NCBI RefSeq assembly: GCF_040907265.1
Contig: NZ_JBFOHP010000002.1
Span: forward strand, 4,588,001-4,652,000
Direction of reading: 5' to 3'
DNA length: 64,000 bases
Origin: Streptomyces sclerotialus
GTDB taxonomy: Bacteria > Actinomycetota > Actinomycetes > Streptomycetales > Streptomycetaceae
The notes below the pieces were generated by a model. That model had not been told where the DNA came from. It saw nothing but the letters and a program-made list of their open reading frames with translations, and made no database searches. Below are positions 1 to 64,000 of the stretch, in pieces; positions within the stretch are counted from its first letter, which is position 1; each line of letters opens with the position of its first letter. Both the position numbers and the translations under genes were made by a program.

Positions 1-630
1 GATCAGATTGGCGTTGGTGAGCGCGGAGGAGGTGGCCACGACCTTGGCGCCGGACACCACCAGGCCGGCGTCGGTCTCCTCCTCGACGTGGACGCAGACG
101 TCAGCGGTCCGGTCGGCCGGCCGGTCGCGGTCCACCGGCGGGTGGACGATCGCGTGGTTGAAGTACAACACCCGTTCCTGCGCCCGCCGGTACCAGGCCA
201 GCGCATTGTCGCGGAACGGACCGTAGAAGTCGGCGTTGGCCTCCAGGGTGCCGAAGAACGCGGCCTTGTAGTCGGGGGTGCGGCCCATCCAGCCGTACAC
301 CAGCCGCTGCCAGGCGACGATGGCGTCGCGCGCCGCGACCAGGTCCCCGGCGCTCCTGGCGGTCTTGAAGAAGGGGTGGGTGAACCCGCCGTTCCCGGTG
401 TCCGTCGGGACGCTCAGCACACCGCGGGAGTCCGGCTCGTGCAGCACGTCGTAGAGCTGCGCGAGGGACCTGGCGCTGTTGCGGAAGGCGGGGTGCGCGG
501 TGACGTCCCGGACCCGCTCCCCGTGGATGTAGACCGCACGCCCGTCCCGCAGGGAATCCAGGTATTCCGCACCGGTCATCGGACGGACACCGTTCTGCAC
601 GTCCGCATTTGTACCTGACGCTGTCGTCAA
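1..630 (-). CDS. HpaB/Sam5-type FADH2-dependent aromatic 3-hydroxylase (partial, C-terminus off window)
   Basis: This is the N-terminal 210 codons of a 4-hydroxyphenylacetate/4-coumarate 3-hydroxylase family enzyme, which ortho-hydroxylates phenols using FADH2 from a partner reductase. Visible family motifs are [62 protein letters not shown] and [19 protein letters not shown]. The wording resembles what I recall of Sam5 (saccharomicin 4-coumarate 3-hydroxylase) more than E. coli HpaB or SgcC. I chose the TTG at 628-630 because GAGAG lies just upstream and because the relatives carry a similar leader before the RPMTG motif; ATG at 577-579 would cut it. It runs off the left edge, so the FAD and substrate region is not seen. 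It is divergent from the sensor kinase. The family is secure; the substrate is inferred. Confidence 0.85.
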
Positions 631-966
631 CTCGGCTCTCTTTCGGAGAAAAGGCAGCCGGCCTTGATCGGCTACTTCGGTGGCGTGACAGGGAACAAGG
701 CGGACAGCGGTATTGCCGCAGGGAATTCTCTTGCGTGAAGGCCCGGGCGGGCGCGGCCCGGCGGAATCCGGGCCCGGCACACGGCGGGCGGCCGGTGACG
801 GAAGCGGCCCGCCGCACGGGCGGGTCGCGTCCCGCCGGCGGGACGGGCCGGGCGTGACGCTGTCCAACGGCGCTGCCGGAGACGAAAGTTCCAAGCAGTC
901 CGACCAAGGTATCGTCCCTCGTCCGGACCGCTCCGGGAAAGAGATCATGCCGGTAAAGTCACGGCC
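631..966. promoter_or_regulatory. Divergent control region between hydroxylase and sensor kinase
   Basis: This 336-base gap separates two divergent genes and contains no convincing reading frame. Two related nonamers lie at 881-889 (GACGAAAGT) and 902-910 (GACCAAGGT), 21 bases apart. They resemble the GACCGAAGT repeats in front of the response regulator at 20389. No clear -10/-35 pair was recognised. Confidence 0.35.
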
Positions 967-2103
967 GTGCCTGACTCCGTGAACCCATCCGCGTTCATTC
1001 GGCGGAGTCCACGGGACTGGGCCGTGGACACCGCCCTGTTCCTCCTTGCGGTGGCCTACGGTGTGGCCACTGCGAAGAGCAGAGGGCAGGCGGACCCCGA
1101 CATCGGACTGAACTGGTGGTACGCCGAGCAGCTCGCCGGGGCATTCGGCTGCGCACTGCTGTGGCTGCGCCGGCGCAAGCCGGTCGAGGTCGCCTTCGTC
1201 CTCATCGCCCTGTCGGTGCCGTTCGAAATGGTGGCGGGCGCCATGCTCGTCGCTCTTTTCACCGTCGCGGTGCACCGCAATCCGCGGACCACCGGGATCG
1301 TCTTCGCGGCGAGCGTGCTGCCGGTGGTGTCCGACGGCTTCCTGCGCCCCGACGCCGCCCTGCCGGCCTTCCACTTCTTCCTCTTCGGCACTCTCGTACA
1401 GGCCGGCGCCGTCGGCTGGGGACTGTCCATCCACCACCGCCGCCAGCTGCTGGAACGCGTGGCGGCCGAGGCGGGGCTCCGGGCCGAGCAGGCCCAGATG
1501 CGGGCACGCGAAGAGGTGGCCAGGGAGATGCACGACGTGCTCGGCCACCGGCTGTCGCTGCTGAGCCTGCACGCCGGGGCACTGGAGTACCGGCCGGACG
1601 CCCCGAGCGAGGACGTCGCACGGGCGGCGGGCGTGATCCGGGAGAGCGCCCACAAGGCGCTCCAGGACCTGCGCGAGGTGCTGACGGTACTGCGGGCACC
1701 GGCCGGGGAGCTGCCCCAGCCCACGCTGGCCGACGTGCACCGGCTCGTCGCGGAGTCGTGTGCGGCGGGGATGCGGGTACGGCTGGTCGAGGAGGTTCCG
1801 GAGGACGTCCCGGAACTGATCGGCCGCACGGCGTACCGCGTCGTCCAGGAAGCCCTCACCAACGTACGGAAACACGCCTCCGGAGCCGAGGCGGACGTCC
1901 ATGTGTCGGGGAAGCCGGGGGACGGGCTCCAGGTCGAGGTGGCCAACGCCGCCCCCGGCCCCCGGACGCCCCACGCGCACGCCGCGCCGGGCCAGGGACT
2001 GGCGGGGCTGGCCGAGCGGGTGTCCCTTGCCGGCGGGCAGCTGGCGTACGGCCCGGCCGGGTGCGGGGGCTGGGAGATCACGGCACGGCTGCCCTGGCCG
2101 TAG
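967..2103 (+). CDS. Two-component sensor histidine kinase (HisKA_3 type)
   Basis: A 378-residue membrane sensor kinase of the NarL-partner class. The first ~150 residues hold several hydrophobic segments (for example [15 protein letters not shown] and the stretch around [19 protein letters not shown]). The dimerisation box [20 protein letters not shown] carries the phosphoacceptor His189. An N-box ([13 protein letters not shown]) and a G-box ([16 protein letters not shown]) form the ATPase domain. GTG at 967 is the longest start; GTG 979 is an alternative. No response regulator is adjacent. The only LuxR-type regulator in the window starts at 20389, and its upstream repeats resemble two copies in front of this gene, so the two may be a split pair (inference). 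Confidence 0.85.
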
Positions 2104-2200
2104 ATCCGGGCCTTCCCGCCCTCCCGCGCAGACGAGATCTCTGATACCGAAGAGCGCCCGGCAGTGGCGCGACCGATCAACGAGTTGGAGTGTGCTGACT

Positions 2201-2905
2201 GTGTCGAAAGAGCTGAATCCCAAGGCGGACAACGCCACGGAGGTCACCGAACCCCTCTGGGGCCAGATACTCGTCTGCGTGGTGTTCGGGCTGCTCGGAG
2301 CCGCGGCCGGCTGGTTGGTCAAGCTGCTCGTCGGCTGGCTGGTGTCCCTGCCGTGGGCGCCCATGCAGGGCCCTGCCAGGCTCCTCGACTCGATTCCCGA
2401 GCCCGGTCTCACCATCGGGCTGATCACCGTGGGCGGCCTTGTCGGCCTGGTCGGCGGTGTGCTCATCAAGTTCAGCGAACTGTCGGTCAGCGTGTCCGAC
2501 AGCCGTGTGGTCCTCACGCGCAGCGGCGAGTCGCAGGAGTACGCGCGCGGTGCCGTCGCCATGGCGTTCCGGGACGGCAAGCAGCTCGTCCTGCTCGGCC
2601 ACCGCACCGAGGAACTGGCCCGGGAGAACTGCGACCAGGACCGCCGCCGGCTCGCCGACGCCTTCACCGCGCACGGCTACGACTGGGCCGACCAGGACCC
2701 GTACCAGAAGGAGTTCCAGCTGTGGGTGCCGGAGACGTCCAAGCTGCCGTCGCAGGCGAACGCGCTGCTGAAGGCGCGCGGCGAGCTGCTGAAGAAGCCG
2801 GGTACGGCCGAGGAGCGCAACGCGCTCCGCGAGGAGCTGACGAAGCTCGACGTCGTCGTGCGCGACAAGGACAAGCGGCAGTACTGGCGTCCCCTCGGCC
2901 GCTGA
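2201..2905 (+). CDS. YqeB-like two-TM membrane protein
   Basis: A 234-residue protein with two hydrophobic segments ([19 protein letters not shown] and [19 protein letters not shown]) followed by a soluble domain. Its middle ([21 protein letters not shown]) looks like a bacterial PH-type beta domain, and its tail ([15 protein letters not shown]) resembles the conserved C-terminus of YqeB proteins. The GTG at 2201 has GGAG ten bases upstream. It is convergent with the glycosyltransferase operon across a shared hairpin. Biochemical function is unknown; the YqeB assignment is from memory and moderate in certainty. No link to metabolite assembly is evident. Confidence 0.6.
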
Positions 2906-2925
2906 CCCTCGGCGTGCCTTTGGCC

Positions 2926-2951
2926 CCGCTGCGGTCAGCCGACCGCAGCGG
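2926..2951. terminator. Bidirectional hairpin between convergent genes
   Basis: CCGCTGCGGTC and its exact reverse complement (11 bp) flank a 4-base loop AGCC. The stem overlaps the stop codon and last codons of GT1 and sits 20 bases after the YqeB-like stop. It has no T-run, which is common for Streptomyces terminators. Confidence 0.6.
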
Positions 2952-4206
2952 TGGCCCTTTCCGCCAGCTCCTGGGCGAGACCGTTGGCGTGCGGCACGGC
3001 GTGCAGCTCGTCGCGCAGCGCCTGCGCACGCCGGCGGAAGGTCCCGTCCTCCAGGAGCCGCAGCAAGGACGTACGGACGAGCTGCCCGGTGGCGCGGGTC
3101 GAGTGGGTGGTGAGCCCGGCGCCCTGGGCGGCCAGCCGGTCGGACAGCAGCGGCTGGTCGACGTCCCAGGGCAGCGCGAGCTGGGGTACGCCGTAGAACG
3201 CCGCGGTGGTGAGCGTGCCCACCCCGGCGTGGTGGATGACCGCTGAGCAGGTCGGCAGCAGCGCCTGCATCGGTACGTACGGCACCAGCCGGGCGTTCGC
3301 CGGCACCCGCCGCAGCCGTTGCCGGGCGGCGTCGCTGACCGTCGCCACCAGCTCGATGTCCAGATCGCCGACGGCGTCGAGGATGTCCTGGATGTCGACG
3401 GGGTAGCGCAGCCCGTGGTCGCTGACCGTGAGGCCCAGTGTCAGCGCGACCCGCGGACGCCGCGGCGGCTCCCACAGCCAGCGCGGCACGGCGGCCGGTC
3501 CGCCGTACGGCGTGAAGCGCACCGACCGGTAGTCCAGCCCGGCCGCGTGGACCTGCAGCGACGGCGGCAGCAGGTCGATGCTGAACTGGCCGGTGACCAT
3601 GTCCTCCGTGAACTCCCCGCCATAGGCGCGGGCATAGCCGCCCAGCCATTCGCCGAGCGGGTCGGCGCGGTCCTCCGGCGGCCGCTGCGCGGTGAGCCGC
3701 AGGAAGTGCTCCCGGGCGATCCCGTAGACGTCCGCGCCGATGAGCATCCGGGCATGTGCGGCGCCGACGGCCTTGGCGGCCACCGCGCCCGCGAACGTGA
3801 GCGGCTCCCAGACGACGAGATCGGGACGCCAGTGCCGGGCGTACTCGGCGAGCGCCCCGGCCAGCGGCGCGTTGGTCATCTTGTGGGCGGCGTCGATCCG
3901 GACCCGGTACGCCTCGCGCAGCCAGTCCAGGGTGATGTCCTCCGGCGCGCGCTCCACCGTGTCGTACGGCTCGGCCAGGCCGGGCGCCAGCCGGGCACCG
4001 GCGCCCTTGAGCCGGCCGACGACCTGCCACAGGTCGCGGTCGCTGCCGACGGGCACCGCGGTCAGCCCGGCCTGTGTGACGGCGTCCGTCAGCTTCGGCT
4101 GGCAGGCCACCCGCACGTCGTGGCCGGCGGTGCGCAGGGCCCAGGCGAACGGGGCCATGAGCAGGAAGTGCGTGCGCTCGGGGTAGCACGTGAACAGGAT
4201 GCGCAT
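2935..4206 (-). CDS. Glycosyltransferase GT1 (activator-dependent, EryCIII/DesVII-like)
   Basis: A 423-residue GT-B glycosyltransferase, the last gene of the leftward operon. It opens with MRILFTCYPERTHFLLM, where His13 occupies the position of the His seen in EryCIII and DesVII, the likely catalytic base. The central stretch ARHWRPDLVVWEPLTFAGAVAA and the donor-site motif HHAGVGT near residue 323 are typical of the family that transfers TDP-deoxysugars with a P450-like helper. No helper gene is in the window. It is the most divergent member of the set at DNA level and lies 72 bp from GT2, the widest gap among the glycosyltransferases. The acceptor is probably a glycosylated intermediate of the linked pathway (inference). 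Confidence 0.88.
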   Translation of the reverse strand: MRILFTCYPERTHFLLMAPFAWALRTAGHDVRVACQPKLTDAVTQAGLTAVPVGSDRDLWQVVGRLKGAGARLAPGLAEPYDTVERAPEDITLDWLREAYRVRIDAAHKMTNAPLAGALAEYARHWRPDLVVWEPLTFAGAVAAKAVGAAHARMLIGADVYGIAREHFLRLTAQRPPEDRADPLGEWLGGYARAYGGEFTEDMVTGQFSIDLLPPSLQVHAAGLDYRSVRFTPYGGPAAVPRWLWEPPRRPRVALTLGLTVSDHGLRYPVDIQDILDAVGDLDIELVATVSDAARQRLRRVPANARLVPYVPMQALLPTCSAVIHHAGVGTLTTAAFYGVPQLALPWDVDQPLLSDRLAAQGAGLTTHSTRATGQLVRTSLLRLLEDGTFRRRAQALRDELHAVPHANGLAQELAERATAAVG

Positions 4207-4278
4207 GATTCGTCTCTCGTCGGGCGAGGCCGGGGCCGGCGGGTCAGGCCGTACGCCGGCGGTGGAGGGCCGGGCGGC

Positions 4279-5550
4279 TCAGCGGGTGCGGTGGCGGGCG
4301 GCGAGCTCCACCAGCCGGGGTACGAGGGCGTTGGGGCTCGGCAGGGCCAGCAGCTCGTCGCGCAGGTCCACCGCTCGGGTGCGGAAGCCGGGCTCGTCGA
4401 GCAGTCGCAGCACCTGGTCCCGGACGGCCGGGCCGGTCGCCCCGGTGTGCGGCAGCTCCAGTCCCGCGCCGTGTTCGGTGAGCTTCCGCGCGAGCAGCGG
4501 CTCGTCGAAGCTGTACGGGATCGACAGCTGCGGCACGCCGTGCCGGGCGACGGTGCCGAGCGTGCCGGGCCCGGCGTGGTGGACGACCGCCGAGCAGGTG
4601 GGCGCCAGCGCGTGCAGCGGCACGAACGGGAGGATCCGGACGTTGTCGGGGACCTTGCCCAGCCGGGCCTTCTCGTCGTCCGCGAGGGTGGCGACCAGTT
4701 CGATGTCCAGGTCGCCGAGCGCGTCGAGGACACCCTGGGTGCTGATGGCGTAACCGTCGAAGAGGTCGGTCGCGGTGAGGCCCATCGTGAGCGCGATCCG
4801 GGGCTTCTCGGGCTCGGCCCACAGCCACTTGGGCACACTGGCGGGCCCGTTGTACGCCACGAACTGCATCCGCAGGTAGTCCAGGCCGCCGGCTTCGATC
4901 TGGAGGCTGCGGGGGAACTGGTCGATGGTGAAGTGCCCGGTGACCATCTCCTCGGAGAACTCCCCGCCGTACTTGCGGGCGTAGCCGCCGAGCCAGTCGG
5001 CCATCGGGTCGGTGCGTTCGCCCTCCGGGCGTCCGGCCTTCAGACGCAGGAAGTGCTCGCGGGCCACGCCGAAGACGTCGGCACCGAAGAGGATCCGGGC
5101 GTGGGCGGCGCCGACGGCCTGGGCGGCGATCGGCCCGGCGTAGGTCAGCGGGTCCCAGACGACCAGGTCGGGCTGCCAGTGCCGGGCGAACTCCACCAGT
5201 CCGTTGATCAGCGGGAAGTTCTCCGGCTTGTGCCCGCGCTCGACGGCGTCGTAGTAGCCGTTGGCCATGGCCTCCCACTCGGCCTTCGAGGGGTCCTCGG
5301 CGGCGTCCCAGGGAGCGTGCAGACCGGCCCGCGCCGCTTCGAGCTCCTCCGGGGCCATCCGCGCCACCCGGAACACGTCACTGTTCCGGCCCACGGGCAC
5401 GGCGGTCAGCCCGGCCTGGGTGACCGTGGGCGCGAACGAGGGCTGGGTGGCGAAGCGGACCTCGTGCCCGGCGGTGCGCAGCGCCCAGGCCAGCGGCACC
5501 ATGCTCAAGAAGATCGTCTTTTCCGGAATGACGGTGAACAGGACTCGCAT
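4279..5550 (-). CDS. Glycosyltransferase GT2 (activator-dependent family)
   Basis: A 423-residue GT-B enzyme beginning MRVLFTVIPEKTIFLSM. The usual His at residue 13 is Ile. The donor-site motif is intact (HHAGPGT, near residue 323). The segment FARHWQPDLVVWDPLTYAGP is nearly identical at DNA level to GT3, GT5 and GT6, and ADWLGGYARKYGGEFSEE matches GT5 almost exactly, indicating recombination within the array. ATG at 5548-5550 lies 23 bp after the stop of GT3, and this junction has the same sequence as the GT6-GT5 junction. Family is secure; donor and acceptor are unknown. Confidence 0.88.
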   Translation of the reverse strand: MRVLFTVIPEKTIFLSMVPLAWALRTAGHEVRFATQPSFAPTVTQAGLTAVPVGRNSDVFRVARMAPEELEAARAGLHAPWDAAEDPSKAEWEAMANGYYDAVERGHKPENFPLINGLVEFARHWQPDLVVWDPLTYAGPIAAQAVGAAHARILFGADVFGVAREHFLRLKAGRPEGERTDPMADWLGGYARKYGGEFSEEMVTGHFTIDQFPRSLQIEAGGLDYLRMQFVAYNGPASVPKWLWAEPEKPRIALTMGLTATDLFDGYAISTQGVLDALGDLDIELVATLADDEKARLGKVPDNVRILPFVPLHALAPTCSAVVHHAGPGTLGTVARHGVPQLSIPYSFDEPLLARKLTEHGAGLELPHTGATGPAVRDQVLRLLDEPGFRTRAVDLRDELLALPSPNALVPRLVELAARHRTR

Positions 5551-6353
5551 GGGTGCGGCCTTCCCGGGGTGTGTCAGGTGGTGGTGGTGCGGTGGTGGTG
5601 GGTGAGTGTTTCGAGGTGGGGGATGAGTTGGTTGGGGGTGGGTGCGGAGAGGGTTTCGTTTTGGAGGGCGGTGGCGCGGTGGGTGAAGTGGGGTTCGGTG
5701 AGGAGGCGTTGGAGGGCGTGGCGGATGGCGGGGCCGGTGGCTTGGCTGGTGTGGAGGTCGAGTCCGGCGCCGTGGGCGGTGAGTTTGCGGGCGAGGAGGG
5801 GTTGGTCCCAGTGGTAGTGGAGTGAGAGGTGGGGGATGGGGTGGCGGGCGACGGTGGCGAGGGTGGCGGCGCCGGCGTGGTGGATGAAGGCGGTGCAGGT
5901 GGGGGCGAGGTGGTGGAGGGGGATGTAGGGGACGAGGCGGGTGTTGTCGGGTATGCGGGCGAGTTTGTTTTTTTCGGTGTCGGCGATGGTGGCGATGAGT
6001 TCGATGTCGAGGTCGGCGAGGGCGTCGAGGGTTTCTTGGGTGTTGATGGTGTAGCCGTTGTAGACGTCGGTGGCGCTGAGGCCCATGGTGAGGGCGACGC
6101 GGGGTCGGGTGGGGGGTTTGCGGAGCCAGTTGGGGACGGTGGCGGGGCCGCCGTAGGGGATGTATTGCATGCGCAGGTAGTGCAGGCCGTCGGCTTCGGT
6201 CTGGAGGCTGCGGGGGAACTGGTCGATGGTGAAGTGGCCGGTGGCCATGGATTCGGTGTACTCGCCGCCGTATTTGCGGGCGTAGCCGCCCAGCCATTCG
6301 GCCAGCGGGTCCGGCCGTTGCCCTGCCGGCTGCTCGGCCTTCAGACGCAGGAA
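5532..6353. repeat. Long direct repeat, copy 1 (GT3 C-terminal half)
   Basis: About 820 bases nearly identical to 9457-10275. By eye the differences are one base and one 3-bp GGT indel near the 3' end of the GT genes. The repeat starts inside the first codons of GT2, spans the intergenic gap and ends at the LRLKAEQ codons of GT3. The offset between copies is 3922-3925 bases. Confidence 0.9.
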
Positions 6354-6851
6354 GTGCGCACGGGGGATGCCGAAAACATCGGCTCCGAAGAGGATCCGGG
6401 CGTGGGCGGCGCCGACGGCCTGGGCGGCGATGGGCCCGGCGTAGGTCAGCGGGTCCCAGATGACCAGGTCGGGCTGCCAGTGCCGGGCGAACTCCACCAG
6501 ATCGCTGATCATCGGGAAGTTCTCTTCCCGCAGCGAACTCACGACCAGGCCGTATCCCTCCAGCAGATGGTCCCAGGTCGCTTTTGCCGGGTCCTCCGTG
6601 ACGTCCCAGGGCGTGGGGAGGCCGATGCGGGAGGCGACGATGTCCTCCGGGGCGACGAAGTCCAGCAGCCGGAACGGATCGCTCCGGCGGCCGACGGGTA
6701 CGGCGGTGAGGCCGGCCTGGGTGATGGTGGCGGCGAAGGAGGGCCGGCCGGCGAAGCGGACCTCGTGGCCGGCGGTGCGCAGTGCCCAGGCCAGCGGCAC
6801 CATGTACTGGAAGATGCTCTTGTGCGGGTTGGTGGTGAACAGGACGCGCAT
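5574..6851 (-). CDS. Glycosyltransferase GT3 (mosaic twin of GT6)
   Basis: A 425-residue GT-B enzyme beginning MRVLFTTNPHKSIFQYM, with Ile instead of His at residue 13. Residues from LRLKAEQPAGQRPDPLAEW to the end are identical to GT6 apart from one extra Thr at the C-terminus. Two internal stretches (roughly residues 52-105 and 155-166) differ. The donor motif reads HHAGAAT, so the second Gly of the usual HAGxG is Ala. From about 6240 down to 5574 the coding strand is strikingly G-poor and C/A-rich, with codons rare elsewhere (GAA AAA AAC AAA). The C-terminal half is therefore a transferred or converted block. It should use the same donor as GT6 but a different acceptor (inference). Confidence 0.88.
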   Translation of the reverse strand: MRVLFTTNPHKSIFQYMVPLAWALRTAGHEVRFAGRPSFAATITQAGLTAVPVGRRSDPFRLLDFVAPEDIVASRIGLPTPWDVTEDPAKATWDHLLEGYGLVVSSLREENFPMISDLVEFARHWQPDLVIWDPLTYAGPIAAQAVGAAHARILFGADVFGIPRAHFLRLKAEQPAGQRPDPLAEWLGGYARKYGGEYTESMATGHFTIDQFPRSLQTEADGLHYLRMQYIPYGGPATVPNWLRKPPTRPRVALTMGLSATDVYNGYTINTQETLDALADLDIELIATIADTEKNKLARIPDNTRLVPYIPLHHLAPTCTAFIHHAGAATLATVARHPIPHLSLHYHWDQPLLARKLTAHGAGLDLHTSQATGPAIRHALQRLLTEPHFTHRATALQNETLSAPTPNQLIPHLETLTHHHRTTTT

Positions 6852-6952
6852 GGCTGTCTTCCTCAGGCTGACTCGGGCCGGCGGGCGGGGGCGCGGAAGC
6901 GGGCGGTGAGCTCCTCGAGGCGGGGCACCAGCGCGTTCGGCGTCGGCAACGC
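6689..6952. repeat. Direct repeat, copy 1 (GT3 N-terminus and GT4 C-terminus)
   Basis: 264 bases matching 10611-10874 with two visible substitutions. It covers the first ~54 codons of GT3, the 11-bp gap and the last ~29 codons of GT4, so it is the right-hand boundary block of the same duplication as 5532-6353. Confidence 0.9.
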
Positions 6953-8164
6953 ATGGATCTCGTCCCGCAGCGCTGCCGCCCGCTCCTGGAAGCCGGGCTC
7001 GCCGAGCAGCCGCAGTACGGCCTCGCGTACGGCCTGTGCGCCGGCCCGGTCGGCGTCGATCACCAGGGAGCCGCCCTGCGCGGCGGCCTGGCGGCCGAGC
7101 GTCGGCCCGTCGAAGTCCCAGGGCAGCAGGAGTTGCGGCACCGGGTGCCGGGCCATGGTCAGGAAGGTTCCGAAGCCCGCGTGGTGGATGGCGAGATCGC
7201 AGGTCGGCGCCAGGGCGTGCAGCGGCACGTAGGGCACCAGCCGGGCGTTGTCCGGCACCCTGGCCAGTTCGCGCTGTTCCTCCTCGGCGACGGTGGCGAC
7301 CACCTCGATGTCGAGATCGGCGAGCGAGTCGAGTACGTCCTGGATGTCGAATGCGTAACCGGCACCGTGATCCGTCGAGCTGACGCCCATGGTCAGGGCC
7401 ACCCGGGGCCGTTCGGGCGGGGTCCACAGCCACTTCGGCAGCACCGCCGGTCCGCCGTAGGGGATGAACCGCAGTGGCAGGGTCGGCAGGCCGCTCTCCA
7501 GCCGCAGGGACGCCGGGAGCTGGTCGACGGTGAACTGGCCGGTGACCATGGACTCGGAGAATGCGCCGCCGTACATCCGGGCGTAGCCGTCCAGCCACTC
7601 ACCGAGGGGGTCCGTGCGCCTGCTGGCCGGCTGCTGGTCACGCAGTTCCAGGAAGCGCTCCCGGGTGCGGCCGAAGGCGTCGATGCTCCACAGCAGCCGT
7701 CCGTGCGCGGCGCCGCACGCCTCGGCGGCGATCGGCGCGGCCATCGCCAGCGGCTCCCACAGGACCAGGTCCGGGCACCACGCGCGGGCGAAGCGGACGA
7801 GGTCGGCGATCATCGGAAAGCTGGCCGGCCGGTGCCACAGCCGTACGATCCGCTCGTAGCCCTCCGTCAGGTGGGCCCAGTCGGCCTCGTCCGGGGCGTG
7901 CGCCGCGTCGTACGGCGCGGGCAGGCCGTAGTCCGGTCGGTAGGACCAGTCGGTGACCGTGTGCATGCTGCGGCGCAGCAGCTCCCACAGGTCGTAGTCG
8001 CGGCCGACCGGTACGGCGGTGAGGCCGGCCTGCGTGATCACGTCGGTGAACCAGGGGGTGCTGGCGACCCGTACCTCGTGGCCGGCCGTGCGCAGCGCCC
8101 AGGCCAGCGGCAGCATGGGCAGCACGTGGGCCTTCTCGGGGTTGGCGACGAAGAGGACGCGCAC
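6863..8164 (-). CDS. Glycosyltransferase GT4 (activator-dependent family)
   Basis: A 433-residue GT-B enzyme starting with GTG and reading MRVLFVANPEKAHVLPM, with His13 present. It has the central motif RAWCPDLVLWEPLAMAAPIAAEACG and the donor motif HHAGFGT near residue 326. Its last ~29 codons are identical in DNA to GT7, marking the edge of the segmental duplication. The start codon is 3 bp after the stop of GT5, indicating translational coupling. It shares WSIDAFG-type residues with GT7 (WSIDVLG) rather than with the GT2/3/5/6 group, so GT4 and GT7 form a pair. Confidence 0.88.
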   Translation of the reverse strand: MRVLFVANPEKAHVLPMLPLAWALRTAGHEVRVASTPWFTDVITQAGLTAVPVGRDYDLWELLRRSMHTVTDWSYRPDYGLPAPYDAAHAPDEADWAHLTEGYERIVRLWHRPASFPMIADLVRFARAWCPDLVLWEPLAMAAPIAAEACGAAHGRLLWSIDAFGRTRERFLELRDQQPASRRTDPLGEWLDGYARMYGGAFSESMVTGQFTVDQLPASLRLESGLPTLPLRFIPYGGPAVLPKWLWTPPERPRVALTMGVSSTDHGAGYAFDIQDVLDSLADLDIEVVATVAEEEQRELARVPDNARLVPYVPLHALAPTCDLAIHHAGFGTFLTMARHPVPQLLLPWDFDGPTLGRQAAAQGGSLVIDADRAGAQAVREAVLRLLGEPGFQERAAALRDEIHALPTPNALVPRLEELTARFRAPARRPESA

Positions 8165-8167
8165 GGC

Positions 8168-9475
8168 TCAGCCTCCGCTCATGGAGGCGCCCGCGGCGGC
8201 CCCGTCCCGCCGCTCGGCGGCGAACCGTTCCAACGTGCCCACCAGGTCGTTCGGGGAGGGCATGGCGAGCATGCGGTCGCGCAGCCCGGCGGCGCCCTGC
8301 CGCAGCCCGGGGTCGGACAGCAGCTTCAGCAGGGCCTCCCGTACGTCCGCCCCGGTGGTCTCCTTCGGGTTCAGCACCAGCCCCGCGCCGGCTCGTACGA
8401 CGCCGTCGGCCAGCGCCGGACCGTCGTTGTCCCAGGGGAGGGTGAGCTGCGGCAGGCCGCGCAGCGCCGTGGTGGCGAGGGTGCCGAAGCCGGCGTGGTG
8501 GATCACCGCGTCGCAGGTGGCGGTCAGGGCGTCCAGCGGCAGAAAGGACGTCACCCGGGTGTTGGACGGTATCCGGGTCAGCTTGGGCTGCTCGGCCTCC
8601 GCGATGGTGGCGACCAGCTCGATGTCCAGGTCGCCGAGCGCGTCGAGGACGTCCTGCACGGCGACGGCGTACTCCCCGCCGTGACCGGTGGTGCTCAGGC
8701 CCAGGGTGAGCGCCACCCGTGGCTTGTCCGGTGCACGGCGCAGCCAGGCGGGGACGACGGCGGGGCCGCCGTAGGGCACGTAGCGGAGCGGCAGGTACTC
8801 CAGTCCGGCCGCCCGGCGCTGGAGGCACTCCGGGACCAGGTCGACGGTGGCCTGCCCGGTGACCAGCTCCTCGGAGAACTCCCCGCCGTACTTGCGGGCG
8901 TAGCCGCCGAGCCAGTCGGCCATCGGGTCGGTGCGTTCGCCCTCCGGGCGTTCGGCCTTCAGACGCAGGAAGTGCTCCCGGGCCACGCCGTACATGTCGA
9001 TGCCGAAGAGCAGCCGGGCGTGGGCGGCGCCGACGGCCTGGGCGGCGATCGGCCCGGCGTAGGTCAGCGGCTCCCAGATGACCAGGTCGGGCTGCCAGTG
9101 CCGGGCGAACTCCACCAGATCGCCGATCATCGGCACGTTGCTCGCCTTGTGCCAGCGCTCCACCTGGGTCGCGTATCCCTCGTGGAGGTACTCCCAGGTG
9201 ATCCCGTCCGGCTCCCGGTCGGCCACGTCGTACGGGAGGGGCATCCCGCCCTTGTCACCCTGGCCGAGCCAGTCCGGGTCCCTGGCGAGGATCTGCCACA
9301 GGTCCCGGTCGCGGCCCACGGGCACGGCGGTCAGCCCGGCCTGGGTGATCACCTCGGTGAACTTCGGCTGGCCGGCGAAGCGGACTTCATGGCCGGCGGT
9401 GCGCAGCGCCCACGCCAGCGGGGCCATGAGGAGGAAGTGGGTGCGTTCTGGATAGGCGGTGAACAGGACTCGCAT
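8168..9475 (-). CDS. Glycosyltransferase GT5 (activator-dependent family)
   Basis: A 435-residue GT-B enzyme beginning MRVLFTAYPERTHFLLM, with His13 present. The donor motif HHAGFGT is intact. The region ERPEGERTDPMADWLGGYARKYGGEF is almost the same as in GT2. The stop is 3 bp before the start of GT4. The tail after residue 420 (RRDGAAAGASMSGG) is unlike the other members. By the order of duplicated blocks, GT5-GT6-GT7 corresponds to GT2-GT3-GT4, although GT5 and GT2 differ more than GT6 and GT3 do. Confidence 0.88.
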   Translation of the reverse strand: MRVLFTAYPERTHFLLMAPLAWALRTAGHEVRFAGQPKFTEVITQAGLTAVPVGRDRDLWQILARDPDWLGQGDKGGMPLPYDVADREPDGITWEYLHEGYATQVERWHKASNVPMIGDLVEFARHWQPDLVIWEPLTYAGPIAAQAVGAAHARLLFGIDMYGVAREHFLRLKAERPEGERTDPMADWLGGYARKYGGEFSEELVTGQATVDLVPECLQRRAAGLEYLPLRYVPYGGPAVVPAWLRRAPDKPRVALTLGLSTTGHGGEYAVAVQDVLDALGDLDIELVATIAEAEQPKLTRIPSNTRVTSFLPLDALTATCDAVIHHAGFGTLATTALRGLPQLTLPWDNDGPALADGVVRAGAGLVLNPKETTGADVREALLKLLSDPGLRQGAAGLRDRMLAMPSPNDLVGTLERFAAERRDGAAAGASMSGG

Positions 9476-10275
9476 GGGTGCGGCCTTCCCGGGGTGTGTC
9501 AGGTGGTGGTGCGGTGATGGTGGGTGAGTGTTTCGAGGTGGGGGATGAGTTGGTTGGGGGTGGGTGCGGAGAGGGTTTCGTTTTGGAGGGCGGTGGCGCG
9601 GTGGGTGAAGTGGGGTTCGGTGAGGAGGCGTTGGAGGGCGTGGCGGATGGCGGGGCCGGTGGCTTGGCTGGTGTGGAGGTCGAGTCCGGCGCCGTGGGCG
9701 GTGAGTTTGCGGGCGAGGAGGGGTTGGTCCCAGTGGTAGTGGAGTGAGAGGTGGGGGATGGGGTGGCGGGCGACGGTGGCGAGGGTGGCGGCGCCGGCGT
9801 GGTGGATGAAGGCGGTGCAGGTGGGGGCGAGGTGGTGGAGGGGGATGTAGGGGACGAGGCGGGTGTTGTCGGGTATGCGGGCGAGTTTGTTTTTTTCGGT
9901 GTCGGCGATGGTGGCGATGAGTTCGATGTCGAGGTCGGCGAGGGCGTCGAGGGTTTCTTGGGTGTTGATGGTGTAGCCGTTGTAGACGTCGGTGGCGCTG
10001 AGGCCCATGGTGAGGGCGACGCGGGGTCGGGTGGGGGGTTTGCGGAGCCAGTTGGGGACGGTGGCGGGGCCGCCGTAGGGGATGTATTGCATGCGCAGGT
10101 AGTGCAGGCCGTCGGCTTCGGTCTGGAGGCTGCGGGGGAACTGGTCGATGGTGAAGTGGCCGGTGGCCATGGATTCGGTGTACTCGCCGCCGTATTTGCG
10201 GGCGTAGCCGCCCAGCCATTCGGCCAGCGGGTCCGGCCGTTGCCCTGCCGGCTGCTCGGCCTTCAGACGCAGGAA
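9457..10275. repeat. Long direct repeat, copy 2 (GT6 C-terminal half)
   Basis: Second copy of the block at 5532-6353. It ends abruptly at the same codon, where GT3 reads HFLRLKA and GT6 reads QFLRLKA. The + strand here is G/T-rich and nearly free of C for several hundred bases. Confidence 0.9.
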
Positions 10276-10773
10276 CTGCCTGCGGACCCCGCCGTGGACG
10301 TCGACGCCGAAGAGCAGCCGGGCGTGGGCGGCGCCGACGGCCTGGGCGGCGATGGGCCCGGCGTAGGTCAGCGGGTCCCAGATGACCAGGTCGGGCTGCC
10401 AGTGCCGGGCGAACTCCACCAGATCGCTGATCATCGGGAATGCCGTCTGGCGGTGACGGTCGGCGACGGCCTTCGCGAGGCCCGTGGAGAGGTATTCCCA
10501 GTTGTCCTTCTCCGGGTCGGTGAACGCGTCGTAGGGCTCCTCCAGACCGGCCCGCCCCGCCTCGGACCCGTCGTTGGCGGCGCGCGCCGCCCACAGCTTG
10601 GCGTGGTCACGGCCGACGGGTACGGCGGTGAGGCCGGCCTGGGTGATGGTGGCGGCGAAGGAGGGCTGGCTGGCGAAGCGGACCTCGTGGCCGGCGGTGC
10701 GCAGTGCCCAGGCCAGCGGCACCATGTACTGGAAGATGCTCTTGTGCGGGTTGGTGGTGAACAGGACGCGCAT
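9499..10773 (-). CDS. Glycosyltransferase GT6 (mosaic twin of GT3)
   Basis: A 424-residue GT-B enzyme, identical to GT3 over most of residues 1-50 (apart from two residues, SQ for GR) and from the LRLKAEQ motif to the end. It differs in residues ~54-105 (DHAKLWAARAANDGSEAGR and following) and in a short loop FGVDVHGGVRRQ. These are N-terminal-domain segments expected to contact the acceptor. It shares with GT3 the Ile13 replacement and the HHAGAAT donor motif, and the same G-poor coding strand over the last ~220 codons. It is coupled to GT7 by an 11-bp gap. Confidence 0.88.
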   Translation of the reverse strand: MRVLFTTNPHKSIFQYMVPLAWALRTAGHEVRFASQPSFAATITQAGLTAVPVGRDHAKLWAARAANDGSEAGRAGLEEPYDAFTDPEKDNWEYLSTGLAKAVADRHRQTAFPMISDLVEFARHWQPDLVIWDPLTYAGPIAAQAVGAAHARLLFGVDVHGGVRRQFLRLKAEQPAGQRPDPLAEWLGGYARKYGGEYTESMATGHFTIDQFPRSLQTEADGLHYLRMQYIPYGGPATVPNWLRKPPTRPRVALTMGLSATDVYNGYTINTQETLDALADLDIELIATIADTEKNKLARIPDNTRLVPYIPLHHLAPTCTAFIHHAGAATLATVARHPIPHLSLHYHWDQPLLARKLTAHGAGLDLHTSQATGPAIRHALQRLLTEPHFTHRATALQNETLSAPTPNQLIPHLETLTHHHRTTT

Positions 10774-10874
10774 GGCTGTCTTCCTCAGGCTGACTCGGGC
10801 CGGCGGGCGGGGGCGCGGAAGCGGGCGGTGAGCTCCTCGAGGCGGGGCACCAGCGCGTTCGGCGTCGGCAACGC
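10611..10874. repeat. Direct repeat, copy 2 (GT6 N-terminus and GT7 C-terminus)
   Basis: Second copy of 6689-6952, with two substitutions that change GRPSF in GT3 to SQPSF in GT6. A shorter identical stretch between the two long blocks, 10315-10442 versus 6393-6520, encodes the conserved WQPDLVIWDPLTYAGP core. Confidence 0.9.
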
Positions 10875-12077
10875 GCGGAAGGCGTCCCGCAGGTCCGTGG
10901 CCGCTGTCCGGAAGGCCGGTTCGTGGAGCACCCGCAGCAGGCTCTCGCGCACCACCGCACCCGTGGCCCGGTCGGCACGGACGGCCAGGACGGAGCCCTG
11001 GGCGGCGGCGCGCCGGGCCAGTTCCGGTTCGTCGAAGTCCCAGGGCACGGCGACCTGCGGAAGGGGGCTGCGGGCCGCGGTCAGGAAGGTGCCGGGGCCG
11101 GCGTGATTGATCACCGCGCTGCAGGTGGGCAGGAGGGCGTGCAGCGGGACGTACGACTCGACCCGGACGTTCTCGGGGACCCGCCGCAGCTTGCGCTGCT
11201 CGGCCTCGGCGAGCGTGGCGACGACCTCGATGTCGAGGTCCGCCAGGGAGTCGAGGATGTCGGCGACGTCGGCGATGTAACCGGCGAAGCGGTTGGTGGC
11301 GGCGATACCCAGGGTGAGCGCGACCCGGGGCTTCTCCGGCCGCCGCCACAGCCACTTGGGGATCGTCGCCGGGCCGCCGTAGGGGATGTACTGCATGGAC
11401 ACGTACGGCACGTCGGCCGTCATCCGCATCGAGGGCGGGAACTGGTCGATGCTGAAGTGACCGGTGGCCAGGTCCTCGGTGTACTCACCGCCGTACTTAC
11501 GGGCGTAGGAACCGAGCCAGTCGGCGAGCGGATCGCTCTCCTCGTGCGGCGGCTGCTCCGCCTTCAGGCGCAGGAAGCGGCTGCGGGTCAGCCCCAGGAC
11601 GTCGATGCTCCACAGCAGGCGGGCGTGTGCGGCGCCGCACGCCTTGGCGGCGATCGCGCCCGCGTACGCGAGCGGTTCCCAGATGACCAGGTCGGGCTGC
11701 CAGTGCCGGGCGAATTCCACCAGGTCGGCGGTCATCGGGAAGTTGTCGGTCCGGTGCCAGTGGCGGACGACGTGTGCGTAACCCTCCCGCACCGTCTGCC
11801 AGTCGAGGTCCTCCGGGGCCTGTTCCGCGGCGCTGTACGGGGCGGGCAGGCCCTTGCGCTCCGCCTCCATCCGCCCCGGATTCAGCTGGGGCAGCCGCCA
11901 GACGGGGCGGTCGCTGCCCACGGGCACGGCGGTGAGCCCGGCCTGGGTGATCACCTCGGCGAACTTCGGGGGTGCGGCCACGCGGACTTCGTGGCCCGCG
12001 GTGCGCAGCGCCCACGCCAGCGGCACCATCTGCTGGAAAAGGCTCTTGTCCGGGGTGGTGGTGAACAGTATTCGCAT
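10785..12077 (-). CDS. Glycosyltransferase GT7 (activator-dependent family)
   Basis: A 430-residue GT-B enzyme beginning MRILFTTTPDKSLFQQM, with Leu at position 13 in place of His. The donor motif reads NHAGPGT, so the first His of the usual HHAG is Asn. It has the central motif ARHWQPDLVIWEPLAYAGAIAAKACG. It is the first glycosyltransferase of the operon, 19 bp after the ketoreductase stop. Its last ~29 codons are identical in DNA to GT4. The loss of two normally conserved His positions makes its activity worth testing. Confidence 0.88.
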   Translation of the reverse strand: MRILFTTTPDKSLFQQMVPLAWALRTAGHEVRVAAPPKFAEVITQAGLTAVPVGSDRPVWRLPQLNPGRMEAERKGLPAPYSAAEQAPEDLDWQTVREGYAHVVRHWHRTDNFPMTADLVEFARHWQPDLVIWEPLAYAGAIAAKACGAAHARLLWSIDVLGLTRSRFLRLKAEQPPHEESDPLADWLGSYARKYGGEYTEDLATGHFSIDQFPPSMRMTADVPYVSMQYIPYGGPATIPKWLWRRPEKPRVALTLGIAATNRFAGYIADVADILDSLADLDIEVVATLAEAEQRKLRRVPENVRVESYVPLHALLPTCSAVINHAGPGTFLTAARSPLPQVAVPWDFDEPELARRAAAQGSVLAVRADRATGAVVRESLLRVLHEPAFRTAATDLRDAFRALPTPNALVPRLEELTARFRAPARRPESA

Positions 12078-12096
12078 CGTGGTCCTTCCGTGGCGG

Positions 12097-13107
12097 TCAG
12101 GCGGGGGCGCCGCGGTGCTGCCGCGCCACGGCGGCTGCGAGCCGGTCCAGCCCCTCGTGCAGCGGTACGCGGGGGGACCAGCCGGTCACGGTGCGGAACT
12201 GCGGCGACCGGAGGACGAAGTCGATCTGGTCCGTGGGCATGGCGTACGCGGCGGGCGCGGTGTCCACCACGGGCACGGGCGGGCGGCCCGTGCGGCGGGA
12301 CACCGCCTCCGCAATCGCCGTGAACAGCTCCGCCACGCTGGTCTGTTCGCCCGTGCCGATCTCCCAGGCCCGGCCGACGACCCCGTCGAGCGCGTCGAGC
12401 GCCGCCGTGAAGGCGCGGGCCGCGTCGTCGATGCCGAGGAGGTCGCGCTTGGCCGTACCGCCGTGCCAGACGGTGAGCGGCTGCCCTTCGACGGCGCGCC
12501 GCATCATGGAGGCGACCACGCCGCGGTCGAGTCCGGTGGGGTCCGTGCCGAGGCTGTAGAGGGTCGACAGGCGCAGGGTGCTGCCCCTGACCAGTCCCTC
12601 GGCCGTGGCGTCGGCGATGGCCTGTTCGGCGGCCAGCTTGTGCCGGTCGTAGGCGGTCAGCAGGTCGTCGGCCCGGACGCCGCGGGCGGCCAGGCCCGCC
12701 GGCACCCTGGCGGACTGGGAGAGCGAGCCGGAGAACAGCAGGGCCGGTGGCCGGGCCGGGCGCCGGGCGCGGACCGCCTCGATCACGTCGTGCACCAGGC
12801 CGAGGTTGACCCGCTCGGCCAGCGTGTCACCGTCGGCCACGCGCCAGGTGCCCGAGCCGGAGATGTGCGCGACGAGGTGGATCACCACGTCGGAACCGGC
12901 GACCGCGTCGGCCACGGCGCCGGGCTCGGTGAGGTCGGTCCGGCGCTCCTCGACGACCGCGGCGGGTCGCGGCGGGACGGCCACCGGGCGGCGGCCGACG
13001 AGCCGGAGGCGAACGGGCCTGCGCGCGAGTTCCCTGCTGACGGCCGTGCCCAGCAGGCCCGAGGCACCGAGGACGGTGATCAGCGGTCCCGTTCCCTGAC
13101 CTGGCAC
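12097..13107 (-). CDS. NDP-sugar 4-ketoreductase / extended SDR
   Basis: A 336-residue Rossmann enzyme of the extended short-chain dehydrogenase class. The nucleotide-binding motif GASGLLG lies near residue 14, and the catalytic Tyr-Lys pair is YDRHK in the middle of the protein, preceded by the Ser-containing FSGSLSQS. Members close to TylCIV, EryBIV and UrdR reduce the 4-keto group of TDP-deoxyhexoses in the last step before glycosyl transfer. Its position directly ahead of seven glycosyltransferases fits that role. The GTG start has AAGGAG six bases upstream. Epimerase activity is the alternative. The earlier sugar genes (synthase, 4,6-dehydratase) are not in the window. Confidence 0.8.
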   Translation of the reverse strand: MPGQGTGPLITVLGASGLLGTAVSRELARRPVRLRLVGRRPVAVPPRPAAVVEERRTDLTEPGAVADAVAGSDVVIHLVAHISGSGTWRVADGDTLAERVNLGLVHDVIEAVRARRPARPPALLFSGSLSQSARVPAGLAARGVRADDLLTAYDRHKLAAEQAIADATAEGLVRGSTLRLSTLYSLGTDPTGLDRGVVASMMRRAVEGQPLTVWHGGTAKRDLLGIDDAARAFTAALDALDGVVGRAWEIGTGEQTSVAELFTAIAEAVSRRTGRPPVPVVDTAPAAYAMPTDQIDFVLRSPQFRTVTGWSPRVPLHEGLDRLAAAVARQHRGAPA

Positions 13108-13204
13108 TGGTTCTCCTTAAGTCCTGTTGCGGATGGTGGCGGGCGCGGTCGGCCCCTTCGGCGCCGGGCGCCGGGATGGGTGACGGATACGGCCGGAGGG
13201 GCCG

Positions 13205-13783
13205 TCAGGAGGCGGCGTACGGCCGGTTCGGGTCCCGGCGCCAGTGCAGCCCGGGCCCGAGGACGTCGCCGAGGTCCCCGTCGACGTGCTGTTCCCACTC
13301 CGCGCGGCTGAGCTGGAAGGTGTGCAGGTCCCAGTGGCGGCCGCGGAAATAGAGATGGTCGCGGAGGACCGCGGTGGCGGTGTCGTTACCGGAATCCAGG
13401 CCGACAGACCCGAAAGTGGCCTCGGTCGTCTGGGCGATCACCCTATCGATACGGAACATCGCGAAGGCGTAATTGATCGTCAGGTATATCGCCTCGGAAC
13501 CCACGCCCAGCCGGGCGCGTTCGGGGTCCAGATAAACACCGGATTTGACGTGCCCGGCCGGGTCGAGCCCGTGCAGCATGCTGAATCCCAGCAGGCCGCC
13601 GTCGCGCCGCCGGGTGATGAGGAAAGCGGCGTCGCATGTGGACAGGTCGCGATTTCCCGGTCGGCCGGTGGGGCTGACGTTGTCGATGCCGGTCCGCAGC
13701 ATGGTGCGGATGACTTCCGCATGGTCCCGGGAGGAGGCGGGGCGGAAAGCGAGGCGGCGGGACGTGGTGTGCGGAAAGAGCAC
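13205..13783 (-). CDS. GNAT family N-acetyltransferase
   Basis: A 192-residue acetyltransferase with the acetyl-CoA loop RARLGVGSEAIYLTINYAF and a C-terminal half (DHLYFRGRHWDLHTFQLSRAEWEQ) resembling RimJ/RimL-type enzymes. It starts with GTG and has only a weak ribosome site. It lies between the aldo/keto reductase and the ketoreductase in the same orientation (45- and 97-bp gaps), so it is probably part of the sugar or tailoring operon. It could acetylate an aminodeoxysugar; self-resistance by drug acetylation is another possibility. Substrate is unknown. Confidence 0.75.
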   Translation of the reverse strand: MLFPHTTSRRLAFRPASSRDHAEVIRTMLRTGIDNVSPTGRPGNRDLSTCDAAFLITRRRDGGLLGFSMLHGLDPAGHVKSGVYLDPERARLGVGSEAIYLTINYAFAMFRIDRVIAQTTEATFGSVGLDSGNDTATAVLRDHLYFRGRHWDLHTFQLSRAEWEQHVDGDLGDVLGPGLHWRRDPNRPYAAS

Positions 13784-13828
13784 GGTGGTCGTCCAATCGT
13801 TCTGGAGGGTGACGGGCGGGGGATGCGG

Positions 13829-14842
13829 TCAGGCGCCGCCCGCCGTGCTGCCGTGCGCTTCCGTACCGTCCGAACGGCGGTTCCGGAAGCTGTCCCAGTG
13901 CATCTCGCCCACCGCTGTCGGCAGGTTGTCGAGCTGGTGCAGGTCCGCTTCCGTGAGCCGCAGTCCGGCCGCCGCCACGTTCTCCTCCAGCCAGTGCAGG
14001 TGCCGGGTCCCCGGTATCGGGACCACGTCCGGGCCCTGCGCGAGCGCCCAGGCGATGGCCACCTGGGACGGTGTGGCGTCGCCGTGGCGGTCGGCGACCG
14101 CGCGCAGGGTTTCGAGGATGGCCTCGTTGGCGCGCATGGCCTCGGCCCGGAACCGCGGGTCCCGGACCCGGGAGTCGCCGGTGTGCAGGTGCTCGTGCGT
14201 GAGCGTGCCCGAGAGGAAACCACGCCCGATGGGCGCGAAGGCGAGGAAGCCGACGCCGTTGCGCCGGCACCACGGCAGGATGTCCCGCTTGTTCTGCGGC
14301 GCCCAGACCGACAGCTCGTACTGGACCGTGGTGAGCGGGAAGACGGCGTGCACCTCGTCCAGTTCCTCGCAGGTGGCGTGCGAGATGCCGAGCGCCCGGA
14401 CCTTGCCTTCGGTGACCAGTTCGCCGAGGGCGCCCCAGGTCTCCGCGAGCGGGACGGCGGGGTCCACGCGGTGCAGTTGGTAGAGGCCGATCGTGTCGGT
14501 CCGCAGCCGGCGCAGCGAGGCCTCGCAGGCCCGGCGCAGATGCTCCGGCCGGCCGTTGCGGACGAACTTGCCGTCGGGCCGGGCGATCATTCCGCACTTG
14601 GTGGCGACGACGGCCTCGTCGTCGCGGTGTTCGAGCGCGCGGCCGAGCAGTTCCTCGTTGGTGAAGGGCCCGTAGACATCGGCCGTGTCGAAGAGGTCGA
14701 TGCCGAGATCCAGGGCCCGGTGGATGACACGGGTGGATTCCTTGTCATCCCGCGGGCCGGATCCATAACCGTAGGACATCGAACTGCAACCGAGGCCGAG
14801 CGCGCTCACGGAGAAATTGTCGGCCAGTTTGGTCTTCCACAT
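13829..14842 (-). CDS. Aldo/keto reductase
   Basis: A 337-residue TIM-barrel NADPH reductase, the first gene of the leftward operon. The catalytic tetrad is visible as DLFDTADVYG (Asp, Tyr), VVATKCG (Lys) and YQLHRVD (His). The C-terminal cofactor loop VPIPGTRHLHWLEENVAAAG is typical. ATG 14842 with GGAG nine bases upstream is preferred to TTG 14857. Aldo/keto reductases serve as 2,3-enoyl or 3-keto reductases in deoxysugar pathways, but this one looks closer to general YakC-like members than to EryBII. A sugar role is inferred from context only. Confidence 0.8.
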   Translation of the reverse strand: MWKTKLADNFSVSALGLGCSSMSYGYGSGPRDDKESTRVIHRALDLGIDLFDTADVYGPFTNEELLGRALEHRDDEAVVATKCGMIARPDGKFVRNGRPEHLRRACEASLRRLRTDTIGLYQLHRVDPAVPLAETWGALGELVTEGKVRALGISHATCEELDEVHAVFPLTTVQYELSVWAPQNKRDILPWCRRNGVGFLAFAPIGRGFLSGTLTHEHLHTGDSRVRDPRFRAEAMRANEAILETLRAVADRHGDATPSQVAIAWALAQGPDVVPIPGTRHLHWLEENVAAAGLRLTEADLHQLDNLPTAVGEMHWDSFRNRRSDGTEAHGSTAGGA

Positions 14843-14954
14843 CTCCAGGTACTCCAAAATATCGATGCCGACGACTCAGTGGCTGCCGGGAAAGGCGCGA
14901 GGGGCTGGCGCGCGGCATACGTCGAAAGATGTCCGGGGGAGAGCGCTGCCCACA

Positions 14955-16556
14955 TCATTTCGCATCGGACCGGCGGTCCGGGAGTTGTTGCCGGGCATTA
15001 ATTCCCGGGTGCTGCGTGGGGCCGGTCGGCGCGGTGACCAGAAACTCGGCGAGCAGTTCGGGAACGGCCTCACCGGTGAGTGTCAGGAACTGCTCCACCC
15101 GCATGTCGGGAGCCTGGTAGAAGCGCAGTCCCGCCGCGGTGGGCGTGCCCACACTCACCAGGCCCAGCCATCGCTGCACCAGCGTCTGGCGGACCTTCAG
15201 GCCCAGTACGGCGTCCCGGTGCAGCACCGCGGTCTGCCGCCGTGACAGGCCGTGCCGCATGACCAGGTAGCGGCCGGCGTAGGTGTGTCCCAGCGCCCGG
15301 TAGGCGACCACCGCCGGCACGGCCGTCAGCGGGAGCGCCCACAGCGGGACCACCCACAGCCCGCCGGGCACCGCCCGCGTGGCGCCCAGCCAGGCCAGCA
15401 GTCCGGCGAGCACGACGCAGAACGTCACGGCCCACAGCAGCCGCCGGAACAGCGCGGCACGCGGATGACGGCGCAGCGGAGCCTCCAGGGGAGGCACCGG
15501 ACCCGGCAGGACGAGCGCCGCCACCCGCCGGGCCTCGTCGGCCGGTCCGCGCGGCAGGATGCTGCTGGCGGGCTCGCTGGTGAGCGACCAGCTCGCGAGC
15601 CCGGTGGAGATGACGGCCGTCTCGGTGAGCCGTATCCAGCGCCAGAACAGCGGCTCGCTGAGGTGGATGCCGCGCAGGCGCCGGTCGTCGCGGTCGACCT
15701 CCCGGGTGGACAGCAGGCCCTGCCGGGTGACCAGTGCGGTGCCGTCCTCCTTGGTCTTCCGGACGAGCTCGAAGTCCCAGTTGTCCTTGATGAATCCGCT
15801 TGCCAGCGCCGCGAGGCCGAGGACGAAGACCACGCCGGCCCACAGCGCGTACCGGACGTAGCTGTTCGGGGAGAGCCCGTCGATGACGCGGTCGAGCGCG
15901 CCGATGAGGTCGGCGCCGACCAGCGCCAGCATCGAGTCCAGGCTCCACAGCAGCAGCCCGCCGACGAGCATCCCCCAGATGTTGATGACGTTGTAGAAGA
16001 TCCAGAACCAGCGCACCCGCGCTATGGGGGTCTCCCGCGCGGCCGCGTCCGCCTCGTCCGCCGCCGTGCCGGGCACCAGCTCCCGGCGCAGGGCCTCGGC
16101 CATGTCCTTGGAGACGGCGTCCAGCTTCAGGGCGGGCCGGGTCCTGCCGGAGCTGATGAAGACCACCCGCAGTCCGGCGAGCCGGTGCCGCAGCTTCGCC
16201 TTGAGGTCGACCGCGCGGATTCGCTCCCGGGGGACCTGGCGGTAGACGCGCAGGATCCGTCCTGTCTTGATCTCGACGAGTTCCTCGGTGACGCGGTAGC
16301 GCGTGCGCAGCCAGCGGACGACGTCGGAGACGCTGATGAACACGCCGATGCCGGTCGCGACCAGCGCGGGCCACAGGTCCGCCAGGCGCCGACCGGTGCC
16401 CAGGAAGAGCAGCGACAGGGCGGTCGGCAGGAGGGACAGCAGGAGCCGCGCCAGGTTGACCCAGATCAGCCGAGCATTGAGTCGCTCCCAGGGCACGTCA
16501 CCGTCCGGCGGCTCCTGCGTGTGGGCGTCGCGCTCCGGGACCTCCACGGCCGTCAC
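14955..16556 (-). CDS. Membrane protein with tandem bacterial PH (YdbT-like) domains
   Basis: A 533-residue multi-pass protein. A first hydrophobic pair and PH domain (RYRVTEELVEIKTGRILRVYRQVPRERIRAVDLK) is followed by more TM helices around residues 190-270. A second PH-like unit (EDGTALVTRQGLLSTREV) and a third (RYLVMRHGLSRRQTAVLHRDAVLGLKVRQ) follow. This repeated TM-PH layout matches YdbT, the partner of YdbS; in Bacillus the pair gives resistance to certain antimicrobial compounds. The GTG start overlaps the upstream stop by four bases (GTGA), so the two are translationally coupled. A self-protection role next to an antibiotic cluster is conceivable but unproven. Confidence 0.75.
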   Translation of the reverse strand: MTAVEVPERDAHTQEPPDGDVPWERLNARLIWVNLARLLLSLLPTALSLLFLGTGRRLADLWPALVATGIGVFISVSDVVRWLRTRYRVTEELVEIKTGRILRVYRQVPRERIRAVDLKAKLRHRLAGLRVVFISSGRTRPALKLDAVSKDMAEALRRELVPGTAADEADAAARETPIARVRWFWIFYNVINIWGMLVGGLLLWSLDSMLALVGADLIGALDRVIDGLSPNSYVRYALWAGVVFVLGLAALASGFIKDNWDFELVRKTKEDGTALVTRQGLLSTREVDRDDRRLRGIHLSEPLFWRWIRLTETAVISTGLASWSLTSEPASSILPRGPADEARRVAALVLPGPVPPLEAPLRRHPRAALFRRLLWAVTFCVVLAGLLAWLGATRAVPGGLWVVPLWALPLTAVPAVVAYRALGHTYAGRYLVMRHGLSRRQTAVLHRDAVLGLKVRQTLVQRWLGLVSVGTPTAAGLRFYQAPDMRVEQFLTLTGEAVPELLAEFLVTAPTGPTQHPGINARQQLPDRRSDAK

Positions 16557-17086
16557 GTCGCGTCCCCCGGAGTGGCCTGGGTGAGAGCGGTGAGCTCCGC
16601 CGCTTCCCGCGCCACGACGTCGGCGTCCAGACCGACGATCTTGATGTGGCCCTCCTGTGAGGCGGTGACCACCCGGAGCGTGGCCAGGCCGAGCCACTGC
16701 TGTACGGGGCCGCGGGCCACATCGACGCTCTGGATGCGGGAGACGGGGACGATCCGCCACTCCCGCACCAGCCACCCCTTGAGCTCGTAGACGGCCTGGT
16801 CGGTGCACTCCCAGCGGTGGACGTGGTAGCGCCACCTGGGCATGACCGCCCCGGTCACCACGTGGACGGCCGCCGTACAGACGAGCACCGGCCCGGTCCA
16901 GGGCCGGGATTCCTCCCACAGCCAGTACGTCAGGACCAGTGCGCCGACCACGACGGCCATGGACAGCACCACGCGGATCGTCCACCACCAGATGGCCCGT
17001 CGCTCGACGCGGTGGCGGGGCGGGCGTACGAGGGCCTGGCCGGTATCGGCCACCAGCGCCAGAGGGGGCACTCCTTCTCCAGTCAT
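16553..17086 (-). CDS. PH domain membrane protein (YdbS-like)
   Basis: A 177-residue protein with two TM segments (WWWTIRVVLSMAVVVGALVLTYWLW and a following helix) and one bacterial PH domain containing YHVHRWECTDQAVYELKGWL and PVSRIQSVDVARGPVQQWLGL. It is the YdbS half of a YdbS-YdbT pair and is coupled to the next gene by a 4-bp overlap. Starts at 17101 (GTG), 17086 (ATG) and 17071 (GTG, with GGAG nearby) are all possible; I list the ATG. The function of the pair in actinomycetes is not established. Confidence 0.72.
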   Translation of the reverse strand: MTGEGVPPLALVADTGQALVRPPRHRVERRAIWWWTIRVVLSMAVVVGALVLTYWLWEESRPWTGPVLVCTAAVHVVTGAVMPRWRYHVHRWECTDQAVYELKGWLVREWRIVPVSRIQSVDVARGPVQQWLGLATLRVVTASQEGHIKIVGLDADVVAREAAELTALTQATPGDAT

Positions 17087-17170
17087 ACCGTTATGTTGCA
17101 CCCCGTTTATCCCTCATTGCGACGGTATGAAGGGATCCCTCCCCTCCCCGGCCGCCGGTTGCCCGCCGAC

Positions 17171-17809
17171 TCAACGGCTGGTTACGGGCGCCCACTTCGC
17201 GGCGTCGTCGAGCACCGCGGTGATCCACGTCAGCAGGTCCTTGCCGGTGTGCAGGGCGGCGGCCTGCCACAGTTCCCGCTGGTCCCCGTCCGGTTTGATC
17301 TTCAGCAGGGCGGGATGCTCACCGCCTGCGCTGCCGCGCTGCGCGCGGACCTGCCTCCGCAGTTCGTTCCGTGACCAGCCGTGCTCCTGTGCCAGCCGCA
17401 GCCAGCGGCCCCGTTCCTCCGGCTGCAGGCCGGCGACCTCGGCATGGTGCTGGAAGCTGACGTCGCCGTACCGCTCGTCGGGCGCGAACCGCCGGGCCAC
17501 CCATGCGTAGTTCCGCAGGGTCTGGTAGTCGAGCGAGGTCTGTGCCATCGCGTGCTTGTAGCGGTTGGGGAACTCGGACTGACCGTAGAGGAGCCAGTCG
17601 CCGAGCCACCATGCGGAGGAGCTGGAAATCTCGTGGATCTGCCGCCCCAGGCTGCGCCACGTGTCGATGGTCATCCCGCGGGGGAGGCACAGGGCCGTTC
17701 TTCTTCGCATCGCCTGGTCGAGCACGGCTGTCGGGTCGGGTTCCGGCCGCCCCCTGGGTACGGCCTCACTCACCGAACTGCGCAGAACTCCATGGAGCAC
17801 TGCCCCCAC
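17171..17809 (-). CDS. LmbU-family transcriptional regulator (copy 1)
   Basis: A 212-residue member of the family of LmbU (lincomycin) and NovE (novobiocin), which are DNA-binding positive regulators found mainly in antibiotic clusters. The signature is clear: LPRGMTIDTWRSLGRQI, SSSAWWLGDWLLYGQ, YKHAMAQTSLDYQTLRNYAWVARRF and VSFQHHAEVAGL. I chose GTG 17809 because AAAGG precedes it; GTG 17800 is also possible, and the long upstream extension is not conserved. It is divergent from the SARP gene across 303 bp. A second family member lies at 21286. Confidence 0.82.
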   Translation of the reverse strand: MGAVLHGVLRSSVSEAVPRGRPEPDPTAVLDQAMRRRTALCLPRGMTIDTWRSLGRQIHEISSSSAWWLGDWLLYGQSEFPNRYKHAMAQTSLDYQTLRNYAWVARRFAPDERYGDVSFQHHAEVAGLQPEERGRWLRLAQEHGWSRNELRRQVRAQRGSAGGEHPALLKIKPDGDQRELWQAAALHTGKDLLTWITAVLDDAAKWAPVTSR

Positions 17810-18112
17810 CGCCTTTCGCTGTAGTGCTGCGTTGCGTCGTACGACTCCGAAAGCTTCCACATCCCTCGTGAAGAGACCTACACAACGTCTAAACGGCCAG
17901 TTGAGACGGACGGGCGGGTAGCCGGTGGCGCGTTCCGGACGGCGCGCAGCCGTCTCGCCGGCGGGACGGAAGGCCGGCCCAGGACGGCAAGCGGAGGCGG
18001 TACGGACACCCGCGGAACACGGCTTCATTCCGTCCGTACGAGCCAGAAACGGAGCAACCGAAACGAGTTGGCCGGTCAGTTATGATCGCGGCGGAGGCGA
18101 GTAGGGGGTTAA
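17810..18112. promoter_or_regulatory. Divergent promoter region, LmbU copy 1 / SARP
   Basis: A 303-base gap between divergent regulators. No coding frame is supported. GTAGGGGGT at about 18101-18109 is a ribosome site for the SARP. No heptamer direct repeats were recognised by eye. Confidence 0.3.
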
Positions 18113-20029
18113 ATGATGCGTGCCTCTCTGACCGTGACACTTCTCGGTCCCGTTCTTGCGAAATGGGAAGGAAAACCGATAGAGCTCGGTTCGCCGAGAC
18201 AGCGGACGTTATTCGCAGTACTCGCCGCCCATGCGAACCGCAGGGTCGGCCGTGATGAACTGGTGGACGCGATATGGGGCAGCAGCGCCCCGGCCACCGC
18301 GGTGAACAGCGTCTACACCTACATAGCCCGGCTGCGGAACTCGCTGGAACCTGACCGCTCCAGCGGCGGACGTCCGCAGGTGCTGATCTCGGACCGCCTC
18401 GGCTACCGGCTGCGCATCGAGCCGGAGGGCACGGACGTCCAGCGGTTCACCACCGCCCTCGCGACCGCGCGACAGCTGCGCGCCAAGAACGCCGTGGAGA
18501 GCGCCGTCGCGGAGCTCCGGGCGGGGCTGGCGCTGTGGCACGGAATGCCGTACGGCGGCGCCGTCGGCCCCTTCGTCCAGGCGGAGCGCACCCGGCTGGC
18601 GGAGCTGCGCGTGCTGGCGCTGGAGGACTGCATGGAGATGCTGCTGGCACTCGGTCAGCCCGTCGACATGGTCGGCGAACTGGCCGGACTCGTCCGCCTG
18701 CACCCGTTGCGCGAGCGGCTGCGGTACCTCCTGATGCGCTGCTATGCCGAACTCGGCTGGCACGCCGACGCCATCAGGGAGTACCACAGTCTGCGGTCCC
18801 GTCTGGCCGAGGAGCAGGGCATCGAACCGAGCGACCACGTGCGGCGGCTGTACGAACAGGTGCTGCGCGGCGACCGGTCGCGCGCGCGGCCGTCCCGCGA
18901 GCCGTCCGCCCCCTCCCCGCCCGGCGCCGGACCGGTGGCACTGCCCTCCCAACTCATCCGCGCGGTACCGCACTTCACCGGCCGCACGGAAGAGCTGGCG
19001 CTGCTGGACCGGCTGGCGGTCGAGGAGACCGGCAGACCCGCGCTGCTTCTCCTCACCGGCGGTGCCGGCGTGGGGAAGACGGCTCTGGCGACCCGGTTCG
19101 CGCATGCGGCGGCACCACGGTTCCCCGACGGCCAGCTGCACGTCGACCTTGCGGCCCATCCCCAGGTGCCGGGGCACAAGGCCCCCGACGCCGCACTCCG
19201 GCACCTGGTGGCCGTACTGGGACAGACGGCGCCGTCCGCCGGCGTGGACGTGTGGGCGGCGTACCGGGGCCTGGTCGCCGGCCGTCGGCTGCTGATCGTT
19301 CTGGACAACGCGGCCTGTGCCGAGCAGGTCCGGGCCCTGCTCCCCGGCACCTCGTCCAGCCTGGTGCTGGTCACCAGCCGGAACGGGTTGCCCGGCCTGA
19401 TCGCCAGGGAGGGGGCACGCCGGATCGTGCTGGACGGGCTGCCCGAGGACGACGCCGTCCGGCTGTTCGGCCGGCTCATGGGCGAGCCGTTCGTCGCACG
19501 GCACCGCCCGGCGGTGCGCAGGCTCGTCGCCGCGTGCGACGGCCTGCCGCTCGCCATCCGCATCGCGGCGACCCGGCTCAAGGTCGCGCCCTCGGCCGAG
19601 GCGGCCCTCGCCGGCTTCGACGACGGCGACCTGGTCGACTTCCTGGAGCTCCCCGGTGACCGGGAATCCTCGCTGAGCGCCGTCATCGGCTCGTCCTACG
19701 AGGCGCTCCCGCCCGAAGCCGCCCTGGTGTTCACGGCGCTCGGCCGGCAGCACGAGCGGATGGTCACGCTCCGGCTGGCGGCCACGCTGAGCGGTACGGA
19801 GCCCTCGGACTGCCGCCGCGCCCTGCACACGCTGGTCGACGCGGGACTCCTCCGTGAAGCGGCTCCCGACCGGTTCCGCCTGGGCGGCCTCGTGCTCGCC
19901 TACGCACGGCGGCTGGCCGGACAGCAGTCCTCGGTCGCGGGTCAACGCGCGGAAGCCGACGGCCGGTCGGCGACGATCACCACGATCGTGCCGAGCACCG
20001 ACAACGAGAGATTACAGATGATCTCGTAA
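18113..20029 (+). CDS. SARP-type regulator with NB-ARC domain (TTA-containing)
   Basis: A 638-residue cluster-situated activator. Residues ~1-100 are an OmpR-like DNA-binding domain (TVTLLGPVLAKWEG, NSVYTYIARLRNSLEP, GYRLRIEP), followed by the bacterial activation domain to ~250. An NB-ARC ATPase follows with P-loop GGAGVGKT at 316-323 and LLIVLDNA, and it ends without TPR repeats, so it is a medium-size AfsR/RedD-type protein. Codons 33 (18209-18211) and 634 (20012-20014) are TTA, which makes translation dependent on the bldA tRNA. The last ~88 bp overlap the opposite small membrane gene. It probably activates the adjacent biosynthetic operon. Confidence 0.85.
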   Translation: MMRASLTVTLLGPVLAKWEGKPIELGSPRQRTLFAVLAAHANRRVGRDELVDAIWGSSAPATAVNSVYTYIARLRNSLEPDRSSGGRPQVLISDRLGYRLRIEPEGTDVQRFTTALATARQLRAKNAVESAVAELRAGLALWHGMPYGGAVGPFVQAERTRLAELRVLALEDCMEMLLALGQPVDMVGELAGLVRLHPLRERLRYLLMRCYAELGWHADAIREYHSLRSRLAEEQGIEPSDHVRRLYEQVLRGDRSRARPSREPSAPSPPGAGPVALPSQLIRAVPHFTGRTEELALLDRLAVEETGRPALLLLTGGAGVGKTALATRFAHAAAPRFPDGQLHVDLAAHPQVPGHKAPDAALRHLVAVLGQTAPSAGVDVWAAYRGLVAGRRLLIVLDNAACAEQVRALLPGTSSSLVLVTSRNGLPGLIAREGARRIVLDGLPEDDAVRLFGRLMGEPFVARHRPAVRRLVAACDGLPLAIRIAATRLKVAPSAEAALAGFDDGDLVDFLELPGDRESSLSAVIGSSYEALPPEAALVFTALGRQHERMVTLRLAATLSGTEPSDCRRALHTLVDAGLLREAAPDRFRLGGLVLAYARRLAGQQSSVAGQRAEADGRSATITTIVPSTDNERLQMIS

Positions 20030-20178
20030 CCCTGAAGCGGCTCGATGTGCGGGATGACGTAGCGGTTGACGAAATTGAGCACCGGGCTCAGGAGGGGCTG
20101 CGTGGCCAGCTGGTCAATCGTACCGCTGATTCCGGCGGCGATCAGAAAAACTCCTAGGAATTGCCATATCTTTGTCAT
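19942..20178 (-). CDS. Small membrane protein, antiparallel to SARP 3' end
   Basis: A 78-residue protein with an N-terminal hydrophobic segment (IWQFLGVFLIAAGISGTI) and a C-terminal one (IICNLSLSVLGTIVVIVA), joined by a polar loop. Third codon positions are mostly G/C in this frame, which supports coding. Its last 88 bases overlap the SARP gene on the other strand, so one of the two 3' ends may be mis-drawn; the SARP tail here is low-complexity. No family was recognised. Confidence 0.6.
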   Translation of the reverse strand: MTKIWQFLGVFLIAAGISGTIDQLATQPLLSPVLNFVNRYVIPHIEPLQGYEIICNLSLSVLGTIVVIVADRPSASAR

Positions 20179-20237
20179 GTCCGCACGCTAAGCGCGTCCG
20201 GCGGCCGGGCGTATCGGTCACTGGTGTGCCCCGCACC

Positions 20238-20301
20238 GACCGAAGTCCCGGAAATCGGGCCCGTCGGCCAGACCAAAGTACTTGCCCGCGCCGACCGAAG
20301 T
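20238..20301 (+). promoter_or_regulatory. Three phased direct repeats upstream of response regulator
   Basis: GACCGAAGT at 20238-20246, GACCAAAGT at 20271-20279 and GACCGAAGT at 20293-20301 lie in the same orientation, 33 and 22 bases apart, both multiples of 11. They end 87 bases before the ATG. This arrangement fits a SARP or response-regulator operator. The binding protein is not known. Confidence 0.45.
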
Positions 20302-20388
20302 ACCCCACCGCGCAAGGGGGTTACCCCAGCTGCTCAGCCGCGGCCGATCCTCGGGGGTGCGGCAGTGGTCACCAGCTACGCTGACCCC

Positions 20389-21075
20389 ATGCCCACTGCC
20401 GCATCCTCCCCGGTCGACGTGTTGATCGCCGATGACGACCCGCTGGTCCGCGCGGGCCTCGCCGTGATGCTGGGCGGAGCACCGGACCTGCGCGTCGTCG
20501 CCGAGGCAGGGGACGGCGCCGAGGCGGTCCGGCTGGCCCGGCAGCACCGCCCCGACGTGGTCCTCATGGACATCCGTATGCCGGTCATGGACGGTCTGGC
20601 CGCCACCGAGGAGCTGCGTGCCATGAGCGACGCGCCCGAGGTGCTCGTCCTGACCACGTTCGACGCCGACGCGTACGTACTGCGCGCGCTGCGCGCGGGT
20701 GCGGCCGGGTTCGCGCTGAAGGACACCCCGCCGCCGGAGATCGTCTCGGCCATCCGGCGGGTGGCCGAGGGGCAGCCGGTGCTTTCACCGGCCGTCACAC
20801 AGCGCCTCATCGACCGAGTCGTGTCCGCACAGGACCACACGGGGCGCCGCCGGGCGGCCGAGGAGCGGCTGGCGGTGCTCAGCGACCGTGAACGGGCGGT
20901 CGCCCTCGGCATCGGCCAGGGGAAGTCCAATGCGGAAATCAGCGGGACGCTCTTCCTCGGCGTCTCCACGGTCAAGACATACGTGTCGAGCATCCTGACC
21001 AAACTCGGTCTCAACAATCGGGTCCAGATCGCGCTGCTGGTGCACGACTCCGGGGAAGTGGAAAATCACGGCTGA
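20389..21075 (+). CDS. LuxR/NarL-type response regulator
   Basis: A 228-residue two-component regulator. The receiver domain has the acidic pocket ADDDP near residue 14-18, the phosphoacceptor Asp61 in VVLMDIRMPVMDG, the switch Thr in LVLTTFDAD and Lys in FALKDTPP. The C-terminal LuxR helix-turn-helix (LSDRERAVALGIGQGKSNAEIS, VSTVKTYVSSILTKLGL) spans ~160-215. ATG 20389 fits the receiver start; longer in-frame extensions upstream are unsupported. No kinase is adjacent. The HisKA_3 kinase at 967 belongs to the class that pairs with this type of regulator. Confidence 0.87.
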   Translation: MPTAASSPVDVLIADDDPLVRAGLAVMLGGAPDLRVVAEAGDGAEAVRLARQHRPDVVLMDIRMPVMDGLAATEELRAMSDAPEVLVLTTFDADAYVLRALRAGAAGFALKDTPPPEIVSAIRRVAEGQPVLSPAVTQRLIDRVVSAQDHTGRRRAAEERLAVLSDRERAVALGIGQGKSNAEISGTLFLGVSTVKTYVSSILTKLGLNNRVQIALLVHDSGEVENHG

Positions 21076-21285
21076 GGCCGTGACCGCGGCCGGGCATTCC
21101 CGCGCGGCGGGTTTCCGCCCTCCGGCCACGACGGAAAGCCACCCCGCTGTTACCGAGCGGAGCAGCGGTGACGAGTGCCGGTGAACGGATGAAAGAACTC
21201 GAAGAAGAGCCATGGACAGGCCTCCCACGTGGCTGATTAGGGTGCATGCACCGTTGTCAACTGACCACTGCAACAGGGGCACCAC

Positions 21286-21927
21286 ATGGGGGAACTGAAA
21301 GTCCGCGGCCGTGCGAGCGAAGACCGCTCCGCGCTGCGCGGAGCCGGCCGGAAAACGGCGGCTTCAGTGCGGAGGACCACCGCACACCGCACCACTCTCG
21401 AATTGCCGGCCGGTATATCTCTGGACGACTGGCAGCGCATCGGCAACCAGCTCTACGTCGCCGCCGACTCCTCGGCCTGGTGGCTCGGCGACTGGCTCAT
21501 CTACGGCCGGACCGCCTACCCGGGCCGCTACCAGCGCGCGGTGGAGGAGACCCGGCTCGACTACCAGACGCTGCGCAACTACGCCTGGGTCGCCCGGCGG
21601 TTCGCCCCGCCGCGCAGGCGCGCCGCGCTGAGCTTCCAGCACCACGCCGAGCTGGCGAGCCTTCCGGAGACCGAGCAGGAGTACTGGCTGGACCGGGCCG
21701 AGCGGCTCAGCTGGTCACGGAATTTCCTGCGCAGCCGCGTCAAGGCGGCCCGCCGGCCCGTCGAGGAGTCGGCGGAGCGGAAGGCCCTCAGCATGCGCAT
21801 CCAGGTGAACGTCTCGCAGGACCGGCGCCGACGCTGGGCCCAGGCCGCGGCCGAGGCCGATCAGGACCTCCAGGGCTGGGCGAAGTCGATCCTCGACTAC
21901 GCGGCGGCCGCCGCGCTCAGGGAGTGA
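21286..21927 (+). CDS. LmbU-family transcriptional regulator (copy 2)
   Basis: A 213-residue second LmbU/NovE-type protein. The core LPAGISLDDWQRIGNQL, DSSAWWLGDWLIYGR, YQRAVEETRLDYQTLRNYAWVARRFAP and LSFQHHAELASLPE aligns with the copy at 17171 without gaps through the middle. The basic N-terminus (RRTTAHRTT) and C-terminus are different. ATG 21286 is preceded by AGGGG. Two LmbU-type proteins bracketing a SARP and a response regulator suggest a layered cluster-specific switch. Confidence 0.82.
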   Translation: MGELKVRGRASEDRSALRGAGRKTAASVRRTTAHRTTLELPAGISLDDWQRIGNQLYVAADSSAWWLGDWLIYGRTAYPGRYQRAVEETRLDYQTLRNYAWVARRFAPPRRRAALSFQHHAELASLPETEQEYWLDRAERLSWSRNFLRSRVKAARRPVEESAERKALSMRIQVNVSQDRRRRWAQAAAEADQDLQGWAKSILDYAAAAALRE

Positions 21928-22616
21928 CCAGCGGCGTACCGACGCCCCACGGCAATGTGCCGTGAAGGGGCCTGTACCGCCGAGGAGTGGTTCTACTGCC
22001 GGTAGGGCCGGGGCACTTGCCCTGGCCCTACCGGGTCTCGGAGTCCCCGGGACCGTCGGGACGTCTCCCGCACACCTCACCACCCGCGGCGCTCTCCGCC
22101 TGCCACGTGCGGACCGACTGCCGGGACACCCCGTACCGCTGGGCGACCTCAATGAGTGGCGTGCCGGCGCTCGGTGCACGTCGCTTCGGGTGTGATGCAG
22201 GAGAAGGGCCGGCAGCAGGGCGACCGGTCGGCCGGGCGGAGGTACCGCGCGGTGCCGTGGACCGGGAGGCCGGTTCGGTACGTTCTTCTTGGGGGTGCGG
22301 TCCGGCGTCATCTGGCGTCCGGGGTGTGCGCGCTTCTGCTGCGCGGCGTACCGGACCGAGGGCTACCGCTCCGCCCGGCCGCGTAGACGGGGCGAGGTCC
22401 GGATGAACCCCGGCCGGCGGGCGCAGGGCGTCCGAGCTGGGCCGGTGGCCGGGTCGGGCGCTCGGCGGGCGGCCACGTGCTGCCCGCAGGCGTGTGCGGG
22501 CGCGGCGGGTGGCGGCGGAGCGGTCCCCGGATGAGGTGTTTCCGGCCGTCCAGTTCTGTTTCCTGGCGAGGGGGCTGGCTACGCGTCTGCGGTCGGACCC
22601 TGGCAAGGAGGACGAA
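21928..22616. other. Non-coding or decayed interval after LmbU copy 2
   Basis: About 690 bases with no well-supported gene. Frames here have poor coding bias. The only recognisable content is a transposase-like helix-turn-helix fragment on the minus strand (separate entry). This interval is the likely right boundary of the biosynthetic cluster. Confidence 0.5.
22028..22192 (-). pseudogene. Possible transposase helix-turn-helix remnant
   Basis: The minus strand reads TPLIEVAQRYGVSRQSVRTWQAE, which resembles the N-terminal helix-turn-helix of IS481- or IS3-type transposases (EVAQRYGVSRQSV-W). No catalytic DDE region, inverted repeats or start context is visible around it. It is probably a decayed fragment at the cluster edge. 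Confidence 0.35.
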
Positions 22617-23450
22617 GTGCTCACTCAGGAACAGATCGCGGTGGTGCTGAACCACCCGGTGTACGACGCCGAAGGGAACAAGGTAGGGGACGCCAGGCAC
22701 GTCTTCTTCGACGACATCACAGGCCGGCCCGACTGGGTCACCGTCAGGACCGGTCTGTTCGGCACGAAGGAGACCTTCGTGCCGACCCAGGAAGCCACCG
22801 TCGTGGAGGACCACCTGGAGGTCCCGTACCCCAAGAGCCGGATCAAGGACGCCCCGAACGTCGACGTGGACGCCGGCGGTCATCTGTCCCGGGCCGACGA
22901 GGACCGGCTGTTCGAGTACTACGGGCTCGGCGGCGGGCGCTCCGCCACGACCGCGGCGACGGGCGCGGGCACGGAAACGGGCGCGGGCCCGGAAACGGCC
23001 ACGCAGGAGCCCGGCACCGTGGAGGAGGCCGGCGGCGACGCGATGACGCGCTCCGAGGAGCAGCTGCACGTCGGGACCGAGCGCCGCGAAGTGGGGCGGG
23101 CGCGGCTGCGCAAGTACGTGGTCACCGAGGAGGTCCAGCGGACCGTTCCGGTGACCCGCGAGGAGGTCCGGATCGAGCGGGAACCGATCACCGACGCCAA
23201 CCGTGACGCGGCGATGACCGGGCCGGACATCTCCGAGGCCGAGCACGAGGTGACCCTGCACGAGGAGCGGCCGGTGATGGAGACCGAGACCGTGCCGGTG
23301 GAGCAGGTGCGCATGACGACCGAGGAGCGTACGGGCGAGGAGACCGTCCGGGGCGAGGTCCGCAAGGAGAAGATCGGGGTCGAGGTCTCCGACCGGGACG
23401 CCGACCGGGACGCCGGCCGGTCCGGCCGGGACGAGGGCCGCGAGCGCTGA
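22617..23450 (+). CDS. PRC-barrel and DUF2382 (YsnF-like) stress protein
   Basis: A 277-residue soluble protein. Residues ~1-110 form a PRC-barrel-like domain (VLNHPVYDAEGNKVGDARHVFFDD, RPDWVTVRTGLFGTKETFVP). A Thr/Gly/Glu-rich linker follows. Residues ~140-260 are the charged DUF2382 domain (RSEEQLHVGTERREVGRARLRKYV, VTREEVRIEREPI, TLHEERPVMETETVPVEQVRM) of YsnF-type general stress proteins. The GTG start has AAGGAGG seven bases upstream. Molecular activity is unknown. It is monocistronic, and a stress-type sigma factor is likely in control. Confidence 0.85.
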   Translation: MLTQEQIAVVLNHPVYDAEGNKVGDARHVFFDDITGRPDWVTVRTGLFGTKETFVPTQEATVVEDHLEVPYPKSRIKDAPNVDVDAGGHLSRADEDRLFEYYGLGGGRSATTAATGAGTETGAGPETATQEPGTVEEAGGDAMTRSEEQLHVGTERREVGRARLRKYVVTEEVQRTVPVTREEVRIEREPITDANRDAAMTGPDISEAEHEVTLHEERPVMETETVPVEQVRMTTEERTGEETVRGEVRKEKIGVEVSDRDADRDAGRSGRDEGRER

Positions 23451-24121
23451 GGGGCGCCGCACCGGCTCGTGGAGCCCGTCGAGGGTGTCGTGAATGGTGC
23501 TGTGCGGGCGCGCGCGGAGACCCTAGGCTCGGAGATGCAAGGAACTCGCGTACAGGTACGGCGTAACGGAACTCGCGTACAGGTACTTGGATCTCCGAGC
23601 CCCCGAGATCGTTTCATCCGGGCCCACAGACGGCCGGAGATCCGCCGAGTCTGCGGCGACGTCGCGGTCTTCCGGCCCCGCCCTCCCGGACTTGTCCCGC
23701 CGGGGTCATCCCGCGCCCCCGGCGGCCGGTGACGGGCGAAAACAGCGCCAGAAGACGGGGACGGGGAGCCACGCCTTCTCGCGCACGGTCGCCGCCGGAG
23801 CCGACTCACGTACCCGGCGGCGACCCCTCGCCGGCGCGGCACGCCCGTATCCCCCGATATCCCCCGGAGGAATCACCCCGGAACAGCCGGGGTTCTTTCT
23901 TTTTCCGGTGCGGTCCGCCGACCGGGTGGCGGCGGTTCGGCCGGGTGATTGAATGATCAAACGTTTGCAATTGTCGGGGCAGCATAACTCCGCACTGCCG
24001 GAGTCGCACGGGACGGGCCGGGAAATTGCGCCAGTGGAGTTATTCGTATGTCTGGGCGAGCGCCGAACGGGTGCGGCTGTCATCATTCTTATGTCCCATT
24101 TCTGCGCAGAAGGAGAGAACC
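23451..24121. other. Long intergenic region with a repeat/hairpin element
   Basis: About 670 bases without a supported gene. It contains the duplicated 19-mer described separately and a lower-GC stretch from ~23870 to 24110 that is likely the promoter of the small secreted peptide gene. Confidence 0.5.
23528..23600. repeat. Two 19-bp direct repeats inside a 10-bp inverted repeat
   Basis: GGAACTCGCGTACAGGTAC occurs at 23541-23559 and 23568-23586 (27-bp period). The pair is framed by GCTCGGAGAT (23528-23537) and its exact reverse complement ATCTCCGAGC (23591-23600). Each 19-mer ends in a near-palindrome, GTACAGGTAC. Terminator, operator and element-scar explanations are all possible. Confidence 0.7.
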
Positions 24122-24349
24122 ATGCGCAAGTTCATCGGACGCTTCGCCGCCACCGCCGCGCTCACCGCGGCAGCCGTCGTCCCGCTCTCCGGTGTCGCCT
24201 CGGCGCAGTCCCAGGAGGCTGCCGCGCCGACGTCCGCTTCGGCTTCGGCAGCCAGCCCCTGCTGGTGGGGTGGGTGCTGGGGCCACGACCATCACCACCA
24301 CCACTACTACGACTACGACCTCATCGACATCGGCATCAGCCTCCTCTGA
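24122..24349 (+). CDS. Tiny secreted His/Tyr/Trp-rich peptide
   Basis: A 75-residue precursor. MRKFIGRF followed by AATAALTAAAVVPLSGVASA is a classic Sec signal peptide, with cleavage expected after ASA near residue 28. The mature part has a Ser/Ala-rich spacer and then CWWGGCWGHDHHHHHYYDYD with a short hydrophobic tail. The two Cys, five consecutive His and several Tyr suggest metal binding or oxidative cross-linking at the cell surface. GGAGAG lies eight bases upstream of the ATG. It faces a chaplin gene across a terminator. I do not recognise a family. Confidence 0.8.
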   Translation: MRKFIGRFAATAALTAAAVVPLSGVASAQSQEAAAPTSASASAASPCWWGGCWGHDHHHHHYYDYDLIDIGISLL

Positions 24350-24412
24350 GCGAGGACTGGCCGGTAGTCATGGGGGGGCCGGTAGTCACGAGGGAAAACG
24401 GGCAGAAAAGCG

Positions 24413-24440
24413 GAAGGGCCCCGCTCGCGCGGGGCCCTTC
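24413..24440. terminator. Strong hairpin between convergent genes
   Basis: A 12-bp perfect stem (GAAGGGCCCCGC and its complement) with a TCGC loop, placed between the convergent peptide and chaplin genes. Confidence 0.85.
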
Positions 24441-24465
24441 CCGTATGCCTGCTGCCTGCGGAACG

Positions 24466-24705
24466 TCAGTCGTTGATGCAGTTGTTGCCGAAGGCGGGGT
24501 TCAGCAGACCGATGACATTGATGCTGTTGCCGCAGACATTCACCGGCACGTGGACCGGGATCTGCAAAGCGTTGCCGGACAGCACGCCCGGCGAACCGAC
24601 GGCCGCGGCGGAGGCGCCGCTGTCGGCCAGCGCGGCACCCGAAGCGGCACCCGTGGCGAGGCCGGCGGCGGCCAGGACCAGAGCGGCCTTGTGGGCATTC
24701 TTCAT
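24466..24705 (-). CDS. chp: Short chaplin
   Basis: A 79-residue precursor of a hydrophobic amyloid-forming surface protein that coats aerial hyphae. A Sec signal peptide (KAALVLAAAGLATGAASGAALA) is followed by one chaplin domain, SPGVLSGNALQIPVHVPVN then CGNSINVIGLLNPAFGNNC. Both conserved Cys are present, so the domain can form the usual disulfide. There is no sortase signal, so it is a short chaplin. It is divergent from the chaplin at 25063. Confidence 0.93.
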   Translation of the reverse strand: MKNAHKAALVLAAAGLATGAASGAALADSGASAAAVGSPGVLSGNALQIPVHVPVNVCGNSINVIGLLNPAFGNNCIND

Positions 24706-25062
24706 GGGGAATCCCTCCAGGGATGGTTACCGCGGCTCCGGAAGGGCGCCGCACCGTGCTGAACGCAGTTTCGGTCCATCGGCTACGGGCAGCCGCCGAT
24801 AAACCTTCGATCGGCTCAATGCGCTGAATGTGACGGGGCCGACCGGCTGCGTTCCGAATTCTGGCCGGTTCGGAACGCCGGAGTGCGTATCGATCGCCGA
24901 AGTGGCCTTCGGCGTGTTGCGATCCGTACACCTGACCAGTGATTCACCCGATCGGAACCGCACCCGTCCGGCTGTTGATGCGTTGATCGGTTTGTTAGCC
25001 CAACTGGGCGACGGAAATCGAAGCCGACGTTACTGTCCGCTGTTCAGTGAAGAGGTACTGCT
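24706..25062. promoter_or_regulatory. Divergent chaplin promoter region
   Basis: A 357-base gap between divergent chaplins. On the + strand CGGAACC (24953-24959) is followed by TGTTGATGCGTTGATC, resembling the GAACC/GTTGA pattern of ECF sigma promoters such as BldN, which controls chaplins elsewhere. The minus strand has CATTGAGCC at a comparable place. Assignment is tentative. Confidence 0.35.
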
Positions 25063-25308
25063 ATGTCGCGCGTTGCCAAGACCGCCCTGCTCACCGCCGT
25101 GGCCGGAGCCGCGGTACTCGGTGCTTCCGGTATGGCGTCCGCCACCTCCGGTTCGGGCGCGTTCGGCGCGGCCGAGAACTCCCCGGGGGTCGGTTCCGGA
25201 AATCTCGTCCAGGTTCCCGTCCACGTGCCGGTGAACGCCTGCGGCAACACCGTCAGCGTGGTCGGGGTGCTCAACCCGACCTTCGGTAACCCGTGCCTCA
25301 ACCGATGA
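25063..25308 (+). CDS. chp: Short chaplin
   Basis: An 81-residue precursor with a signal peptide ending MASA and a single chaplin domain (ENSPGVGSGNLVQVPVHVPVN, CGNTVSVVGVLNPTFGNPC). Two Cys are conserved, and the tail LNR replaces the common xND. The ATG is preceded by AGAGG. It should be secreted and assemble with the other chaplins at the hyphal surface and air interface. Confidence 0.93.
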   Translation: MSRVAKTALLTAVAGAAVLGASGMASATSGSGAFGAAENSPGVGSGNLVQVPVHVPVNACGNTVSVVGVLNPTFGNPCLNR

Positions 25309-25447
25309 CAGCTGAGCCGTGCGCCGGCCGATGAGCCGGCTTACGGCGATACGGCTGCGGTCCGTTTTCCATACGGCGCGGCAGTCTGAATGCCTTTCCG
25401 GCGTCAGGCTGCCGCGCCGTTGCGCGTTCATTCGGGTGACAGTACAG

Positions 25448-25472
25448 AACCAAACCCACCGGATTGCGTTGA
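25448..25472 (+). promoter_or_regulatory. Rodlin promoter element, copy 1
   Basis: AACC, 15 bases, then CGTTGA. The AACC lies exactly 71 bases before the rodlin GTG, the same distance as in the second rodlin (AACC at 28353). The shared upstream text is AACCAAAYCCAC. It is a candidate ECF-sigma (BldN-type) promoter. Confidence 0.45.
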
Positions 25473-25518
25473 CCAGTTCGCTCCGACTACGGGCAATCTG
25501 CACTGAGAAGGGTGAATC

Positions 25519-25905
25519 GTGTTCAAGAAGATCCTCGCCACGGGAGCCGTGGCGGCATCCATCATCGGAATGGCGGCGGCCTCCGCTCCCCAGGCGCTGG
25601 CGATCGGTGACGACGAGGGCCCCACCTCGATGACCGGTAACGGTTCCTCGTCGGCCTACGGCAACCAGACGACGCACGGCCACATGAGCCCCCAGGACGG
25701 CCTGACTCAGGGCACGCTGAACGACATGTGCCTGCTGAACTTCTACAAGATCCCGATCGCTCTCGTGGACGACATCCCGATCCTCTCCGACCAGCAGAAC
25801 ATGCAGTGCGCGGAGAACTCCTCGCAGGACAAGCAGGACCAGTCGCTGGCGGACGTCCTCGAGAACGTGCCGATCCTGTCGGCGAACGGTACCGGCAACG
25901 GCTGA
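25519..25905 (+). CDS. rdl: Rodlin (1)
   Basis: A 128-residue secreted rodlin, which aligns chaplin fibrils into paired rodlets on spores and aerial hyphae. The signal peptide is VFKKILATGAVAASIIGMAAA, with cleavage after QALA. The mature part contains family motifs GNGSSSAYGNQTTHGHMSPQ, IPIALVDDIPILSDQQNMQC and SLADVLENVPIL. The GTG start is preceded by AGAAGGGTGAATC, identical in the second rodlin. It is interleaved with chaplin genes rather than paired with its homologue. Confidence 0.93.
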   Translation: MFKKILATGAVAASIIGMAAASAPQALAIGDDEGPTSMTGNGSSSAYGNQTTHGHMSPQDGLTQGTLNDMCLLNFYKIPIALVDDIPILSDQQNMQCAENSSQDKQDQSLADVLENVPILSANGTGNG

Positions 25906-25922
25906 TCCTGACCGTTCGCGAA

Positions 25923-25961
25923 GGCCCGGGCCGCCAGTTCTCTCCGCTGGCGGCCCGGGCC
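25923..25961 (+). terminator. Rodlin 1 terminator
   Basis: A 15-bp perfect stem (GGCCCGGGCCGCCAG and its complement) with a 9-base loop, 18 bases after the stop codon. Confidence 0.85.
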
Positions 25962-26231
25962 GTTTCATGTTCTCGGGCAGATTCCGCGGCAAACCGCCGG
26001 CCGCCGAATTCTGCCCCGAAGAGGCGACGAACGGAAAGTCCTACAAGCATGATGTCCGGCCGACTCGTTGGGTCATTAGAGGGGGTTCTGCGGAAAGTTC
26101 GGGCGGTGGGGTTTCGATTCTCCAGGGTGCTCGTTACCAGACACGGCAGCGTTGTTACGGGCGATCGGGATAGCGCTCGTGCGGCACGAAGGTCGTGACC
26201 GTTACGAACTTCGCTGCAGAAAGGGCTGAAA
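25962..26231. other. Intergenic region before chaplin 26232
   Basis: Non-coding apart from the promoter expected for the next chaplin. CGTTACCAGACACGGCAGCG followed by TTGTTACG at ~26132-26160 could hold it. No other feature was seen. Confidence 0.4.
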
Positions 26232-26465
26232 GTGAAGTACACGAAGGTCGCCGCGGTCGCCGCTGGAACGCTGATGGCTGCGGGCGCCGCCGCGCCGGCG
26301 TTCGCCGACGCGGGTGCCAGCGGTGCCGCCAACAACTCTCCGGGCGTGCTGTCCGGCAATGTCGCCCAGGTTCCGATTCACATTCCGGTGAACCTCTGCG
26401 GCAACACCATCGACATCATCGGCCTGCTGAACCCCTCCTTCGGCAACACCTGCGTCAACGACTGA
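26232..26465 (+). CDS. chp: Short chaplin
   Basis: A 77-residue precursor starting at GTG. The signal peptide (VAAVAAGTLMAAGAAAPAFA) is followed by one chaplin domain, NNSPGVLSGNVAQVPIHIPVN then CGNTIDIIGLLNPSFGNTC. Both Cys are present and it ends in VND. It resembles ChpF/ChpH-type short chaplins. A stem with one mismatch at 26503-26535 probably terminates it before the long chaplin. Confidence 0.93.
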   Translation: MKYTKVAAVAAGTLMAAGAAAPAFADAGASGAANNSPGVLSGNVAQVPIHIPVNLCGNTIDIIGLLNPSFGNTCVND

Positions 26466-26502
26466 CGTCCGCGACGCACGCAGGTGCGAGTTCGACCTGG
26501 AC

Positions 26503-26535
26503 GGCCTCGGGACGCATGCCATGCGCCCCGGGGCC
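26503..26535 (+). terminator. Imperfect hairpin after short chaplin
   Basis: GGCCTCGGGACGCAT pairs with ATGCGCCCCGGGGCC around GCC with one mismatch and one G-T pair. It lies between the short and the long chaplin. Confidence 0.6.
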
Positions 26536-26600
26536 GCCTTGTAGTTACGGGCGTACGGGCAGCAGCCCTTACGCGACGGCAAGCGAAGACAGGAAGACCA

Positions 26601-27404
26601 ATGCGACAGGTCCTGGCAAAGGGTCTCCTCGCCGCCGCGGCCACCACGGGTGTGCTCGGGGTGGCCGGAGGGAGCGCGTTCGCGGACGCGGGGGCGAGCA
26701 GCGGAAGCGGGAACTCCCCGGGCGTGCTCTCCGGGAACACCGTCCAAGCGCCGGTGGAGCTGCCCGCGAACGTCTGCGGGAACAGCGTGGACGCCGTCGG
26801 GGCGCTCAACCCGAGCTTCGGCAACGGCTGTGCCAGTGCCGGGGGAGACGACGACGGGCAGGCGCACGAGGCGCAGCACGGGCAGCGTACGGCGGAGGGC
26901 GGCGAGGACAGCGGTGGGGGCGCGAGCGCGACCGGCTCGGCGCAGAACTCACCGGGCGTCGGCTCGGGCAACAACGCCCAGGCACCCGTCGACGTCCCGG
27001 TCAACGCCTGCGGCAACTCCGTCGACGTCGTCGGCCTGTTGAATCCCGCCTTCGGCAACCGCTGCGACTCCTCGTCGAGCGAGCAGGAGCACGCCGACGA
27101 CTCCGTACCGCAGCATGTGACCCCCGAGTCGCCGCGGCCGGACGGGCCGGAGAAGGTGCGGCCGGGCAAGCCGGAGAAGCCGCGGCCGGGCGGGCGGGAG
27201 AAGCCGCGGGCCGACGAGGGGGCGGGCACGCGCCTGACGCACCAGGAGGCGGACGGGGCATCGCGCGCCACCGAACCGGAGTCCGTGGCGACGCAGCTGG
27301 CCCGCACCGGTACCCAGCGGATCGGTGTGGCGGCCGGTACCGGTGCCGCGCTGGTGGTGGGCGGGGCGATCCTGTACCGCCGGGCACGTACGGCGCGGCG
27401 CTGA
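26601..27404 (+). CDS. chp: Long chaplin with two chaplin domains and sortase signal
   Basis: A 267-residue cell-wall-anchored chaplin (ChpA/B/C type). The signal peptide ends near residue 28. Chaplin domain 1 is residues ~31-77 (Cys59, Cys77) and domain 2 is ~109-155 (Cys137, Cys155). A Pro/Lys/Glu-rich wall-spanning stalk covers ~160-230 (EKVRPGKPEKPRPGGREKPR). The sortase signal LARTG at 233-237 precedes a hydrophobic helix and an RRARTARR tail. Class E sortases recognise LAxTG. It anchors the short chaplins to peptidoglycan. Confidence 0.93.
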   Translation: MRQVLAKGLLAAAATTGVLGVAGGSAFADAGASSGSGNSPGVLSGNTVQAPVELPANVCGNSVDAVGALNPSFGNGCASAGGDDDGQAHEAQHGQRTAEGGEDSGGGASATGSAQNSPGVGSGNNAQAPVDVPVNACGNSVDVVGLLNPAFGNRCDSSSSEQEHADDSVPQHVTPESPRPDGPEKVRPGKPEKPRPGGREKPRADEGAGTRLTHQEADGASRATEPESVATQLARTGTQRIGVAAGTGAALVVGGAILYRRARTARR

Positions 27405-27718
27405 GGCCCGCTGCCCGGTGCCCGATGCGGCGCCGGGCAGCACGGTACGGAACCGGTGCAGGCCACCGGGTAGAAATTCAGATTTTCCTTATGGGCGGTC
27501 GGCATTGCTCCGGTGCGGGGCAGTGGATAAGGCCTGGAAATCGGTCATGATTCGCGTCGTTCGAGTGTCATCGGAAAAAGCGGCAGGGGCGTAGTTTCCG
27601 TATGGAGGCCGGGTCGTTACCCAGAGCGTCGGCAGCGGAATGTACGGCACTCCGCAGTACCTGCACGACGCACAGGGCGCCGTTGTGGCAAGACCGTGTT
27701 GTGGAAAGGACGCTGAAG
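27405..27718. other. Intergenic region before small secreted protein
   Basis: 314 bases with no gene supported. The AT-richer stretch 27470-27600 is the probable promoter area of the next gene. Nothing else was recognised. Confidence 0.4.
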
Positions 27719-27997
27719 ATGAAGCTCGCGAAGGCCGCGGCGATCCTCGCCGGCTCCGTGGTGGCGCTGGGGGGTGCGACCCCTGCGTTCGCCGATGCCT
27801 CCCCTACGACCTCACCGCGCATGAGCCTGAACGGCGGGGTGTACGACGCCCTCGCCAGGACGAGGGGCGAAGAGATCGATCCGGTGCTGGACAGCTTGGC
27901 GGAGACGACCGGAGCGGTGAAGCACGGCGACACCGACAGGCTGGTGGACGGGGCCACCGGACTCGTGGACAACGCGCCGCTGGTGTCGCTGGGGTAG
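27719..27997 (+). CDS. Small secreted protein of unknown function
   Basis: A 92-residue protein. MKLAKAAAILAGSVVALGGATPAFA is a Sec signal peptide cleaved near residue 25. The mature ~67 residues (SLNGGVYDALARTRGEEIDPVLDSLAETTGAV, then DRLVDGATGLVDNAPLVSLG) are amphipathic and lack Cys, with two similar turns built on LVD-G. The ATG is preceded by GGAAAGGA. It sits among chaplin and rodlin genes and may share their developmental control. No family was recognised. Confidence 0.75.
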   Translation: MKLAKAAAILAGSVVALGGATPAFADASPTTSPRMSLNGGVYDALARTRGEEIDPVLDSLAETTGAVKHGDTDRLVDGATGLVDNAPLVSLG

Positions 27998-28423
27998 TCC
28001 TGGCCCGCACCGCCGGGCGGCCGATCCGGCGCAAGGATCGGCCGCCGCGCAGCGGGACGGCGTACGGCCCGTCCGGGCCCGCGACCGCGAGGACGGTTCC
28101 GGATGAAGGGGAACGGAATCGTCCTCGCCGGTCGGCCGCTCGTTCAACATACCGTGCTGGGGCCCGTTGTCCGGCGCACCGCCGAATTTACCGTCGAACG
28201 GCGGATGCGAGTCGGCGCATCGATTTCGCGGAATGGCGTGCGAGATTTCTTGAACGTATGGGCGAACGTCCGTGCCGTTATTCCTCCGGGGCGGCTGTGT
28301 CGCAACAGTGAATTCGGGAGCCGGACCAAGAACCATATGGGTGAAATTGCACAACCAAATCCACTGAGGCGAGTTGGGCAGAGCGCTCCGGATGCGGGCA
28401 TTCAGTAACAAGAAGGGTGAATC
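27998..28423. promoter_or_regulatory. Long leader region of rodlin 2
   Basis: 426 bases with a lower-GC segment (~28140-28420). The second copy of the rodlin element lies at 28353-28377, AACC, 15 bases, AGTTGG, 71 bases before the GTG. A 101-codon open frame crosses this region, but its composition is not coding-like. Confidence 0.45.
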
Positions 28424-28807
28424 GTGATCAAGAAGTTCATGGCCTCCGCCGCGGTCGCGGCGTCCGTCGTCGGGGTGTCGGCCGCGACTGCCCCGCAGGC
28501 GCTTGCTCTCGGAGACGACCACGGACCCGCCAGCGCCACCGGCAACGGCGCGGCCGAGGCCTTCGGCAACACCACCACGCACGGCAACATGAGCCCGCAG
28601 ATCGGCCTGATCCAGGGCTCCTTCAACAAGCCCTGCATCGCCTTCTACAAGATCCCCATCGCTCTCGTCGACGACATCCCGATCCTCTCGGACCAGCAGA
28701 ACATGCAGTGCACCGAGAACGCCTCGCAGGACAAGGGAGACCAGTCGCTGTCGCACCTCCTCGAGAACGTCCCGGTGCTCTCCGAGAACGGCGTCGGCAA
28801 CCACTAG
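28424..28807 (+). CDS. rdl: Rodlin (2)
   Basis: A 127-residue rodlin closely related to the one at 25519. The signal peptide is VIKKFMASAAVAASVVGVSAA with cleavage after QALA. It has GNGAAEAFGNTTTHGNMSPQIGL, the invariant block IPIALVDDIPILSDQQNMQC and HLLENVPVLSENG. The starting GTG, the ribosome site and the upstream element match the first copy. It is a tandem duplicate in the same direction, separated by three other genes, whereas I recall rdlA and rdlB of S. coelicolor as a divergent pair. Confidence 0.93.
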   Translation: MIKKFMASAAVAASVVGVSAATAPQALALGDDHGPASATGNGAAEAFGNTTTHGNMSPQIGLIQGSFNKPCIAFYKIPIALVDDIPILSDQQNMQCTENASQDKGDQSLSHLLENVPVLSENGVGNH

Positions 28808-28819
28808 GAATGCCGTCGG

Positions 28820-28860
28820 AGGCCCGGGCCGCAACCTCTCCGGAGGGCCGGCCCGGGCCT
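28820..28860 (+). terminator. Rodlin 2 terminator
   Basis: A 12-bp perfect stem (AGGCCCGGGCCG and its complement) with a 17-base loop just after the stop. The GGCCCGGGCC core is the same as in the rodlin 1 terminator. Confidence 0.8.
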
Positions 28861-28971
28861 TTCGCCGTTCGGGTGGGCCGACGGGAGCGGCACGCCGGCA
28901 CGGTACCGGCACGGCGACGGCCCCGGCCGCCGCGGCCGGGACGGGCGGTACGGACGGCCGGGTCCGTACGG

Positions 28972-29226
28972 TCAGAGTTCGTACGGGCGCTGGCGGGGCG
29001 GCCGGCGCGGCGGGTCGGGCACCTGCGGTGCCCCGGGCGGCGGGACGGGACCGCCGCCCGGCGGCTCGGCGTCGTCGGGGAGTTCGCGGCGGGGCGGGAA
29101 CGGGCCGCGCGCGTGCCACTCGGCCAGCAGCCGGTCGTAGATCGGCGTCGGCTCCTCCCGCACCCAGCGGCCGGGCCGGGGCACGCGCGGGGGCTGCGGG
29201 TCCGCGTACTCGTCGTCGTCCTTCAT
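28972..29226 (-). CDS. Small Pro-rich hypothetical with PTPIYDRLLAEW motif
   Basis: An 84-residue acidic-to-proline-rich protein without signal peptide or TM segment. The ordered part is WVREEPTPIYDRLLAEWHARGPFP, followed by a Pro/Arg tail ending RQRPYEL. The same PTPIYDRLLAEW string occurs in the protein at 30588. The ATG has GGGGA nearby; GTG 29232 is an alternative. Function is unknown. The motif could be a short helical docking segment. Confidence 0.65.
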   Translation of the reverse strand: MKDDDEYADPQPPRVPRPGRWVREEPTPIYDRLLAEWHARGPFPPRRELPDDAEPPGGGPVPPPGAPQVPDPPRRPPRQRPYEL

Positions 29227-29318
29227 GTCCACGTCCCCGTACAACCGGCGGTCCCTGCCGCGGGTTATGGCGGATGTGGGCCGAAGGGGTTAGCGCGGGC
29301 CCCGAGGGAGCGGGTCGC

Positions 29319-30086
29319 TCAGTAGTCCACGTCCGGGGTCTCGGCGCCCGGCTCCTGGAAGGCGGGCGGCTGGGCGTACGGCGACTGCTGCGGCATGCCG
29401 GAGGTGCCGGAGGGCCGGGTCCAGGGGTCCTGGGCGCTGCTGAGGATGGTCTTGGCCAGGTTGGTGGTGGCGAAGACGGTCTCCTCGGTGGCGGTCATCA
29501 GGTCCTCCCGGTCCTTCGAATCAAGGGCCGCCACCAGGCGCAGGAGCTTCGCGTGCAGGGTGCCGACGGCCTGTTCCTGCGACGTCTCGGGGGCCGGTGC
29601 CCGGTTGCCGGGGAGCTCCGGGTTCCTGTTGTCCGCGTCGGCGTGGTCGGTCGGTGCGTACGGGGCGGCCTCGGCGTAGATGTCGGTGGGGGCGTCCGTG
29701 CCGGTCAGGCCGGACTGGTCCGCCGGGTACTCCAGGGACTCCGGGGATTCCAGGGACTCCGGGGTGGACATCAGGTCGCGGCCCTGGAGCCTGGCCAGTT
29801 CGTCGGCGATGGCCTGGGCCTCGGCCTTGGTCTCCGCATCGGACTTCTTGTCGTCCTTCGTCAGCGCGTCACCGACCACGTGGAGCACGTCGGAGACGGC
29901 GCCCAGCAGGCCGCCCGAGGCCTTGTCGCTCGCCGGGGCGTCGGTGTCAGGGACCGGGGCGGCCACGTCGGGAGGGGCGGCGGTTCTTTCGGTGGCAGCC
30001 GCGGCGGCCGGACCGGCCGCGCCGAGGACGAGGGCGCCGCAGACGGCGGAGGTGACGACGAGTCCAGGCTTCCGGAGCATGCGCAT
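29319..30086 (-). CDS. Secreted protein of unknown function, Ser/Pro/Glu-rich
   Basis: A 255-residue exported protein. MRMLRKPGLVVTSAVCGALVLGAAGPAAAAA is a signal peptide. The mature N-terminus is Ala/Pro/Asp-rich, and a short amphipathic part (GGLLGAVSDVLHVVGDALTKD) follows. There is a repeat-like STPESLESPESLEYP stretch. A helical C-terminal third (QEQAVGTLHAKLLRLVAALDSKDREDLMTATEETVFATTNLAKTI) precedes a PQQSPYAQPP tail. AAAGGA precedes the ATG. No family was recognised; the length and composition suggest a surface or spore-wall protein. Confidence 0.7.
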   Translation of the reverse strand: MRMLRKPGLVVTSAVCGALVLGAAGPAAAAATERTAAPPDVAAPVPDTDAPASDKASGGLLGAVSDVLHVVGDALTKDDKKSDAETKAEAQAIADELARLQGRDLMSTPESLESPESLEYPADQSGLTGTDAPTDIYAEAAPYAPTDHADADNRNPELPGNRAPAPETSQEQAVGTLHAKLLRLVAALDSKDREDLMTATEETVFATTNLAKTILSSAQDPWTRPSGTSGMPQQSPYAQPPAFQEPGAETPDVDY

Positions 30087-30587
30087 GGTGGTCCTTTCGG
30101 ATGACCGGTCGTGGCGGTAGCCGAGGGGCACGGCGGTACCTGGGGGCGGCACTGCCGAGCGGTGCGTCGGAGGGACGCCGAGATATCGTCACGGTGCAAA
30201 GAGCGGTCGCCGGGCGCAATTCATCGGCTACCCGCCGTGCGGGGACGTCGCTCCCGGTCATATTGCCTGACCTGCCGTTTCGTCCGGAGCGGCGAGGGGG
30301 ACGGGGCTGCGGCCATTCGTGGCGCACGGCCGGGTGGCGGCGGGCCCGGAATCATTACCTCCCGGCACGCGGCAGCGTTGCACTGGGTGTGGCGGAGCGT
30401 GTCACCGGCCGTGATGCGTGGGCCTTCGCGGGGCGGTGCCGGTCCTTCACCCTCCGGCACCGTCCCGCCTCTCGTGCGGTGCGGGCCTGTTCGGCAGTGC
30501 GGGAACGTATCTTCACACCGTCCCTGAGGCAGGCGTATTCGGACCCCGGTCCGGGCGCCGCCCGCAACCTGGGGCCATGGCTTCGAG
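30087..30587. other. Divergent intergenic region
   Basis: About 500 bases between a leftward secreted-protein gene and a rightward Pro/Ala-rich gene. Reading frames here lack codon bias. Promoters for both genes are presumably inside; none was identified. Confidence 0.4.
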
Positions 30588-31124
30588 TTGAACCCTGGCG
30601 TGGAGTTCTTTCTCGACAGACAGCGTCCGGGAGCCGTGCCCCGCCCCGGGACGGAGCCGACCCCGATCTACGACCGGCTGCTGGCCGAGTGGCGGGCGGG
30701 CACCGTCCGGCGGCCGGCTGCCCGGTGGCCGCAGGACGTCACGGTACGCGGCACCGGCCAGGGGCCCGGTGGTCCGGGGCGCACCGGCGGTCCCGGCCGG
30801 TCCGGTGGCCCCGGCCGGCCCGCGGCGGCGCCCGGCTCGCGGCTGCCGGCCGTGGTGACGGCCCCGGCCAGGCCCGCGGTACCGGTCGGACCCGCCGTAC
30901 CGGCCAGGGCTGCGGCACCGCCCCGGTCTGTGGCACCGCCCCGATCTGCGGTACCGGCCGGAGCTGCGGCGCCTGCGCGGCCCGTCGCGCCGGTCCGGGC
31001 GGGGGCGATGCCCCGGCCCGCGGCGCCGGTCCGGGCCGCGGCGCGGGCGCCGATGGCACCGGTGGGGCGGATGGGCCGGGTGCCCGTCGCGCCGCGTCCG
31101 GTGACCTCCACGCACCCGCTGTGA
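30588..31124 (+). CDS. Low-complexity Ala/Pro/Gly/Arg protein with PTPIYDRLLAEW motif
   Basis: A 178-residue protein whose first ~40 residues are ordered (VEFFLDRQRPGAVPRPGTEPTPIYDRLLAEW). The remainder is a Gly/Pro then Ala/Pro/Arg repeat (PARAAAPPRSVAPPRSAVPAG) with no predicted fold. The start is TTG 30588 or GTG 30600; neither has a strong ribosome site. It shares its only recognisable motif with the protein at 28972. Function is unknown. Confidence 0.55.
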   Translation: MNPGVEFFLDRQRPGAVPRPGTEPTPIYDRLLAEWRAGTVRRPAARWPQDVTVRGTGQGPGGPGRTGGPGRSGGPGRPAAAPGSRLPAVVTAPARPAVPVGPAVPARAAAPPRSVAPPRSAVPAGAAAPARPVAPVRAGAMPRPAAPVRAAARAPMAPVGRMGRVPVAPRPVTSTHPL

Positions 31125-31180
31125 GGCGGCCCTGAGGCGAAGCCGGCGCGCGGGCGGTACGCGGCGCCTGTCGCGCGCCC

Positions 31181-31489
31181 TCAGTGCCTGGCGTTCGTAC
31201 GGTCCGGCGGGCAGCCGCGCGGCCGGGGGATGGCCGGTCCGAAGGACAGTGCCTGGCGCACGACCTCCTCGGCGGTGGGCGGCACGTCGGGCCAGAAGAT
31301 CAAGTCGCTGACGTAACGGCACCGCAGGGCCTGCTCCAGCCAGTCCAGATGGGCGTAGAGCTCGGCCTCACCCTGGTACGCGCGGTCCAGGATGCGCTGG
31401 ACGAGGGCGACGGCCCGCTGCCGTACGGCAGCGTCCATGAGGGCACTGCAGCCGTCGTCGTCGCCGTTTCCGCTGTGGTCGCTGTCCAA
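31181..31489 (-). CDS. Small e9imm-type hypothetical protein
   Basis: A 102-residue protein with a helical core AVALVQRILDRAYQGEAELYAHLDWLEQALRC and the motif YVSDLIFWPDVPPTAEEVVRQAL. Actinomycete proteins with this pattern are often labelled e9imm peptide after a weak resemblance to colicin E9 immunity proteins. I chose TTG 31489 because AGGGAG lies just upstream; ATG 31438 is an alternative. Function is unknown. It is divergent from the large SARP regulator. Confidence 0.65.
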   Translation of the reverse strand: MDSDHSGNGDDDGCSALMDAAVRQRAVALVQRILDRAYQGEAELYAHLDWLEQALRCRYVSDLIFWPDVPPTAEEVVRQALSFGPAIPRPRGCPPDRTNARH

Positions 31490-31703
31490 GCGAGGCTCCC
31501 TGTCGAGAGTGACCGATCCCCCAGAGCCTGTCACTCTTCGGCCGCCGCCAAAACCTCCAGCAGGGCGTCGGGTGGCGGCGGTCCGGCTCCGGATCCGGCT
31601 CGGCGGTTGCGCTCCCCCGACGACGGTGTGCGCGCCGGCGCACCGACGGGCCGGATCCGATGTGACGACGGGGCCGACGGGTCGGCCCGTACGGAGGGGC
31701 AAC

Positions 31704-34700
31704 ATGCGGTTCGGCCTGCTGGGCCCGCTGACGGTGCACGATGCGGCGGGCGCGGCCCGACCGCTGAACAGCGCGAAGGGCCAGGCGCTGCTGGCCGCCC
31801 TCCTGTTACGGGCGAACCGCGTCGTACCGGTCGAGGTGCTCAAGGAAGCGCTGTGGGGCGAGCGTGCCCCCGCGTCGGCCAACGCCTCGCTCTACAACCA
31901 CGTGACACGGCTGCGCAGGGCGCTCGGCGCGGACGGTGACGGACGGCTCCGCTCGGTGGCCCCCGGCTATCTCCTGCGGGTCCGCGCGGGCGAACTGGAC
32001 AGCACCGAATTCACCGCGGCCGTCCGCCGTGCCCGGGAGGCGTACGCACGCGGCGACTGGGCCGCGGTGCTCCAGGAGGCCGCCGACGCGTCCGCACTGT
32101 GGCGCGGCCGGCCGCTGGACGGCTTGCCCGAGGAGGTCTCCGAGGCGCTGGACGCGCAGCCCTTCGTGCGGCAACTGGAGGAGGAAAGACTCCAGTTGCT
32201 GGAGTGGCGGTACGACGCCGAGCTGCGGCTCGGGCGGCACGGCGGCCTGGCGCCCGAACTGTCCCGGCTGGTCGCCGAGCATCCGCTGCGGGAGGGCTTC
32301 CACCGGCAGCTGATGCTCGTGCTGCGCCGTACGGGGCGGCAGGCGGAGGCGCTCGCCGTCTTCCACGCGCTGCGCCGGAGGCTGGTGGACGAACTGGGCG
32401 TCGAACCGGGCGCTGCGGCGCAGGAGGCGTACCAGGAGGTGCTGCGGGAGGACCCGGAGACCGGGGTGGACGTCCCCGCCCGGAGGGCAACTGCGGGGGC
32501 TGTCCCCAGGGCAGCTGCGTGGGCTGTCCCAGGAGGAGCCGATGGGCCCCCGCCCGAGTGTGCCGACGAGCGCTCCGCCACGGAGGCAGCGGGAGCCGCA
32601 CCTCTTGGCGCTGTGCCGGACTCCGCCCCCTTGACGGAGCCCGCACCCCGCCCTGCGCAACTCCCGCCGCGAACGTCCCCCTTCATCGGGCGCGACGACC
32701 AGATCGCCGTGCTGTACGAGGCGTTGGCGCCCCGCGGGGACCGGGCGGCCACCGCAGTGCTGAGCGGCATGGCCGGTGTCGGCAAGAGCGCGCTCGCCGT
32801 GCACGTCGCCCACGGGCTGCGCGACCGCTATCCGGACGGGCAGCTCTTCCTCAATCTGCACGGCGCCAACCCCGGAGGCGCGCCCATGAGCGCCCTTCAG
32901 GCACTGGAGGTGCTGCTGCGCGACCTCGGTGTGCCGCGCGGGCGGGTGCCGGACGAGGTGCACGCCGCGTCGGCGCTGTTCCGCTCGACGCTCGACGGGG
33001 CCCGCGTCCTCCTCGTCCTCGACGACGCCGCCGGCGCGGCCCAGGTGCGCCCGCTGCTCCCGGCGGCCCCCGGTTGTGCGGTACTGGTCACCAGCCGGTC
33101 GCCGCTGGCCGCGCTGGACGGCGCGGTGCACCTGCCGCTGGCCCGGCTCGCCGAGCGGGACAGCGTGGACCTGATCAGCCGGGTGTCGGGGCAGGGCCGG
33201 GTGCCGGCCGGCAGCCCGGCCGTCCGGCGGCTGGCGGAGCTGTGCGGACAGCTGCCGCTGGCGCTGCGGGTGGTCGCGGCGCGGCTGGCGGCCCGTCGCG
33301 CGCTGACCGTCGAGGCGCTGGTGGAGCTGCTGGACGGGCAGGACGGGCGGCTGGACCACCTGGAGTACGACGACCTCAGCGTGCGCCGCTCGCTGGCGGT
33401 CGCGTACGACGCACTGGTGGCCTCGGACCGGCCCGTCGACCGGGACGCGGCGCTGGCGCTGCGCCGGATGGGCGTGCTGGACCTGCCGGCGTACGAGACG
33501 GGGCTGGCGGCCCGGCTGATGGCGGCCGACGACCGGCGGGCCTGTGCCGCGCTGGACCGGCTGGTGGACGTGGCGCTGCTGGAGGAGGTGGCCTTCGGCC
33601 GGTACGCGCCGCACGACCTCGTACGGGACTTCGCGCGCGAACTGGCGGCGCGGCACGAGGACGGGGCGGAACGGGCGGCCACGGCGCGGCGCGGCGTGGA
33701 GTGGTTCGCCGCCCGCGCCGCCCAGTCCGTACGGGTGTTCGTGCCGGCGTCGCGTCTCCGGACGCTGCGGCTGGCGGGCGAACCGGCCGAGTGCGCCGCG
33801 CCGTTCGCGGACGCCGAGGAGGCGTTCGGCTGGGGCGACCGGGAACTGGCGGTGATGCGCGACCTGGTGGCGCGGCACATCCGTACGGACCACGGCAGGG
33901 ACGCGGCCGTGACGCTGGCACGGATGCTGGAGCCGTACCTGCAACGCCGCGGGCGGACGCAGGAACTGGCCGAGCTGAGCGATCTGGCGCGGGCCGGGGC
34001 CCGGGAGTCGGGTGACGCCGGGGCCGAGGTGGTCGCGATGAGCGACCTGGCCGGTGCGTACTACATGTCGGGGCGCTACGAGAAGGCGCTCGTGCTGATC
34101 GACGAGGCGATCGCGCGGTCGCGGCTGCTGGGCGACGACGAGTGGCTGCAGCGGGTGCTCAGCAACCGCGGGCTGCTCCTGTACGTGCTGGGGCGCCCCG
34201 AGGAGTCCGCGGCGGCCCAGGAGGAGGCGCTGGCGTACGCGCACCGGCTGGGTGACGACCACGCGGTGGCGGTCTGCCTCAGCCACCTGGGGAACCTCTA
34301 CGAGCTGGCGGACGCGCGCAAGGCCATCGAGTACCACCGTCGGAGCCTGGAGGCGGGCGTACGGCTGGACAGCGCACGGTTGCAGCAGACGGCGCGCTGC
34401 AACATCGGCTGCGCCTACCTCTCGCTCGGCGAACCGGAAGCCGCGGTCGCCCACTTCGAGGCGGCGCTGCGCTCCCTGGAGGAGGCCACCGACTGGCACA
34501 CGGTCTCCGAGAGCCGGCTCGGGCTGATCCGCGCGCTCCGCAGGCTGGCGCGGGACGAGCGGGCGGCGGACGAGTGCCGGGCGCTGCTGGACCTGGCCGA
34601 GGTGCGCGGCGACGCGTACACGGCGGGGAAGGCGCGGTACGAGTACGGGCATGTGCTGCGCACCCTGGGGCGCGGTGCCGAGTCCGGTGAGCAGTGGCGG

Positions 34701-34766
34701 CTGTCGCTGGCGGCGCTGGACGGTACGGATGCCGATGTGCTGCCCGAGTTGCGGTCCCTCGTGTGA
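31704..34766 (+). CDS. AfsR-type SARP regulator with NB-ARC and TPR domains (TTA codon)
   Basis: A 1020-residue regulator. Residues 1-95 form the DNA-binding domain (RFGLLGPLTVHDAAG, ASLYNHVTRLRRALG, GYLLRVRAG), followed by the activation domain to ~245. An Ala/Pro-rich linker leads to the NB-ARC ATPase with P-loop GMAGVGKS at 355-362 and VLLVLDDA. TPR-like helices fill ~780-1000 (LSNRGLLLYVLGRPEESAAAQEEAL, RCNIGCAYLSLGEPEAAVAHFEAAL). Codon 35 (31806-31808) is TTA, so translation needs bldA. GGAGG precedes the ATG. No metabolite genes adjoin it, so its targets are uncertain. Confidence 0.87.
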   Translation: MRFGLLGPLTVHDAAGAARPLNSAKGQALLAALLLRANRVVPVEVLKEALWGERAPASANASLYNHVTRLRRALGADGDGRLRSVAPGYLLRVRAGELDSTEFTAAVRRAREAYARGDWAAVLQEAADASALWRGRPLDGLPEEVSEALDAQPFVRQLEEERLQLLEWRYDAELRLGRHGGLAPELSRLVAEHPLREGFHRQLMLVLRRTGRQAEALAVFHALRRRLVDELGVEPGAAAQEAYQEVLREDPETGVDVPARRATAGAVPRAAAWAVPGGADGPPPECADERSATEAAGAAPLGAVPDSAPLTEPAPRPAQLPPRTSPFIGRDDQIAVLYEALAPRGDRAATAVLSGMAGVGKSALAVHVAHGLRDRYPDGQLFLNLHGANPGGAPMSALQALEVLLRDLGVPRGRVPDEVHAASALFRSTLDGARVLLVLDDAAGAAQVRPLLPAAPGCAVLVTSRSPLAALDGAVHLPLARLAERDSVDLISRVSGQGRVPAGSPAVRRLAELCGQLPLALRVVAARLAARRALTVEALVELLDGQDGRLDHLEYDDLSVRRSLAVAYDALVASDRPVDRDAALALRRMGVLDLPAYETGLAARLMAADDRRACAALDRLVDVALLEEVAFGRYAPHDLVRDFARELAARHEDGAERAATARRGVEWFAARAAQSVRVFVPASRLRTLRLAGEPAECAAPFADAEEAFGWGDRELAVMRDLVARHIRTDHGRDAAVTLARMLEPYLQRRGRTQELAELSDLARAGARESGDAGAEVVAMSDLAGAYYMSGRYEKALVLIDEAIARSRLLGDDEWLQRVLSNRGLLLYVLGRPEESAAAQEEALAYAHRLGDDHAVAVCLSHLGNLYELADARKAIEYHRRSLEAGVRLDSARLQQTARCNIGCAYLSLGEPEAAVAHFEAALRSLEEATDWHTVSESRLGLIRALRRLARDERAADECRALLDLAEVRGDAYTAGKARYEYGHVLRTLGRGAESGEQWRLSLAALDGTDADVLPELRSLV

Positions 34767-35003
34767 CGTGGTGGGGCAGAAGAGGCCAATCGTTGGTTAA
34801 TGCCTCACTCGGAGTGTTCGTGCCTGGCCGTTGTCCCTCCGTGTCCTGATTGTGCGGCCCGCTTAGCCCGCCTGGCGCACAGAAATGGGAAAACGGATAA
34901 ACTGGTGCAATTGTGGTGGGAGTTGTCATGGGCTCCGGTACCTGGGAGGGGCGGTCCGCTCCGCCTGGCACGCGAGGCCCGCCGCCAGCGTCCAGGAGGC
35001 CCC

Positions 35004-35894
35004 ATGCTCCGAAGCGCCGTCCGCAGCGCCGCAGCCGGTTTCGTCCTTCTCTTCGCGGCGGTGCTCGCCGCCGACGCGGGTGCCGGGGGCGGTGGTGCCG
35101 CCGCCCCGCCGGCCCCGGTCCGCCTGGTCTCCGCCCAGAAGGGGCTGCCGCTCTACGGCGCCTCCGTGATCGCGCACCGGGGAGCCGCCAAGTACGCCCC
35201 CGAGAACACCCTCGCCGCGGTCGACGAAGCCGACCGGCGCGACGTGGAGTGGGTCGAGAACGACGTGCAGCGCACCAAGGACGGCAAGCTGGTCGTCATC
35301 CACGACACCACGCTGAAGCGGACCACCGACGCCGAGGAGGTCTACCCGAAGCGATCGCCGTGGCGGGTGGGGGACTTCACCGCCGCCGAGATCGCCAGGC
35401 TGGACGCCGGCAGCTGGTTCGACGAGGAGTTCGCGGGCGAGCGCGTGCCCACCCTCGCCTCCTACCTGAACCGGGTGGACCGCAACGGCCAGCACCTCCT
35501 GCTGGAGATCAAGAACCCGGAGCAGTACCCGGGCATCGTGAAGCAGGTCCTCGCCCAGCTGCGGGATTCCGGTTGGCTCGACGCGGAGCACGTGATGGAC
35601 GGGCTGGTCGTCCAGAGCTTCGGGGGTGACGCCGTACGTGAGGTGCACTCGCGGCAGCCGGACGTCCGTACGGCGGTGCTCGGCACGCCCAGCCGTGCGA
35701 AGCTGCCGGAGTACGCCCGGTTCGCCGACTGGATCAATCCGCCGTACAAGGACCTGAGTTCGGCCTATGTGTCCGCTGTGCAGAGCCTGTGGGGCCCGCA
35801 CGCCGAGCGGATGGAAGTGCACACCTGGGGCGTGTCGGTCAGTCAGGCCAAACGGGCCTTCTCGTCGTACGGTATCGACGGCGTAATCCTCTGA
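35004..35894 (+). CDS. Secreted glycerophosphodiester phosphodiesterase
   Basis: A 296-residue GDPD enzyme that cleaves glycerophosphodiesters to glycerol-3-phosphate. A signal peptide (VRSAAAGFVLLFAAVLAADAGA) precedes a TIM barrel. Catalytic residues are visible: His58 in VIAHRGAAKYAPENT, the Glu/Asp pair in VEWVENDVQRTKDG and the His of LVVIHDTTLKRTT. The end strand SYGIDGVIL is typical. ATG 35004 follows AGGAGG at a good distance. It probably recovers phosphate or glycerol outside the cell. It is monocistronic. Confidence 0.88.
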   Translation: MLRSAVRSAAAGFVLLFAAVLAADAGAGGGGAAAPPAPVRLVSAQKGLPLYGASVIAHRGAAKYAPENTLAAVDEADRRDVEWVENDVQRTKDGKLVVIHDTTLKRTTDAEEVYPKRSPWRVGDFTAAEIARLDAGSWFDEEFAGERVPTLASYLNRVDRNGQHLLLEIKNPEQYPGIVKQVLAQLRDSGWLDAEHVMDGLVVQSFGGDAVREVHSRQPDVRTAVLGTPSRAKLPEYARFADWINPPYKDLSSAYVSAVQSLWGPHAERMEVHTWGVSVSQAKRAFSSYGIDGVIL

Positions 35895-36075
35895 CCTGGA
35901 GCTTCCGCTTCCGTCGCGCGCCGTGTGACGTACATGGCATGTGAAGCAAGTGAGGAGACGATTTACGGGATTCGGCGTGCCGGGCTAGGGTGCCTCTGAT
36001 GTTCTCAGCTGCCTCGCTCCCCGCAATTCCGGTAAGACGGAGAATTCTCTCCCTGGGTTGCCTGGGGGAGGGGAC

Positions 36076-37257
36076 GTGAACAATCTCGCGCAGCCGCACA
36101 GTGAGCGGCGCACCCCTCTTCCGCCCACCCGGACCGCGCCGGACTCCGCGGACACCGCGGTCAAGGACGCCCCGGTCACGGGTGGAGCGCGGCAGACCGG
36201 ACGGAAGCCGGACGCACCGGCGAAGAACGGCAAGCAGCGCGACGCCTTCTTCGACAACGCGAAGTACCTGGCGATCGTGCTGGTGGCGATGGGCCACTCG
36301 TGGGAGCCGCTGCGGGACGGCAGCCGTTCGGCGGCGGCGCTCTACATCACGGTGTACGCGTTCCACATGCCGGCCTTCATCATCATCTCCGGCTACTTCT
36401 CGCGCAGTTTCGACATGCGCAAGGACCGGCTGCAGCGGCTGATCACCGGCGTCGCCGTGCCGTACATCCTCTTCGAGACGGCGTACACGCTGTTCAAGCG
36501 GGTGGCGGACGACGACCCGGGGTATCCCATCAGCCTGCTGGACCCCTGGTACCTGACCTGGTTCCTGGTCGCGCTGTTCATCTGGCGGCTCACCACGCCG
36601 ATCTGGAAGATCGTGCGCTGGCCCGTCCCGCTGGCGCTCGCCATCGCCGTGCTGGCGTCCGTCTCGCCGGACATCGGTGACGACCTGGACCTCCAGCGGG
36701 TCCTGCAGTTCCTGCCGTTCTTCGTCATCGGCCTGTGCCTCAAGCCCGAGCACTTCCTGCTCGTGCGCAACAAGCGGGCGCGCATCCTGGCCGTGCCGGT
36801 CTTCGCGGCCGCGCTGGTCTTCGCGTACTGGGCCGCGCCCCGGATGAACGCCGCGTGGTTCTACCACCGCGACAGCGCCCAGGAGCTCGCCGCGCCGTGG
36901 TGGTCCGGCGCCGTCATGACGCTGGCGATGTTCGGCTGCTCGCTGGTCCTGGTGGCGTGCTTCTTCGCCTGGGTACCGGGCCGGAAGATGTGGTTCACCG
37001 CGCTCGGCGCCGGCACCCTGTACGGCTACCTCCTGCACGGCTTCCTGGCCAAGGGGTCGCGCTTCTGGGGCTGGTACGACGACTTCCACTGGGTGCACAC
37101 CCCGCTCGGCGCGATCGCGCTGACGCTGATCGCCGGCACCATCATCACGGTGCTGTGCACCCCACCGGTGCAGCGGATGTTCCGGTTCGCGATGGAGCCC
37201 AAGATGAACTGGGCGTTCAAGAAGGACGCCGCCGAGGTGGCCCGCCACCGGAAGTGA
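36076..37257 (+). CDS. Membrane acyltransferase, acyltransferase_3 family
   Basis: A 393-residue integral membrane protein with about ten TM helices after a ~55-residue polar N-terminus. The opening FFDNAKYLAIVLVAMGHSWEPL carries the conserved His of the OafA/NolL-type acyltransferase_3 fold, and FHMPAFIIISGYFSRSF is the following signature. Members transfer acetyl or other acyl groups to extracellular sugars or glycopolymers. The GTG start is preceded by GGGGGAGGGG. The nearest relatives are labelled fucose 4-O-acetylase-like. Substrate is unknown. Confidence 0.82.
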   Translation: MNNLAQPHSERRTPLPPTRTAPDSADTAVKDAPVTGGARQTGRKPDAPAKNGKQRDAFFDNAKYLAIVLVAMGHSWEPLRDGSRSAAALYITVYAFHMPAFIIISGYFSRSFDMRKDRLQRLITGVAVPYILFETAYTLFKRVADDDPGYPISLLDPWYLTWFLVALFIWRLTTPIWKIVRWPVPLALAIAVLASVSPDIGDDLDLQRVLQFLPFFVIGLCLKPEHFLLVRNKRARILAVPVFAAALVFAYWAAPRMNAAWFYHRDSAQELAAPWWSGAVMTLAMFGCSLVLVACFFAWVPGRKMWFTALGAGTLYGYLLHGFLAKGSRFWGWYDDFHWVHTPLGAIALTLIAGTIITVLCTPPVQRMFRFAMEPKMNWAFKKDAAEVARHRK

Positions 37258-37342
37258 CACGACGGCCAGGCAGAATCGCCTGTGCCATCCGGGGCCCGGT
37301 TCGCGCGCGGACCGGGCCCCGTCGTCGTCCGGAGGAGACACC

Positions 37343-38167
37343 ATGCCCGAGTCGGCCTGGTCCGGTGAACAGCTGGACCTGGACGCCTACCTGGAGCGCA
37401 TCGGGTACGCGGGGGACCGCACGCCCACCCTGCAGACGCTGCGCGCCGTCCAGGCCGCCCACGTCACGGCCATCGGCTTCGAGAACATCGACGTCCTGCT
37501 GGGCCGGCCGGTGCCGCTGGACGTGCCGAGCCTCCAGGACAAGCTCGTCGGCAGCGGCCGCGGCGGCTACTGCTACGAACACAACCTGCTCTTCGCCGCC
37601 GCCCTGGAACGGCTCGGCTTCGCCGTCTCCGGGCTCGGCGCCCGTATCCGGATGGGCGAGGACAGGATCCGCCCGACCACCCACGCACTGCTGAAGGTGC
37701 GGCTGGAAGGCGAGGAGTGGATCACCGACGTCGGCTTCGGCGGCGAGGCGCTCCTCGCGCCGCTGCCGCTGCGCGCGGGGTACCAGGAGCGGCAGGGCGG
37801 CTGGACCTTCGGCATCGGCCGGGAAGCGGACGGCACGTGGGTCGTACGGTCGCTGCACGCCGACGGCTGGTTCGACCTGTACTCCTTCGGGGAGGAGCCG
37901 CGGCACGCCGTCGACTTCGCCGTCTTCAACCACTACATAGCCACCCACCCGCGCTCGCCGTTCGTGCAGCGCCTCGTGGTGCAGCGCCCCGACCACGGCC
38001 TGCGGCGCACCCTGGTCGGTACGGAGCTGACGCTGACCGGCACCGACCACGTCCGCGACGTGCGCGAGGTGTCCGGCGCCGAGCTGCCGCGGGTGCTCGC
38101 CGAGGTCTTCCGGATCACGCTCACGGACACGGACGAGAAGACGCTGGTGGGCTGGTACGGAGGGTGA
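37343..38167 (+). CDS. nat: Arylamine N-acetyltransferase
   Basis: A 274-residue acetyl-CoA-dependent enzyme. The catalytic triad is present: Cys77 in GRGGYCYEHN, His114 in PTTHALLKV and Asp129 in WITDVGFGG. The length matches the family. NATs acetylate arylamines and hydrazines, and amide-synthase relatives close ansamycin rings, but nothing nearby suggests that role. GGAGGAG precedes the ATG. It is convergent with the RidA gene 19 bp away. Confidence 0.92.
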   Translation: MPESAWSGEQLDLDAYLERIGYAGDRTPTLQTLRAVQAAHVTAIGFENIDVLLGRPVPLDVPSLQDKLVGSGRGGYCYEHNLLFAAALERLGFAVSGLGARIRMGEDRIRPTTHALLKVRLEGEEWITDVGFGGEALLAPLPLRAGYQERQGGWTFGIGREADGTWVVRSLHADGWFDLYSFGEEPRHAVDFAVFNHYIATHPRSPFVQRLVVQRPDHGLRRTLVGTELTLTGTDHVRDVREVSGAELPRVLAEVFRITLTDTDEKTLVGWYGG

Positions 38168-38186
38168 GAGCCGGCGGGCGGCGCGG

Positions 38187-38588
38187 TCAGGGGACGACCG
38201 CGATGCCCTCGATCTCCACGAGCGCCGCCTCGTCCCACAGCCGGGTGGTGCCGATCACCGCCATCGCGGGGTAGTCCGTGCCGACCAGCTGCTTCCAGAC
38301 CCGGCCGATGGCGGCGGCGTTGCGGCGGTAGTCGGCCACGTCCACCGCGTACACCGTCAGCTTGCCCAGGTCGGCCGGGCCGGCCCCGGCCGCTTCCGCG
38401 GCGGCCAGCAGATTCGTCAGCGCCTGTGCGAACTGCTCGACGACGTCCGTGCCGACGATCCGGCCCGCGCCGTCCAGCGCGGTCTGCCCGGCGAGCAGGA
38501 CGAGGGTGCCCGGAGCGGCCCGTACGGCGTGACTGAAGCCGGTCGGCGGGGACAGCTGCGGCGGGTTGATCCGTTCCAGGCCGGTCAT
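38187..38588 (-). CDS. RidA-family protein
   Basis: A 133-residue YjgF/YER057c/UK114 protein. Archetypal RidA deaminates reactive enamine/imine intermediates; related subgroups act on other substrates. Motifs are FSHAVRAAPGTLVLLAGQTALDGAGRIVG, VEQFAQALTNLLAAAEAAGAG and YPAMAVIGTTRLWDEAALVEIEGIAV. The canonical R-x-x-V substrate Arg is not clear (TTRLWDEAALVEIE), so it may be a non-deaminase member. ATG 38588 has GGAG upstream; GTG 38612 is an alternative. Confidence 0.85.
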   Translation of the reverse strand: MTGLERINPPQLSPPTGFSHAVRAAPGTLVLLAGQTALDGAGRIVGTDVVEQFAQALTNLLAAAEAAGAGPADLGKLTVYAVDVADYRRNAAAIGRVWKQLVGTDYPAMAVIGTTRLWDEAALVEIEGIAVVP

Positions 38589-38654
38589 GTGCCGCTCCGT
38601 CCCGCCGTCCACGCCGGTCCGCTCCGCAGTTCACGCACGTCCGCCGCCTCCGCT

Positions 38655-39536
38655 TCAGCCGCCGGTCGCCACCAGTTCGTAGCGCACACCCAGAGATTGA
38701 AGCGCCTCCTGCTCCGCCTGCGGAAGATCCTGGTCGGAGATGACGAGGTCGAAGTCGGCCAGCGGGGCCAGCTCGTACAGCGCCTGGCGGCTGAACTTGG
38801 AGTGGTCCACCAGCAGCACCTTGCGCCGGGCCGCCGCCATCAGGGCCCGCTTGACCAGGACGTTCTCCTGGGCCTGGTGGTAGCAGTGGCCGTTGTCGAC
38901 GGCGGAGGTGGACAGGAAGGCGACATCGGCGCGGAAGCTGCGCGCGATGTCGGCGGTGGACATGCCGAGGAAGGCGTTGAACGCGGCGTGGTACTCGCCG
39001 CCCAGCGCGATCACCCGGATGTCGGGCTCGTCGGCCAGCTCGTTGATCACCTGCAGCGAGTTGGTGATCACGGTGTACGCGCCGCGCCCGGACAGCGAGC
39101 GGGCCAGCGGCAGCGCCGTACTGGAGTCATCGATGATCACCGCCTGGCCGGGCTCCGCGATGGCCAGCGCGGCCGCGCAGATCGCCTCCTTCGCGGCGAC
39201 GTGCTCGCTGCCGCGCCAGCGCGCGTTCGACTCGAACAGGGCGTTGGGCGCCGCGGTGGCGCCGCCGCGCACCTTCCGCAGCCAGCCCTGGTGCTCCAGC
39301 GTGTCCAGGTCGCGGTGGACGGTCATCTGGCTGACGCCCAGCTCCTTGACCAGGTCCTCGATGCTGACCTGGCCCTCGGCCAGCACCCGGTCCGCGATCC
39401 GCTTCCGGCGGTCCTTGGGGCCGAGCTTGGCCGGGGACGCGGCGTCGCCGGCGGCGGGCGCGGCGTCGTCGGCCGGGGGCACGGCGTCAGGAGTCCCCTC
39501 GGCAGTGCCGTCGGCAGTCCCTTCGGTACCGGTCAA
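38655..39536 (-). CDS. DeoR-family transcriptional regulator
   Basis: A 293-residue repressor-type protein. An Ala/Pro/Asp-rich N-terminal leader of ~38 residues precedes the DeoR helix-turn-helix (DRRKRIADRVLAEGQVSIEDLVKELGVSQMTVHRDLDTLEHQGWLRKVRGG in parts). The DeoRC effector domain has DDSSTALPLARSL, VITNSLQVINELAD and LLVDHSKFSRQALYELAPLADFDLVISD. Such proteins sense sugar phosphates. The TTG start has GGGAGAGGA upstream. No transport or sugar gene adjoins it, so the target is unknown. Confidence 0.88.
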   Translation of the reverse strand: MTGTEGTADGTAEGTPDAVPPADDAAPAAGDAASPAKLGPKDRRKRIADRVLAEGQVSIEDLVKELGVSQMTVHRDLDTLEHQGWLRKVRGGATAAPNALFESNARWRGSEHVAAKEAICAAALAIAEPGQAVIIDDSSTALPLARSLSGRGAYTVITNSLQVINELADEPDIRVIALGGEYHAAFNAFLGMSTADIARSFRADVAFLSTSAVDNGHCYHQAQENVLVKRALMAAARRKVLLVDHSKFSRQALYELAPLADFDLVISDQDLPQAEQEALQSLGVRYELVATGG

Positions 39537-39718
39537 CGCTCGTCCTCTCCCGGATGGCGATCGGCCACGTCCTCACACGTCCGCACGGCCCGGCCGGCCG
39601 CACCGGGGCCTCCTCGGAGTTTAGAGCCTGCCGGGCCGCCTTCCCCTGGCCCGGGCGCGGCCCCGTGCCCGCCGCGACCGGTCCCCGGGCACCGCGCCGC
39701 ACGACGCGGTGCCGTACG

Positions 39719-41395
39719 TCATTTCGCGTCCGCGTAGCACTCCACCACCGCCGTGGTGAACGGGAAACGGACCGGGGTGCGGCCGAAGGCGATGCGGCCC
39801 GCCAGGTCGGCGGCCGTGGCGATGGCCGCCGCCACCGCGGGCGCCTCCTCCTCGGGGCAGTGCACGATCACCTCGTCGTGCTGGAAGAAGACCAGCTCGG
39901 CCCGCATGCCGGACTCGTGCAGCGACCGGCGGAGCGCGGCCAGCACCAGCAGCGCCCAGTCGGCGGCACTGCCCTGCACGACGAAGTTGCGGGTGAAGCG
40001 GCCGCGGGCCCGGGCGCCCGCCGTGCTGCCGTACGAAGCCGGGGCCTCCTCCTGCGGCAGGCCCGCCTCGTCGGGCGCGGCCACCGAGGCGGGCGTGCTC
40101 GTACGGCCGAGCCAGGTGCGCACCAGGCGGCCCTCCTCGCCCGCCCGCGCCGCGTCGTCCACGTACGCCACCGCTGCCGGGTAGCGGCGCCGCAGGTCCG
40201 CCATGTGCTTGAGCGCGTCGCCCGAGGTCTGGCCGTAGATCGCGCCGAGCAGCGCCAGCTTGGCCTGCGCGCGGTCCCCGCCGAAGGCGCGGGCCGCCAG
40301 GTCGGCGTACATGTCCCGGCCGCTGCCCGCCACCTCCATCAGCCCGGGGTCCCGGGAGACGGCGGCCAGCACCCGCGGCTCCATCTGGTCGGCGTCCGCG
40401 ACCACCAGCCGCCAGCCGGGGTCGGCGATCACGGCCCGCCGGATCACCTTGGGGACCTGCAGCGCACCGCCGCCGTTGGTCGTCCAGCGCCCGGAGACCG
40501 TGCCGCCCGGGAGGTACTCGGGGCGGAAGCGGCCCTCGTGCACCCACTGCTGCAGCCAGGACCAGCCGTGCGCGGTGTGCAGGCGGTAGAGCCGCTTGTA
40601 CTCCAGGAGCGGGGCGACGGCCGGGTGGTCGATGCCGAGCAGCTCCCACTTGCGGGTGGAGGTCAGCTTGATCCCGGCCTGGCCGAAGGCCCGGATGATG
40701 TCGGCGGGCAGATCGGGGCGGACCCGCGCGTCCGCCCCGAAGGCGCGGGACACCTCGTCCGCCAGCTCGGCCAGCCGCTGCGGCTCCAGACCGCCCGGAT
40801 AGCGCTCGCCGAGCAGCTCGTCCAGCAGTGCGCGGTGCACGTCCGCGCGCCAGGGCACGCCGGCCCGGTGCAGCTCGGCGGCGACCAGCATCCCGGCCGA
40901 CTCCGAGGCGAGCAGCAGCCGCATCCGCTCCGGCCGCTCGGTCTTCTCCGTACGCGCCAGCTGACCGGCATAGACCTCCAGCAGCGCCGTGAACTCGTCC
41001 GTCCCCGGCGGCAGCGGCACCGGGCCCGGATCGAAGAGCGAGGGCTGCGTCTCCGCGCTCCGCACGGGCGGGTCCTCGGGCACCGGCAGGCCGTGCAGCC
41101 GGGCCCAGGCCGCGGCGAGCGACCTCGGCTGGCCCGACTGGCCCTCCTCGTACCCGATGAGCAGCGACTCGGCGGCCTCGACGTCGTAACAGCGCTCGAC
41201 GCGGACCCCGGCCGCCAGCAGCTTGCGGTACGACTCCGCCGTGGACCGCCACACCCAGCGCTCCACCTCGGGCCGCGCCCGCACCGCCGTGACGAGATCC
41301 GGCTCTTCGGCCACCTCCCCGGCGACCCGCCCCGCCTCGTCCACCGCACACAGCCGGACACCCCCGTTCGCCGACTCGCCCACCACCCACCGCAT
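39719..41395 (-). CDS. Family-A DNA polymerase-like protein (3'-5' exonuclease/polymerase)
   Basis: A 558-residue protein with a compact N-terminal exonuclease-like domain and a C-terminal family-A polymerase domain. Motif A is VADADQMEPRVLAAVS, the O-helix region is AQAKLALLGAIYGQTSGDAL and motif C is FFQHDEVIVHCPEEE. TLSGRW-type template-binding sequence appears as GTVSGRWTTNGGGALQ. It lacks the 5' nuclease of Pol I. Such proteins are widely annotated as bifunctional 3'-5' exonuclease/DNA polymerase and probably act in repair. ATG 41395 is the natural start. Confidence 0.85.
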   Translation of the reverse strand: MRWVVGESANGGVRLCAVDEAGRVAGEVAEEPDLVTAVRARPEVERWVWRSTAESYRKLLAAGVRVERCYDVEAAESLLIGYEEGQSGQPRSLAAAWARLHGLPVPEDPPVRSAETQPSLFDPGPVPLPPGTDEFTALLEVYAGQLARTEKTERPERMRLLLASESAGMLVAAELHRAGVPWRADVHRALLDELLGERYPGGLEPQRLAELADEVSRAFGADARVRPDLPADIIRAFGQAGIKLTSTRKWELLGIDHPAVAPLLEYKRLYRLHTAHGWSWLQQWVHEGRFRPEYLPGGTVSGRWTTNGGGALQVPKVIRRAVIADPGWRLVVADADQMEPRVLAAVSRDPGLMEVAGSGRDMYADLAARAFGGDRAQAKLALLGAIYGQTSGDALKHMADLRRRYPAAVAYVDDAARAGEEGRLVRTWLGRTSTPASVAAPDEAGLPQEEAPASYGSTAGARARGRFTRNFVVQGSAADWALLVLAALRRSLHESGMRAELVFFQHDEVIVHCPEEEAPAVAAAIATAADLAGRIAFGRTPVRFPFTTAVVECYADAK

Positions 41396-41461
41396 GACCT
41401 GAGTTTCGCACCGGGGTACGACATTCCGGCCTCGGAGACGGCCGCCCTGGCCCCCTCGCCG

Positions 41462-42604
41462 TCAGATCACCCGGACGGACACCGGACGGTCGGCCCCCGT
41501 GCAGCGGGCCAGGTGGGCGGCCTCGGCCGCCAGGCCCTCGTCCGGCACGGGGCCGTGCTCCGCCGCGTGGTCCTTGAAGAGGCTGACCTCCACGGCCGTG
41601 TCGGTGAAGGCCCAGACGCCCGCGACCCGGCCGCCGTGCACGACGACGGGGGAGATCCACCCGGCCGTACGGCTGACCTCCTTACGGTGCTGCGCCGGGA
41701 CGAGCCGGTCATCGGCCGTGCCGGGCCCGAGGACGTACTGGTCGAAGCCGGCCAGCAGCCGCACCTCGCCGGAGGGCCGCACGGCCGCCAGCACGTCGGC
41801 GTCCTCGCTGCGTATGTACGCGCCGGGCACGCCGTCCACCTCGACCGGGGTGAGCGCGTCACCGAGCGCCGCGAACCAGCCGCGCAGGACGGCCTTGCGG
41901 GTCGCGCCGCGCAGCAGCCACGCGTCGAAGGCCGCGGGCGTCGCCGGGCCGTGCGCCCCCAGATACGCGGAGAGCACCGTGCCGGCCGCCTCCTCGGGGT
42001 CCGGCACTCCGGACCAGTCCGGCAGCCAGGAGTGCGGCGCCGTGAACGTGACGTGCCGCCCGCGGGGGAGGCCCTGGCAGAGCCGCCCGGTCCACGCCAG
42101 CGGCTTGAGCACCGCGCTCCAGCCCGAGGACAGCTGCTCGCCGAGCCCGGCCAAACCCTTGCGGGCGCAGACGGCCGCCACCAGCTCCTCGCGGGTCAGC
42201 TGCCGCCCGGCCAGCTCCTCGTCGACCGCCTCGCCCAGCGCCGCCAGCTGCCGCGGGCTCACCCCGAACGCCTTCTGCCAGGACGGCTTCTCCCATGTAC
42301 GGGCGGCGCCGAGCAGCGAGAGGTACGCGCCGAGCACCGGAGCGGGCAGCAGGTGCAGGGTCCCGCGCATGGCCCAGGTCCTGACCACCGAGCGGTCTGC
42401 CAGCGCGGCGTCCACGGAGCCGGCCACGGGATCGCGTCGGCGGGTGGCGACGGCCAGCTCGGCCGACGAGGCGACCTGCGCCTGCACCCCGGCCAGCCGC
42501 CCCGCCAGCTCCGCGACGGTCGCGTCACCGCGAGGGACGAGGCTCTGCTGCCGCAGCCGCCAGGCCAGCACCTGGCCGTGCGACACCTTCAAGGTCGAAT
42601 GCAT
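41462..42604 (-). CDS. Winged-helix DNA-binding protein, AlkZ-like family
   Basis: A 380-residue member of the HTH_42 family, which includes AlkZ/YcaQ DNA glycosylases that unhook cross-links. Seen motifs are LAGVQAQVASSAELAVATRRRDPV, VVRTWAMRGTLHLLP and, near the C-terminus, LLAGFDQYVLG and RKEVSRTAGWISPVVVHGGRVAGVW. AlkZ itself is the self-resistance glycosylase of azinomycin; whether this protein has activity is unknown. ATG 42604 follows GGGG; GTG 42622 is an alternative. Confidence 0.82.
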   Translation of the reverse strand: MHSTLKVSHGQVLAWRLRQQSLVPRGDATVAELAGRLAGVQAQVASSAELAVATRRRDPVAGSVDAALADRSVVRTWAMRGTLHLLPAPVLGAYLSLLGAARTWEKPSWQKAFGVSPRQLAALGEAVDEELAGRQLTREELVAAVCARKGLAGLGEQLSSGWSAVLKPLAWTGRLCQGLPRGRHVTFTAPHSWLPDWSGVPDPEEAAGTVLSAYLGAHGPATPAAFDAWLLRGATRKAVLRGWFAALGDALTPVEVDGVPGAYIRSEDADVLAAVRPSGEVRLLAGFDQYVLGPGTADDRLVPAQHRKEVSRTAGWISPVVVHGGRVAGVWAFTDTAVEVSLFKDHAAEHGPVPDEGLAAEAAHLARCTGADRPVSVRVI

Positions 42605-42678
42605 GGCCCCATTGGACCGCACGCCACTGACAGCCGCCCGGTGCGCAAGCCACGCCGGGGGCAGAGGTGTTCAGGCTG

Positions 42679-42888
42679 TTACTCCCGGCCGGCGTCGGCA
42701 GTCGCCCGGGGCCGTTCGGGGCTCTCGGCCACGGCCTCGGCCTTCATGGCCTTCGTCTCGGACTTCAGGATGCGCATCGACTTGCCGAGGCCGCGGGCCA
42801 TGTCGGGAAGCTTCTTGGAGCCGAAGAGCAGGACGAGGACCGCGAGGATCAGCACCAGGTGCCAGGGCTCGAGGGCATTGCGGAACAT
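42679..42888 (-). CDS. tatA: Twin-arginine translocase subunit TatA
   Basis: A 69-residue TatA/E protein. A short N-terminus with FRNALEPWHLVLILAVLVLLFG forms the single TM helix, then the FG-KKLPDMARGLGKSMRILKSE amphipathic helix and a charged tail. It oligomerises to form the Tat pore for folded proteins. It stands alone without tatBC, as second tatA genes often do in Streptomyces. Confidence 0.92.
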   Translation of the reverse strand: MFRNALEPWHLVLILAVLVLLFGSKKLPDMARGLGKSMRILKSETKAMKAEAVAESPERPRATADAGRE

Positions 42889-43058
42889 GAGGGCTCGCTC
42901 TCGTAGGGGTGCGTTCCCGTGGGGTGCGCAGCCGCGCGCCCGTACGCGCGGTACGGAATCGGTTGTTCCGCTCAGTATGCCCCGTACAGGGGTACGAAAG
43001 GGAAACCGGGGCCGAGAACCGCCTGAACGACGGCCCCGGCCCCGGTTGCGGCGTTCGC

Positions 43059-43364
43059 CTACCAGCTGGACTTCGTCACGCCCGGCAGATGGCCGGCGTG
43101 CGCCTGTCCGCGCAGGTTGACGCGGGACAGGCCGAAGGCGCGGAAGTAGCCGCGCGGGCGGCCGTCGACGCTGTCGCGGTTGCGGACGCGGGTGGCGCTG
43201 GCGTCGCGCGGCTGGCGGGCCAGTTCGCGCTGGGCGCTCAGGCGCTCCTCGTCCGGTGTCTTCGGGTCGCGGATGATCGCCTTCAGGGCGGCCCGGCGGG
43301 CCGCGTAGCGGGCGACGACGACGCGCCGCTTCTCGTTCTTCGCGATCTTGCTCTTCTTCGCCAT
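43059..43364 (-). CDS. rpsN: 30S ribosomal protein S14, zinc-free paralogue
   Basis: A 101-residue S14 with [24 protein letters not shown] and the C-terminal signature [18 protein letters not shown] then [11 protein letters not shown]. It contains no Cys, so it is the C-minus form that replaces the zinc-ribbon S14 when zinc is scarce. Its start is one base after the rpmB stop, so rpmB-rpsN is an operon running left from a shared Zur-like operator. Confidence 0.95.
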
Positions 43365-43365
43365 G

Positions 43366-43602
43366 TCAGACGCGCTCCCCTCGGGCCCGGATCCGTGCGA
43401 CGGCGGCTTCGATGCCGATGGTGTCGACGGTCTTGATGGCCCTGGCACTCAGCCGCAGGCGTACGTAGCGGTTCTCGCTGGGCAGCCAGTAGCGCTTGCG
43501 CTGGATGTTCGGGTCGAAGCGGCGGGACGTACGCCGGTGCGAGTGGGAGATCGTGTTGCCGAAGGCCGGCGCGCGGCCGGTCAGCTGGCAGTGGGCGGAC
43601 AA
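43366..43602 (-). CDS. rpmB: 50S ribosomal protein L28, zinc-free paralogue
   Basis: A 78-residue L28 ([59 protein letters not shown]). Only one of the usual zinc-site Cys is kept, so this is the alternative form. I chose TTG 43602 because AGGAGG lies nine bases upstream and the protein then starts SAHCQLTG, as L28 should. It is divergent from rpmG. Confidence 0.95.
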
Positions 43603-43627
43603 GTGAGCTACCTCCTGCTGAGCGCTT

Positions 43628-43653
43628 AATGAAAATGACTGTCGTTTCTGTAT
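43628..43653. promoter_or_regulatory. Zur-like operator between rpmB and rpmG
   Basis: AATGAAAATGACTGTCGTTTCTGTA is an imperfect palindrome resembling the Streptomyces Zur box (TGAAAATG...CATTTTCA type). It lies in the 61-bp gap between the divergent zinc-free ribosomal genes, ending about 11 bases before the rpmG ATG. The family logic supports repression when zinc is plentiful. Confidence 0.7.
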
Positions 43654-43663
43654 AGTAGCTCGT

Positions 43664-43828
43664 ATGGCCCGCAACGAACTACGTCCCGTGATCAAGCTCC
43701 GGTCCACCGCCGGCACGGGCTACACGTACGTCACCCGCAAGAACCGCCGTAACAACCCCGACCGGCTGGTGCTGAAGAAGTACGACCCGGTCGCCGGCCG
43801 GCACGTCGACTTCCGAGAGGAGCGCTGA
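43664..43828 (+). CDS. rpmG: 50S ribosomal protein L33, zinc-free paralogue
   Basis: A 54-residue L33: [39 protein letters not shown] and HVDFREER. It has no Cys, so it is the zinc-independent form. It is first in a four-gene operon (rpmG, rpmE2, cobW-like, rpsR) under the Zur-like site. No clear ribosome site is seen before the ATG, so the transcript may be nearly leaderless. Confidence 0.95.
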
Positions 43829-43836
43829 GCAGCGTC

Positions 43837-44127
43837 ATGAAGCCTGGAATCCACCCTGCGTACGGCCCCGTCGTCTTCCGCGACCGGGCCGCCGACTTCG
43901 CCTTCCTCACCCGGTCGACCGCCACCAGCGACAAGACGGTCGAGTGGGAGGACGGCAACACCTACCCGGTGATCGACGTGGAGATCTCGTCGGCGAGCCA
44001 CCCCTTCTACACGGGGACGGCGCGCGTACTGGACACCGCGGGCCGCGTCGAGCGCTTCGAGCGCCGGTACGGCAAGCGGACGCCCGGCGGCCGGCGCGCG
44101 GCCGACGGTGAGCGCGGGGACCGCTGA
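43837..44127 (+). CDS. rpmE2: 50S ribosomal protein L31 type B
   Basis: A 96-residue zinc-free L31 ([63 protein letters not shown]). The type A zinc-binding Cys are absent. Type B L31 displaces the zinc form under starvation and frees zinc. It starts 8 bp after rpmG, and its stop overlaps the ATG of the next gene by one base. Confidence 0.95.
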
Positions 44128-45281
44128 TGGACGGCGACCGGCTCTCCGTGGTGATCGTCGGCGGGCTGCACGCGGAAGCCCGCCGGGCCGCCGTCGAGCA
44201 GCTGCTGCGCAGCGTCCCCGGCAGCGTCGCGCTCCACCACGACCTCGCCACCGCCGCCGACGGCCGCGTGCAGCGCACCGTGCGGGACGCCACGGGCCTG
44301 CTGGACAGCGGTGAGGCGCCGCTGGTCAACGACTGCGCGTGCTGCGCGCTGCGCGAGGACCTGGTGCCCGAGCTGGAGCGGCTGGCGGACGGCCGGACCT
44401 GCCGGCTGGCCGTCGTGGAGCTGTGGGACTCCGTGGAGCCCAAGGCGATGGCCGAGGTCATCGACGCCTGCGGCGGCGAGTCGCTCGCGCTGACCGGCGT
44501 CATGACGGCCGTCGACCCGGCGCTGCTGCTGCCGTACCTCGGCTGCGGCGACGACCTCGCCGAGGCGGGCCTCGCGGCCGCCGCCTCCGACCAGCGGACC
44601 GTCGCGGACACCTGGGCGCGCCAGCTGGAGTACCCGCCGGTGCTCGTCGTCGCGCCCGGCGAGGAGCCGGGCGACGAGTCCGACCTCGCGCTGCTGAGGC
44701 AGCTGCACCCCACGGCGCAGCGCATCCCGGTGGAGTCGCCGGAGCTGGCGGCAGCCGCGACGGCGGGCTTCGACGTGGCGGCCGCCGCCGCGCGTCAGCA
44801 TCCGGCCTGTGCGCTGCTGCCGCAGAAGGCCGAGGAGGAGGACGTCTCGACGCTGGTGTGGCACCGTACGCGGCCGTTCCACCCGGGCCGGCTGCACGCC
44901 GCGCTGGAGGACCTGTGCTGTGCCGCCGCGCGCAGCCGGGGCCGCTTCTGGCTGGCCGACCGGCCGGACACGCTGCTGTCCTGGGACGCGGCGGGCGGCG
45001 CGCTCTGCGTGGAGAACACCGGGCCGTGGCTGGCCGCGCTGCCGGACGCCGCCTGGGAGATGGTGCCGCCGATGCGCCGGGCCGCGGCCGCGCTGGACTG
45101 GGACCCGGAGCACGGTGACCGGGCGCAGCACCTGGTGTTCACCTCTCCCGGCCTGGACCGGGAGGGCCTGACGGCGCTGCTGGACTCCTGCCTGCTCACC
45201 GATGAGGAGTACGCGCGGGGCCGCGACCACTGGCGGCGGCTGTCCACCGCGTTCGACGAACTCCTCGACCCGGTGCCGTAG
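44127..45281 (+). CDS. CobW/COG0523-like protein with degenerate P-loop
   Basis: A 384-residue protein of the COG0523 metallochaperone group. The metal motif CACC (Cys70, Cys72, Cys73) in [15 protein letters not shown] is intact, and the C-terminal CobW domain is seen in [23 protein letters not shown]. The expected Walker A (GxxGxGKT) near residue 12 reads [10 protein letters not shown] and lacks the Lys-Thr, so GTP hydrolysis is doubtful. Position between rpmE2 and rpsR implies a zinc-supply role under Zur control. It could be a GTPase-dead chaperone; I recall similar proteins in other Streptomyces Zur operons. Confidence 0.82.
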
Positions 45282-45375
45282 GCCGCGTCCGCCAACCGCG
45301 ATACGAGTGTGTCGTGCAACTACATCAATTCTCGGTCGTCTTTTGACCGTACGACTGCGTAAGGAAATGTCTGCC

Positions 45376-45612
45376 ATGCCCCGTCGCCCCGACCCGCGCA
45401 AGAAGAGCGCGCCGCGCCCCAATCCGCTCGACGCGGCCGGGATCACGTACATCGACTACAAGGACACCGATCTGCTGCGGAAGTTCATCTCCGACCGCGG
45501 GAAGATCCGCAGCCGCCGCATCACCAGGGTTTCTGCGCAGCAGCAGCGGCAGATCGCCGCAGCGATCAAGAATGCCCGGGAGATGGCGCTGCTGCCGTAC
45601 GCATCCCGCTGA
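45376..45612 (+). CDS. rpsR: 30S ribosomal protein S18, second paralogue
   Basis: A 78-residue S18 with [50 protein letters not shown] and [12 protein letters not shown]. No Cys is present. ATG 45376 lies ten bases after AAGGA; the upstream in-frame ATG 45367 is too close to it. A 94-bp gap follows the CobW-like gene, so a separate promoter is possible. It completes the zinc-free ribosomal set. Confidence 0.95.
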
Positions 45613-45710
45613 CCGTACTCCGCCGGGCATGGGAGAGGGGGCGGCGGGGAAGGCGCCCGGCTGACGCGGACCTGTCGGGCGAGCTGTGACGGACCGGCCA
45701 CGGGCTGTCG

Positions 45711-45720
45711 TGCACGTGCA
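45711..45720. promoter_or_regulatory. Palindrome TGCACGTGCA (site 1)
   Basis: A perfect 10-bp palindrome upstream of the DUF397 gene. Identical sites lie at 46097-46106 and 46806-46815, all in gaps of the DUF397/ATPase/XRE locus. Confidence 0.55.
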
Positions 45721-45794
45721 TCTGCGCGAGCATTGGCATATGAACAGAGTTATGATCCCGGGCAGTTGACGCCATTCCTCACCGGGAGAGACCA

Positions 45795-46034
45795 GTGCCC
45801 CACGCGTACAACGGCATGGCCGCATCGGATCTCGACGGAGTGGTGTGGCAGAAGAGCCGGCACAGCAACTCCAACGGCACGTGCGTGGAGTTCGCGAAGC
45901 TGCCCGGCGGTGACGTGGCGGTGCGCAATTCCCGCTTCCCCGGCGGTCCGGCGCTCGTCTACACGCCCGCCGAGATCGAGGCGATGCTGCTCGGCATCAA
46001 GGACGGGGAGTTCGACCACCTGATACGGGAGTGA
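45795..46034 (+). CDS. DUF397 protein
   Basis: A 79-residue DUF397 protein: VVWQKSRHSNSNGTCVEFAKLPGGDVAVRNSRFPGGPALVYTPAEIEAML in segments. These small proteins are nearly always beside an XRE regulator and an anti-sigma-like ATPase in Streptomyces (WhiJ/AbaA-type systems) and may modulate the regulator. The GTG start has GGGAGAG upstream. It faces the ATPase gene convergently. Confidence 0.92.
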   Translation: MPHAYNGMAASDLDGVVWQKSRHSNSNGTCVEFAKLPGGDVAVRNSRFPGGPALVYTPAEIEAMLLGIKDGEFDHLIRE

Positions 46035-46080
46035 GCTCTCCGGGTGCGGGGGTGAGCTACCCGGAAGTCGGGGCCTCTCC

Positions 46081-46132
46081 GCATACATGCGGCACATGCA
46101 CGTGCACGCGCTGCATGTATGCGAGGGTCAGC
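46081..46132. promoter_or_regulatory. Inverted repeat containing TGCACGTGCA (site 2)
   Basis: GCATACATGC (46081-46090) and its exact complement GCATGTATGC (46123-46132) enclose the palindrome TGCACGTGCA (46097-46106). It lies between two convergent stops, so it may serve as a terminator, but the embedded palindrome matches two promoter-side sites. Confidence 0.55.
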
Positions 46133-46676
46133 TCGCCTGGGAAGCCGGGGCCGTCGCCTGGGCCGGGATCTGGGGGAGGTGGAAGAGGGCCCAGACGACC
46201 TTGCCGTGCGCGGCGTCCTCCAGGCGGTGCCAGCCCCAGCTGTCGCTGAAGGAGTCCACGAGGTAGAGCCCGCGTCCGGATTCGGCGGAGAAGTCGGCTT
46301 CACCCTCGACCGGTGAGGCGTCGCTGCAGTCCCGTACCGCGCAGACCAGCCGGCCCGCCCAGCGGATCAGGTGCAGCTTCGGGGGAGTCTCGTCGGCGGC
46401 CCCGTACGCGGTGCCGTCCGTGCGGTCGCCCCGCTCCGGCGGTGTCGCGTGCCGCAGGGCGTTGGTGACCAGCTCGGAAACGACGAGCGCGACGCTGTCG
46501 AACAGCTCGTCCATGTTCCAGTGCTGCAGCGTCTCGCGGGTGAACTGGCGGGCGCCACGTACCGATTCGTACTGCGGCCGCAGGGTCCAGGTGACGGAGC
46601 CCGATATGGCTGCGGGGTCGACTGGCGGAAGCCCCTGCCATAACGGCGCGAGCATGGTCGAAACCTTGGTCCCCAT
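46128..46676 (-). CDS. Anti-sigma-factor-like ATP-binding protein (HATPase_c_2)
   Basis: A 182-residue RsbW/SpoIIAB-type ATPase. After a ~40-residue leader, VRGARQFTRETLQHW is followed by the N-box VALVVSELVTNALRHA and the G-box SGRGLYLVDSFSDSWGW. It lacks a sensor, so it is a switch kinase or simple ATP-binding partner. I chose ATG 46676 over GTG 46685 because AGGAG lies eight bases upstream. It partners with the DUF397 and XRE genes. Confidence 0.85.
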   Translation of the reverse strand: MGTKVSTMLAPLWQGLPPVDPAAISGSVTWTLRPQYESVRGARQFTRETLQHWNMDELFDSVALVVSELVTNALRHATPPERGDRTDGTAYGAADETPPKLHLIRWAGRLVCAVRDCSDASPVEGEADFSAESGRGLYLVDSFSDSWGWHRLEDAAHGKVVWALFHLPQIPAQATAPASQAS

Positions 46677-47000
46677 GCGAGGCACTCCTGGCGTTCGCGG
46701 ACGTCACGATCCAGACGGGTGTGCCCAGATCTCGCGGGTCTTTCACGAGCGTGCATGTGTGCGAGCTCCATGGTTCCGAATGCGTACGGCAGATGCAAGG
46801 GCAGATGCACGTGCAGACGTCCACTTTGTGTACGGCCGTAGGTATTGAGGCGTAATTCTTCCTACGCCCTCTTGTCCAGCTCTTTACCGGCAGTGCGAGA
46901 AGGGGCTCATATCCGTAACCGGTTGAGCACGCAACGGAGCCCAGACGTGGCAGACTGCCGCTCACTGTTGGACGGGGTGGGTCACGGGAGGGTCTGAGTT
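46677..47000. promoter_or_regulatory. Divergent control region with palindrome site 3
   Basis: A 324-base gap between the ATPase and the XRE gene. It contains TGCACGTGCA at 46806-46815 and several related half-sites (GTGCATGTGTGCG at ~46751, GCAGATGCA at ~46789 and again at ~46801). These fit an operator array for the XRE regulator. Confidence 0.5.
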
Positions 47001-47864
47001 GTGACCGCAAGTGAGTCGAGCGGATCTGTGGTGCGGCGCATCCTGCTGGGGTCGCAGCTGCGGAGGCTGCGAGAGTCCCGCGGGATAACACGTGAGGCGG
47101 CCGGCTACTCGATCCGCGCTTCGGAATCGAAGATCAGCCGTATGGAGCTGGGGCGGGTGAGCTTCAAGGCGCGGGATGTGGCGGACCTGCTCACCCTTTA
47201 CGGCGTGGCCGACGAGGCCGAGCGTGACTCCCTCCTCGGACTGGCCCGTGAGGCCAACGTGGCGGGGTGGTGGCACAGTTACGGCGATGTGCTTCCCGGC
47301 TGGTTCCAGACATATGTGGGGCTGGAAGGAGCCGCTTCCCTCATCCGCACGTACGAGGTGCAGTTCGTGCACGGGCTCCTGCAGACGGAGGGGTACGCGC
47401 ACGCCGTCGTCAGCCGCGGCATGCCGGAGGCCGCCGCGTCCGAGATCGACCGCCGCGTCGCGCTGCGCCAGGAGCGCCAGAAGCTCCTCATAGCCGAGCG
47501 GGCCCCGCAGTTCGACTGCGTACTGGACGAGGCGGCGCTGCGCCGCCCGTACGGCGACCGCACCGTCATGCGCGGCCAGCTCCAGCACCTGATCGACATC
47601 TCCGAGCGCCCGAACGTCCGGCTGCAGGTCGTGCCGTTCAACTTCGGCGGGCACGCGGGCGAGAGCGGTGCGTTCACGATGCTGCGCTTCCCCGAGTCCG
47701 ACCTCTCCGACGTGGTCTATCTGGAGCAGCTCACCAGCGCGCTGTATCTGGACAAGGCGGAGGAGGTCGGGCAGTACGAGCGGGTGATGTCCAGCCTCCA
47801 GGAGGAAAGCCTCGATCCGTCCCGTACCCGGGATCTTCTCCGTGGTCTGCTCCAACTGACGTGA
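47001..47864 (+). CDS. XRE-family regulator with DUF5753
   Basis: A 287-residue regulator. The helix-turn-helix (LGSQLRRLRESRGITREAAGYSIRASESKISRMELG) occupies ~15-55, and the DUF5753 effector domain (WFQTYVGLEGAASLIRTYEVQFVHGLLQTEGYA, VPFNFGGHAGESGAFTMLRF, DVVYLEQLTSALYLD) fills the rest. This pair with DUF397 is a common Streptomyces developmental/antibiotic control module. The GTG start is near GGAGGG. It probably binds the TGCACGTGCA sites nearby (inference). Confidence 0.9.
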   Translation: MTASESSGSVVRRILLGSQLRRLRESRGITREAAGYSIRASESKISRMELGRVSFKARDVADLLTLYGVADEAERDSLLGLAREANVAGWWHSYGDVLPGWFQTYVGLEGAASLIRTYEVQFVHGLLQTEGYAHAVVSRGMPEAAASEIDRRVALRQERQKLLIAERAPQFDCVLDEAALRRPYGDRTVMRGQLQHLIDISERPNVRLQVVPFNFGGHAGESGAFTMLRFPESDLSDVVYLEQLTSALYLDKAEEVGQYERVMSSLQEESLDPSRTRDLLRGLLQLT

Positions 47865-47926
47865 CCGGCCAGTAGAATGACGCCGGATCAGCCACCCCAC
47901 AGGCGCCGCACAGAGTAGGAACGACC

Positions 47927-49384
47927 ATGTCCTTCTTCTCCGACCTGGCCTTCCAGTACATCGACGGTGAGTGGCGGGTCGGCAGCGGCTCGTGGGACAT
48001 CATCGATTTCAACCCGTACGACCAGGAGAAACTCGCTTCGGTCACCGTCGCGGGCGTGGACCAGGTCGACGAGGCCTACCGGGCGGCCGAACGCGCACAG
48101 CGCGAGTGGGCGCGGACCAATCCGTACAGCCGCCGGCTGATATTCGAGAACGCGCTGCGCATCATCCAGGAGCGCGAGGAAGAGATCATCGAGGCGATCG
48201 TCGTCGAGCTCGGCGGTACGCGCATCAAGGCCGCCTACGAGGTACGCACGGCGCAGGAGTTCCTCCGGGAGGCGGTGCAGCTCGCGCTCCGCCCCGAGGG
48301 CCGCATCGTCCCGTCCCCGGTGGACGGCAAGGAGAACCGCGTCTACCGCCTCCCCGTCGGGGTCATCGGCGTGATCAGCCCCTACAACTTCCCGTTCCTG
48401 GTGACCCTGAAGTCGGTCGCGCCCGCGCTGGCGCTGGGCAACGCCGTCGTCGTCAAGCCCAACCAGAACACCCCCGTCGTCGGCGGCGGCCTGATCGCCA
48501 AGATCTTCGAGGACGCCGGCCTGCCGGCCGGTCTGCTGAACGTCCTGATCACCGACATCGCCGAGATCGGTGACGCGCTGATCGAGCACCCGGTGCCGCG
48601 CGTCATCTCCTTCACGGGCTCGGACAAGGTCGGGCGCCATGTCGCCGCGGTCACCGCCGGCCACTTCAAGCGTGCCGTCCTCGAACTGAGCGGCAACAGC
48701 GCGCTGATCGTCCTGGACGACGCGGACATCGACTACGCCGTGGACGCCGCGGTCTTCAGCCGCTTCGTGTACCAGGGCCAGGTCTGTATGGCGGCCAACC
48801 GCGTCCTGGTGGACCGCAAGGTCGAGCAGGAGTTCACCGAGAAGTTCGTGGCCAAGGTGAAGAAGCTGCGGACCGGTGACCCGCGTGACCCGGACACCCA
48901 CATCGGGCCGCTCATCAACAGCTTCCAGGCCGAGGCGCTGACCGCGCTGGTGGAGCGCGCGGTCGCCGAGGGCGCCACGCCCCTCGTGCGCGGCCGTACG
49001 CAGGGCAATCTGGTCGAGCCGACGGTACTGACCGGCCTGCCCGCCGACTCCCCGCTCCACTCCCAGGAGATCTTCGGGCCGGTGGTGCTGCTCGGCTCCT
49101 TCGACGGCGAGGACGAGGCGGTACGGCTGGCCAACGACTCCCCGTACGGCCTGAGCGGCGCGGTGCACACGGGCAACGTGGAGCGCGGCGCGCGGGTGGC
49201 GCGGGAGATCGAGACCGGCATGATCCACATCAATGACAGCACGGTCCACGACGAGCCCCTGGTGGCCTTCGGCGGCGAGAAGGCGTCCGGTGTCGGACGG
49301 CTGAACGGCGACTCGACGGTGGAGGCGTTCACGACGCAGAAGTGGGTGTCGATCCAGCACGAGCGGACGCTGTTCCCCTTCTGA
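47927..49384 (+). CDS. NAD(P)-dependent aldehyde dehydrogenase
   Basis: A 485-residue ALDH. The catalytic Cys287 is in YQGQVCMAANR, and the general-base Glu region is AVLELSGNSALIVLDDADI. The cofactor motif is VISFTGSDKVGRHV, and NFPFLVTLKSVAPALALGNAVVVKPNQNTP is typical of benzaldehyde/vanillin dehydrogenase-like members. The C-terminal FGGEKASGVGRLNG is conserved. It oxidises an aldehyde to the acid, probably aromatic. It is monocistronic, 62 bp after the XRE gene. Confidence 0.9.
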   Translation: MSFFSDLAFQYIDGEWRVGSGSWDIIDFNPYDQEKLASVTVAGVDQVDEAYRAAERAQREWARTNPYSRRLIFENALRIIQEREEEIIEAIVVELGGTRIKAAYEVRTAQEFLREAVQLALRPEGRIVPSPVDGKENRVYRLPVGVIGVISPYNFPFLVTLKSVAPALALGNAVVVKPNQNTPVVGGGLIAKIFEDAGLPAGLLNVLITDIAEIGDALIEHPVPRVISFTGSDKVGRHVAAVTAGHFKRAVLELSGNSALIVLDDADIDYAVDAAVFSRFVYQGQVCMAANRVLVDRKVEQEFTEKFVAKVKKLRTGDPRDPDTHIGPLINSFQAEALTALVERAVAEGATPLVRGRTQGNLVEPTVLTGLPADSPLHSQEIFGPVVLLGSFDGEDEAVRLANDSPYGLSGAVHTGNVERGARVAREIETGMIHINDSTVHDEPLVAFGGEKASGVGRLNGDSTVEAFTTQKWVSIQHERTLFPF

Positions 49385-49502
49385 CATCCGGTGGATCCGG
49401 CCGGCTGTCCCTTGCGGACCGAACCTGACCGCAAGGGGTCGTAGCTTCAGTGGTGCCGGAGGATTCCTCCCCGGCGACCCGTAGCGACGAAAGGCGGCTG
49501 CC

Positions 49503-50084
49503 ATGCCGACGCACGTACCTGCCGAGCCCCACGGTGACGAGCGCACCGCGCTCCTGCGGTTCCTGGAGGCCCAGCGCGGCGGGCTCCGCCGCGCGCTGCT
49601 CGGGCTGACCGACGAGGCGGCCGCGAGCCGCCCCAGCGCCAGCGAGCTGTCCCTCTCCGGGCTGCTCAAGCACGTCGCGGAGACCGAGCTGAACTGGCTG
49701 GACCTGGCCCAGCAGCGGCCGTCCACCATCGAGCGGGACCAGAGCAACTGGCACCTCGGCTTCCGGCTGGCGGAGGACGAGACGGTCGCCGGCATGCTCG
49801 CCTTCTACGAGCGGGTGGCACAGGAGACCGAGGAGTTCATCCGCTCCGTGCCGAGCCTGGACGACACCTTCCCGCTGCCCGAGGCGCCCTGGTTCCCGCC
49901 GGAGGCCCGGCAGTCCATGCGCTGGCTGGTGCTGCACCTCATTGAGGAGACCGCCCGGCACGCGGGCCACGCCGACATCATCCGGGAGTCCCTGGACGGC
50001 AGGACCGCCTTCGGCCTGGTGGACGAGGAGCGGGCGCTGCGCGAGAAGGAGGGGCAGCAGGGGGCGGCCGCCGCCGGGCAGTAG
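49503..50084 (+). CDS. DinB/DUF664 family protein
   Basis: A 193-residue four-helix-bundle protein. LRFLEAQRGGLRRALLGLTDEAAASRPSASELSLSGLLKHVAETELNWL has the His of the metal site, and LVLHLIEETARHAGHADIIRESLDG provides the other two His. Actinobacterial members are mycothiol-dependent transferases. The ATG is preceded by AAAGG. It is followed 48 bp later by a PadR regulator, which may control it. Confidence 0.87.
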   Translation: MPTHVPAEPHGDERTALLRFLEAQRGGLRRALLGLTDEAAASRPSASELSLSGLLKHVAETELNWLDLAQQRPSTIERDQSNWHLGFRLAEDETVAGMLAFYERVAQETEEFIRSVPSLDDTFPLPEAPWFPPEARQSMRWLVLHLIEETARHAGHADIIRESLDGRTAFGLVDEERALREKEGQQGAAAAGQ

Positions 50085-50132
50085 CGTGCTCACCGGAGAG
50101 GTCACGTCCGGGGACGAGGAGAGCGCGGAGCG

Positions 50133-50783
50133 ATGTCGGCGATCCGGCTGCTGGTACTGGGAGCCGTGCGGCAGCACGGCCGGACCCATGGCTACCAGGT
50201 GCGGAACGACCTGGAGTACTGGGGCGCCCATGAGTGGTCCCATGCCAAGCCCGGCTCGATCTACCACGCGCTGAAGCAGATGGCGAAGCAAGGGCTGCTG
50301 TACGCCCACGAGACGGCGCCGAGCACGGCCGGCGGCCCGCCGCGTACCGAGTACGAGCTGACGGACGCCGGCGAGGCGGAGTACTTCACGCTGCTGCGGG
50401 CCGCGCTCTCCCGGCACGACCAGAAGCTGGATGTGCTGAGCGCCGGCATCGGCTTCATGGTCGACCTGCCGCGTGAGGAGGCGGTGGCCCTGCTCCGGGA
50501 GCGGGTGCGGGACCTGGAGGCCTGGCGCGCGGAGGTCACGGGGCACTACGTCCCCGAGGACGGCCCGGAGCAGCTCGGCCACATCGGCGAGATCATGAAC
50601 ATGTGGGTGCACGCCTCGGACACCGGGGCGCAGTGGGCCCGCTCCCTGATCGCCCGCATCGAAGGGGGCGCGTACGTCTTCGCGGGCGAGGGGGAGCCGT
50701 TCGTCGGCGTCCTCCCGGAGGGCACGGAGAACCCGTACGCGGACAAGCCGCCCTTCCGCGGGGGCGGCCCGTCCTCCTCCTAG
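50133..50783 (+). CDS. PadR-family transcriptional regulator
   Basis: A 216-residue regulator. The winged helix is IRLLVLGAVRQHGRTHGYQVRNDLEYWGAHEWSHAKPGSIYHALKQMAKQGLL and the wing has GGPPRTEYELTDAGEAEY. The C-terminal Vir_act_alpha_C helices mediate dimerisation. PadR proteins answer to phenolic acids or drugs and often repress efflux genes. It is convergent with the LysE-type exporter, 16 bp apart. Confidence 0.9.
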   Translation: MSAIRLLVLGAVRQHGRTHGYQVRNDLEYWGAHEWSHAKPGSIYHALKQMAKQGLLYAHETAPSTAGGPPRTEYELTDAGEAEYFTLLRAALSRHDQKLDVLSAGIGFMVDLPREEAVALLRERVRDLEAWRAEVTGHYVPEDGPEQLGHIGEIMNMWVHASDTGAQWARSLIARIEGGAYVFAGEGEPFVGVLPEGTENPYADKPPFRGGGPSSS

Positions 50784-50799
50784 CCGTCGGCCGTACGGG

Positions 50800-51462
50800 T
50801 CAGCTCGTACCGGCCATCGACAGCTTCGCCGCGAAGCCCAGGAAGGCCGCTCCGGCGCCTGCCGTCAGGCCCGCGGTGAGGCGCCGCCGCTTGCGGAAGG
50901 TGGCCGCCAGGAACGTACCGCTGAAGATCAGGACCGACAGGTAGGTGAAGCTGAACAGCTGGGCCCACGCGCCGAGCGCCAGGAAGGACAGCGTCTGATG
51001 CGCGTAGTGCGGGTCGACGAACTGCACGAAGAAGGAGATGAAGAACAGGATCGCCTTCGGGTTGAGCAGGCTGACCACGAGGGCACGGCGGTACGGCCGC
51101 TCGGTCTCCTCCTTGGGCCGCGCGGGCGCGTCCTCCCCCGCGGCCTTACGGGCCTCCCGGCCGCGCCAGAGGGCCACCGCGCCGCGCAGCATCCCGATGG
51201 CCAGCCAGGTCAGGTAGCCCGCGCCCACGAACTTCACGATCCCGAAGGCCAGCGGGCTGGCCTGCAGCAGTGACGCCACGCCACCGGCCGAGAGCGTCAT
51301 CAGCACCGTGTCGCCGCACAGCACGCCGGCCGCCGCACGGTAGGCCACCTTCGGGCCGCGCCGCGCCGCGACCGAGACGACGTACAGCGAGTTCGGGCCC
51401 GGCAGCAGGATGATCAGCGCAAGGCCCGCGAGGTACGTCGAAAGATCCGTTATCCCCAGCAT
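50800..51462 (-). CDS. LysE/RhtB-family exporter
   Basis: A 220-residue amino-acid/homoserine-lactone exporter with six TM helices. The signature is YLAGLALIILLPGPNSLYVVSVAARRGPKVAYRAAAGVLCGD, followed by LLQASPLAFGIVKFVGAGYLTWLAIGMLRG and VVSLLNPKAILFFISFFVQF. ATG 51462 matches the normal family N-terminus. ATG 51513 has a better ribosome site and cannot be excluded. It is divergent from tipA across its operator and could be co-regulated by it (inference). Confidence 0.88.
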   Translation of the reverse strand: MLGITDLSTYLAGLALIILLPGPNSLYVVSVAARRGPKVAYRAAAGVLCGDTVLMTLSAGGVASLLQASPLAFGIVKFVGAGYLTWLAIGMLRGAVALWRGREARKAAGEDAPARPKEETERPYRRALVVSLLNPKAILFFISFFVQFVDPHYAHQTLSFLALGAWAQLFSFTYLSVLIFSGTFLAATFRKRRRLTAGLTAGAGAAFLGFAAKLSMAGTS

Positions 51463-51519
51463 GGGGCGCAGGATGCCATTGGATGTATCCGCCCGCCACT
51501 CTGCTTCCGGCATCCGGAC

Positions 51520-51550
51520 TTGCACCTCACGCGACGTGAGGAGCCACCGT
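51520..51550 (+). promoter_or_regulatory. tipA promoter and TipA operator
   Basis: CCTCACG-CGA-CGTGAGG at 51525-51541 is a perfect 7-bp dyad. TTGCAC (51520-51525) and CACCGT (51545-51550) are separated by 19 bp, the long spacer typical of MerR-activated promoters. The stretch follows the thiostrepton-inducible tipA promoter as I remember it, differing by only a few bases. Confidence 0.85.
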
Positions 51551-51576
51551 GAAGGCGTACCGAGAAGGGAGCGGGG

Positions 51577-52335
51577 ATGACGTACTCCGTGGGACAGGTC
51601 GCCGGGATCGCCGGCGTCACGGTGCGCACGCTGCACCACTACGACGGGATCGGGCTTCTCTCGCCGAGCGCGCGCAGCCGTGCGGGCCACCGGCGCTACG
51701 ACGACGCCGACCTCGACCGGCTGCAGCGCATCCTGTTCTACCGGGAGCTCGGCTTCCCGCTCGACCAGGTGGCGGCCCTTCTGGACGACCCGGACGCGGA
51801 CCCGCAGGACCACCTGCGGCGCCAGCACGAACTGCTGACCGCCCGGATCGAGAAGCTGCGGAAGATGGCCGCCGCCGTGGAGACCGCGATGGAGGCACGC
51901 AGGATGGGCATCAACCTCACCCCCGAGGAGAAGTTCGAGGTCTTCGGGGACTTCGACCCGGACGACCACGCCGAGGAGGCCGAGCGGCGCTGGGGCGGCA
52001 CGGAGGCGTACAAGGAGTCGCAGCGCCGCGCCGCCACGTACACCAAGGAGGACTGGAAGCGCCTGACGGCCGAGTTCGAGGCGATCCACCGTCGGATGGG
52101 CGAACTGCTGGGAGAGGGCGTGCCCGCCGACTCCGAGGCGGCGATGGACGTGGCCGAGGAGCACCGCCGGTTCATCTGCCGACAGCACTACGAGTGCTCG
52201 CACGAGCTGCACAGCTGTCTCGGTGAGATGTACGTCTCGGATGAGCGGTTCACCGCCACGTACGAGGCGATCAAGCCGGGCCTCGCGGTCTACATGCGGG
52301 ACGCGATGCTGGCGAACGCGGTCCGTCACTCCTGA
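51577..52335 (+). CDS. tipA: TipA, thiopeptide-induced MerR-family regulator
   Basis: A 252-residue autoregulated activator. The MerR helix-turn-helix (YSVGQVAGIAGVTVRTLHHYDGIGLL) is followed by a coiled-coil dimerisation helix. The TipAS drug-binding domain begins at Met110 (GINLTPEEKFEVFGDFDPDD). Cys214 in LHSCLGEMYVSDERF corresponds to the residue that covalently traps thiostrepton-type antibiotics. An internal ribosome site (GGAGG, eight bases before ATG 51904) would make the short TipAS form from the same mRNA, as known for the family. It senses and sequesters thiopeptides. Confidence 0.95.
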   Translation: MTYSVGQVAGIAGVTVRTLHHYDGIGLLSPSARSRAGHRRYDDADLDRLQRILFYRELGFPLDQVAALLDDPDADPQDHLRRQHELLTARIEKLRKMAAAVETAMEARRMGINLTPEEKFEVFGDFDPDDHAEEAERRWGGTEAYKESQRRAATYTKEDWKRLTAEFEAIHRRMGELLGEGVPADSEAAMDVAEEHRRFICRQHYECSHELHSCLGEMYVSDERFTATYEAIKPGLAVYMRDAMLANAVRHS

Positions 52336-52515
52336 GAGCAGGGGCCGGAGCGGGGCGGCGGACCGTCCGGTTCCGGCTCCCGGACGGGTTTACCTGACAG
52401 CTGGAACCAAGGGGCGTCATGAGGCGTTGATAGCTTTGGGCCGCACAATGCGCCTGTACCCCGCATTCCGCGTACTGCCCGATCCGGCGCCCTCGACCCA
52501 GGAGCCCTGCACACC

Positions 52516-53805
52516 GTGAACACTCTCGCGCTCGGCCCCCAGTGGCTCGACCCGGACTATCTGATCGGCACGTTCGGCCTGATCGGCGTGCTGGTCATCG
52601 TCTTCGCGGAGTCCGGCCTGCTGATCGGCTTCTTCCTGCCCGGCGACTCCCTGCTGTTCACGACCGGCCTGCTGGTCACGGCGGGCAAGCTGGACCGGCC
52701 GCTGTGGCTGGTGTGCGTGCTGATCGTGCTGGCCGCGATCCTCGGTGACCAGGCGGGCTATCTCTTCGGCCGGAAGGTCGGACCGTCGCTGTTCAAGCGG
52801 CCCGACTCCAAGCTGTTCAAGCAGGAGAACGTCGAGAAGGCCCACGAGTTCTTCGAGAAGCACGGTCCGAAGTCGCTGATCCTGGCCCGTTTCGTGCCGA
52901 TCGTGCGCACGTTCACGCCGATCATCGCGGGCGTGAGCCGGATGAACTACCGCTCGTTCATCACCTACAACGTCATCGGCGGCACCCTGTGGGGCGCGGG
53001 CGTGACGCTGCTGGGCGCCGCGCTGGGCGGCGTGGAGTTCGTGCACAAGAACATCGAGGCGATCCTCGTCCTCATCGTGCTGATCTCCGTCGTCCCGATC
53101 GTCATCGAGTACCTGCGCAGCCGCGGCAAGGCCAAGAAGGAGACCGCGGCGGGCGAGGACACGCCGTCCGGCGAGGGCCCGGCCGCGGGCGGCCCGGCGG
53201 ACGCCACCCAGCCGATGCCGCGCGTCCCGCACGGCGGCGAGGGGCGTGTTCCGTACGGCGCCGAGGGCGGACAGCAGCGCGCTCCGTACGGCGGCGGCCA
53301 GGGCGGTCACGAGGCGTCCCCGTACGGCGGCCAGGAGCGTCCCCCGTACGGCCACCAGCAGCAGCCGTACGGCCGGCAGGAGCCGCCCTACGGCCAGGGT
53401 CACGGCCAGGCCCCGTACGGCCAGGGACAGGGCCAGGCGCAGACGCCCTACGGCCAGGACCGTTCCCAGGCCCCGTACGGCCAGGGCCACGGTCAGGCCC
53501 CGTACGGGCGGCCGGAGCAGGCGCCCTACGGGCAGCAGCAGGCGCAGCAGCCGCAGTACGGCCGGCAGGAGCCCCCGCAGGCTCCGCAGGCGCCCTACGG
53601 GCAGCAGCCGCAGCACCCCCAGCAGCCCCCGTACGGCGGGCAGTCGGCCGACGCTCCGTACGGCGGTCCCGCCCAGCAAGGGGACCGGCCGGAGCAGTAT
53701 TATTCTCAGCCGCAGCAGCCTCAGCAGGGGGCGCAGCAGCCGCACCCGCAGGATCAGCAGCAGCCGCCGGGTGACGGCCGCCGCGGCCGCCACGCCAAGC
53801 GCTGA
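52516..53805 (+). CDS. DedA-family membrane protein with PYG-repeat tail
   Basis: A 429-residue protein. Residues ~1-205 are a DedA (SNARE_assoc) domain: ESGLLIGFFLPGDSLLFTTG, LGDQAGYLFGRKVG, LARFVPIVRTFTPIIAGVSRM with the conserved Arg, and a final TM helix. DedA proteins act in undecaprenyl-phosphate or lipid recycling and membrane homeostasis. From residue ~246 to ~395 comes a disordered Gln/Gly/Pro/Tyr tail with about fourteen PYG units, then a basic end RRGRHAKR. The long tail is not part of the family. The GTG start is a good fit. Confidence 0.9.
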   Translation: MNTLALGPQWLDPDYLIGTFGLIGVLVIVFAESGLLIGFFLPGDSLLFTTGLLVTAGKLDRPLWLVCVLIVLAAILGDQAGYLFGRKVGPSLFKRPDSKLFKQENVEKAHEFFEKHGPKSLILARFVPIVRTFTPIIAGVSRMNYRSFITYNVIGGTLWGAGVTLLGAALGGVEFVHKNIEAILVLIVLISVVPIVIEYLRSRGKAKKETAAGEDTPSGEGPAAGGPADATQPMPRVPHGGEGRVPYGAEGGQQRAPYGGGQGGHEASPYGGQERPPYGHQQQPYGRQEPPYGQGHGQAPYGQGQGQAQTPYGQDRSQAPYGQGHGQAPYGRPEQAPYGQQQAQQPQYGRQEPPQAPQAPYGQQPQHPQQPPYGGQSADAPYGGPAQQGDRPEQYYSQPQQPQQGAQQPHPQDQQQPPGDGRRGRHAKR

Positions 53806-54032
53806 CGGACTGCGCAGCCCTTCACCCCGTACCGCACCGCCCTCCGGCGTCCCTCCCGTTCCGCATGCCGCGGAGCGGCCCAGGGGCGCCTTCACGGCGT
53901 CCAGGGCGGGTTTTCACCCCCCACACCCCCTATTTACCACCCTGTGTACCCCCGCTCCGAGCGCCAGGGGCGGCGATCAGGCATGGTGGCACGTGACGAC
54001 GGACGGCAGAGGCGCACGAGGAGCGAGGAGCA

Positions 54033-55727
54033 GTGGCGTCGGACGCGGAGTCCCACGAGGACCGCAAACCCCCATCGGACGAGGCACGGAGCGCGTTCAC
54101 CCCGCCGCTCGGCATGCCCTACCCCCCACTGCCCGAGGACGAGCACCCCACGTCGGAGTTCGCCCTTCCTGAAGGCATGCGGGCCGAGGCGCCCGCCGAG
54201 CCGGAGGGCTCCGCGTTCGCGCCCCCGGGCAGCAGCACGGGCGGTGGCGGCAACGGATCCACCACGGGCACGCACCAGCTGCCCACCACGCCCGCCGGCT
54301 GGCCGGCCTTCACGCCGCCGCACGGCATACCTGTCATCAGCCTGACCAAGAACGTTCCGTGGCAGGACCGGATGCGCACGATGCTGCGGATGCCGGTCAC
54401 CGAACGCCCGGCGCCGGAGCGGATCGAGCGCGCCGACGAGTCCGGGCCCGCCGTGCCGCGCGTGCTCGACCTCACGCTCCGTATCGGCGAGATCCTGCTC
54501 GCGGGCGGCGAGGGGGCCGAGGACGTCGAGGCGGCCATGTTCGGTGTCGCGCACGCGTACGGTCTGGAGCGCGTCGAGCCCACGGTCACCTTCACGCTGC
54601 TGTCGATCTCGCACCAGCCGTCGCTGGTGGACGACCCGGTGACGGCGAGCCGTACGGTGCGCCGGCGCGGCGTGGACTACACCCGGCTGTCCGCGGTGTT
54701 CCGGCTGGTCGACGACATCACCTCCGACGGCATCACGCTGGAGGAGGCGTACCGCGGCCTCGCCGAGATCCGGCGTAACCGCCACCCGTACCCCAGCTGG
54801 GCGCTCACCGTGGCGTCCGGTCTGCTGTCCGGCGCGGCGAGCATGCTGGTCGGCGGTGGGCTGACGGTCTTCCTCGCGGCCGCCATAGGGTCGATGCTCG
54901 GCGACCGGCTGGCGTGGCTGGCCTCGGCGCGCGGGCTGCCGGAGTTCTACCAGTTCGTGGCCGCCGCGATGCCGCCCGCCGCGATGGGCGTGGCGCTGAG
55001 CATGGCGCACACCGGGGTGCAGGCGTCGGCGGTCATCACCGGTGGCCTCTTCGCGCTGATCCCGGGGCGGGCGCTGGTGTCCGGCGTGCAGGACGGCCTG
55101 ACGGGTTACTACATCACCGCGGCCGCACGGCTGCTGGAGGTCGGCTACCTCATCGTCGGCATCGTCATCGGTGTGCTCGGCGTGCTGTACATCGGTGTCC
55201 AGATCAGCGCCCGTACGCTGAATCCGGAAGAGGCGCTGGGCACGTACGACGAGCCGGTGCCACAGATCATCGCCGCGCTGCTGCTGGCGCTGGCCTTCTG
55301 TGTGCTGCTTCAGCAGGAACGTCACACCGTGCTGTTCGCGACCTTCAACGGCGGCGTGGCCTGGGTGGTGTACGGCGTCCTCGTGCACGCCAAGGTCCAC
55401 GCGGTGGTCGCCACCGTGATCGCGGCCGGCCTGGTCGGCCTCTTCGGCCAGCTGCTGTCCCGGTACCGCTACGCCTCGGCGCTCCCGTACGTCACGGCGG
55501 CCATCGGGCCGCTGCTGCCCGGTAGCGCGACGTACTTCGCCCTGCTCAACTTCGCCCAGGGCCATCTGGACTCCGGCGTCTCCTCGCTCATCAAGGCGAT
55601 CTCGCTGGCCCTGGCCATCGCGGTCGGGGTGAACCTCGGCGCCGAGGTGGCCCGCCTCTTCATCAAGGCACCGAGCGGTGAGGACGCGGCCAACCGCCGG
55701 GCGGCCAAGCGCACCCGCGGCTTCTGA
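54033..55727 (+). CDS. ThrE-type threonine/serine exporter family protein
   Basis: A 564-residue protein. About 130 residues of Pro/Ser-rich cytoplasmic leader precede the ThrE domain (LDLTLRIGEILLAGGEGAEDVEAAMFGVAHAYGL, LLSISHQPSLVDDPVTASRTVRRRGVDYTRLSAV), five TM helices, and a second ThrE_2-type five-TM module (LLLALAFCVLLQQERHTVLFATFNGGVAWVVY and following). It exports Thr/Ser or small peptides by proton motive force. The GTG start has GAGGAGC upstream. Confidence 0.9.
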   Translation: MASDAESHEDRKPPSDEARSAFTPPLGMPYPPLPEDEHPTSEFALPEGMRAEAPAEPEGSAFAPPGSSTGGGGNGSTTGTHQLPTTPAGWPAFTPPHGIPVISLTKNVPWQDRMRTMLRMPVTERPAPERIERADESGPAVPRVLDLTLRIGEILLAGGEGAEDVEAAMFGVAHAYGLERVEPTVTFTLLSISHQPSLVDDPVTASRTVRRRGVDYTRLSAVFRLVDDITSDGITLEEAYRGLAEIRRNRHPYPSWALTVASGLLSGAASMLVGGGLTVFLAAAIGSMLGDRLAWLASARGLPEFYQFVAAAMPPAAMGVALSMAHTGVQASAVITGGLFALIPGRALVSGVQDGLTGYYITAAARLLEVGYLIVGIVIGVLGVLYIGVQISARTLNPEEALGTYDEPVPQIIAALLLALAFCVLLQQERHTVLFATFNGGVAWVVYGVLVHAKVHAVVATVIAAGLVGLFGQLLSRYRYASALPYVTAAIGPLLPGSATYFALLNFAQGHLDSGVSSLIKAISLALAIAVGVNLGAEVARLFIKAPSGEDAANRRAAKRTRGF

Positions 55728-55869
55728 GGCGCCGGGACCGGCCGAATCCGGCCCGTCCGGCGCTCGAGGACGTCTTGTACGCCGAGGGGCGGACACCCGC
55801 AGGTGCCCGCCCCTCGGTATCACCGGCGACCGGCGCCGGCGTGTGGTCGGAAGAACCGAGCCGCCAGGC

Positions 55870-56364
55870 TCAGTGCTTGCCGCCCTGGGCCTCCAGGCGC
55901 TTGAACGAGGCCTCGATCTCGGCCTCGGCCTCGCTGCGGCCGACCCAGTTGGCGCCCTCGACCGACTTGCCCGGCTCCAGGTCCTTGTAGACCTCGAAGA
56001 AGTGCTGGATCTCCAGGCGGTCGAACTCCGACACGTGGTGGATGTCGCGCAGGTGCTCCACGCGGGGGTCCGAGGCCGGCACGCACAGCAGCTTGTCGTC
56101 GCCGCCGGCCTCGTCGGTCATACGGAACATGCCGATGGCGCGGCACTTGATGAGGCAACCCGGGAAGGTCGGCTCGTCCAGGATGACCAGCGCGTCCAGC
56201 GGGTCGCCGTCCTCGCCGAGGGTGTTCTCGACGAAGCCGTAGTCGGCCGGGTAGCTGGTCGAGGTGAAGAGTCGACGGTCCAGGCGGATCCGACCGGTCT
56301 CGTGGTCCACCTCGTACTTGTTCCGCGAACCCTTCGGGATCTCGATGGTGACGTCGAACTCCAC
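55870..56364 (-). CDS. ppa: Inorganic pyrophosphatase
   Basis: A 164-residue family I pyrophosphatase. Motifs are [52 protein letters not shown] with the metal-binding Asp cluster, and [16 protein letters not shown]. It hydrolyses PPi from biosynthesis. GTG 56364 has GGAGGAG six bases upstream and gives the normal family N-terminus. It is divergent from the D-Ala-D-Ala carboxypeptidase gene. Confidence 0.96.
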
Positions 56365-56451
56365 GGGTGGCTCCTCCATGATCAACACATACGTCTGGTG
56401 ATTAAGTGTCCCCCACGCAGGTGTGTGGTGGCGAAAGGGGCTGGGTCAAAG

Positions 56452-58050
56452 GTGCCGGAGACCAGGTCGTGGCAGGTCAGGTGGGTGGGCTGGGGCCGTA
56501 CCTGCATACGGGCGACAGCCGGCGCGGGCCGGGGCGCCGCACAGTTCGTGGCCGACGAATGGTTCTTCGCCCGCCAGTGGTGGCGGCGGACCCCGGTACA
56601 GCGCAAACGGACGTGGCAGGTGACGGCGGGTTCCGCCGTCGCCGGTCTCGCGGTCGCGGCCGGTGCGGTGGCGACGGCCGGGCCGTGGGACTCCGGTCAG
56701 CGTACGGCCGAACGGGCCCGCGCGGCCCGCTGGGACGGCAGGGGTGGCGAGAGTCACGGGGGCGGCTCCGCGGCTCCCGGTGCGGCACCGGTCCTGGCGG
56801 CCCTGGGTGCCCCTGTGAAGGGCGGCGGGGACGGCGCGCCCCCGCCCACCGGCAGCGGCCTCGCGGACGCCCTGGCGCCCTTGCTGAAGGCTCCCGCGCT
56901 GGGTCCCGTACGGACCGCCTCGGTCGTGGACGTCGCCACCGGCCGCGAAATCTTCGCCAGCCGCCCGGGCCGGCCCGCGACCCCCGCCTCCACGATCAAG
57001 CTCGGCACGGCCGTGGCCGCCCTCACCGCACTCGGGCCCGACCACCGCTTCACCACGAAGGCCGTACAGGACGGCCGTACGAAGGACGGCACCCCCAAGG
57101 TCGTCCTGGTCGGCGGCGGCGACCCCACCCTCACCGCACGCACCCGCAAGCGCGGGACCCCCGTCGCGCAGCGCCCCGCCGCGCTCGGCGACCTCGCCGC
57201 CGACACCGCCCGCGCCCTCAAGAAGCACGGCACGAAGAAGATCACCCTCCGCTACGACGACTCGCTGTACGAGGGGGCGGCCCAGCACCCGATCGGCCCC
57301 AACGAGAACCTCGCCCCCGTCACGGCCCTCACCGCCGACGAGGGGCGCCTGGACGACAGCGGCCACGGCCCCGCGCCCCGCGCCGCCGAGCCGTCGGAGG
57401 AGGCCGCCCGCGCCTTCGCCGACGCGCTGCGCTCCCAGGGCATCAAGGTCACCGGGGAGACCGGGGAGACCGAAGCGCGCCGCTCGGCCACCCGGCTGGC
57501 CGCCGCGCCCTCCCTGCCGCTCTCCGCCATCGTCGAGCGCATGCTCACGCACAGCGACAACGACATCGCCGAGCAGCTGGCCCGCCAGACGGCCGTGGCC
57601 ACCGGACAGCCCACGACCTTCAAGGGCGGCGGGCGCGCCGTGCAGCGCACTCTGGAGCAGCTCCGCATCCCGGTGGAGAAGACCGCCTTCCAGGACGGCA
57701 GCGGCCTGGACCGGGGCGACCGGGTCTCCGCCCGCCTCCTCTCCCACGTACTGCTGCTCGCCGCGGCGCCGGACCATCCGGAGCTGCGCCCGGTGCTCAC
57801 CGGCCTTCCCGTGGCCGGCTTCACCGGCACCCTGGAGGCCCGGTACGCCGACGAGGCGGCGGGCGCCGGTGCGGTACGCGCCAAAACCGGCACCCTCACC
57901 GGCGTGAACACCCTCGCGGGCACCGTCGTCGACGCCGACGGCCGCCTGCTGACCTTCGCGTTCATGACCAACGGCACGAGTGACGGCACCGCGGCCCAGC
58001 AGTCCCTCGACCGGCTCGCCTCGGCGGTGGCCAACTGCGGCTGCCGGTGA
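56452..58050 (+). CDS. dacB: D-alanyl-D-alanine carboxypeptidase/endopeptidase (PBP4, DacB type)
   Basis: A 532-residue class C penicillin-binding protein. An unusually basic N-terminus (QWWRRTPVQRKRTWQ) precedes a TM/signal helix and a Gly/Ala linker. All three active-site motifs are present: STIK at 180-183 (Ser180), SDN at 368-370 and KTG at 478-480. It trims peptidoglycan peptides outside the membrane. GTG 56452 and GTG 56428 are both possible; neither ribosome site is ideal. Confidence 0.9.
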   Translation: MPETRSWQVRWVGWGRTCIRATAGAGRGAAQFVADEWFFARQWWRRTPVQRKRTWQVTAGSAVAGLAVAAGAVATAGPWDSGQRTAERARAARWDGRGGESHGGGSAAPGAAPVLAALGAPVKGGGDGAPPPTGSGLADALAPLLKAPALGPVRTASVVDVATGREIFASRPGRPATPASTIKLGTAVAALTALGPDHRFTTKAVQDGRTKDGTPKVVLVGGGDPTLTARTRKRGTPVAQRPAALGDLAADTARALKKHGTKKITLRYDDSLYEGAAQHPIGPNENLAPVTALTADEGRLDDSGHGPAPRAAEPSEEAARAFADALRSQGIKVTGETGETEARRSATRLAAAPSLPLSAIVERMLTHSDNDIAEQLARQTAVATGQPTTFKGGGRAVQRTLEQLRIPVEKTAFQDGSGLDRGDRVSARLLSHVLLLAAAPDHPELRPVLTGLPVAGFTGTLEARYADEAAGAGAVRAKTGTLTGVNTLAGTVVDADGRLLTFAFMTNGTSDGTAAQQSLDRLASAVANCGCR

Positions 58051-58138
58051 CTCCGGTGTCCCCGTCACGGGCGGCCGGGTACGGCCGAGCGCCGCGAATC
58101 GGCTACCCCCCGGCCGGGCACACCCGTACCGTGAAGTC

Positions 58139-59284
58139 ATGACGAGCATCGGTGGTGCCGAGATGGTCGACTGGAATCTCGCGGTGACGACCGCTTCCCG
58201 CTTCGTACGGCCAGGCCCTGAGGTGAGCCGCGACGAGGCCCGCGCGGTCGTCGCCGAGCTGCGCCGGCACGCCAAGGCCGCCGAGGAGCACGTGCGCGCG
58301 TTCACCCGCATGATCCCGCCGGGGAGCGAGGGCGAGGCGGCCCACGACACGCCCGTCCTGGTCGTGGACCGGCCCGGCTGGATCCGCGCCAATGTCGCCG
58401 GCTTCCGCGCCGTGCTCAAGCCGCTGCTGGAGAAGATGCAGGAGCGCCGCTCCTCGCTCCCCGGCGGCGCGGTGATAGGCGCGGTCGGCGGCAAGGTGAC
58501 CGGCGTGGAGCTGGGCATGCTGCTGTCGTTCCTGGCCTCCCGCGTGCTCGGCCAGTACGAAACGTTCGCGCCGCCCACCCGGGACCTCCCGGCGGGCGCC
58601 CGGGGCGGGCGGCTGCTGCTCGTCGCGCCGAACATCGTCCACGTCGAGCGCGAGCTGGAGGTGGAGCCGCACGACTTCCGGCTGTGGGTCTGCCTGCACG
58701 AGGAGACGCACCGCACGCAGTTCACGGCGGTGCCGTGGCTGCGCGACCACATCGAGGGCGAGGTGCAGGCGTTCCTCGCCGAGACGGAGATCGACCCGGG
58801 CACGCTCCTGGAGCGGCTGCGCGAGGCCGCCCAGTCGCTCACCGGCGCCAAGCCCGAGGGCGAGGCGGGCGAGGACGGCGGCCGCAGCCTCGTCGACCTC
58901 GTGCAGACCAAGGCGCAGCGCGAGATCCTGGGTCGGCTGACCGCCGTGATGTCCCTGCTGGAGGGGCACGCCGACTACGTCATGGACGGCGTGGGCCCGC
59001 AGGTCGTGCCGTCGGTGACGGAGATCCGGGAGAAGTTCCAGCAGCGCCGGGCGAGCGGCGCCGGACGCCTGGACCAGGCGCTGCGCAAGCTGCTGGGCCT
59101 GGACGCCAAGCTGCGCCAGTACCGGGACGGCGAGCGCTTCGTGCGGGCCGTCGTCGACGAGGTCGGCATGGACGGCTTCAACCGCGTGTGGACCTCGCCG
59201 AACACCCTCCCGACCAAGCAGGAGATCGCCAAACCGGCGGACTGGGTCGCGCGGGTGCACCGCAAGGCGGACGGTGCGCCGTAG
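58139..59284 (+). CDS. Zinc-dependent metalloprotease-like protein (DUF2342)
   Basis: A 381-residue protein of the family often labelled coenzyme F420 biosynthesis-associated/zinc-dependent metalloprotease. The HExxH motif is HEETH at 187-191 in LWVCLHEETHRTQF, and a downstream Glu in LEGHADYVMDGVG likely completes the zinc site. It occurs beside tilS and hpt in actinobacteria. The ATG has no strong ribosome site. Proteolytic activity is unproven. Confidence 0.88.
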   Translation: MTSIGGAEMVDWNLAVTTASRFVRPGPEVSRDEARAVVAELRRHAKAAEEHVRAFTRMIPPGSEGEAAHDTPVLVVDRPGWIRANVAGFRAVLKPLLEKMQERRSSLPGGAVIGAVGGKVTGVELGMLLSFLASRVLGQYETFAPPTRDLPAGARGGRLLLVAPNIVHVERELEVEPHDFRLWVCLHEETHRTQFTAVPWLRDHIEGEVQAFLAETEIDPGTLLERLREAAQSLTGAKPEGEAGEDGGRSLVDLVQTKAQREILGRLTAVMSLLEGHADYVMDGVGPQVVPSVTEIREKFQQRRASGAGRLDQALRKLLGLDAKLRQYRDGERFVRAVVDEVGMDGFNRVWTSPNTLPTKQEIAKPADWVARVHRKADGAP

Positions 59285-59540
59285 GAAGGCGGGGGACCGT
59301 GGACGCTCCGTAGGGCAGAAGAACGCCCCATCAATCACCCTTCTGAGGGACCGTGGCCCGGGGAGAGGCGTGCAATGCTCGGGTAACTGCTCATCTCTGT
59401 CACCATCGAGACACTCTGAGTGACCGCTCCGGGGTCGCCCGGCGATCCCCCGGCGCTCGCTCCCGAGATGGTCCCGGTGGGCCGGCCGGCACACGCCGGC
59501 CGGCCCGAGGCTCCCCCCAGCTGAACGATTGGAAACGGAC

Positions 59541-60554
59541 ATGGGTCCCCATCCAGCGGTCGCCGCAATACGCCTGGCGGTCCGCCGCGTACTCCACGAC
59601 GTCCTGACGTCACACGCCCGGCGGTCCGGCCCCGACGCCCCGCCGCCCCTGGTGCTCGCCGCCTGTTCCGGCGGCGCCGACTCCATGGCGCTCGCCTCCG
59701 CGCTCGCCTTCGAAGCCCCGCGGCTCGGTGTCCGCGCGGGAGGCGTCACGGTCGACCACGGTCTCCAGCACGGCTCCGACACCCGGGCCGCAGAGGTCGT
59801 CCTCCGTATGCAGGCGCTCCGGCTGGAGCCCGCCGAGGCCGTCGCCGTCGAGGTCGGCAGGGACGGCGGCCCCGAAGCGGCCGCCCGCGAGGCCCGGTAC
59901 GCCGCCCTGGACGCCGCCGCCCGGCGGCACGGCGCGGACGCCGTCCTCCTCGGCCACACCCGCGACGACCAGGCCGAGACGGTGCTCCTCGGCCTCGCCC
60001 GCGGCTCCGGGACCCGCTCACTGTCCGGCATGGCCGCCGTATCCGGTACCGAGGGCCGTTACCGCCGCCCGTTCCTGGAGATCGACCGGCAGACCGCCCG
60101 CAAGGCCTGTCTGATCCAGTCGCTGCCCGTGTGGGACGACCCGCACAACACCGATCCCTCGTACACCCGCTCCCGGCTCCGCCACGAGGGCCTGCCCGCC
60201 CTGGAGAAGGCGCTCGGCAAGGGGGTCGTCGAGGCGCTCGCCCGTACGGCCCAGCTCTCCCGTGACGATGCCGACGCGCTGGATTCCTGGGCCGCCGAGG
60301 CCGAGCGCGGTGTGGCCGACGCCACCGGTGCCCTGGACGTCGCCGCGCTGTACGCCCTCCCCGCGGCGGTCCGCCGCCGAGTGCTCCGCCGGGCCCTGCT
60401 GCGCGCGGGGTCACCTGCGGGTTCGCTCTTCGCCCGGCACATCGAGGAGGTCGACCGGCTGATCACCGCCTGGCGCGGCCAGGGAGCGATCGACCTCCCC
60501 GGGCTGGTGGGTGTGCGACGGCAGGGTGGCAAACTGGTCATCCGGCAGGGCTGA
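59541..60554 (+). CDS. tilS: tRNA(Ile)-lysidine synthetase
   Basis: A 337-residue TilS that converts the CAU anticodon C34 of tRNA-Ile to lysidine using ATP. The PP-loop SGGADS is at 43-48, followed by [15 protein letters not shown] and [22 protein letters not shown]. The N-type ATPase domain and a short middle domain are present; length fits actinobacterial TilS without the long C-terminal domain of E. coli. ATG 59541 follows GGAAACGGA. It forms an operon with hpt (62-bp gap). Confidence 0.95.
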
Positions 60555-60616
60555 GCCGCGCGGGACCGCCCGGCCGGACGAGTCTCATGACACCGAACCG
60601 AGCGAGAGTGGCACGG

Positions 60617-61171
60617 GTGGACGACAAGGACATGGGTTCCGACCTTCAGTCGGTGCTCATCACCAAAGAAGAGATCGACGCGAAGCTCGCCGAGCTGGCC
60701 GCGAAGGTCGACGCGGAGTACGCGGGCAAGGAGCTGCTCATCGTCGGCGTCCTGAAGGGCGCCGTGATGGTGATGGCGGACCTGGCGCGTGCGCTGTCCA
60801 CCCCCGTCACGATGGACTGGATGGCCGTGTCGTCGTACGGCGCGGGCACCCAGTCCTCCGGCGTGGTGCGCATCCTCAAGGACCTGGACACCGACATCAA
60901 GGGCAAGCACGTCCTGATCGTCGAGGACATCATCGACTCCGGCCTCACGCTGTCCTGGCTGCTGTCGAACCTGGGCTCGCGCGAGCCGGCCTCGCTGGAG
61001 GTCTGCACGCTGCTGCGCAAGCCGGAGGCCGCGAAGGTCGACATCGACGTGAAGTGGATCGGCTTCGACATCCCCAACGAATTCGTCGTGGGGTACGGCC
61101 TGGACTTCGCCGAGAAGTACCGCAACCTGCCGTTCGTGGGGACGCTCGCGCCGCACGTCTACGGCGGCTGA
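60617..61171 (+). CDS. hpt: Hypoxanthine-guanine phosphoribosyltransferase
   Basis: A 184-residue purine salvage enzyme. The PRPP motif VLIVEDIIDSGLTL, the substrate region FDIPNEFVVGYGLDFAEKYRNLPFVG and VGVLKGAVMVMADLARAL are visible. The start is uncertain among ATG 60587, GTG 60617 and ATG 60632; the conserved domain begins at DLQSVLITKEEI. It is linked to tilS and precedes ftsH, an order widespread in Gram-positive bacteria. Confidence 0.95.
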   Translation: MDDKDMGSDLQSVLITKEEIDAKLAELAAKVDAEYAGKELLIVGVLKGAVMVMADLARALSTPVTMDWMAVSSYGAGTQSSGVVRILKDLDTDIKGKHVLIVEDIIDSGLTLSWLLSNLGSREPASLEVCTLLRKPEAAKVDIDVKWIGFDIPNEFVVGYGLDFAEKYRNLPFVGTLAPHVYGG

Positions 61172-61450
61172 CAGCCCGTCGGAAGCGACGGAAGGGCCCG
61201 GAGAACCCCCGGTCAGCCCCTCACGCCGGACGGCGGGAACCCTTCGCGGTCTCCCGCCGTTGGAGCAGGGAGGGCGGAATCCAAGCCGCATTGTTCATCA
61301 CGGGCAGCGGCGTCGGGTGACAATGCTGGGGTACCGTCCGAAGGTCAGTCTTTTTCGGGCCAGTAATACACCGTACGCACGACCAGACCTCCCCGAGGGC
61401 TGGAGTGCCTCACTGTGGCAGGAGGGACGGGGCCTCAAGGCTCCGTATGG

Positions 61451-63481
61451 ATGGACGTGAAGCGATACTTCCGTGGGCCGGTCATGTGGATCGTGCTGGC
61501 CGTCCTCGCCGTGGTCGTGTTGATGCAGGTCGTCAGTTCGTCCGGCGGCTACAAGACGGTGGACACCGGTCAGGTCGTCAAGGCGATCACTGACAACAAG
61601 GTCAAGTCCGCCGAGCTGACCACCGGCGACGAAATGAAGATCAAGGTCGAGCTCTCCGACGGCAAGGTCGAGGGTTCCGACAAGATCCAGTCGAGCTACA
61701 TCGGCGACCAGGGCGTCGAGCTCGCCAAGACCCTGCAGGCCAAGTACCAGACGGGCGACATCAAGGACGGGTACACCGTCTCGCCGCAGAAGCAGAGCCC
61801 CTTCGTGGGCATGCTGCTCTCGCTGCTGCCGTTCGTCCTGATCGTCGTCGTCTTCCTGTTCCTGATGAATCAGATGCAGGGCGGCGGCTCCCGGGTCATG
61901 AACTTCGGCAAGTCCAAGGCGAAGCTCATCACCAAGGACACCCCCAAGACGACGTTCTCGGACGTCGCGGGGTCGGACGAGGCCGTCGAGGAACTCCACG
62001 AGATCAAGGAGTTCCTGCAGGAGCCGGCGAAGTTCCAGGCCGTCGGTGCCAAGATTCCCAAGGGCGTGCTGCTGTACGGCCCGCCCGGTACGGGCAAGAC
62101 GCTCCTCGCGCGCGCCGTCGCGGGCGAGGCGGGCGTGCCCTTCTACTCGATCTCCGGCTCCGACTTCGTCGAGATGTTCGTGGGTGTCGGCGCCTCGCGT
62201 GTCCGTGACCTCTTCGAGCAGGCCAAGGCGAACGCTCCGGCGATCGTCTTCGTCGACGAGATCGACGCCGTCGGCCGGCACCGTGGTGCGGGTCTCGGTG
62301 GTGGCCACGACGAGCGCGAGCAGACGCTGAACCAGCTGCTCGTCGAGATGGACGGCTTCGACGTGAAGGGCGGCGTCATCCTGATCGCCGCCACGAACCG
62401 GCCCGACATCCTGGACCCGGCGCTGCTGCGTCCGGGCCGCTTCGACCGGCAGATCGCCGTCGACCGCCCCGACATGCAGGGCCGTCTGGAGATCCTCAAG
62501 GTCCACCAGAAGGGCAAGCCGGTCGCCCCGGACGTCGATCTGGGCGCGGTCGCGCGCCGTACGCCGGGCTTCACGGGTGCGGACCTGTCGAACGTGCTGA
62601 ACGAGGCCGCCCTGCTGACGGCTCGCAGCGACAAGAAGCTGATCGACAACCACTTCCTGGACGAGGCGATCGACCGGGTCGTGGCCGGACCGCAGAAGCG
62701 GACCCGGATCATGTCGGACAAGGAGAAGAAGATCACCGCGTACCACGAGGGCGGACACGCCCTGGTCGCGGCGGCCTCACCGAACTCCGACCCGGTCCAC
62801 AAGATCACGATCCTGTCCCGCGGCCGCGCGCTCGGCTACACGATGGTGCTCCCGGACGAGGACAAGTACTCCACCACGCGCAACGAGATGCTCGACCAGC
62901 TGGCGTACATGCTGGGCGGCCGCGCGGCGGAGGAGCTGGTCTTCCACGACCCGACGACGGGTGCGGCGAACGACATCGAGAAGGCGACCGCCACGGCCCG
63001 CGCGATGGTCACGCAGTACGGCATGACCGAGCGGCTCGGCGCGATCAAGTTCGGCTCCGACAACTCCGAGCCCTTCCTGGGCCGCGAGATGTCCCACCAG
63101 CGTGACTACTCCGAAGAGGTCGCAGCGCTGGTGGACGAGGAGGTCAAGAAGCTGATCGAGACCGCGCACAACGAGGCGTGGGAGATCCTGGTCGAGAACC
63201 GCGACGTCCTGGACAACCTCGTCCTGGCCCTCCTGGAGAAGGAGACCCTGGGCAAGGAGGAGATCGCGGAGATCTTCAAGCACATCGTGAAGCGCCCGTC
63301 CCGCCCCGCGTGGACCGGCTCCTCGCGGCGTACGCCGTCCACCCGCCCGCCGGTGCTCGCACCCAAGGAGCTGGCCGCGGCCAACGGCTCGACGGCCGTG
63401 ACGCCGACCGTCTCCACGGAGAAGGCCGAGCTGCCGGAGGACTCCGGCAGCGGCGGCAGCTCCGGCAGCGGCGAGGCCTGA
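61451..63481 (+). CDS. ftsH: ATP-dependent membrane zinc metalloprotease FtsH
   Basis: A 676-residue AAA+ protease that degrades membrane and regulatory proteins. Two TM helices ([17 protein letters not shown] and [21 protein letters not shown]) flank a small outer domain. Walker A GPPGTGKT is at 210-217, Walker B is IVFVDEIDA, and the second-region-of-homology Arg residues follow. The zinc site is HEGGH at 432-436 with Asp508 in NDIEKAT. A Pro/Ser-rich tail ends SGSGEA. ATG 61451 matches the Streptomyces N-terminus [13 protein letters not shown] 61415 is an alternative. Confidence 0.95.
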
Positions 63482-63512
63482 CCGGTTGGCCGGTCACCAC
63501 GGTGGCCGGCTC

Positions 63513-63557
63513 GCCGACCGCCACGGTGACCGGTCTGCCGACCGCCACGGTGACCGG
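63513..63557. repeat. Tandem 24-bp repeat after ftsH
   Basis: GCCGACCGCCACGGTGACCGG occurs at 63513 and 63537 (24-bp period), with a degenerate third copy just before (about 63490-63510). It lies between the ftsH stop and a terminator. Confidence 0.7.
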
Positions 63558-63586
63558 CCCGCCGGGTGTCACACCGGCCCCGGAAT

Positions 63587-63630
63587 GAATGCCGCGCCCC
63601 CCAGGTTCTAGCCTGGGGGGCGCGGCATTC
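63587..63630 (+). terminator. ftsH terminator
   Basis: A 19-bp perfect stem (GAATGCCGCGCCCCCCAGG and its complement) with loop TTCTAG, between ftsH and folE. It is the strongest hairpin noticed in the window. Confidence 0.92.
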
Positions 63631-63668
63631 CGCGTTCGTAGCGGAATGGAGAAGGAACGAGGCACCAG

Positions 63669-64000
63669 ATGACCGACCCGGTGACGCTGGACGGCGACGG
63701 CACGATCGGCGAGTACGACGAGAAGCGTGCCGCGGACGCCGTGCGTGAACTTCTGATCGCGGTCGGCGAGGACCCGGACCGTGAAGGCCTGCTGGAGACG
63801 CCGGCGCGGGTGGCGCGGGCGTACCGGGAAATATTCGCGGGCCTGTGGCAGAAGCCGGAGGACGTCCTGACGACGACCTTCGACCTCGGTCACGACGAGA
63901 TGGTGCTGGTCAAGGACATCGAGGTGATGTCCTGCTGTGAGCACCACCTGGTGCCGTTCGTCGGCGTCGCGCACGTCGGCTACATCCCGTCGTCCGACGG
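63669..64000 (+). CDS. folE: GTP cyclohydrolase I (partial, C-terminus off window)
   Basis: The first 110 residues of FolE, which makes dihydroneopterin triphosphate for folate and pterins. Motifs are [31 protein letters not shown] and [23 protein letters not shown], which contains zinc ligands (Cys, His). The ATG follows GAAGGAACGAGG. The gene runs off the right edge. Order ftsH-folE is as I recall in other Streptomyces. Confidence 0.95.

Follow-up and report, generated by a model that had tools for sequence, protein, structure and literature searches.

We describe in Streptomyces sclerotialus a gene cluster that is likely of the saccharomicin kind, with an aglycone made by an NRPS. From gene content, homology, synteny with the saccharomicin (sam) cluster and glycosyltransferase (GT) domain phylogeny we infer every reaction and the product, which is most likely a multiply glycosylated caffeoyl-peptide. 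The whole cluster spans 55.6 kb (G000:C2:4554312-4609927). Its right part occupies positions 1-21927 of the window, the 64,000-nucleotide stretch of DNA that was analysed, and its left portion was read by extending leftward in the same genome. The block 1..14842 that a preliminary description had singled out is real, but the conserved part extends rightward beyond it, to 21927.

Streptomyces rhizoryzae RS10V-4, Streptomyces sp. NRRL F-4489 and S. abikoensis JCM 4002 share nearly the whole cluster, with nearly the same gene order from the eighth GT (GT8), at the cluster's far left end, to the aldo/keto reductase (AKR), and with protein identities of 61-95%. Tandem GTs number six in S. rhizoryzae, one fewer than here, and seven in each of the other two; a gene order common to three further Streptomyces argues that the arrangement is not due to chance. 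All three sister clusters also keep a histidine kinase (HisKA_3; 967..2103, + strand) and a YqeB-like PH-domain protein (bPH_10; 2201..2905, +). The extension to 21927, comprising a bPH_2 pair and LmbU, SARP, response regulator and LmbU genes, is kept in S. rhizoryzae and NRRL F-4489, and the S. abikoensis stretch compared stops after the first LmbU. No F420 oxidoreductase was called in S. abikoensis, and the cluster's left end is missing in NRRL F-4489, where the contig stops.

The window's left edge carries, on the minus strand, the string [18 protein letters not shown], and gene calls and Pfam domains agree on both the HpaB-type hydroxylase and the seven-GT array first noticed there. The former is the N-terminal part (1..579, -) of a Sam5-like hydroxycinnamate 3-hydroxylase of 503 aa (full gene G000:C2:4587068-4588579); the fragment had been described as 210 codons long, but it has 193 from the conserved ATG at 579, and 210 would need an upstream start. 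Its suspected resemblance to Sam5 held in a sequence comparison, which favoured Sam5 (84.6% identity) over the PDB entry that we take to be SgcC (4oo2), and the two proteins fall in one 16-row clade of a 126-row tree (SH-aLRT 99). The family is broad, with 5,413 of 7,999 scored proteins at E<=1e-150, and the hydroxylase is therefore not diagnostic by itself. A Sam8-like ammonia-lyase, expected in the left flank, is indeed present 26 kb leftward (73% identity to Sam8) together with a Sam7-like ligase. It contains the strings SHL and NGWNQDHVPM, both also in Sam8, and the string ASG (SHL and ASG were identified by eye). We assign the lyase to the Sam8 family as a putative tyrosine ammonia-lyase, against which it counts that its top NCBIfam models are histidine ammonia-lyases (319.5 bits, under the cut-off of 524), as are its best PDB matches. 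A review describes Sam5 and Sam8 as experimentally tested enzymes (PMC8234114).

These two enzymes also bear on an enediyne-type or beta-tyrosine pathway, in which the lyase would work as an aminomutase, while the hydroxylase would be homologous to SgcC and modify a beta-amino acid bound to a carrier. Among PDB entries the hydroxylase indeed matches 4oo2 best, and tyrosine aminomutases are among the PDB matches of the lyase. Identity to 4oo2 is nonetheless 62% against 85% to Sam5, the lyase reaches 231.7 bits against an aminomutase-model cut-off of 501, and the scanned cluster genes showed no PKS domain. We rejected this pathway on the hydroxylase tree and identities and regard it as very improbable. 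A conserved small carrier protein is the candidate partner of the ligase: its DSFS motif is invariant in 15 of 15 homologues and its predicted structure is ACP-like. Pfam gives no match for the carrier, none of its Foldseek hits reaches the E 0.001 threshold, and a PDB profile search places a cytochrome chain first, without a passing stretch, and AcpM second (E 0.004).

The sam cluster of Saccharothrix espanaensis DSM 44229 was recovered for comparison and the 80 kb around it examined; the sequences that we had assumed to be Sam5 and Sam8 match the recovered genes at 99.8%. The 33 called genes from sam_21 to sam_53 comprise 10 GTs, 17 others with a counterpart here and six without. Common to both clusters are the ammonia-lyase, 3-hydroxylase, acyl ligase, small carrier, GT array, RmlA, DegT aminotransferase, 2,3-dehydratase, RmlC, 3-ketoreductase, C-methyltransferase, 4-ketoreductase, AKR, bPH_2 pair, LmbU and two GNAT-like genes. 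Identities among the sugar genes are 77% for DegT, the C-methyltransferase and RmlA, 74% for RmlC, 72% for the 2,3-dehydratase and 64% for the 3-ketoreductase, which points to deoxy- and branched amino-sugar genes of the sam type; RmlA, RmlB, the aminotransferase and the C-methyltransferase had been predicted for the left flank and are found there. The epimerase-type (4-keto)reductase (12097..13107, -), GNAT N-acyltransferase (13205..13783, -) and AKR (13829..14857, -) were all called adjoining the array, as previously reported, and are 59%, 37% and 70% identical to their sam counterparts.

Saccharomicin is an N-caffeoyl-taurine heptadecaglycoside, and it is on the aglycone side that the two clusters part. 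Added here relative to sam are the NRPS, MbtH, SbnA/B, a carbamoyltransferase, a VioC/clavaminate-type oxygenase, an F420 oxidoreductase, a PPTase and RmlB/C/D. Conversely, Sam29 (PanD-like) and Sam36 (penicillin amidase), the taurine-side genes, which in sam bear the corresponding Pfam domains, had no BLAST homologue up to 45 kb from the lyase, and a plain saccharomicin producer was rejected on this ground. Neither the sulfotransferase-like sam gene (so labelled from a weak Pfam match) nor the APS-kinase-like one (labelled by eye) has a homologue within the same 45 kb. A short peptide seems to stand in for the taurine piece of the saccharomicin core. Of the kinship with saccharomicin first proposed, the lyase, hydroxylase, sugar genes and GTs stand, but the missing taurine-side genes depart from it, and NRPS and SbnA/B had not been foreseen. 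PKS or NRPS modules in the left flank without an ammonia-lyase had been named as evidence against it; an NRPS was found, but so was the lyase.

The left flank encodes a four-module NRPS arranged, by Pfam and motifs, as A-PCP-C-A-PCP followed by C-A-PCP-C-A-PCP, alongside the carbamoyltransferase, the oxygenase and a rhamnose set. SbnA and SbnB exceed their NCBIfam cut-offs (TIGR03944, TIGR03945), and their occurrence together with the NRPS suggests a cluster using 2,3-diaminopropionate. It counts against a caffeoyl-peptide that NRPS-A opens with an A domain; Pfam and motif searches recognised no domain in the NRPS genes for coupling peptide and cinnamoyl unit, a site-pattern search of the sister NRPSs gave no thioesterase motif, no amidase was found, and the A-domain codes match none in the literature searched as text. 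The failure to recognise a linking domain would also suit two neighbouring clusters, a saccharomicin-like one with an unrelated small NRPS (for example, for a Dap-containing peptide) inside it, as would the 80 kb surrounding sam, in which no gene matches the NRPS genes. We consider this improbable: the genes for NRPS, MbtH, carrier, SbnA/SbnB and carbamoyltransferase lie intermixed with those for sugars, lyase and hydroxylase, here as in the three sisters, and relatives with an NRPS and SbnA no more than 45 kb from the same lyase occur in Salinispora, Herbidospora galbida, Prauserella and S. atratus. SbnA is present in 8 of the 19 clusters examined (own included), each of which has 3 to 9 GTs. 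The joint occurrence of the SbnA/SbnB pair, the oxygenase and an OTCase-like carbamoyltransferase is shared with the viomycin/capreomycin-type enzyme set, but the NRPS architecture and sugar genes are unlike that system, no gene for forming capreomycidine came to notice, and the oxygenase, of the clavaminate synthase/GntD/VioC kind, scores under the cut-offs of all three models.

Each NRPS gene of this assembly has an apparent frameshift, with non-triplet gaps relative to three relatives and a change of frame in the coding bias at both places, and this strain may therefore not make the peptide. It is possible, if on the unlikely side, that the NRPS here is a relic inactivated by these two frameshifts, which would be compatible with the same cluster type. 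Against a relic, the remaining cluster genes were called open, and some assemblies are known to contain minor base errors where genes are long and GC-rich. In the three sister clusters the NRPS reading frames are single and open.

Seven EryCIII-type GTs stand in tandem at 2935-12077 on the minus strand, as first described, and each matches PF21036 (E 2e-59 to 3e-55) and PF06722; with GT8 they compare with ten in sam. The C-domains of four of the seven join groups of characterised Sam GTs (SH-aLRT 97 or 88), GT3 and GT6 being identical there, in a quick tree with long-branch warnings that permits a loose donor reading. GT1 (2935..4206) groups with Sam16 (rhamnose), GT2 (4279..5550) adjoins GT3/GT6 beside the Sam17/Sam20 (fucose) group (SH-aLRT 88), and GT4 (6863..8164) and GT7 (10785..12077) fall in the Sam14/Sam18/Sam19 (amino-sugar) group, GT7 with Sam18/Sam19; GT5 (8168..9475) is assigned to no donor group. 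In the same tree Sam12 (Eva) sits apart from Sam14, beside Sam11 (Dig) and Sam13. A 758-bp tract is identical in GT3 (5574..6851; tract 5596-6353) and GT6 (9499..10773; tract 9518-10275), and the C-region clade test was run without GT6 because the two are identical there. Across the array the C-terminal domain is homogenised and residues 54-112 remain distinct (in GT3 and GT6 a variable segment at about 6516-6692 and 10438-10614); as this segment was picked for low identity, its low share of exact tracts is descriptive and is not a test. Fusion of GT2 and GT3 was rejected as the cause of a supposed GT3 loss in S. rhizoryzae, whose GT2 variable segment is 39% identical to both. The P450-like GT helper that had been anticipated did not appear: neither Pfam nor NCBIfam gave a P450 domain among the cluster genes scanned.

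Rightward of the AKR lie a YdbT-like membrane protein with bPH_2 domains (14955..16556, -), its YdbS-like partner with one bPH_2 domain (16553..17101, -), an LmbU-family regulator (17171..18028, -; true start probably near 17674), a SARP-type regulator (18113..20029, +) a REC-LuxR response regulator (20161..21075, +), and a second LmbU-family regulator (21286..21927, +) with which, as far as could be seen, the conserved block ends on the right. The YdbS/YdbT-like pair is a candidate export or immunity (self-protection) factor. It is the sole PF03703 match (three domains) in this genome, but PF03703 occurs in 231 of 246 genomes of the genus, this one among them. The pair was therefore rejected as being by itself a hallmark of the cluster; only its place in the cluster is informative. 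Bacillus subtilis YdbS/YdbT and Enterococcus DdE/DdF likewise set a small one-PH protein beside a large multi-PH membrane protein and are reported to act with bacteriocins (PMC8657885, PMC8144471), unlike the pair here, which adjoins an oligosaccharide cluster.

We propose that the lyase would deaminate tyrosine to p-coumarate, which the ligase would load, presumably onto the small carrier, for 3-hydroxylation by the Sam5-like enzyme. The hydroxylated unit would then be joined to the peptide of the four-module NRPS, which probably uses 2,3-diaminopropionate from SbnA/SbnB and may be carbamoylated. The seven tandem GTs and GT8 would add rhamnose, neutral 6-deoxy-sugars and C-methylated amino-sugars one by one, probably starting from the catechol, as happens in saccharomicin, and export of the product or protection of the producer would fall to the YdbS/YdbT-like pair. 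A tentative joint reading, which we think unlikely as a whole, goes further: a class of peptide-oligosaccharide hybrids spanning Streptomyces, Salinispora, Herbidospora and Prauserella would combine a hydroxycinnamoyl or chlorinated coumaroyl unit with a Dap-containing peptide and GT arrays. The 59-residue N-terminal-domain segment would set each GT's acceptor by position and gene conversion would homogenise the donor (C-terminal) domain, so that the sugar sequence could be rewired with its order preserved. Together with a Pfam-negative GNAT-fold protein, the conserved carrier would attach the cinnamoyl unit independently of CoA, and as exporter the YdbS/YdbT-like pair would be exchangeable with an ABC exporter.

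The review counts two saccharomicins, calls their saccharide chain the longest known in natural products and gives their mechanism of action as not determined (PMC8234114). The clusters described here offer a sequence-defined sibling class of saccharomicin with a peptide core, in named strains and with 19 comparable clusters. With them the role of the aglycone, how near-identical tandem GTs keep order, and the means by which producing strains withstand or export these compounds become testable.

The hydroxylase, the seven tandem glycosyltransferases (GTs) and the reductase, GNAT and AKR genes of the preliminary description are all present in this 8.28-Mb, two-contig genome, of which the window covers G000:C2:4588001-4652000. 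The HpaB-family hydroxylase (503 aa, minus strand) runs from window 579 to 1, where the window edge cuts it after 193 codons, the rest lying further left; the GTs (GT1-GT7, window 2935-12077) lie on the same strand, as do the genes that come after them, for an epimerase-type reductase, GNAT and AKR. Leftward extension (79.2 kb plus one overlapping stretch, with genes called by a simple codon-position model) recovered the predicted ammonia-lyase, RmlA, RmlB, DegT aminotransferase and C-methyltransferase. The leftmost gene listed is an eighth GT (GT8, G000:C2:4554312-4555490 in contig coordinates), followed rightward by RmlC, RmlD, RmlB, a 4'-phosphopantetheinyl transferase, an F420-dependent oxidoreductase, the aromatic ammonia-lyase (506 aa), a short AMP-ligase (barely above the Pfam cut-off), RmlA, the C-methyltransferase, an oxygenase of the clavaminate synthase/VioC kind and an OTCase-like carbamoyltransferase. 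NRPS-B (G000:C2:4567237-4573816) and NRPS-A (G000:C2:4573816-4578938) come next, and then MbtH, a 110-aa carrier-like protein, a 177-aa GNAT-fold protein, DegT, an NDP-hexose 2,3-dehydratase, a second RmlC (RmlC2), a Gfo/Idh-type 3-ketoreductase, SbnB, SbnA and the hydroxylase. The right limit first proposed was too short, as the cluster continues beyond it with two YdbS/YdbT-like membrane proteins (the bPH_2 pair), LmbU, SARP, a response regulator and another LmbU to window 21927. A DUF2382/PRC-barrel protein (window 22494-23450) adjoins it on the right.

With the S. tamanrassetensis lyase as query, five of 25 genomes of its genus matched at E ≤ 1e-100, one of them carrying the saccharomicin (sam) cluster. 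Sam5 and Sam8 sequences were 99.8% identical to genes of the recovered cluster, PanD-like and penicillin-amidase-like genes occupied the positions counted for Sam29 and Sam36, in agreement with Pfam, and gene order was consistent with the published account (PMC3469384). The 33 genes called from sam_21 to sam_53 comprise ten GTs, 17 further genes with a counterpart in our cluster and six without one (a methyltransferase, a sulfotransferase-like gene, one unknown, Sam29, an APS-kinase-like gene identified by eye, and Sam36). Identity to sam was 85% for the hydroxylase, 73% for the lyase, 61% for the ligase, 77% each for RmlA, DegT and the C-methyltransferase, 70% for the AKR, and 43 and 52% for the bPH_2 pair. 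A quick tree built from 126 hydroxylases joined our enzyme and Sam5 in a 16-row clade (SH-aLRT 99) and placed PDB 4oo2, which we take to be SgcC, at a distance (62% identity); the enzyme is thus Sam5-like rather than SgcC-like, as first suggested. Counting against the sam reading, the best NCBIfam models for the lyase were histidine ammonia-lyases, with scores below their cut-offs; these scores slightly lower our confidence in that reading, which stays high. The genome encodes a second HpaB/SgcC-like hydroxylase (G000:C2:8108714-8110276, or L011:8714-10276; 520 aa, 64% identical to the first), with flavin-reductase-like, chorismate-utilising-enzyme-like and DAHP-synthase-like neighbours and a 1450-aa protein starting like an NRPS condensation domain (all by eye), perhaps another secondary-metabolite cluster.

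Where sam carries taurine-side and sulfation genes, our cluster instead encodes a four-module NRPS, MbtH, SbnA/SbnB, the carbamoyltransferase and the VioC/clavaminate-type oxygenase. A left flank with PKS or NRPS modules and no ammonia-lyase had been named as evidence against a saccharomicin-like product; the NRPS is there, but so is the lyase. The NRPS is arranged as A-PCP-C-A-PCP, then C-A-PCP-C-A-PCP, and the codes read for its A domains are DALQFATVDK, DITQQGEIAK, DLPKIAEVGK and DIPTVAEVAK, from which we infer that the first domain may take a basic residue such as Dap. NRPS-A starts with an A domain, and the sister-cluster NRPSs inspected showed no thioesterase motif, so that neither caffeoyl-peptide joining nor chain release has an evident route. 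The sister clusters of S. rhizoryzae RS10V-4, Streptomyces sp. NRRL F-4489 and S. abikoensis JCM 4002 keep almost the entire gene order; their arrays hold six, seven and seven tandem GTs, and each of their NRPS genes is one open frame. Relative to three relatives, NRPS-A has two non-triplet gaps and NRPS-B one, and coding bias shifts frame once in each; these breaks reflect either assembly error or true mutation. The open-licence full-text literature searched yielded no description of a saccharomicin-like cluster with an NRPS.

A DSFS motif is invariant in 15 of 15 homologues of the small carrier-like protein that is encoded upstream of MbtH and NRPS-A. This protein's top PDB profile match was a cytochrome chain, in which no stretch passed, followed by AcpM (E 0.004) and D-alanyl carrier proteins; its predicted model is helical (pLDDT 84), and carrier proteins made up most of the 50 Foldseek matches listed, none better than E 0.3. 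Its usual neighbour, without a Pfam match, is modelled with a clear GNAT fold (pLDDT 89; 337 PDB matches at E ≤ 0.001) lacking the usual CoA loop (read by eye in 13 sequences). It may act on the small carrier.

Within the GT array, GT3 and GT6 share an exact 758-bp tract. From residue 179 to the end they are 100% identical here, 90% in F-4489 and 92% in S. abikoensis, against 74-81% for position orthologues of our GT3 and GT6; over residues 54-112, GT3-GT6 pairs are 31% identical and position orthologues 68-85%. The C-region DNA tree rejected a GT3 orthologue clade (AU p 1.5e-34), and the 54-112 tree recovered orthologue clades for GT3 (99/99) and GT6 (100/100). The C-region tree places GT3 and GT6 of S. 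abikoensis together (90/89) but separates those of F-4489, whose GT6 joins that of S. rhizoryzae (75/92), so that conversion in F-4489 is either older or not resolved by the tree. Exact tracts of ≥24 nt shared between paralogues were mapped in nine arrays (74 GTs); they make up no more than 0.7% of the 54-112 segment, less than in the other segments in eight of the nine, Salinispora having nearly no tracts anywhere. The simplest reading is gene conversion sparing residues 54-112, though the 758-bp identity could contain an assembly error. By analogy with the general GT-B layout, the spared residues would select the acceptor. In a quick tree, the C-domains of GT4 and GT7 grouped with Sam14/18/19 (SH-aLRT 97) and that of GT1 with Sam16 (SH-aLRT 97), and those of GT2/3/6 fell beside Sam17/20 (SH-aLRT 88); a review (PMC8234114, section 11) assigns these Sam enzymes Eva and Sac, Rha, and Fuc, respectively.

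The lyase was matched at E ≤ 1e-80 in five of 297 genomes drawn from the family, at ≥83% identity in two, including our own. A scan of named genomes, which reached close relatives alone, gave 25 loci; 24 of these (L024 excluded), our cluster and sam formed a comparison set of 26, with 19 stretches of ≥40 kb and seven single loci of 13-21 kb. BLAST located both bPH_2 genes in 15 of these 19 clusters, and Pfam agreed for our cluster and four others. One ABC exporter family was found in four of the 19, namely three of the four that lack the pair and one of the 15 that have it (Fisher p 0.016, ignoring kinship), a contrast weakened because the tally covers this single family and other ABC-type genes seen by eye, for example beside the Salinispora cluster, are uncounted. 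No other transporters were seen among the scanned genes of our cluster. Enterococcus mutants in a PH-domain pair are reported to be unable to export their bacteriocin (PMC8657885), and YdbST is tabulated as protective against amylocyclicin (PMC8144471). PF03703 is present somewhere in 231 of 246 congeneric genomes. We regard the pair as a lead, a candidate for export or immunity.

Related clusters in Salinispora pacifica CNR114 (L056-L057, L104), Herbidospora galbida (L060-L061, L101) and Actinoplanes NEAU-A12 (L062-L063, L103) carry a Trp-halogenase and flavin reductase, the first two also SbnA/SbnB and NRPS, with no Sam5-like hydroxylase in the stretch. Kibdelosporangium banguiense (L076-L081) has two clusters of the saccharomicin-like family, with 14 and 11 GTs, and Amycolatopsis suaedae (L082-L084) has 16 GTs. 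A separate group (L035-L039, L041; S. sp. CB00316, S. alboflavus, S. flavofungini, S. aureocirculatus, S. typhae and S. lasiicapitis) combines a 62-64% identical lyase with two AMP-ligases, an ABC exporter, DegT, a 2,3-dehydratase, a 947-aa RamC/LanC-like protein (Pfam run on the L036 copy) and no or one GT in the 20-kb stretch.

BLAST hits lying no more than 45 kb from the lyase place SbnA in at least eight of the 19 clusters, a PanD-like gene in at least two, a Sam5-like hydroxylase in at least six and a Trp-halogenase without the hydroxylase in three, with three to 16 GTs per cluster, all of them lower bounds because some stretches miss one or both cluster ends. The lyase-ligase-GT framework is therefore widespread, while aglycones and ring decorations vary.
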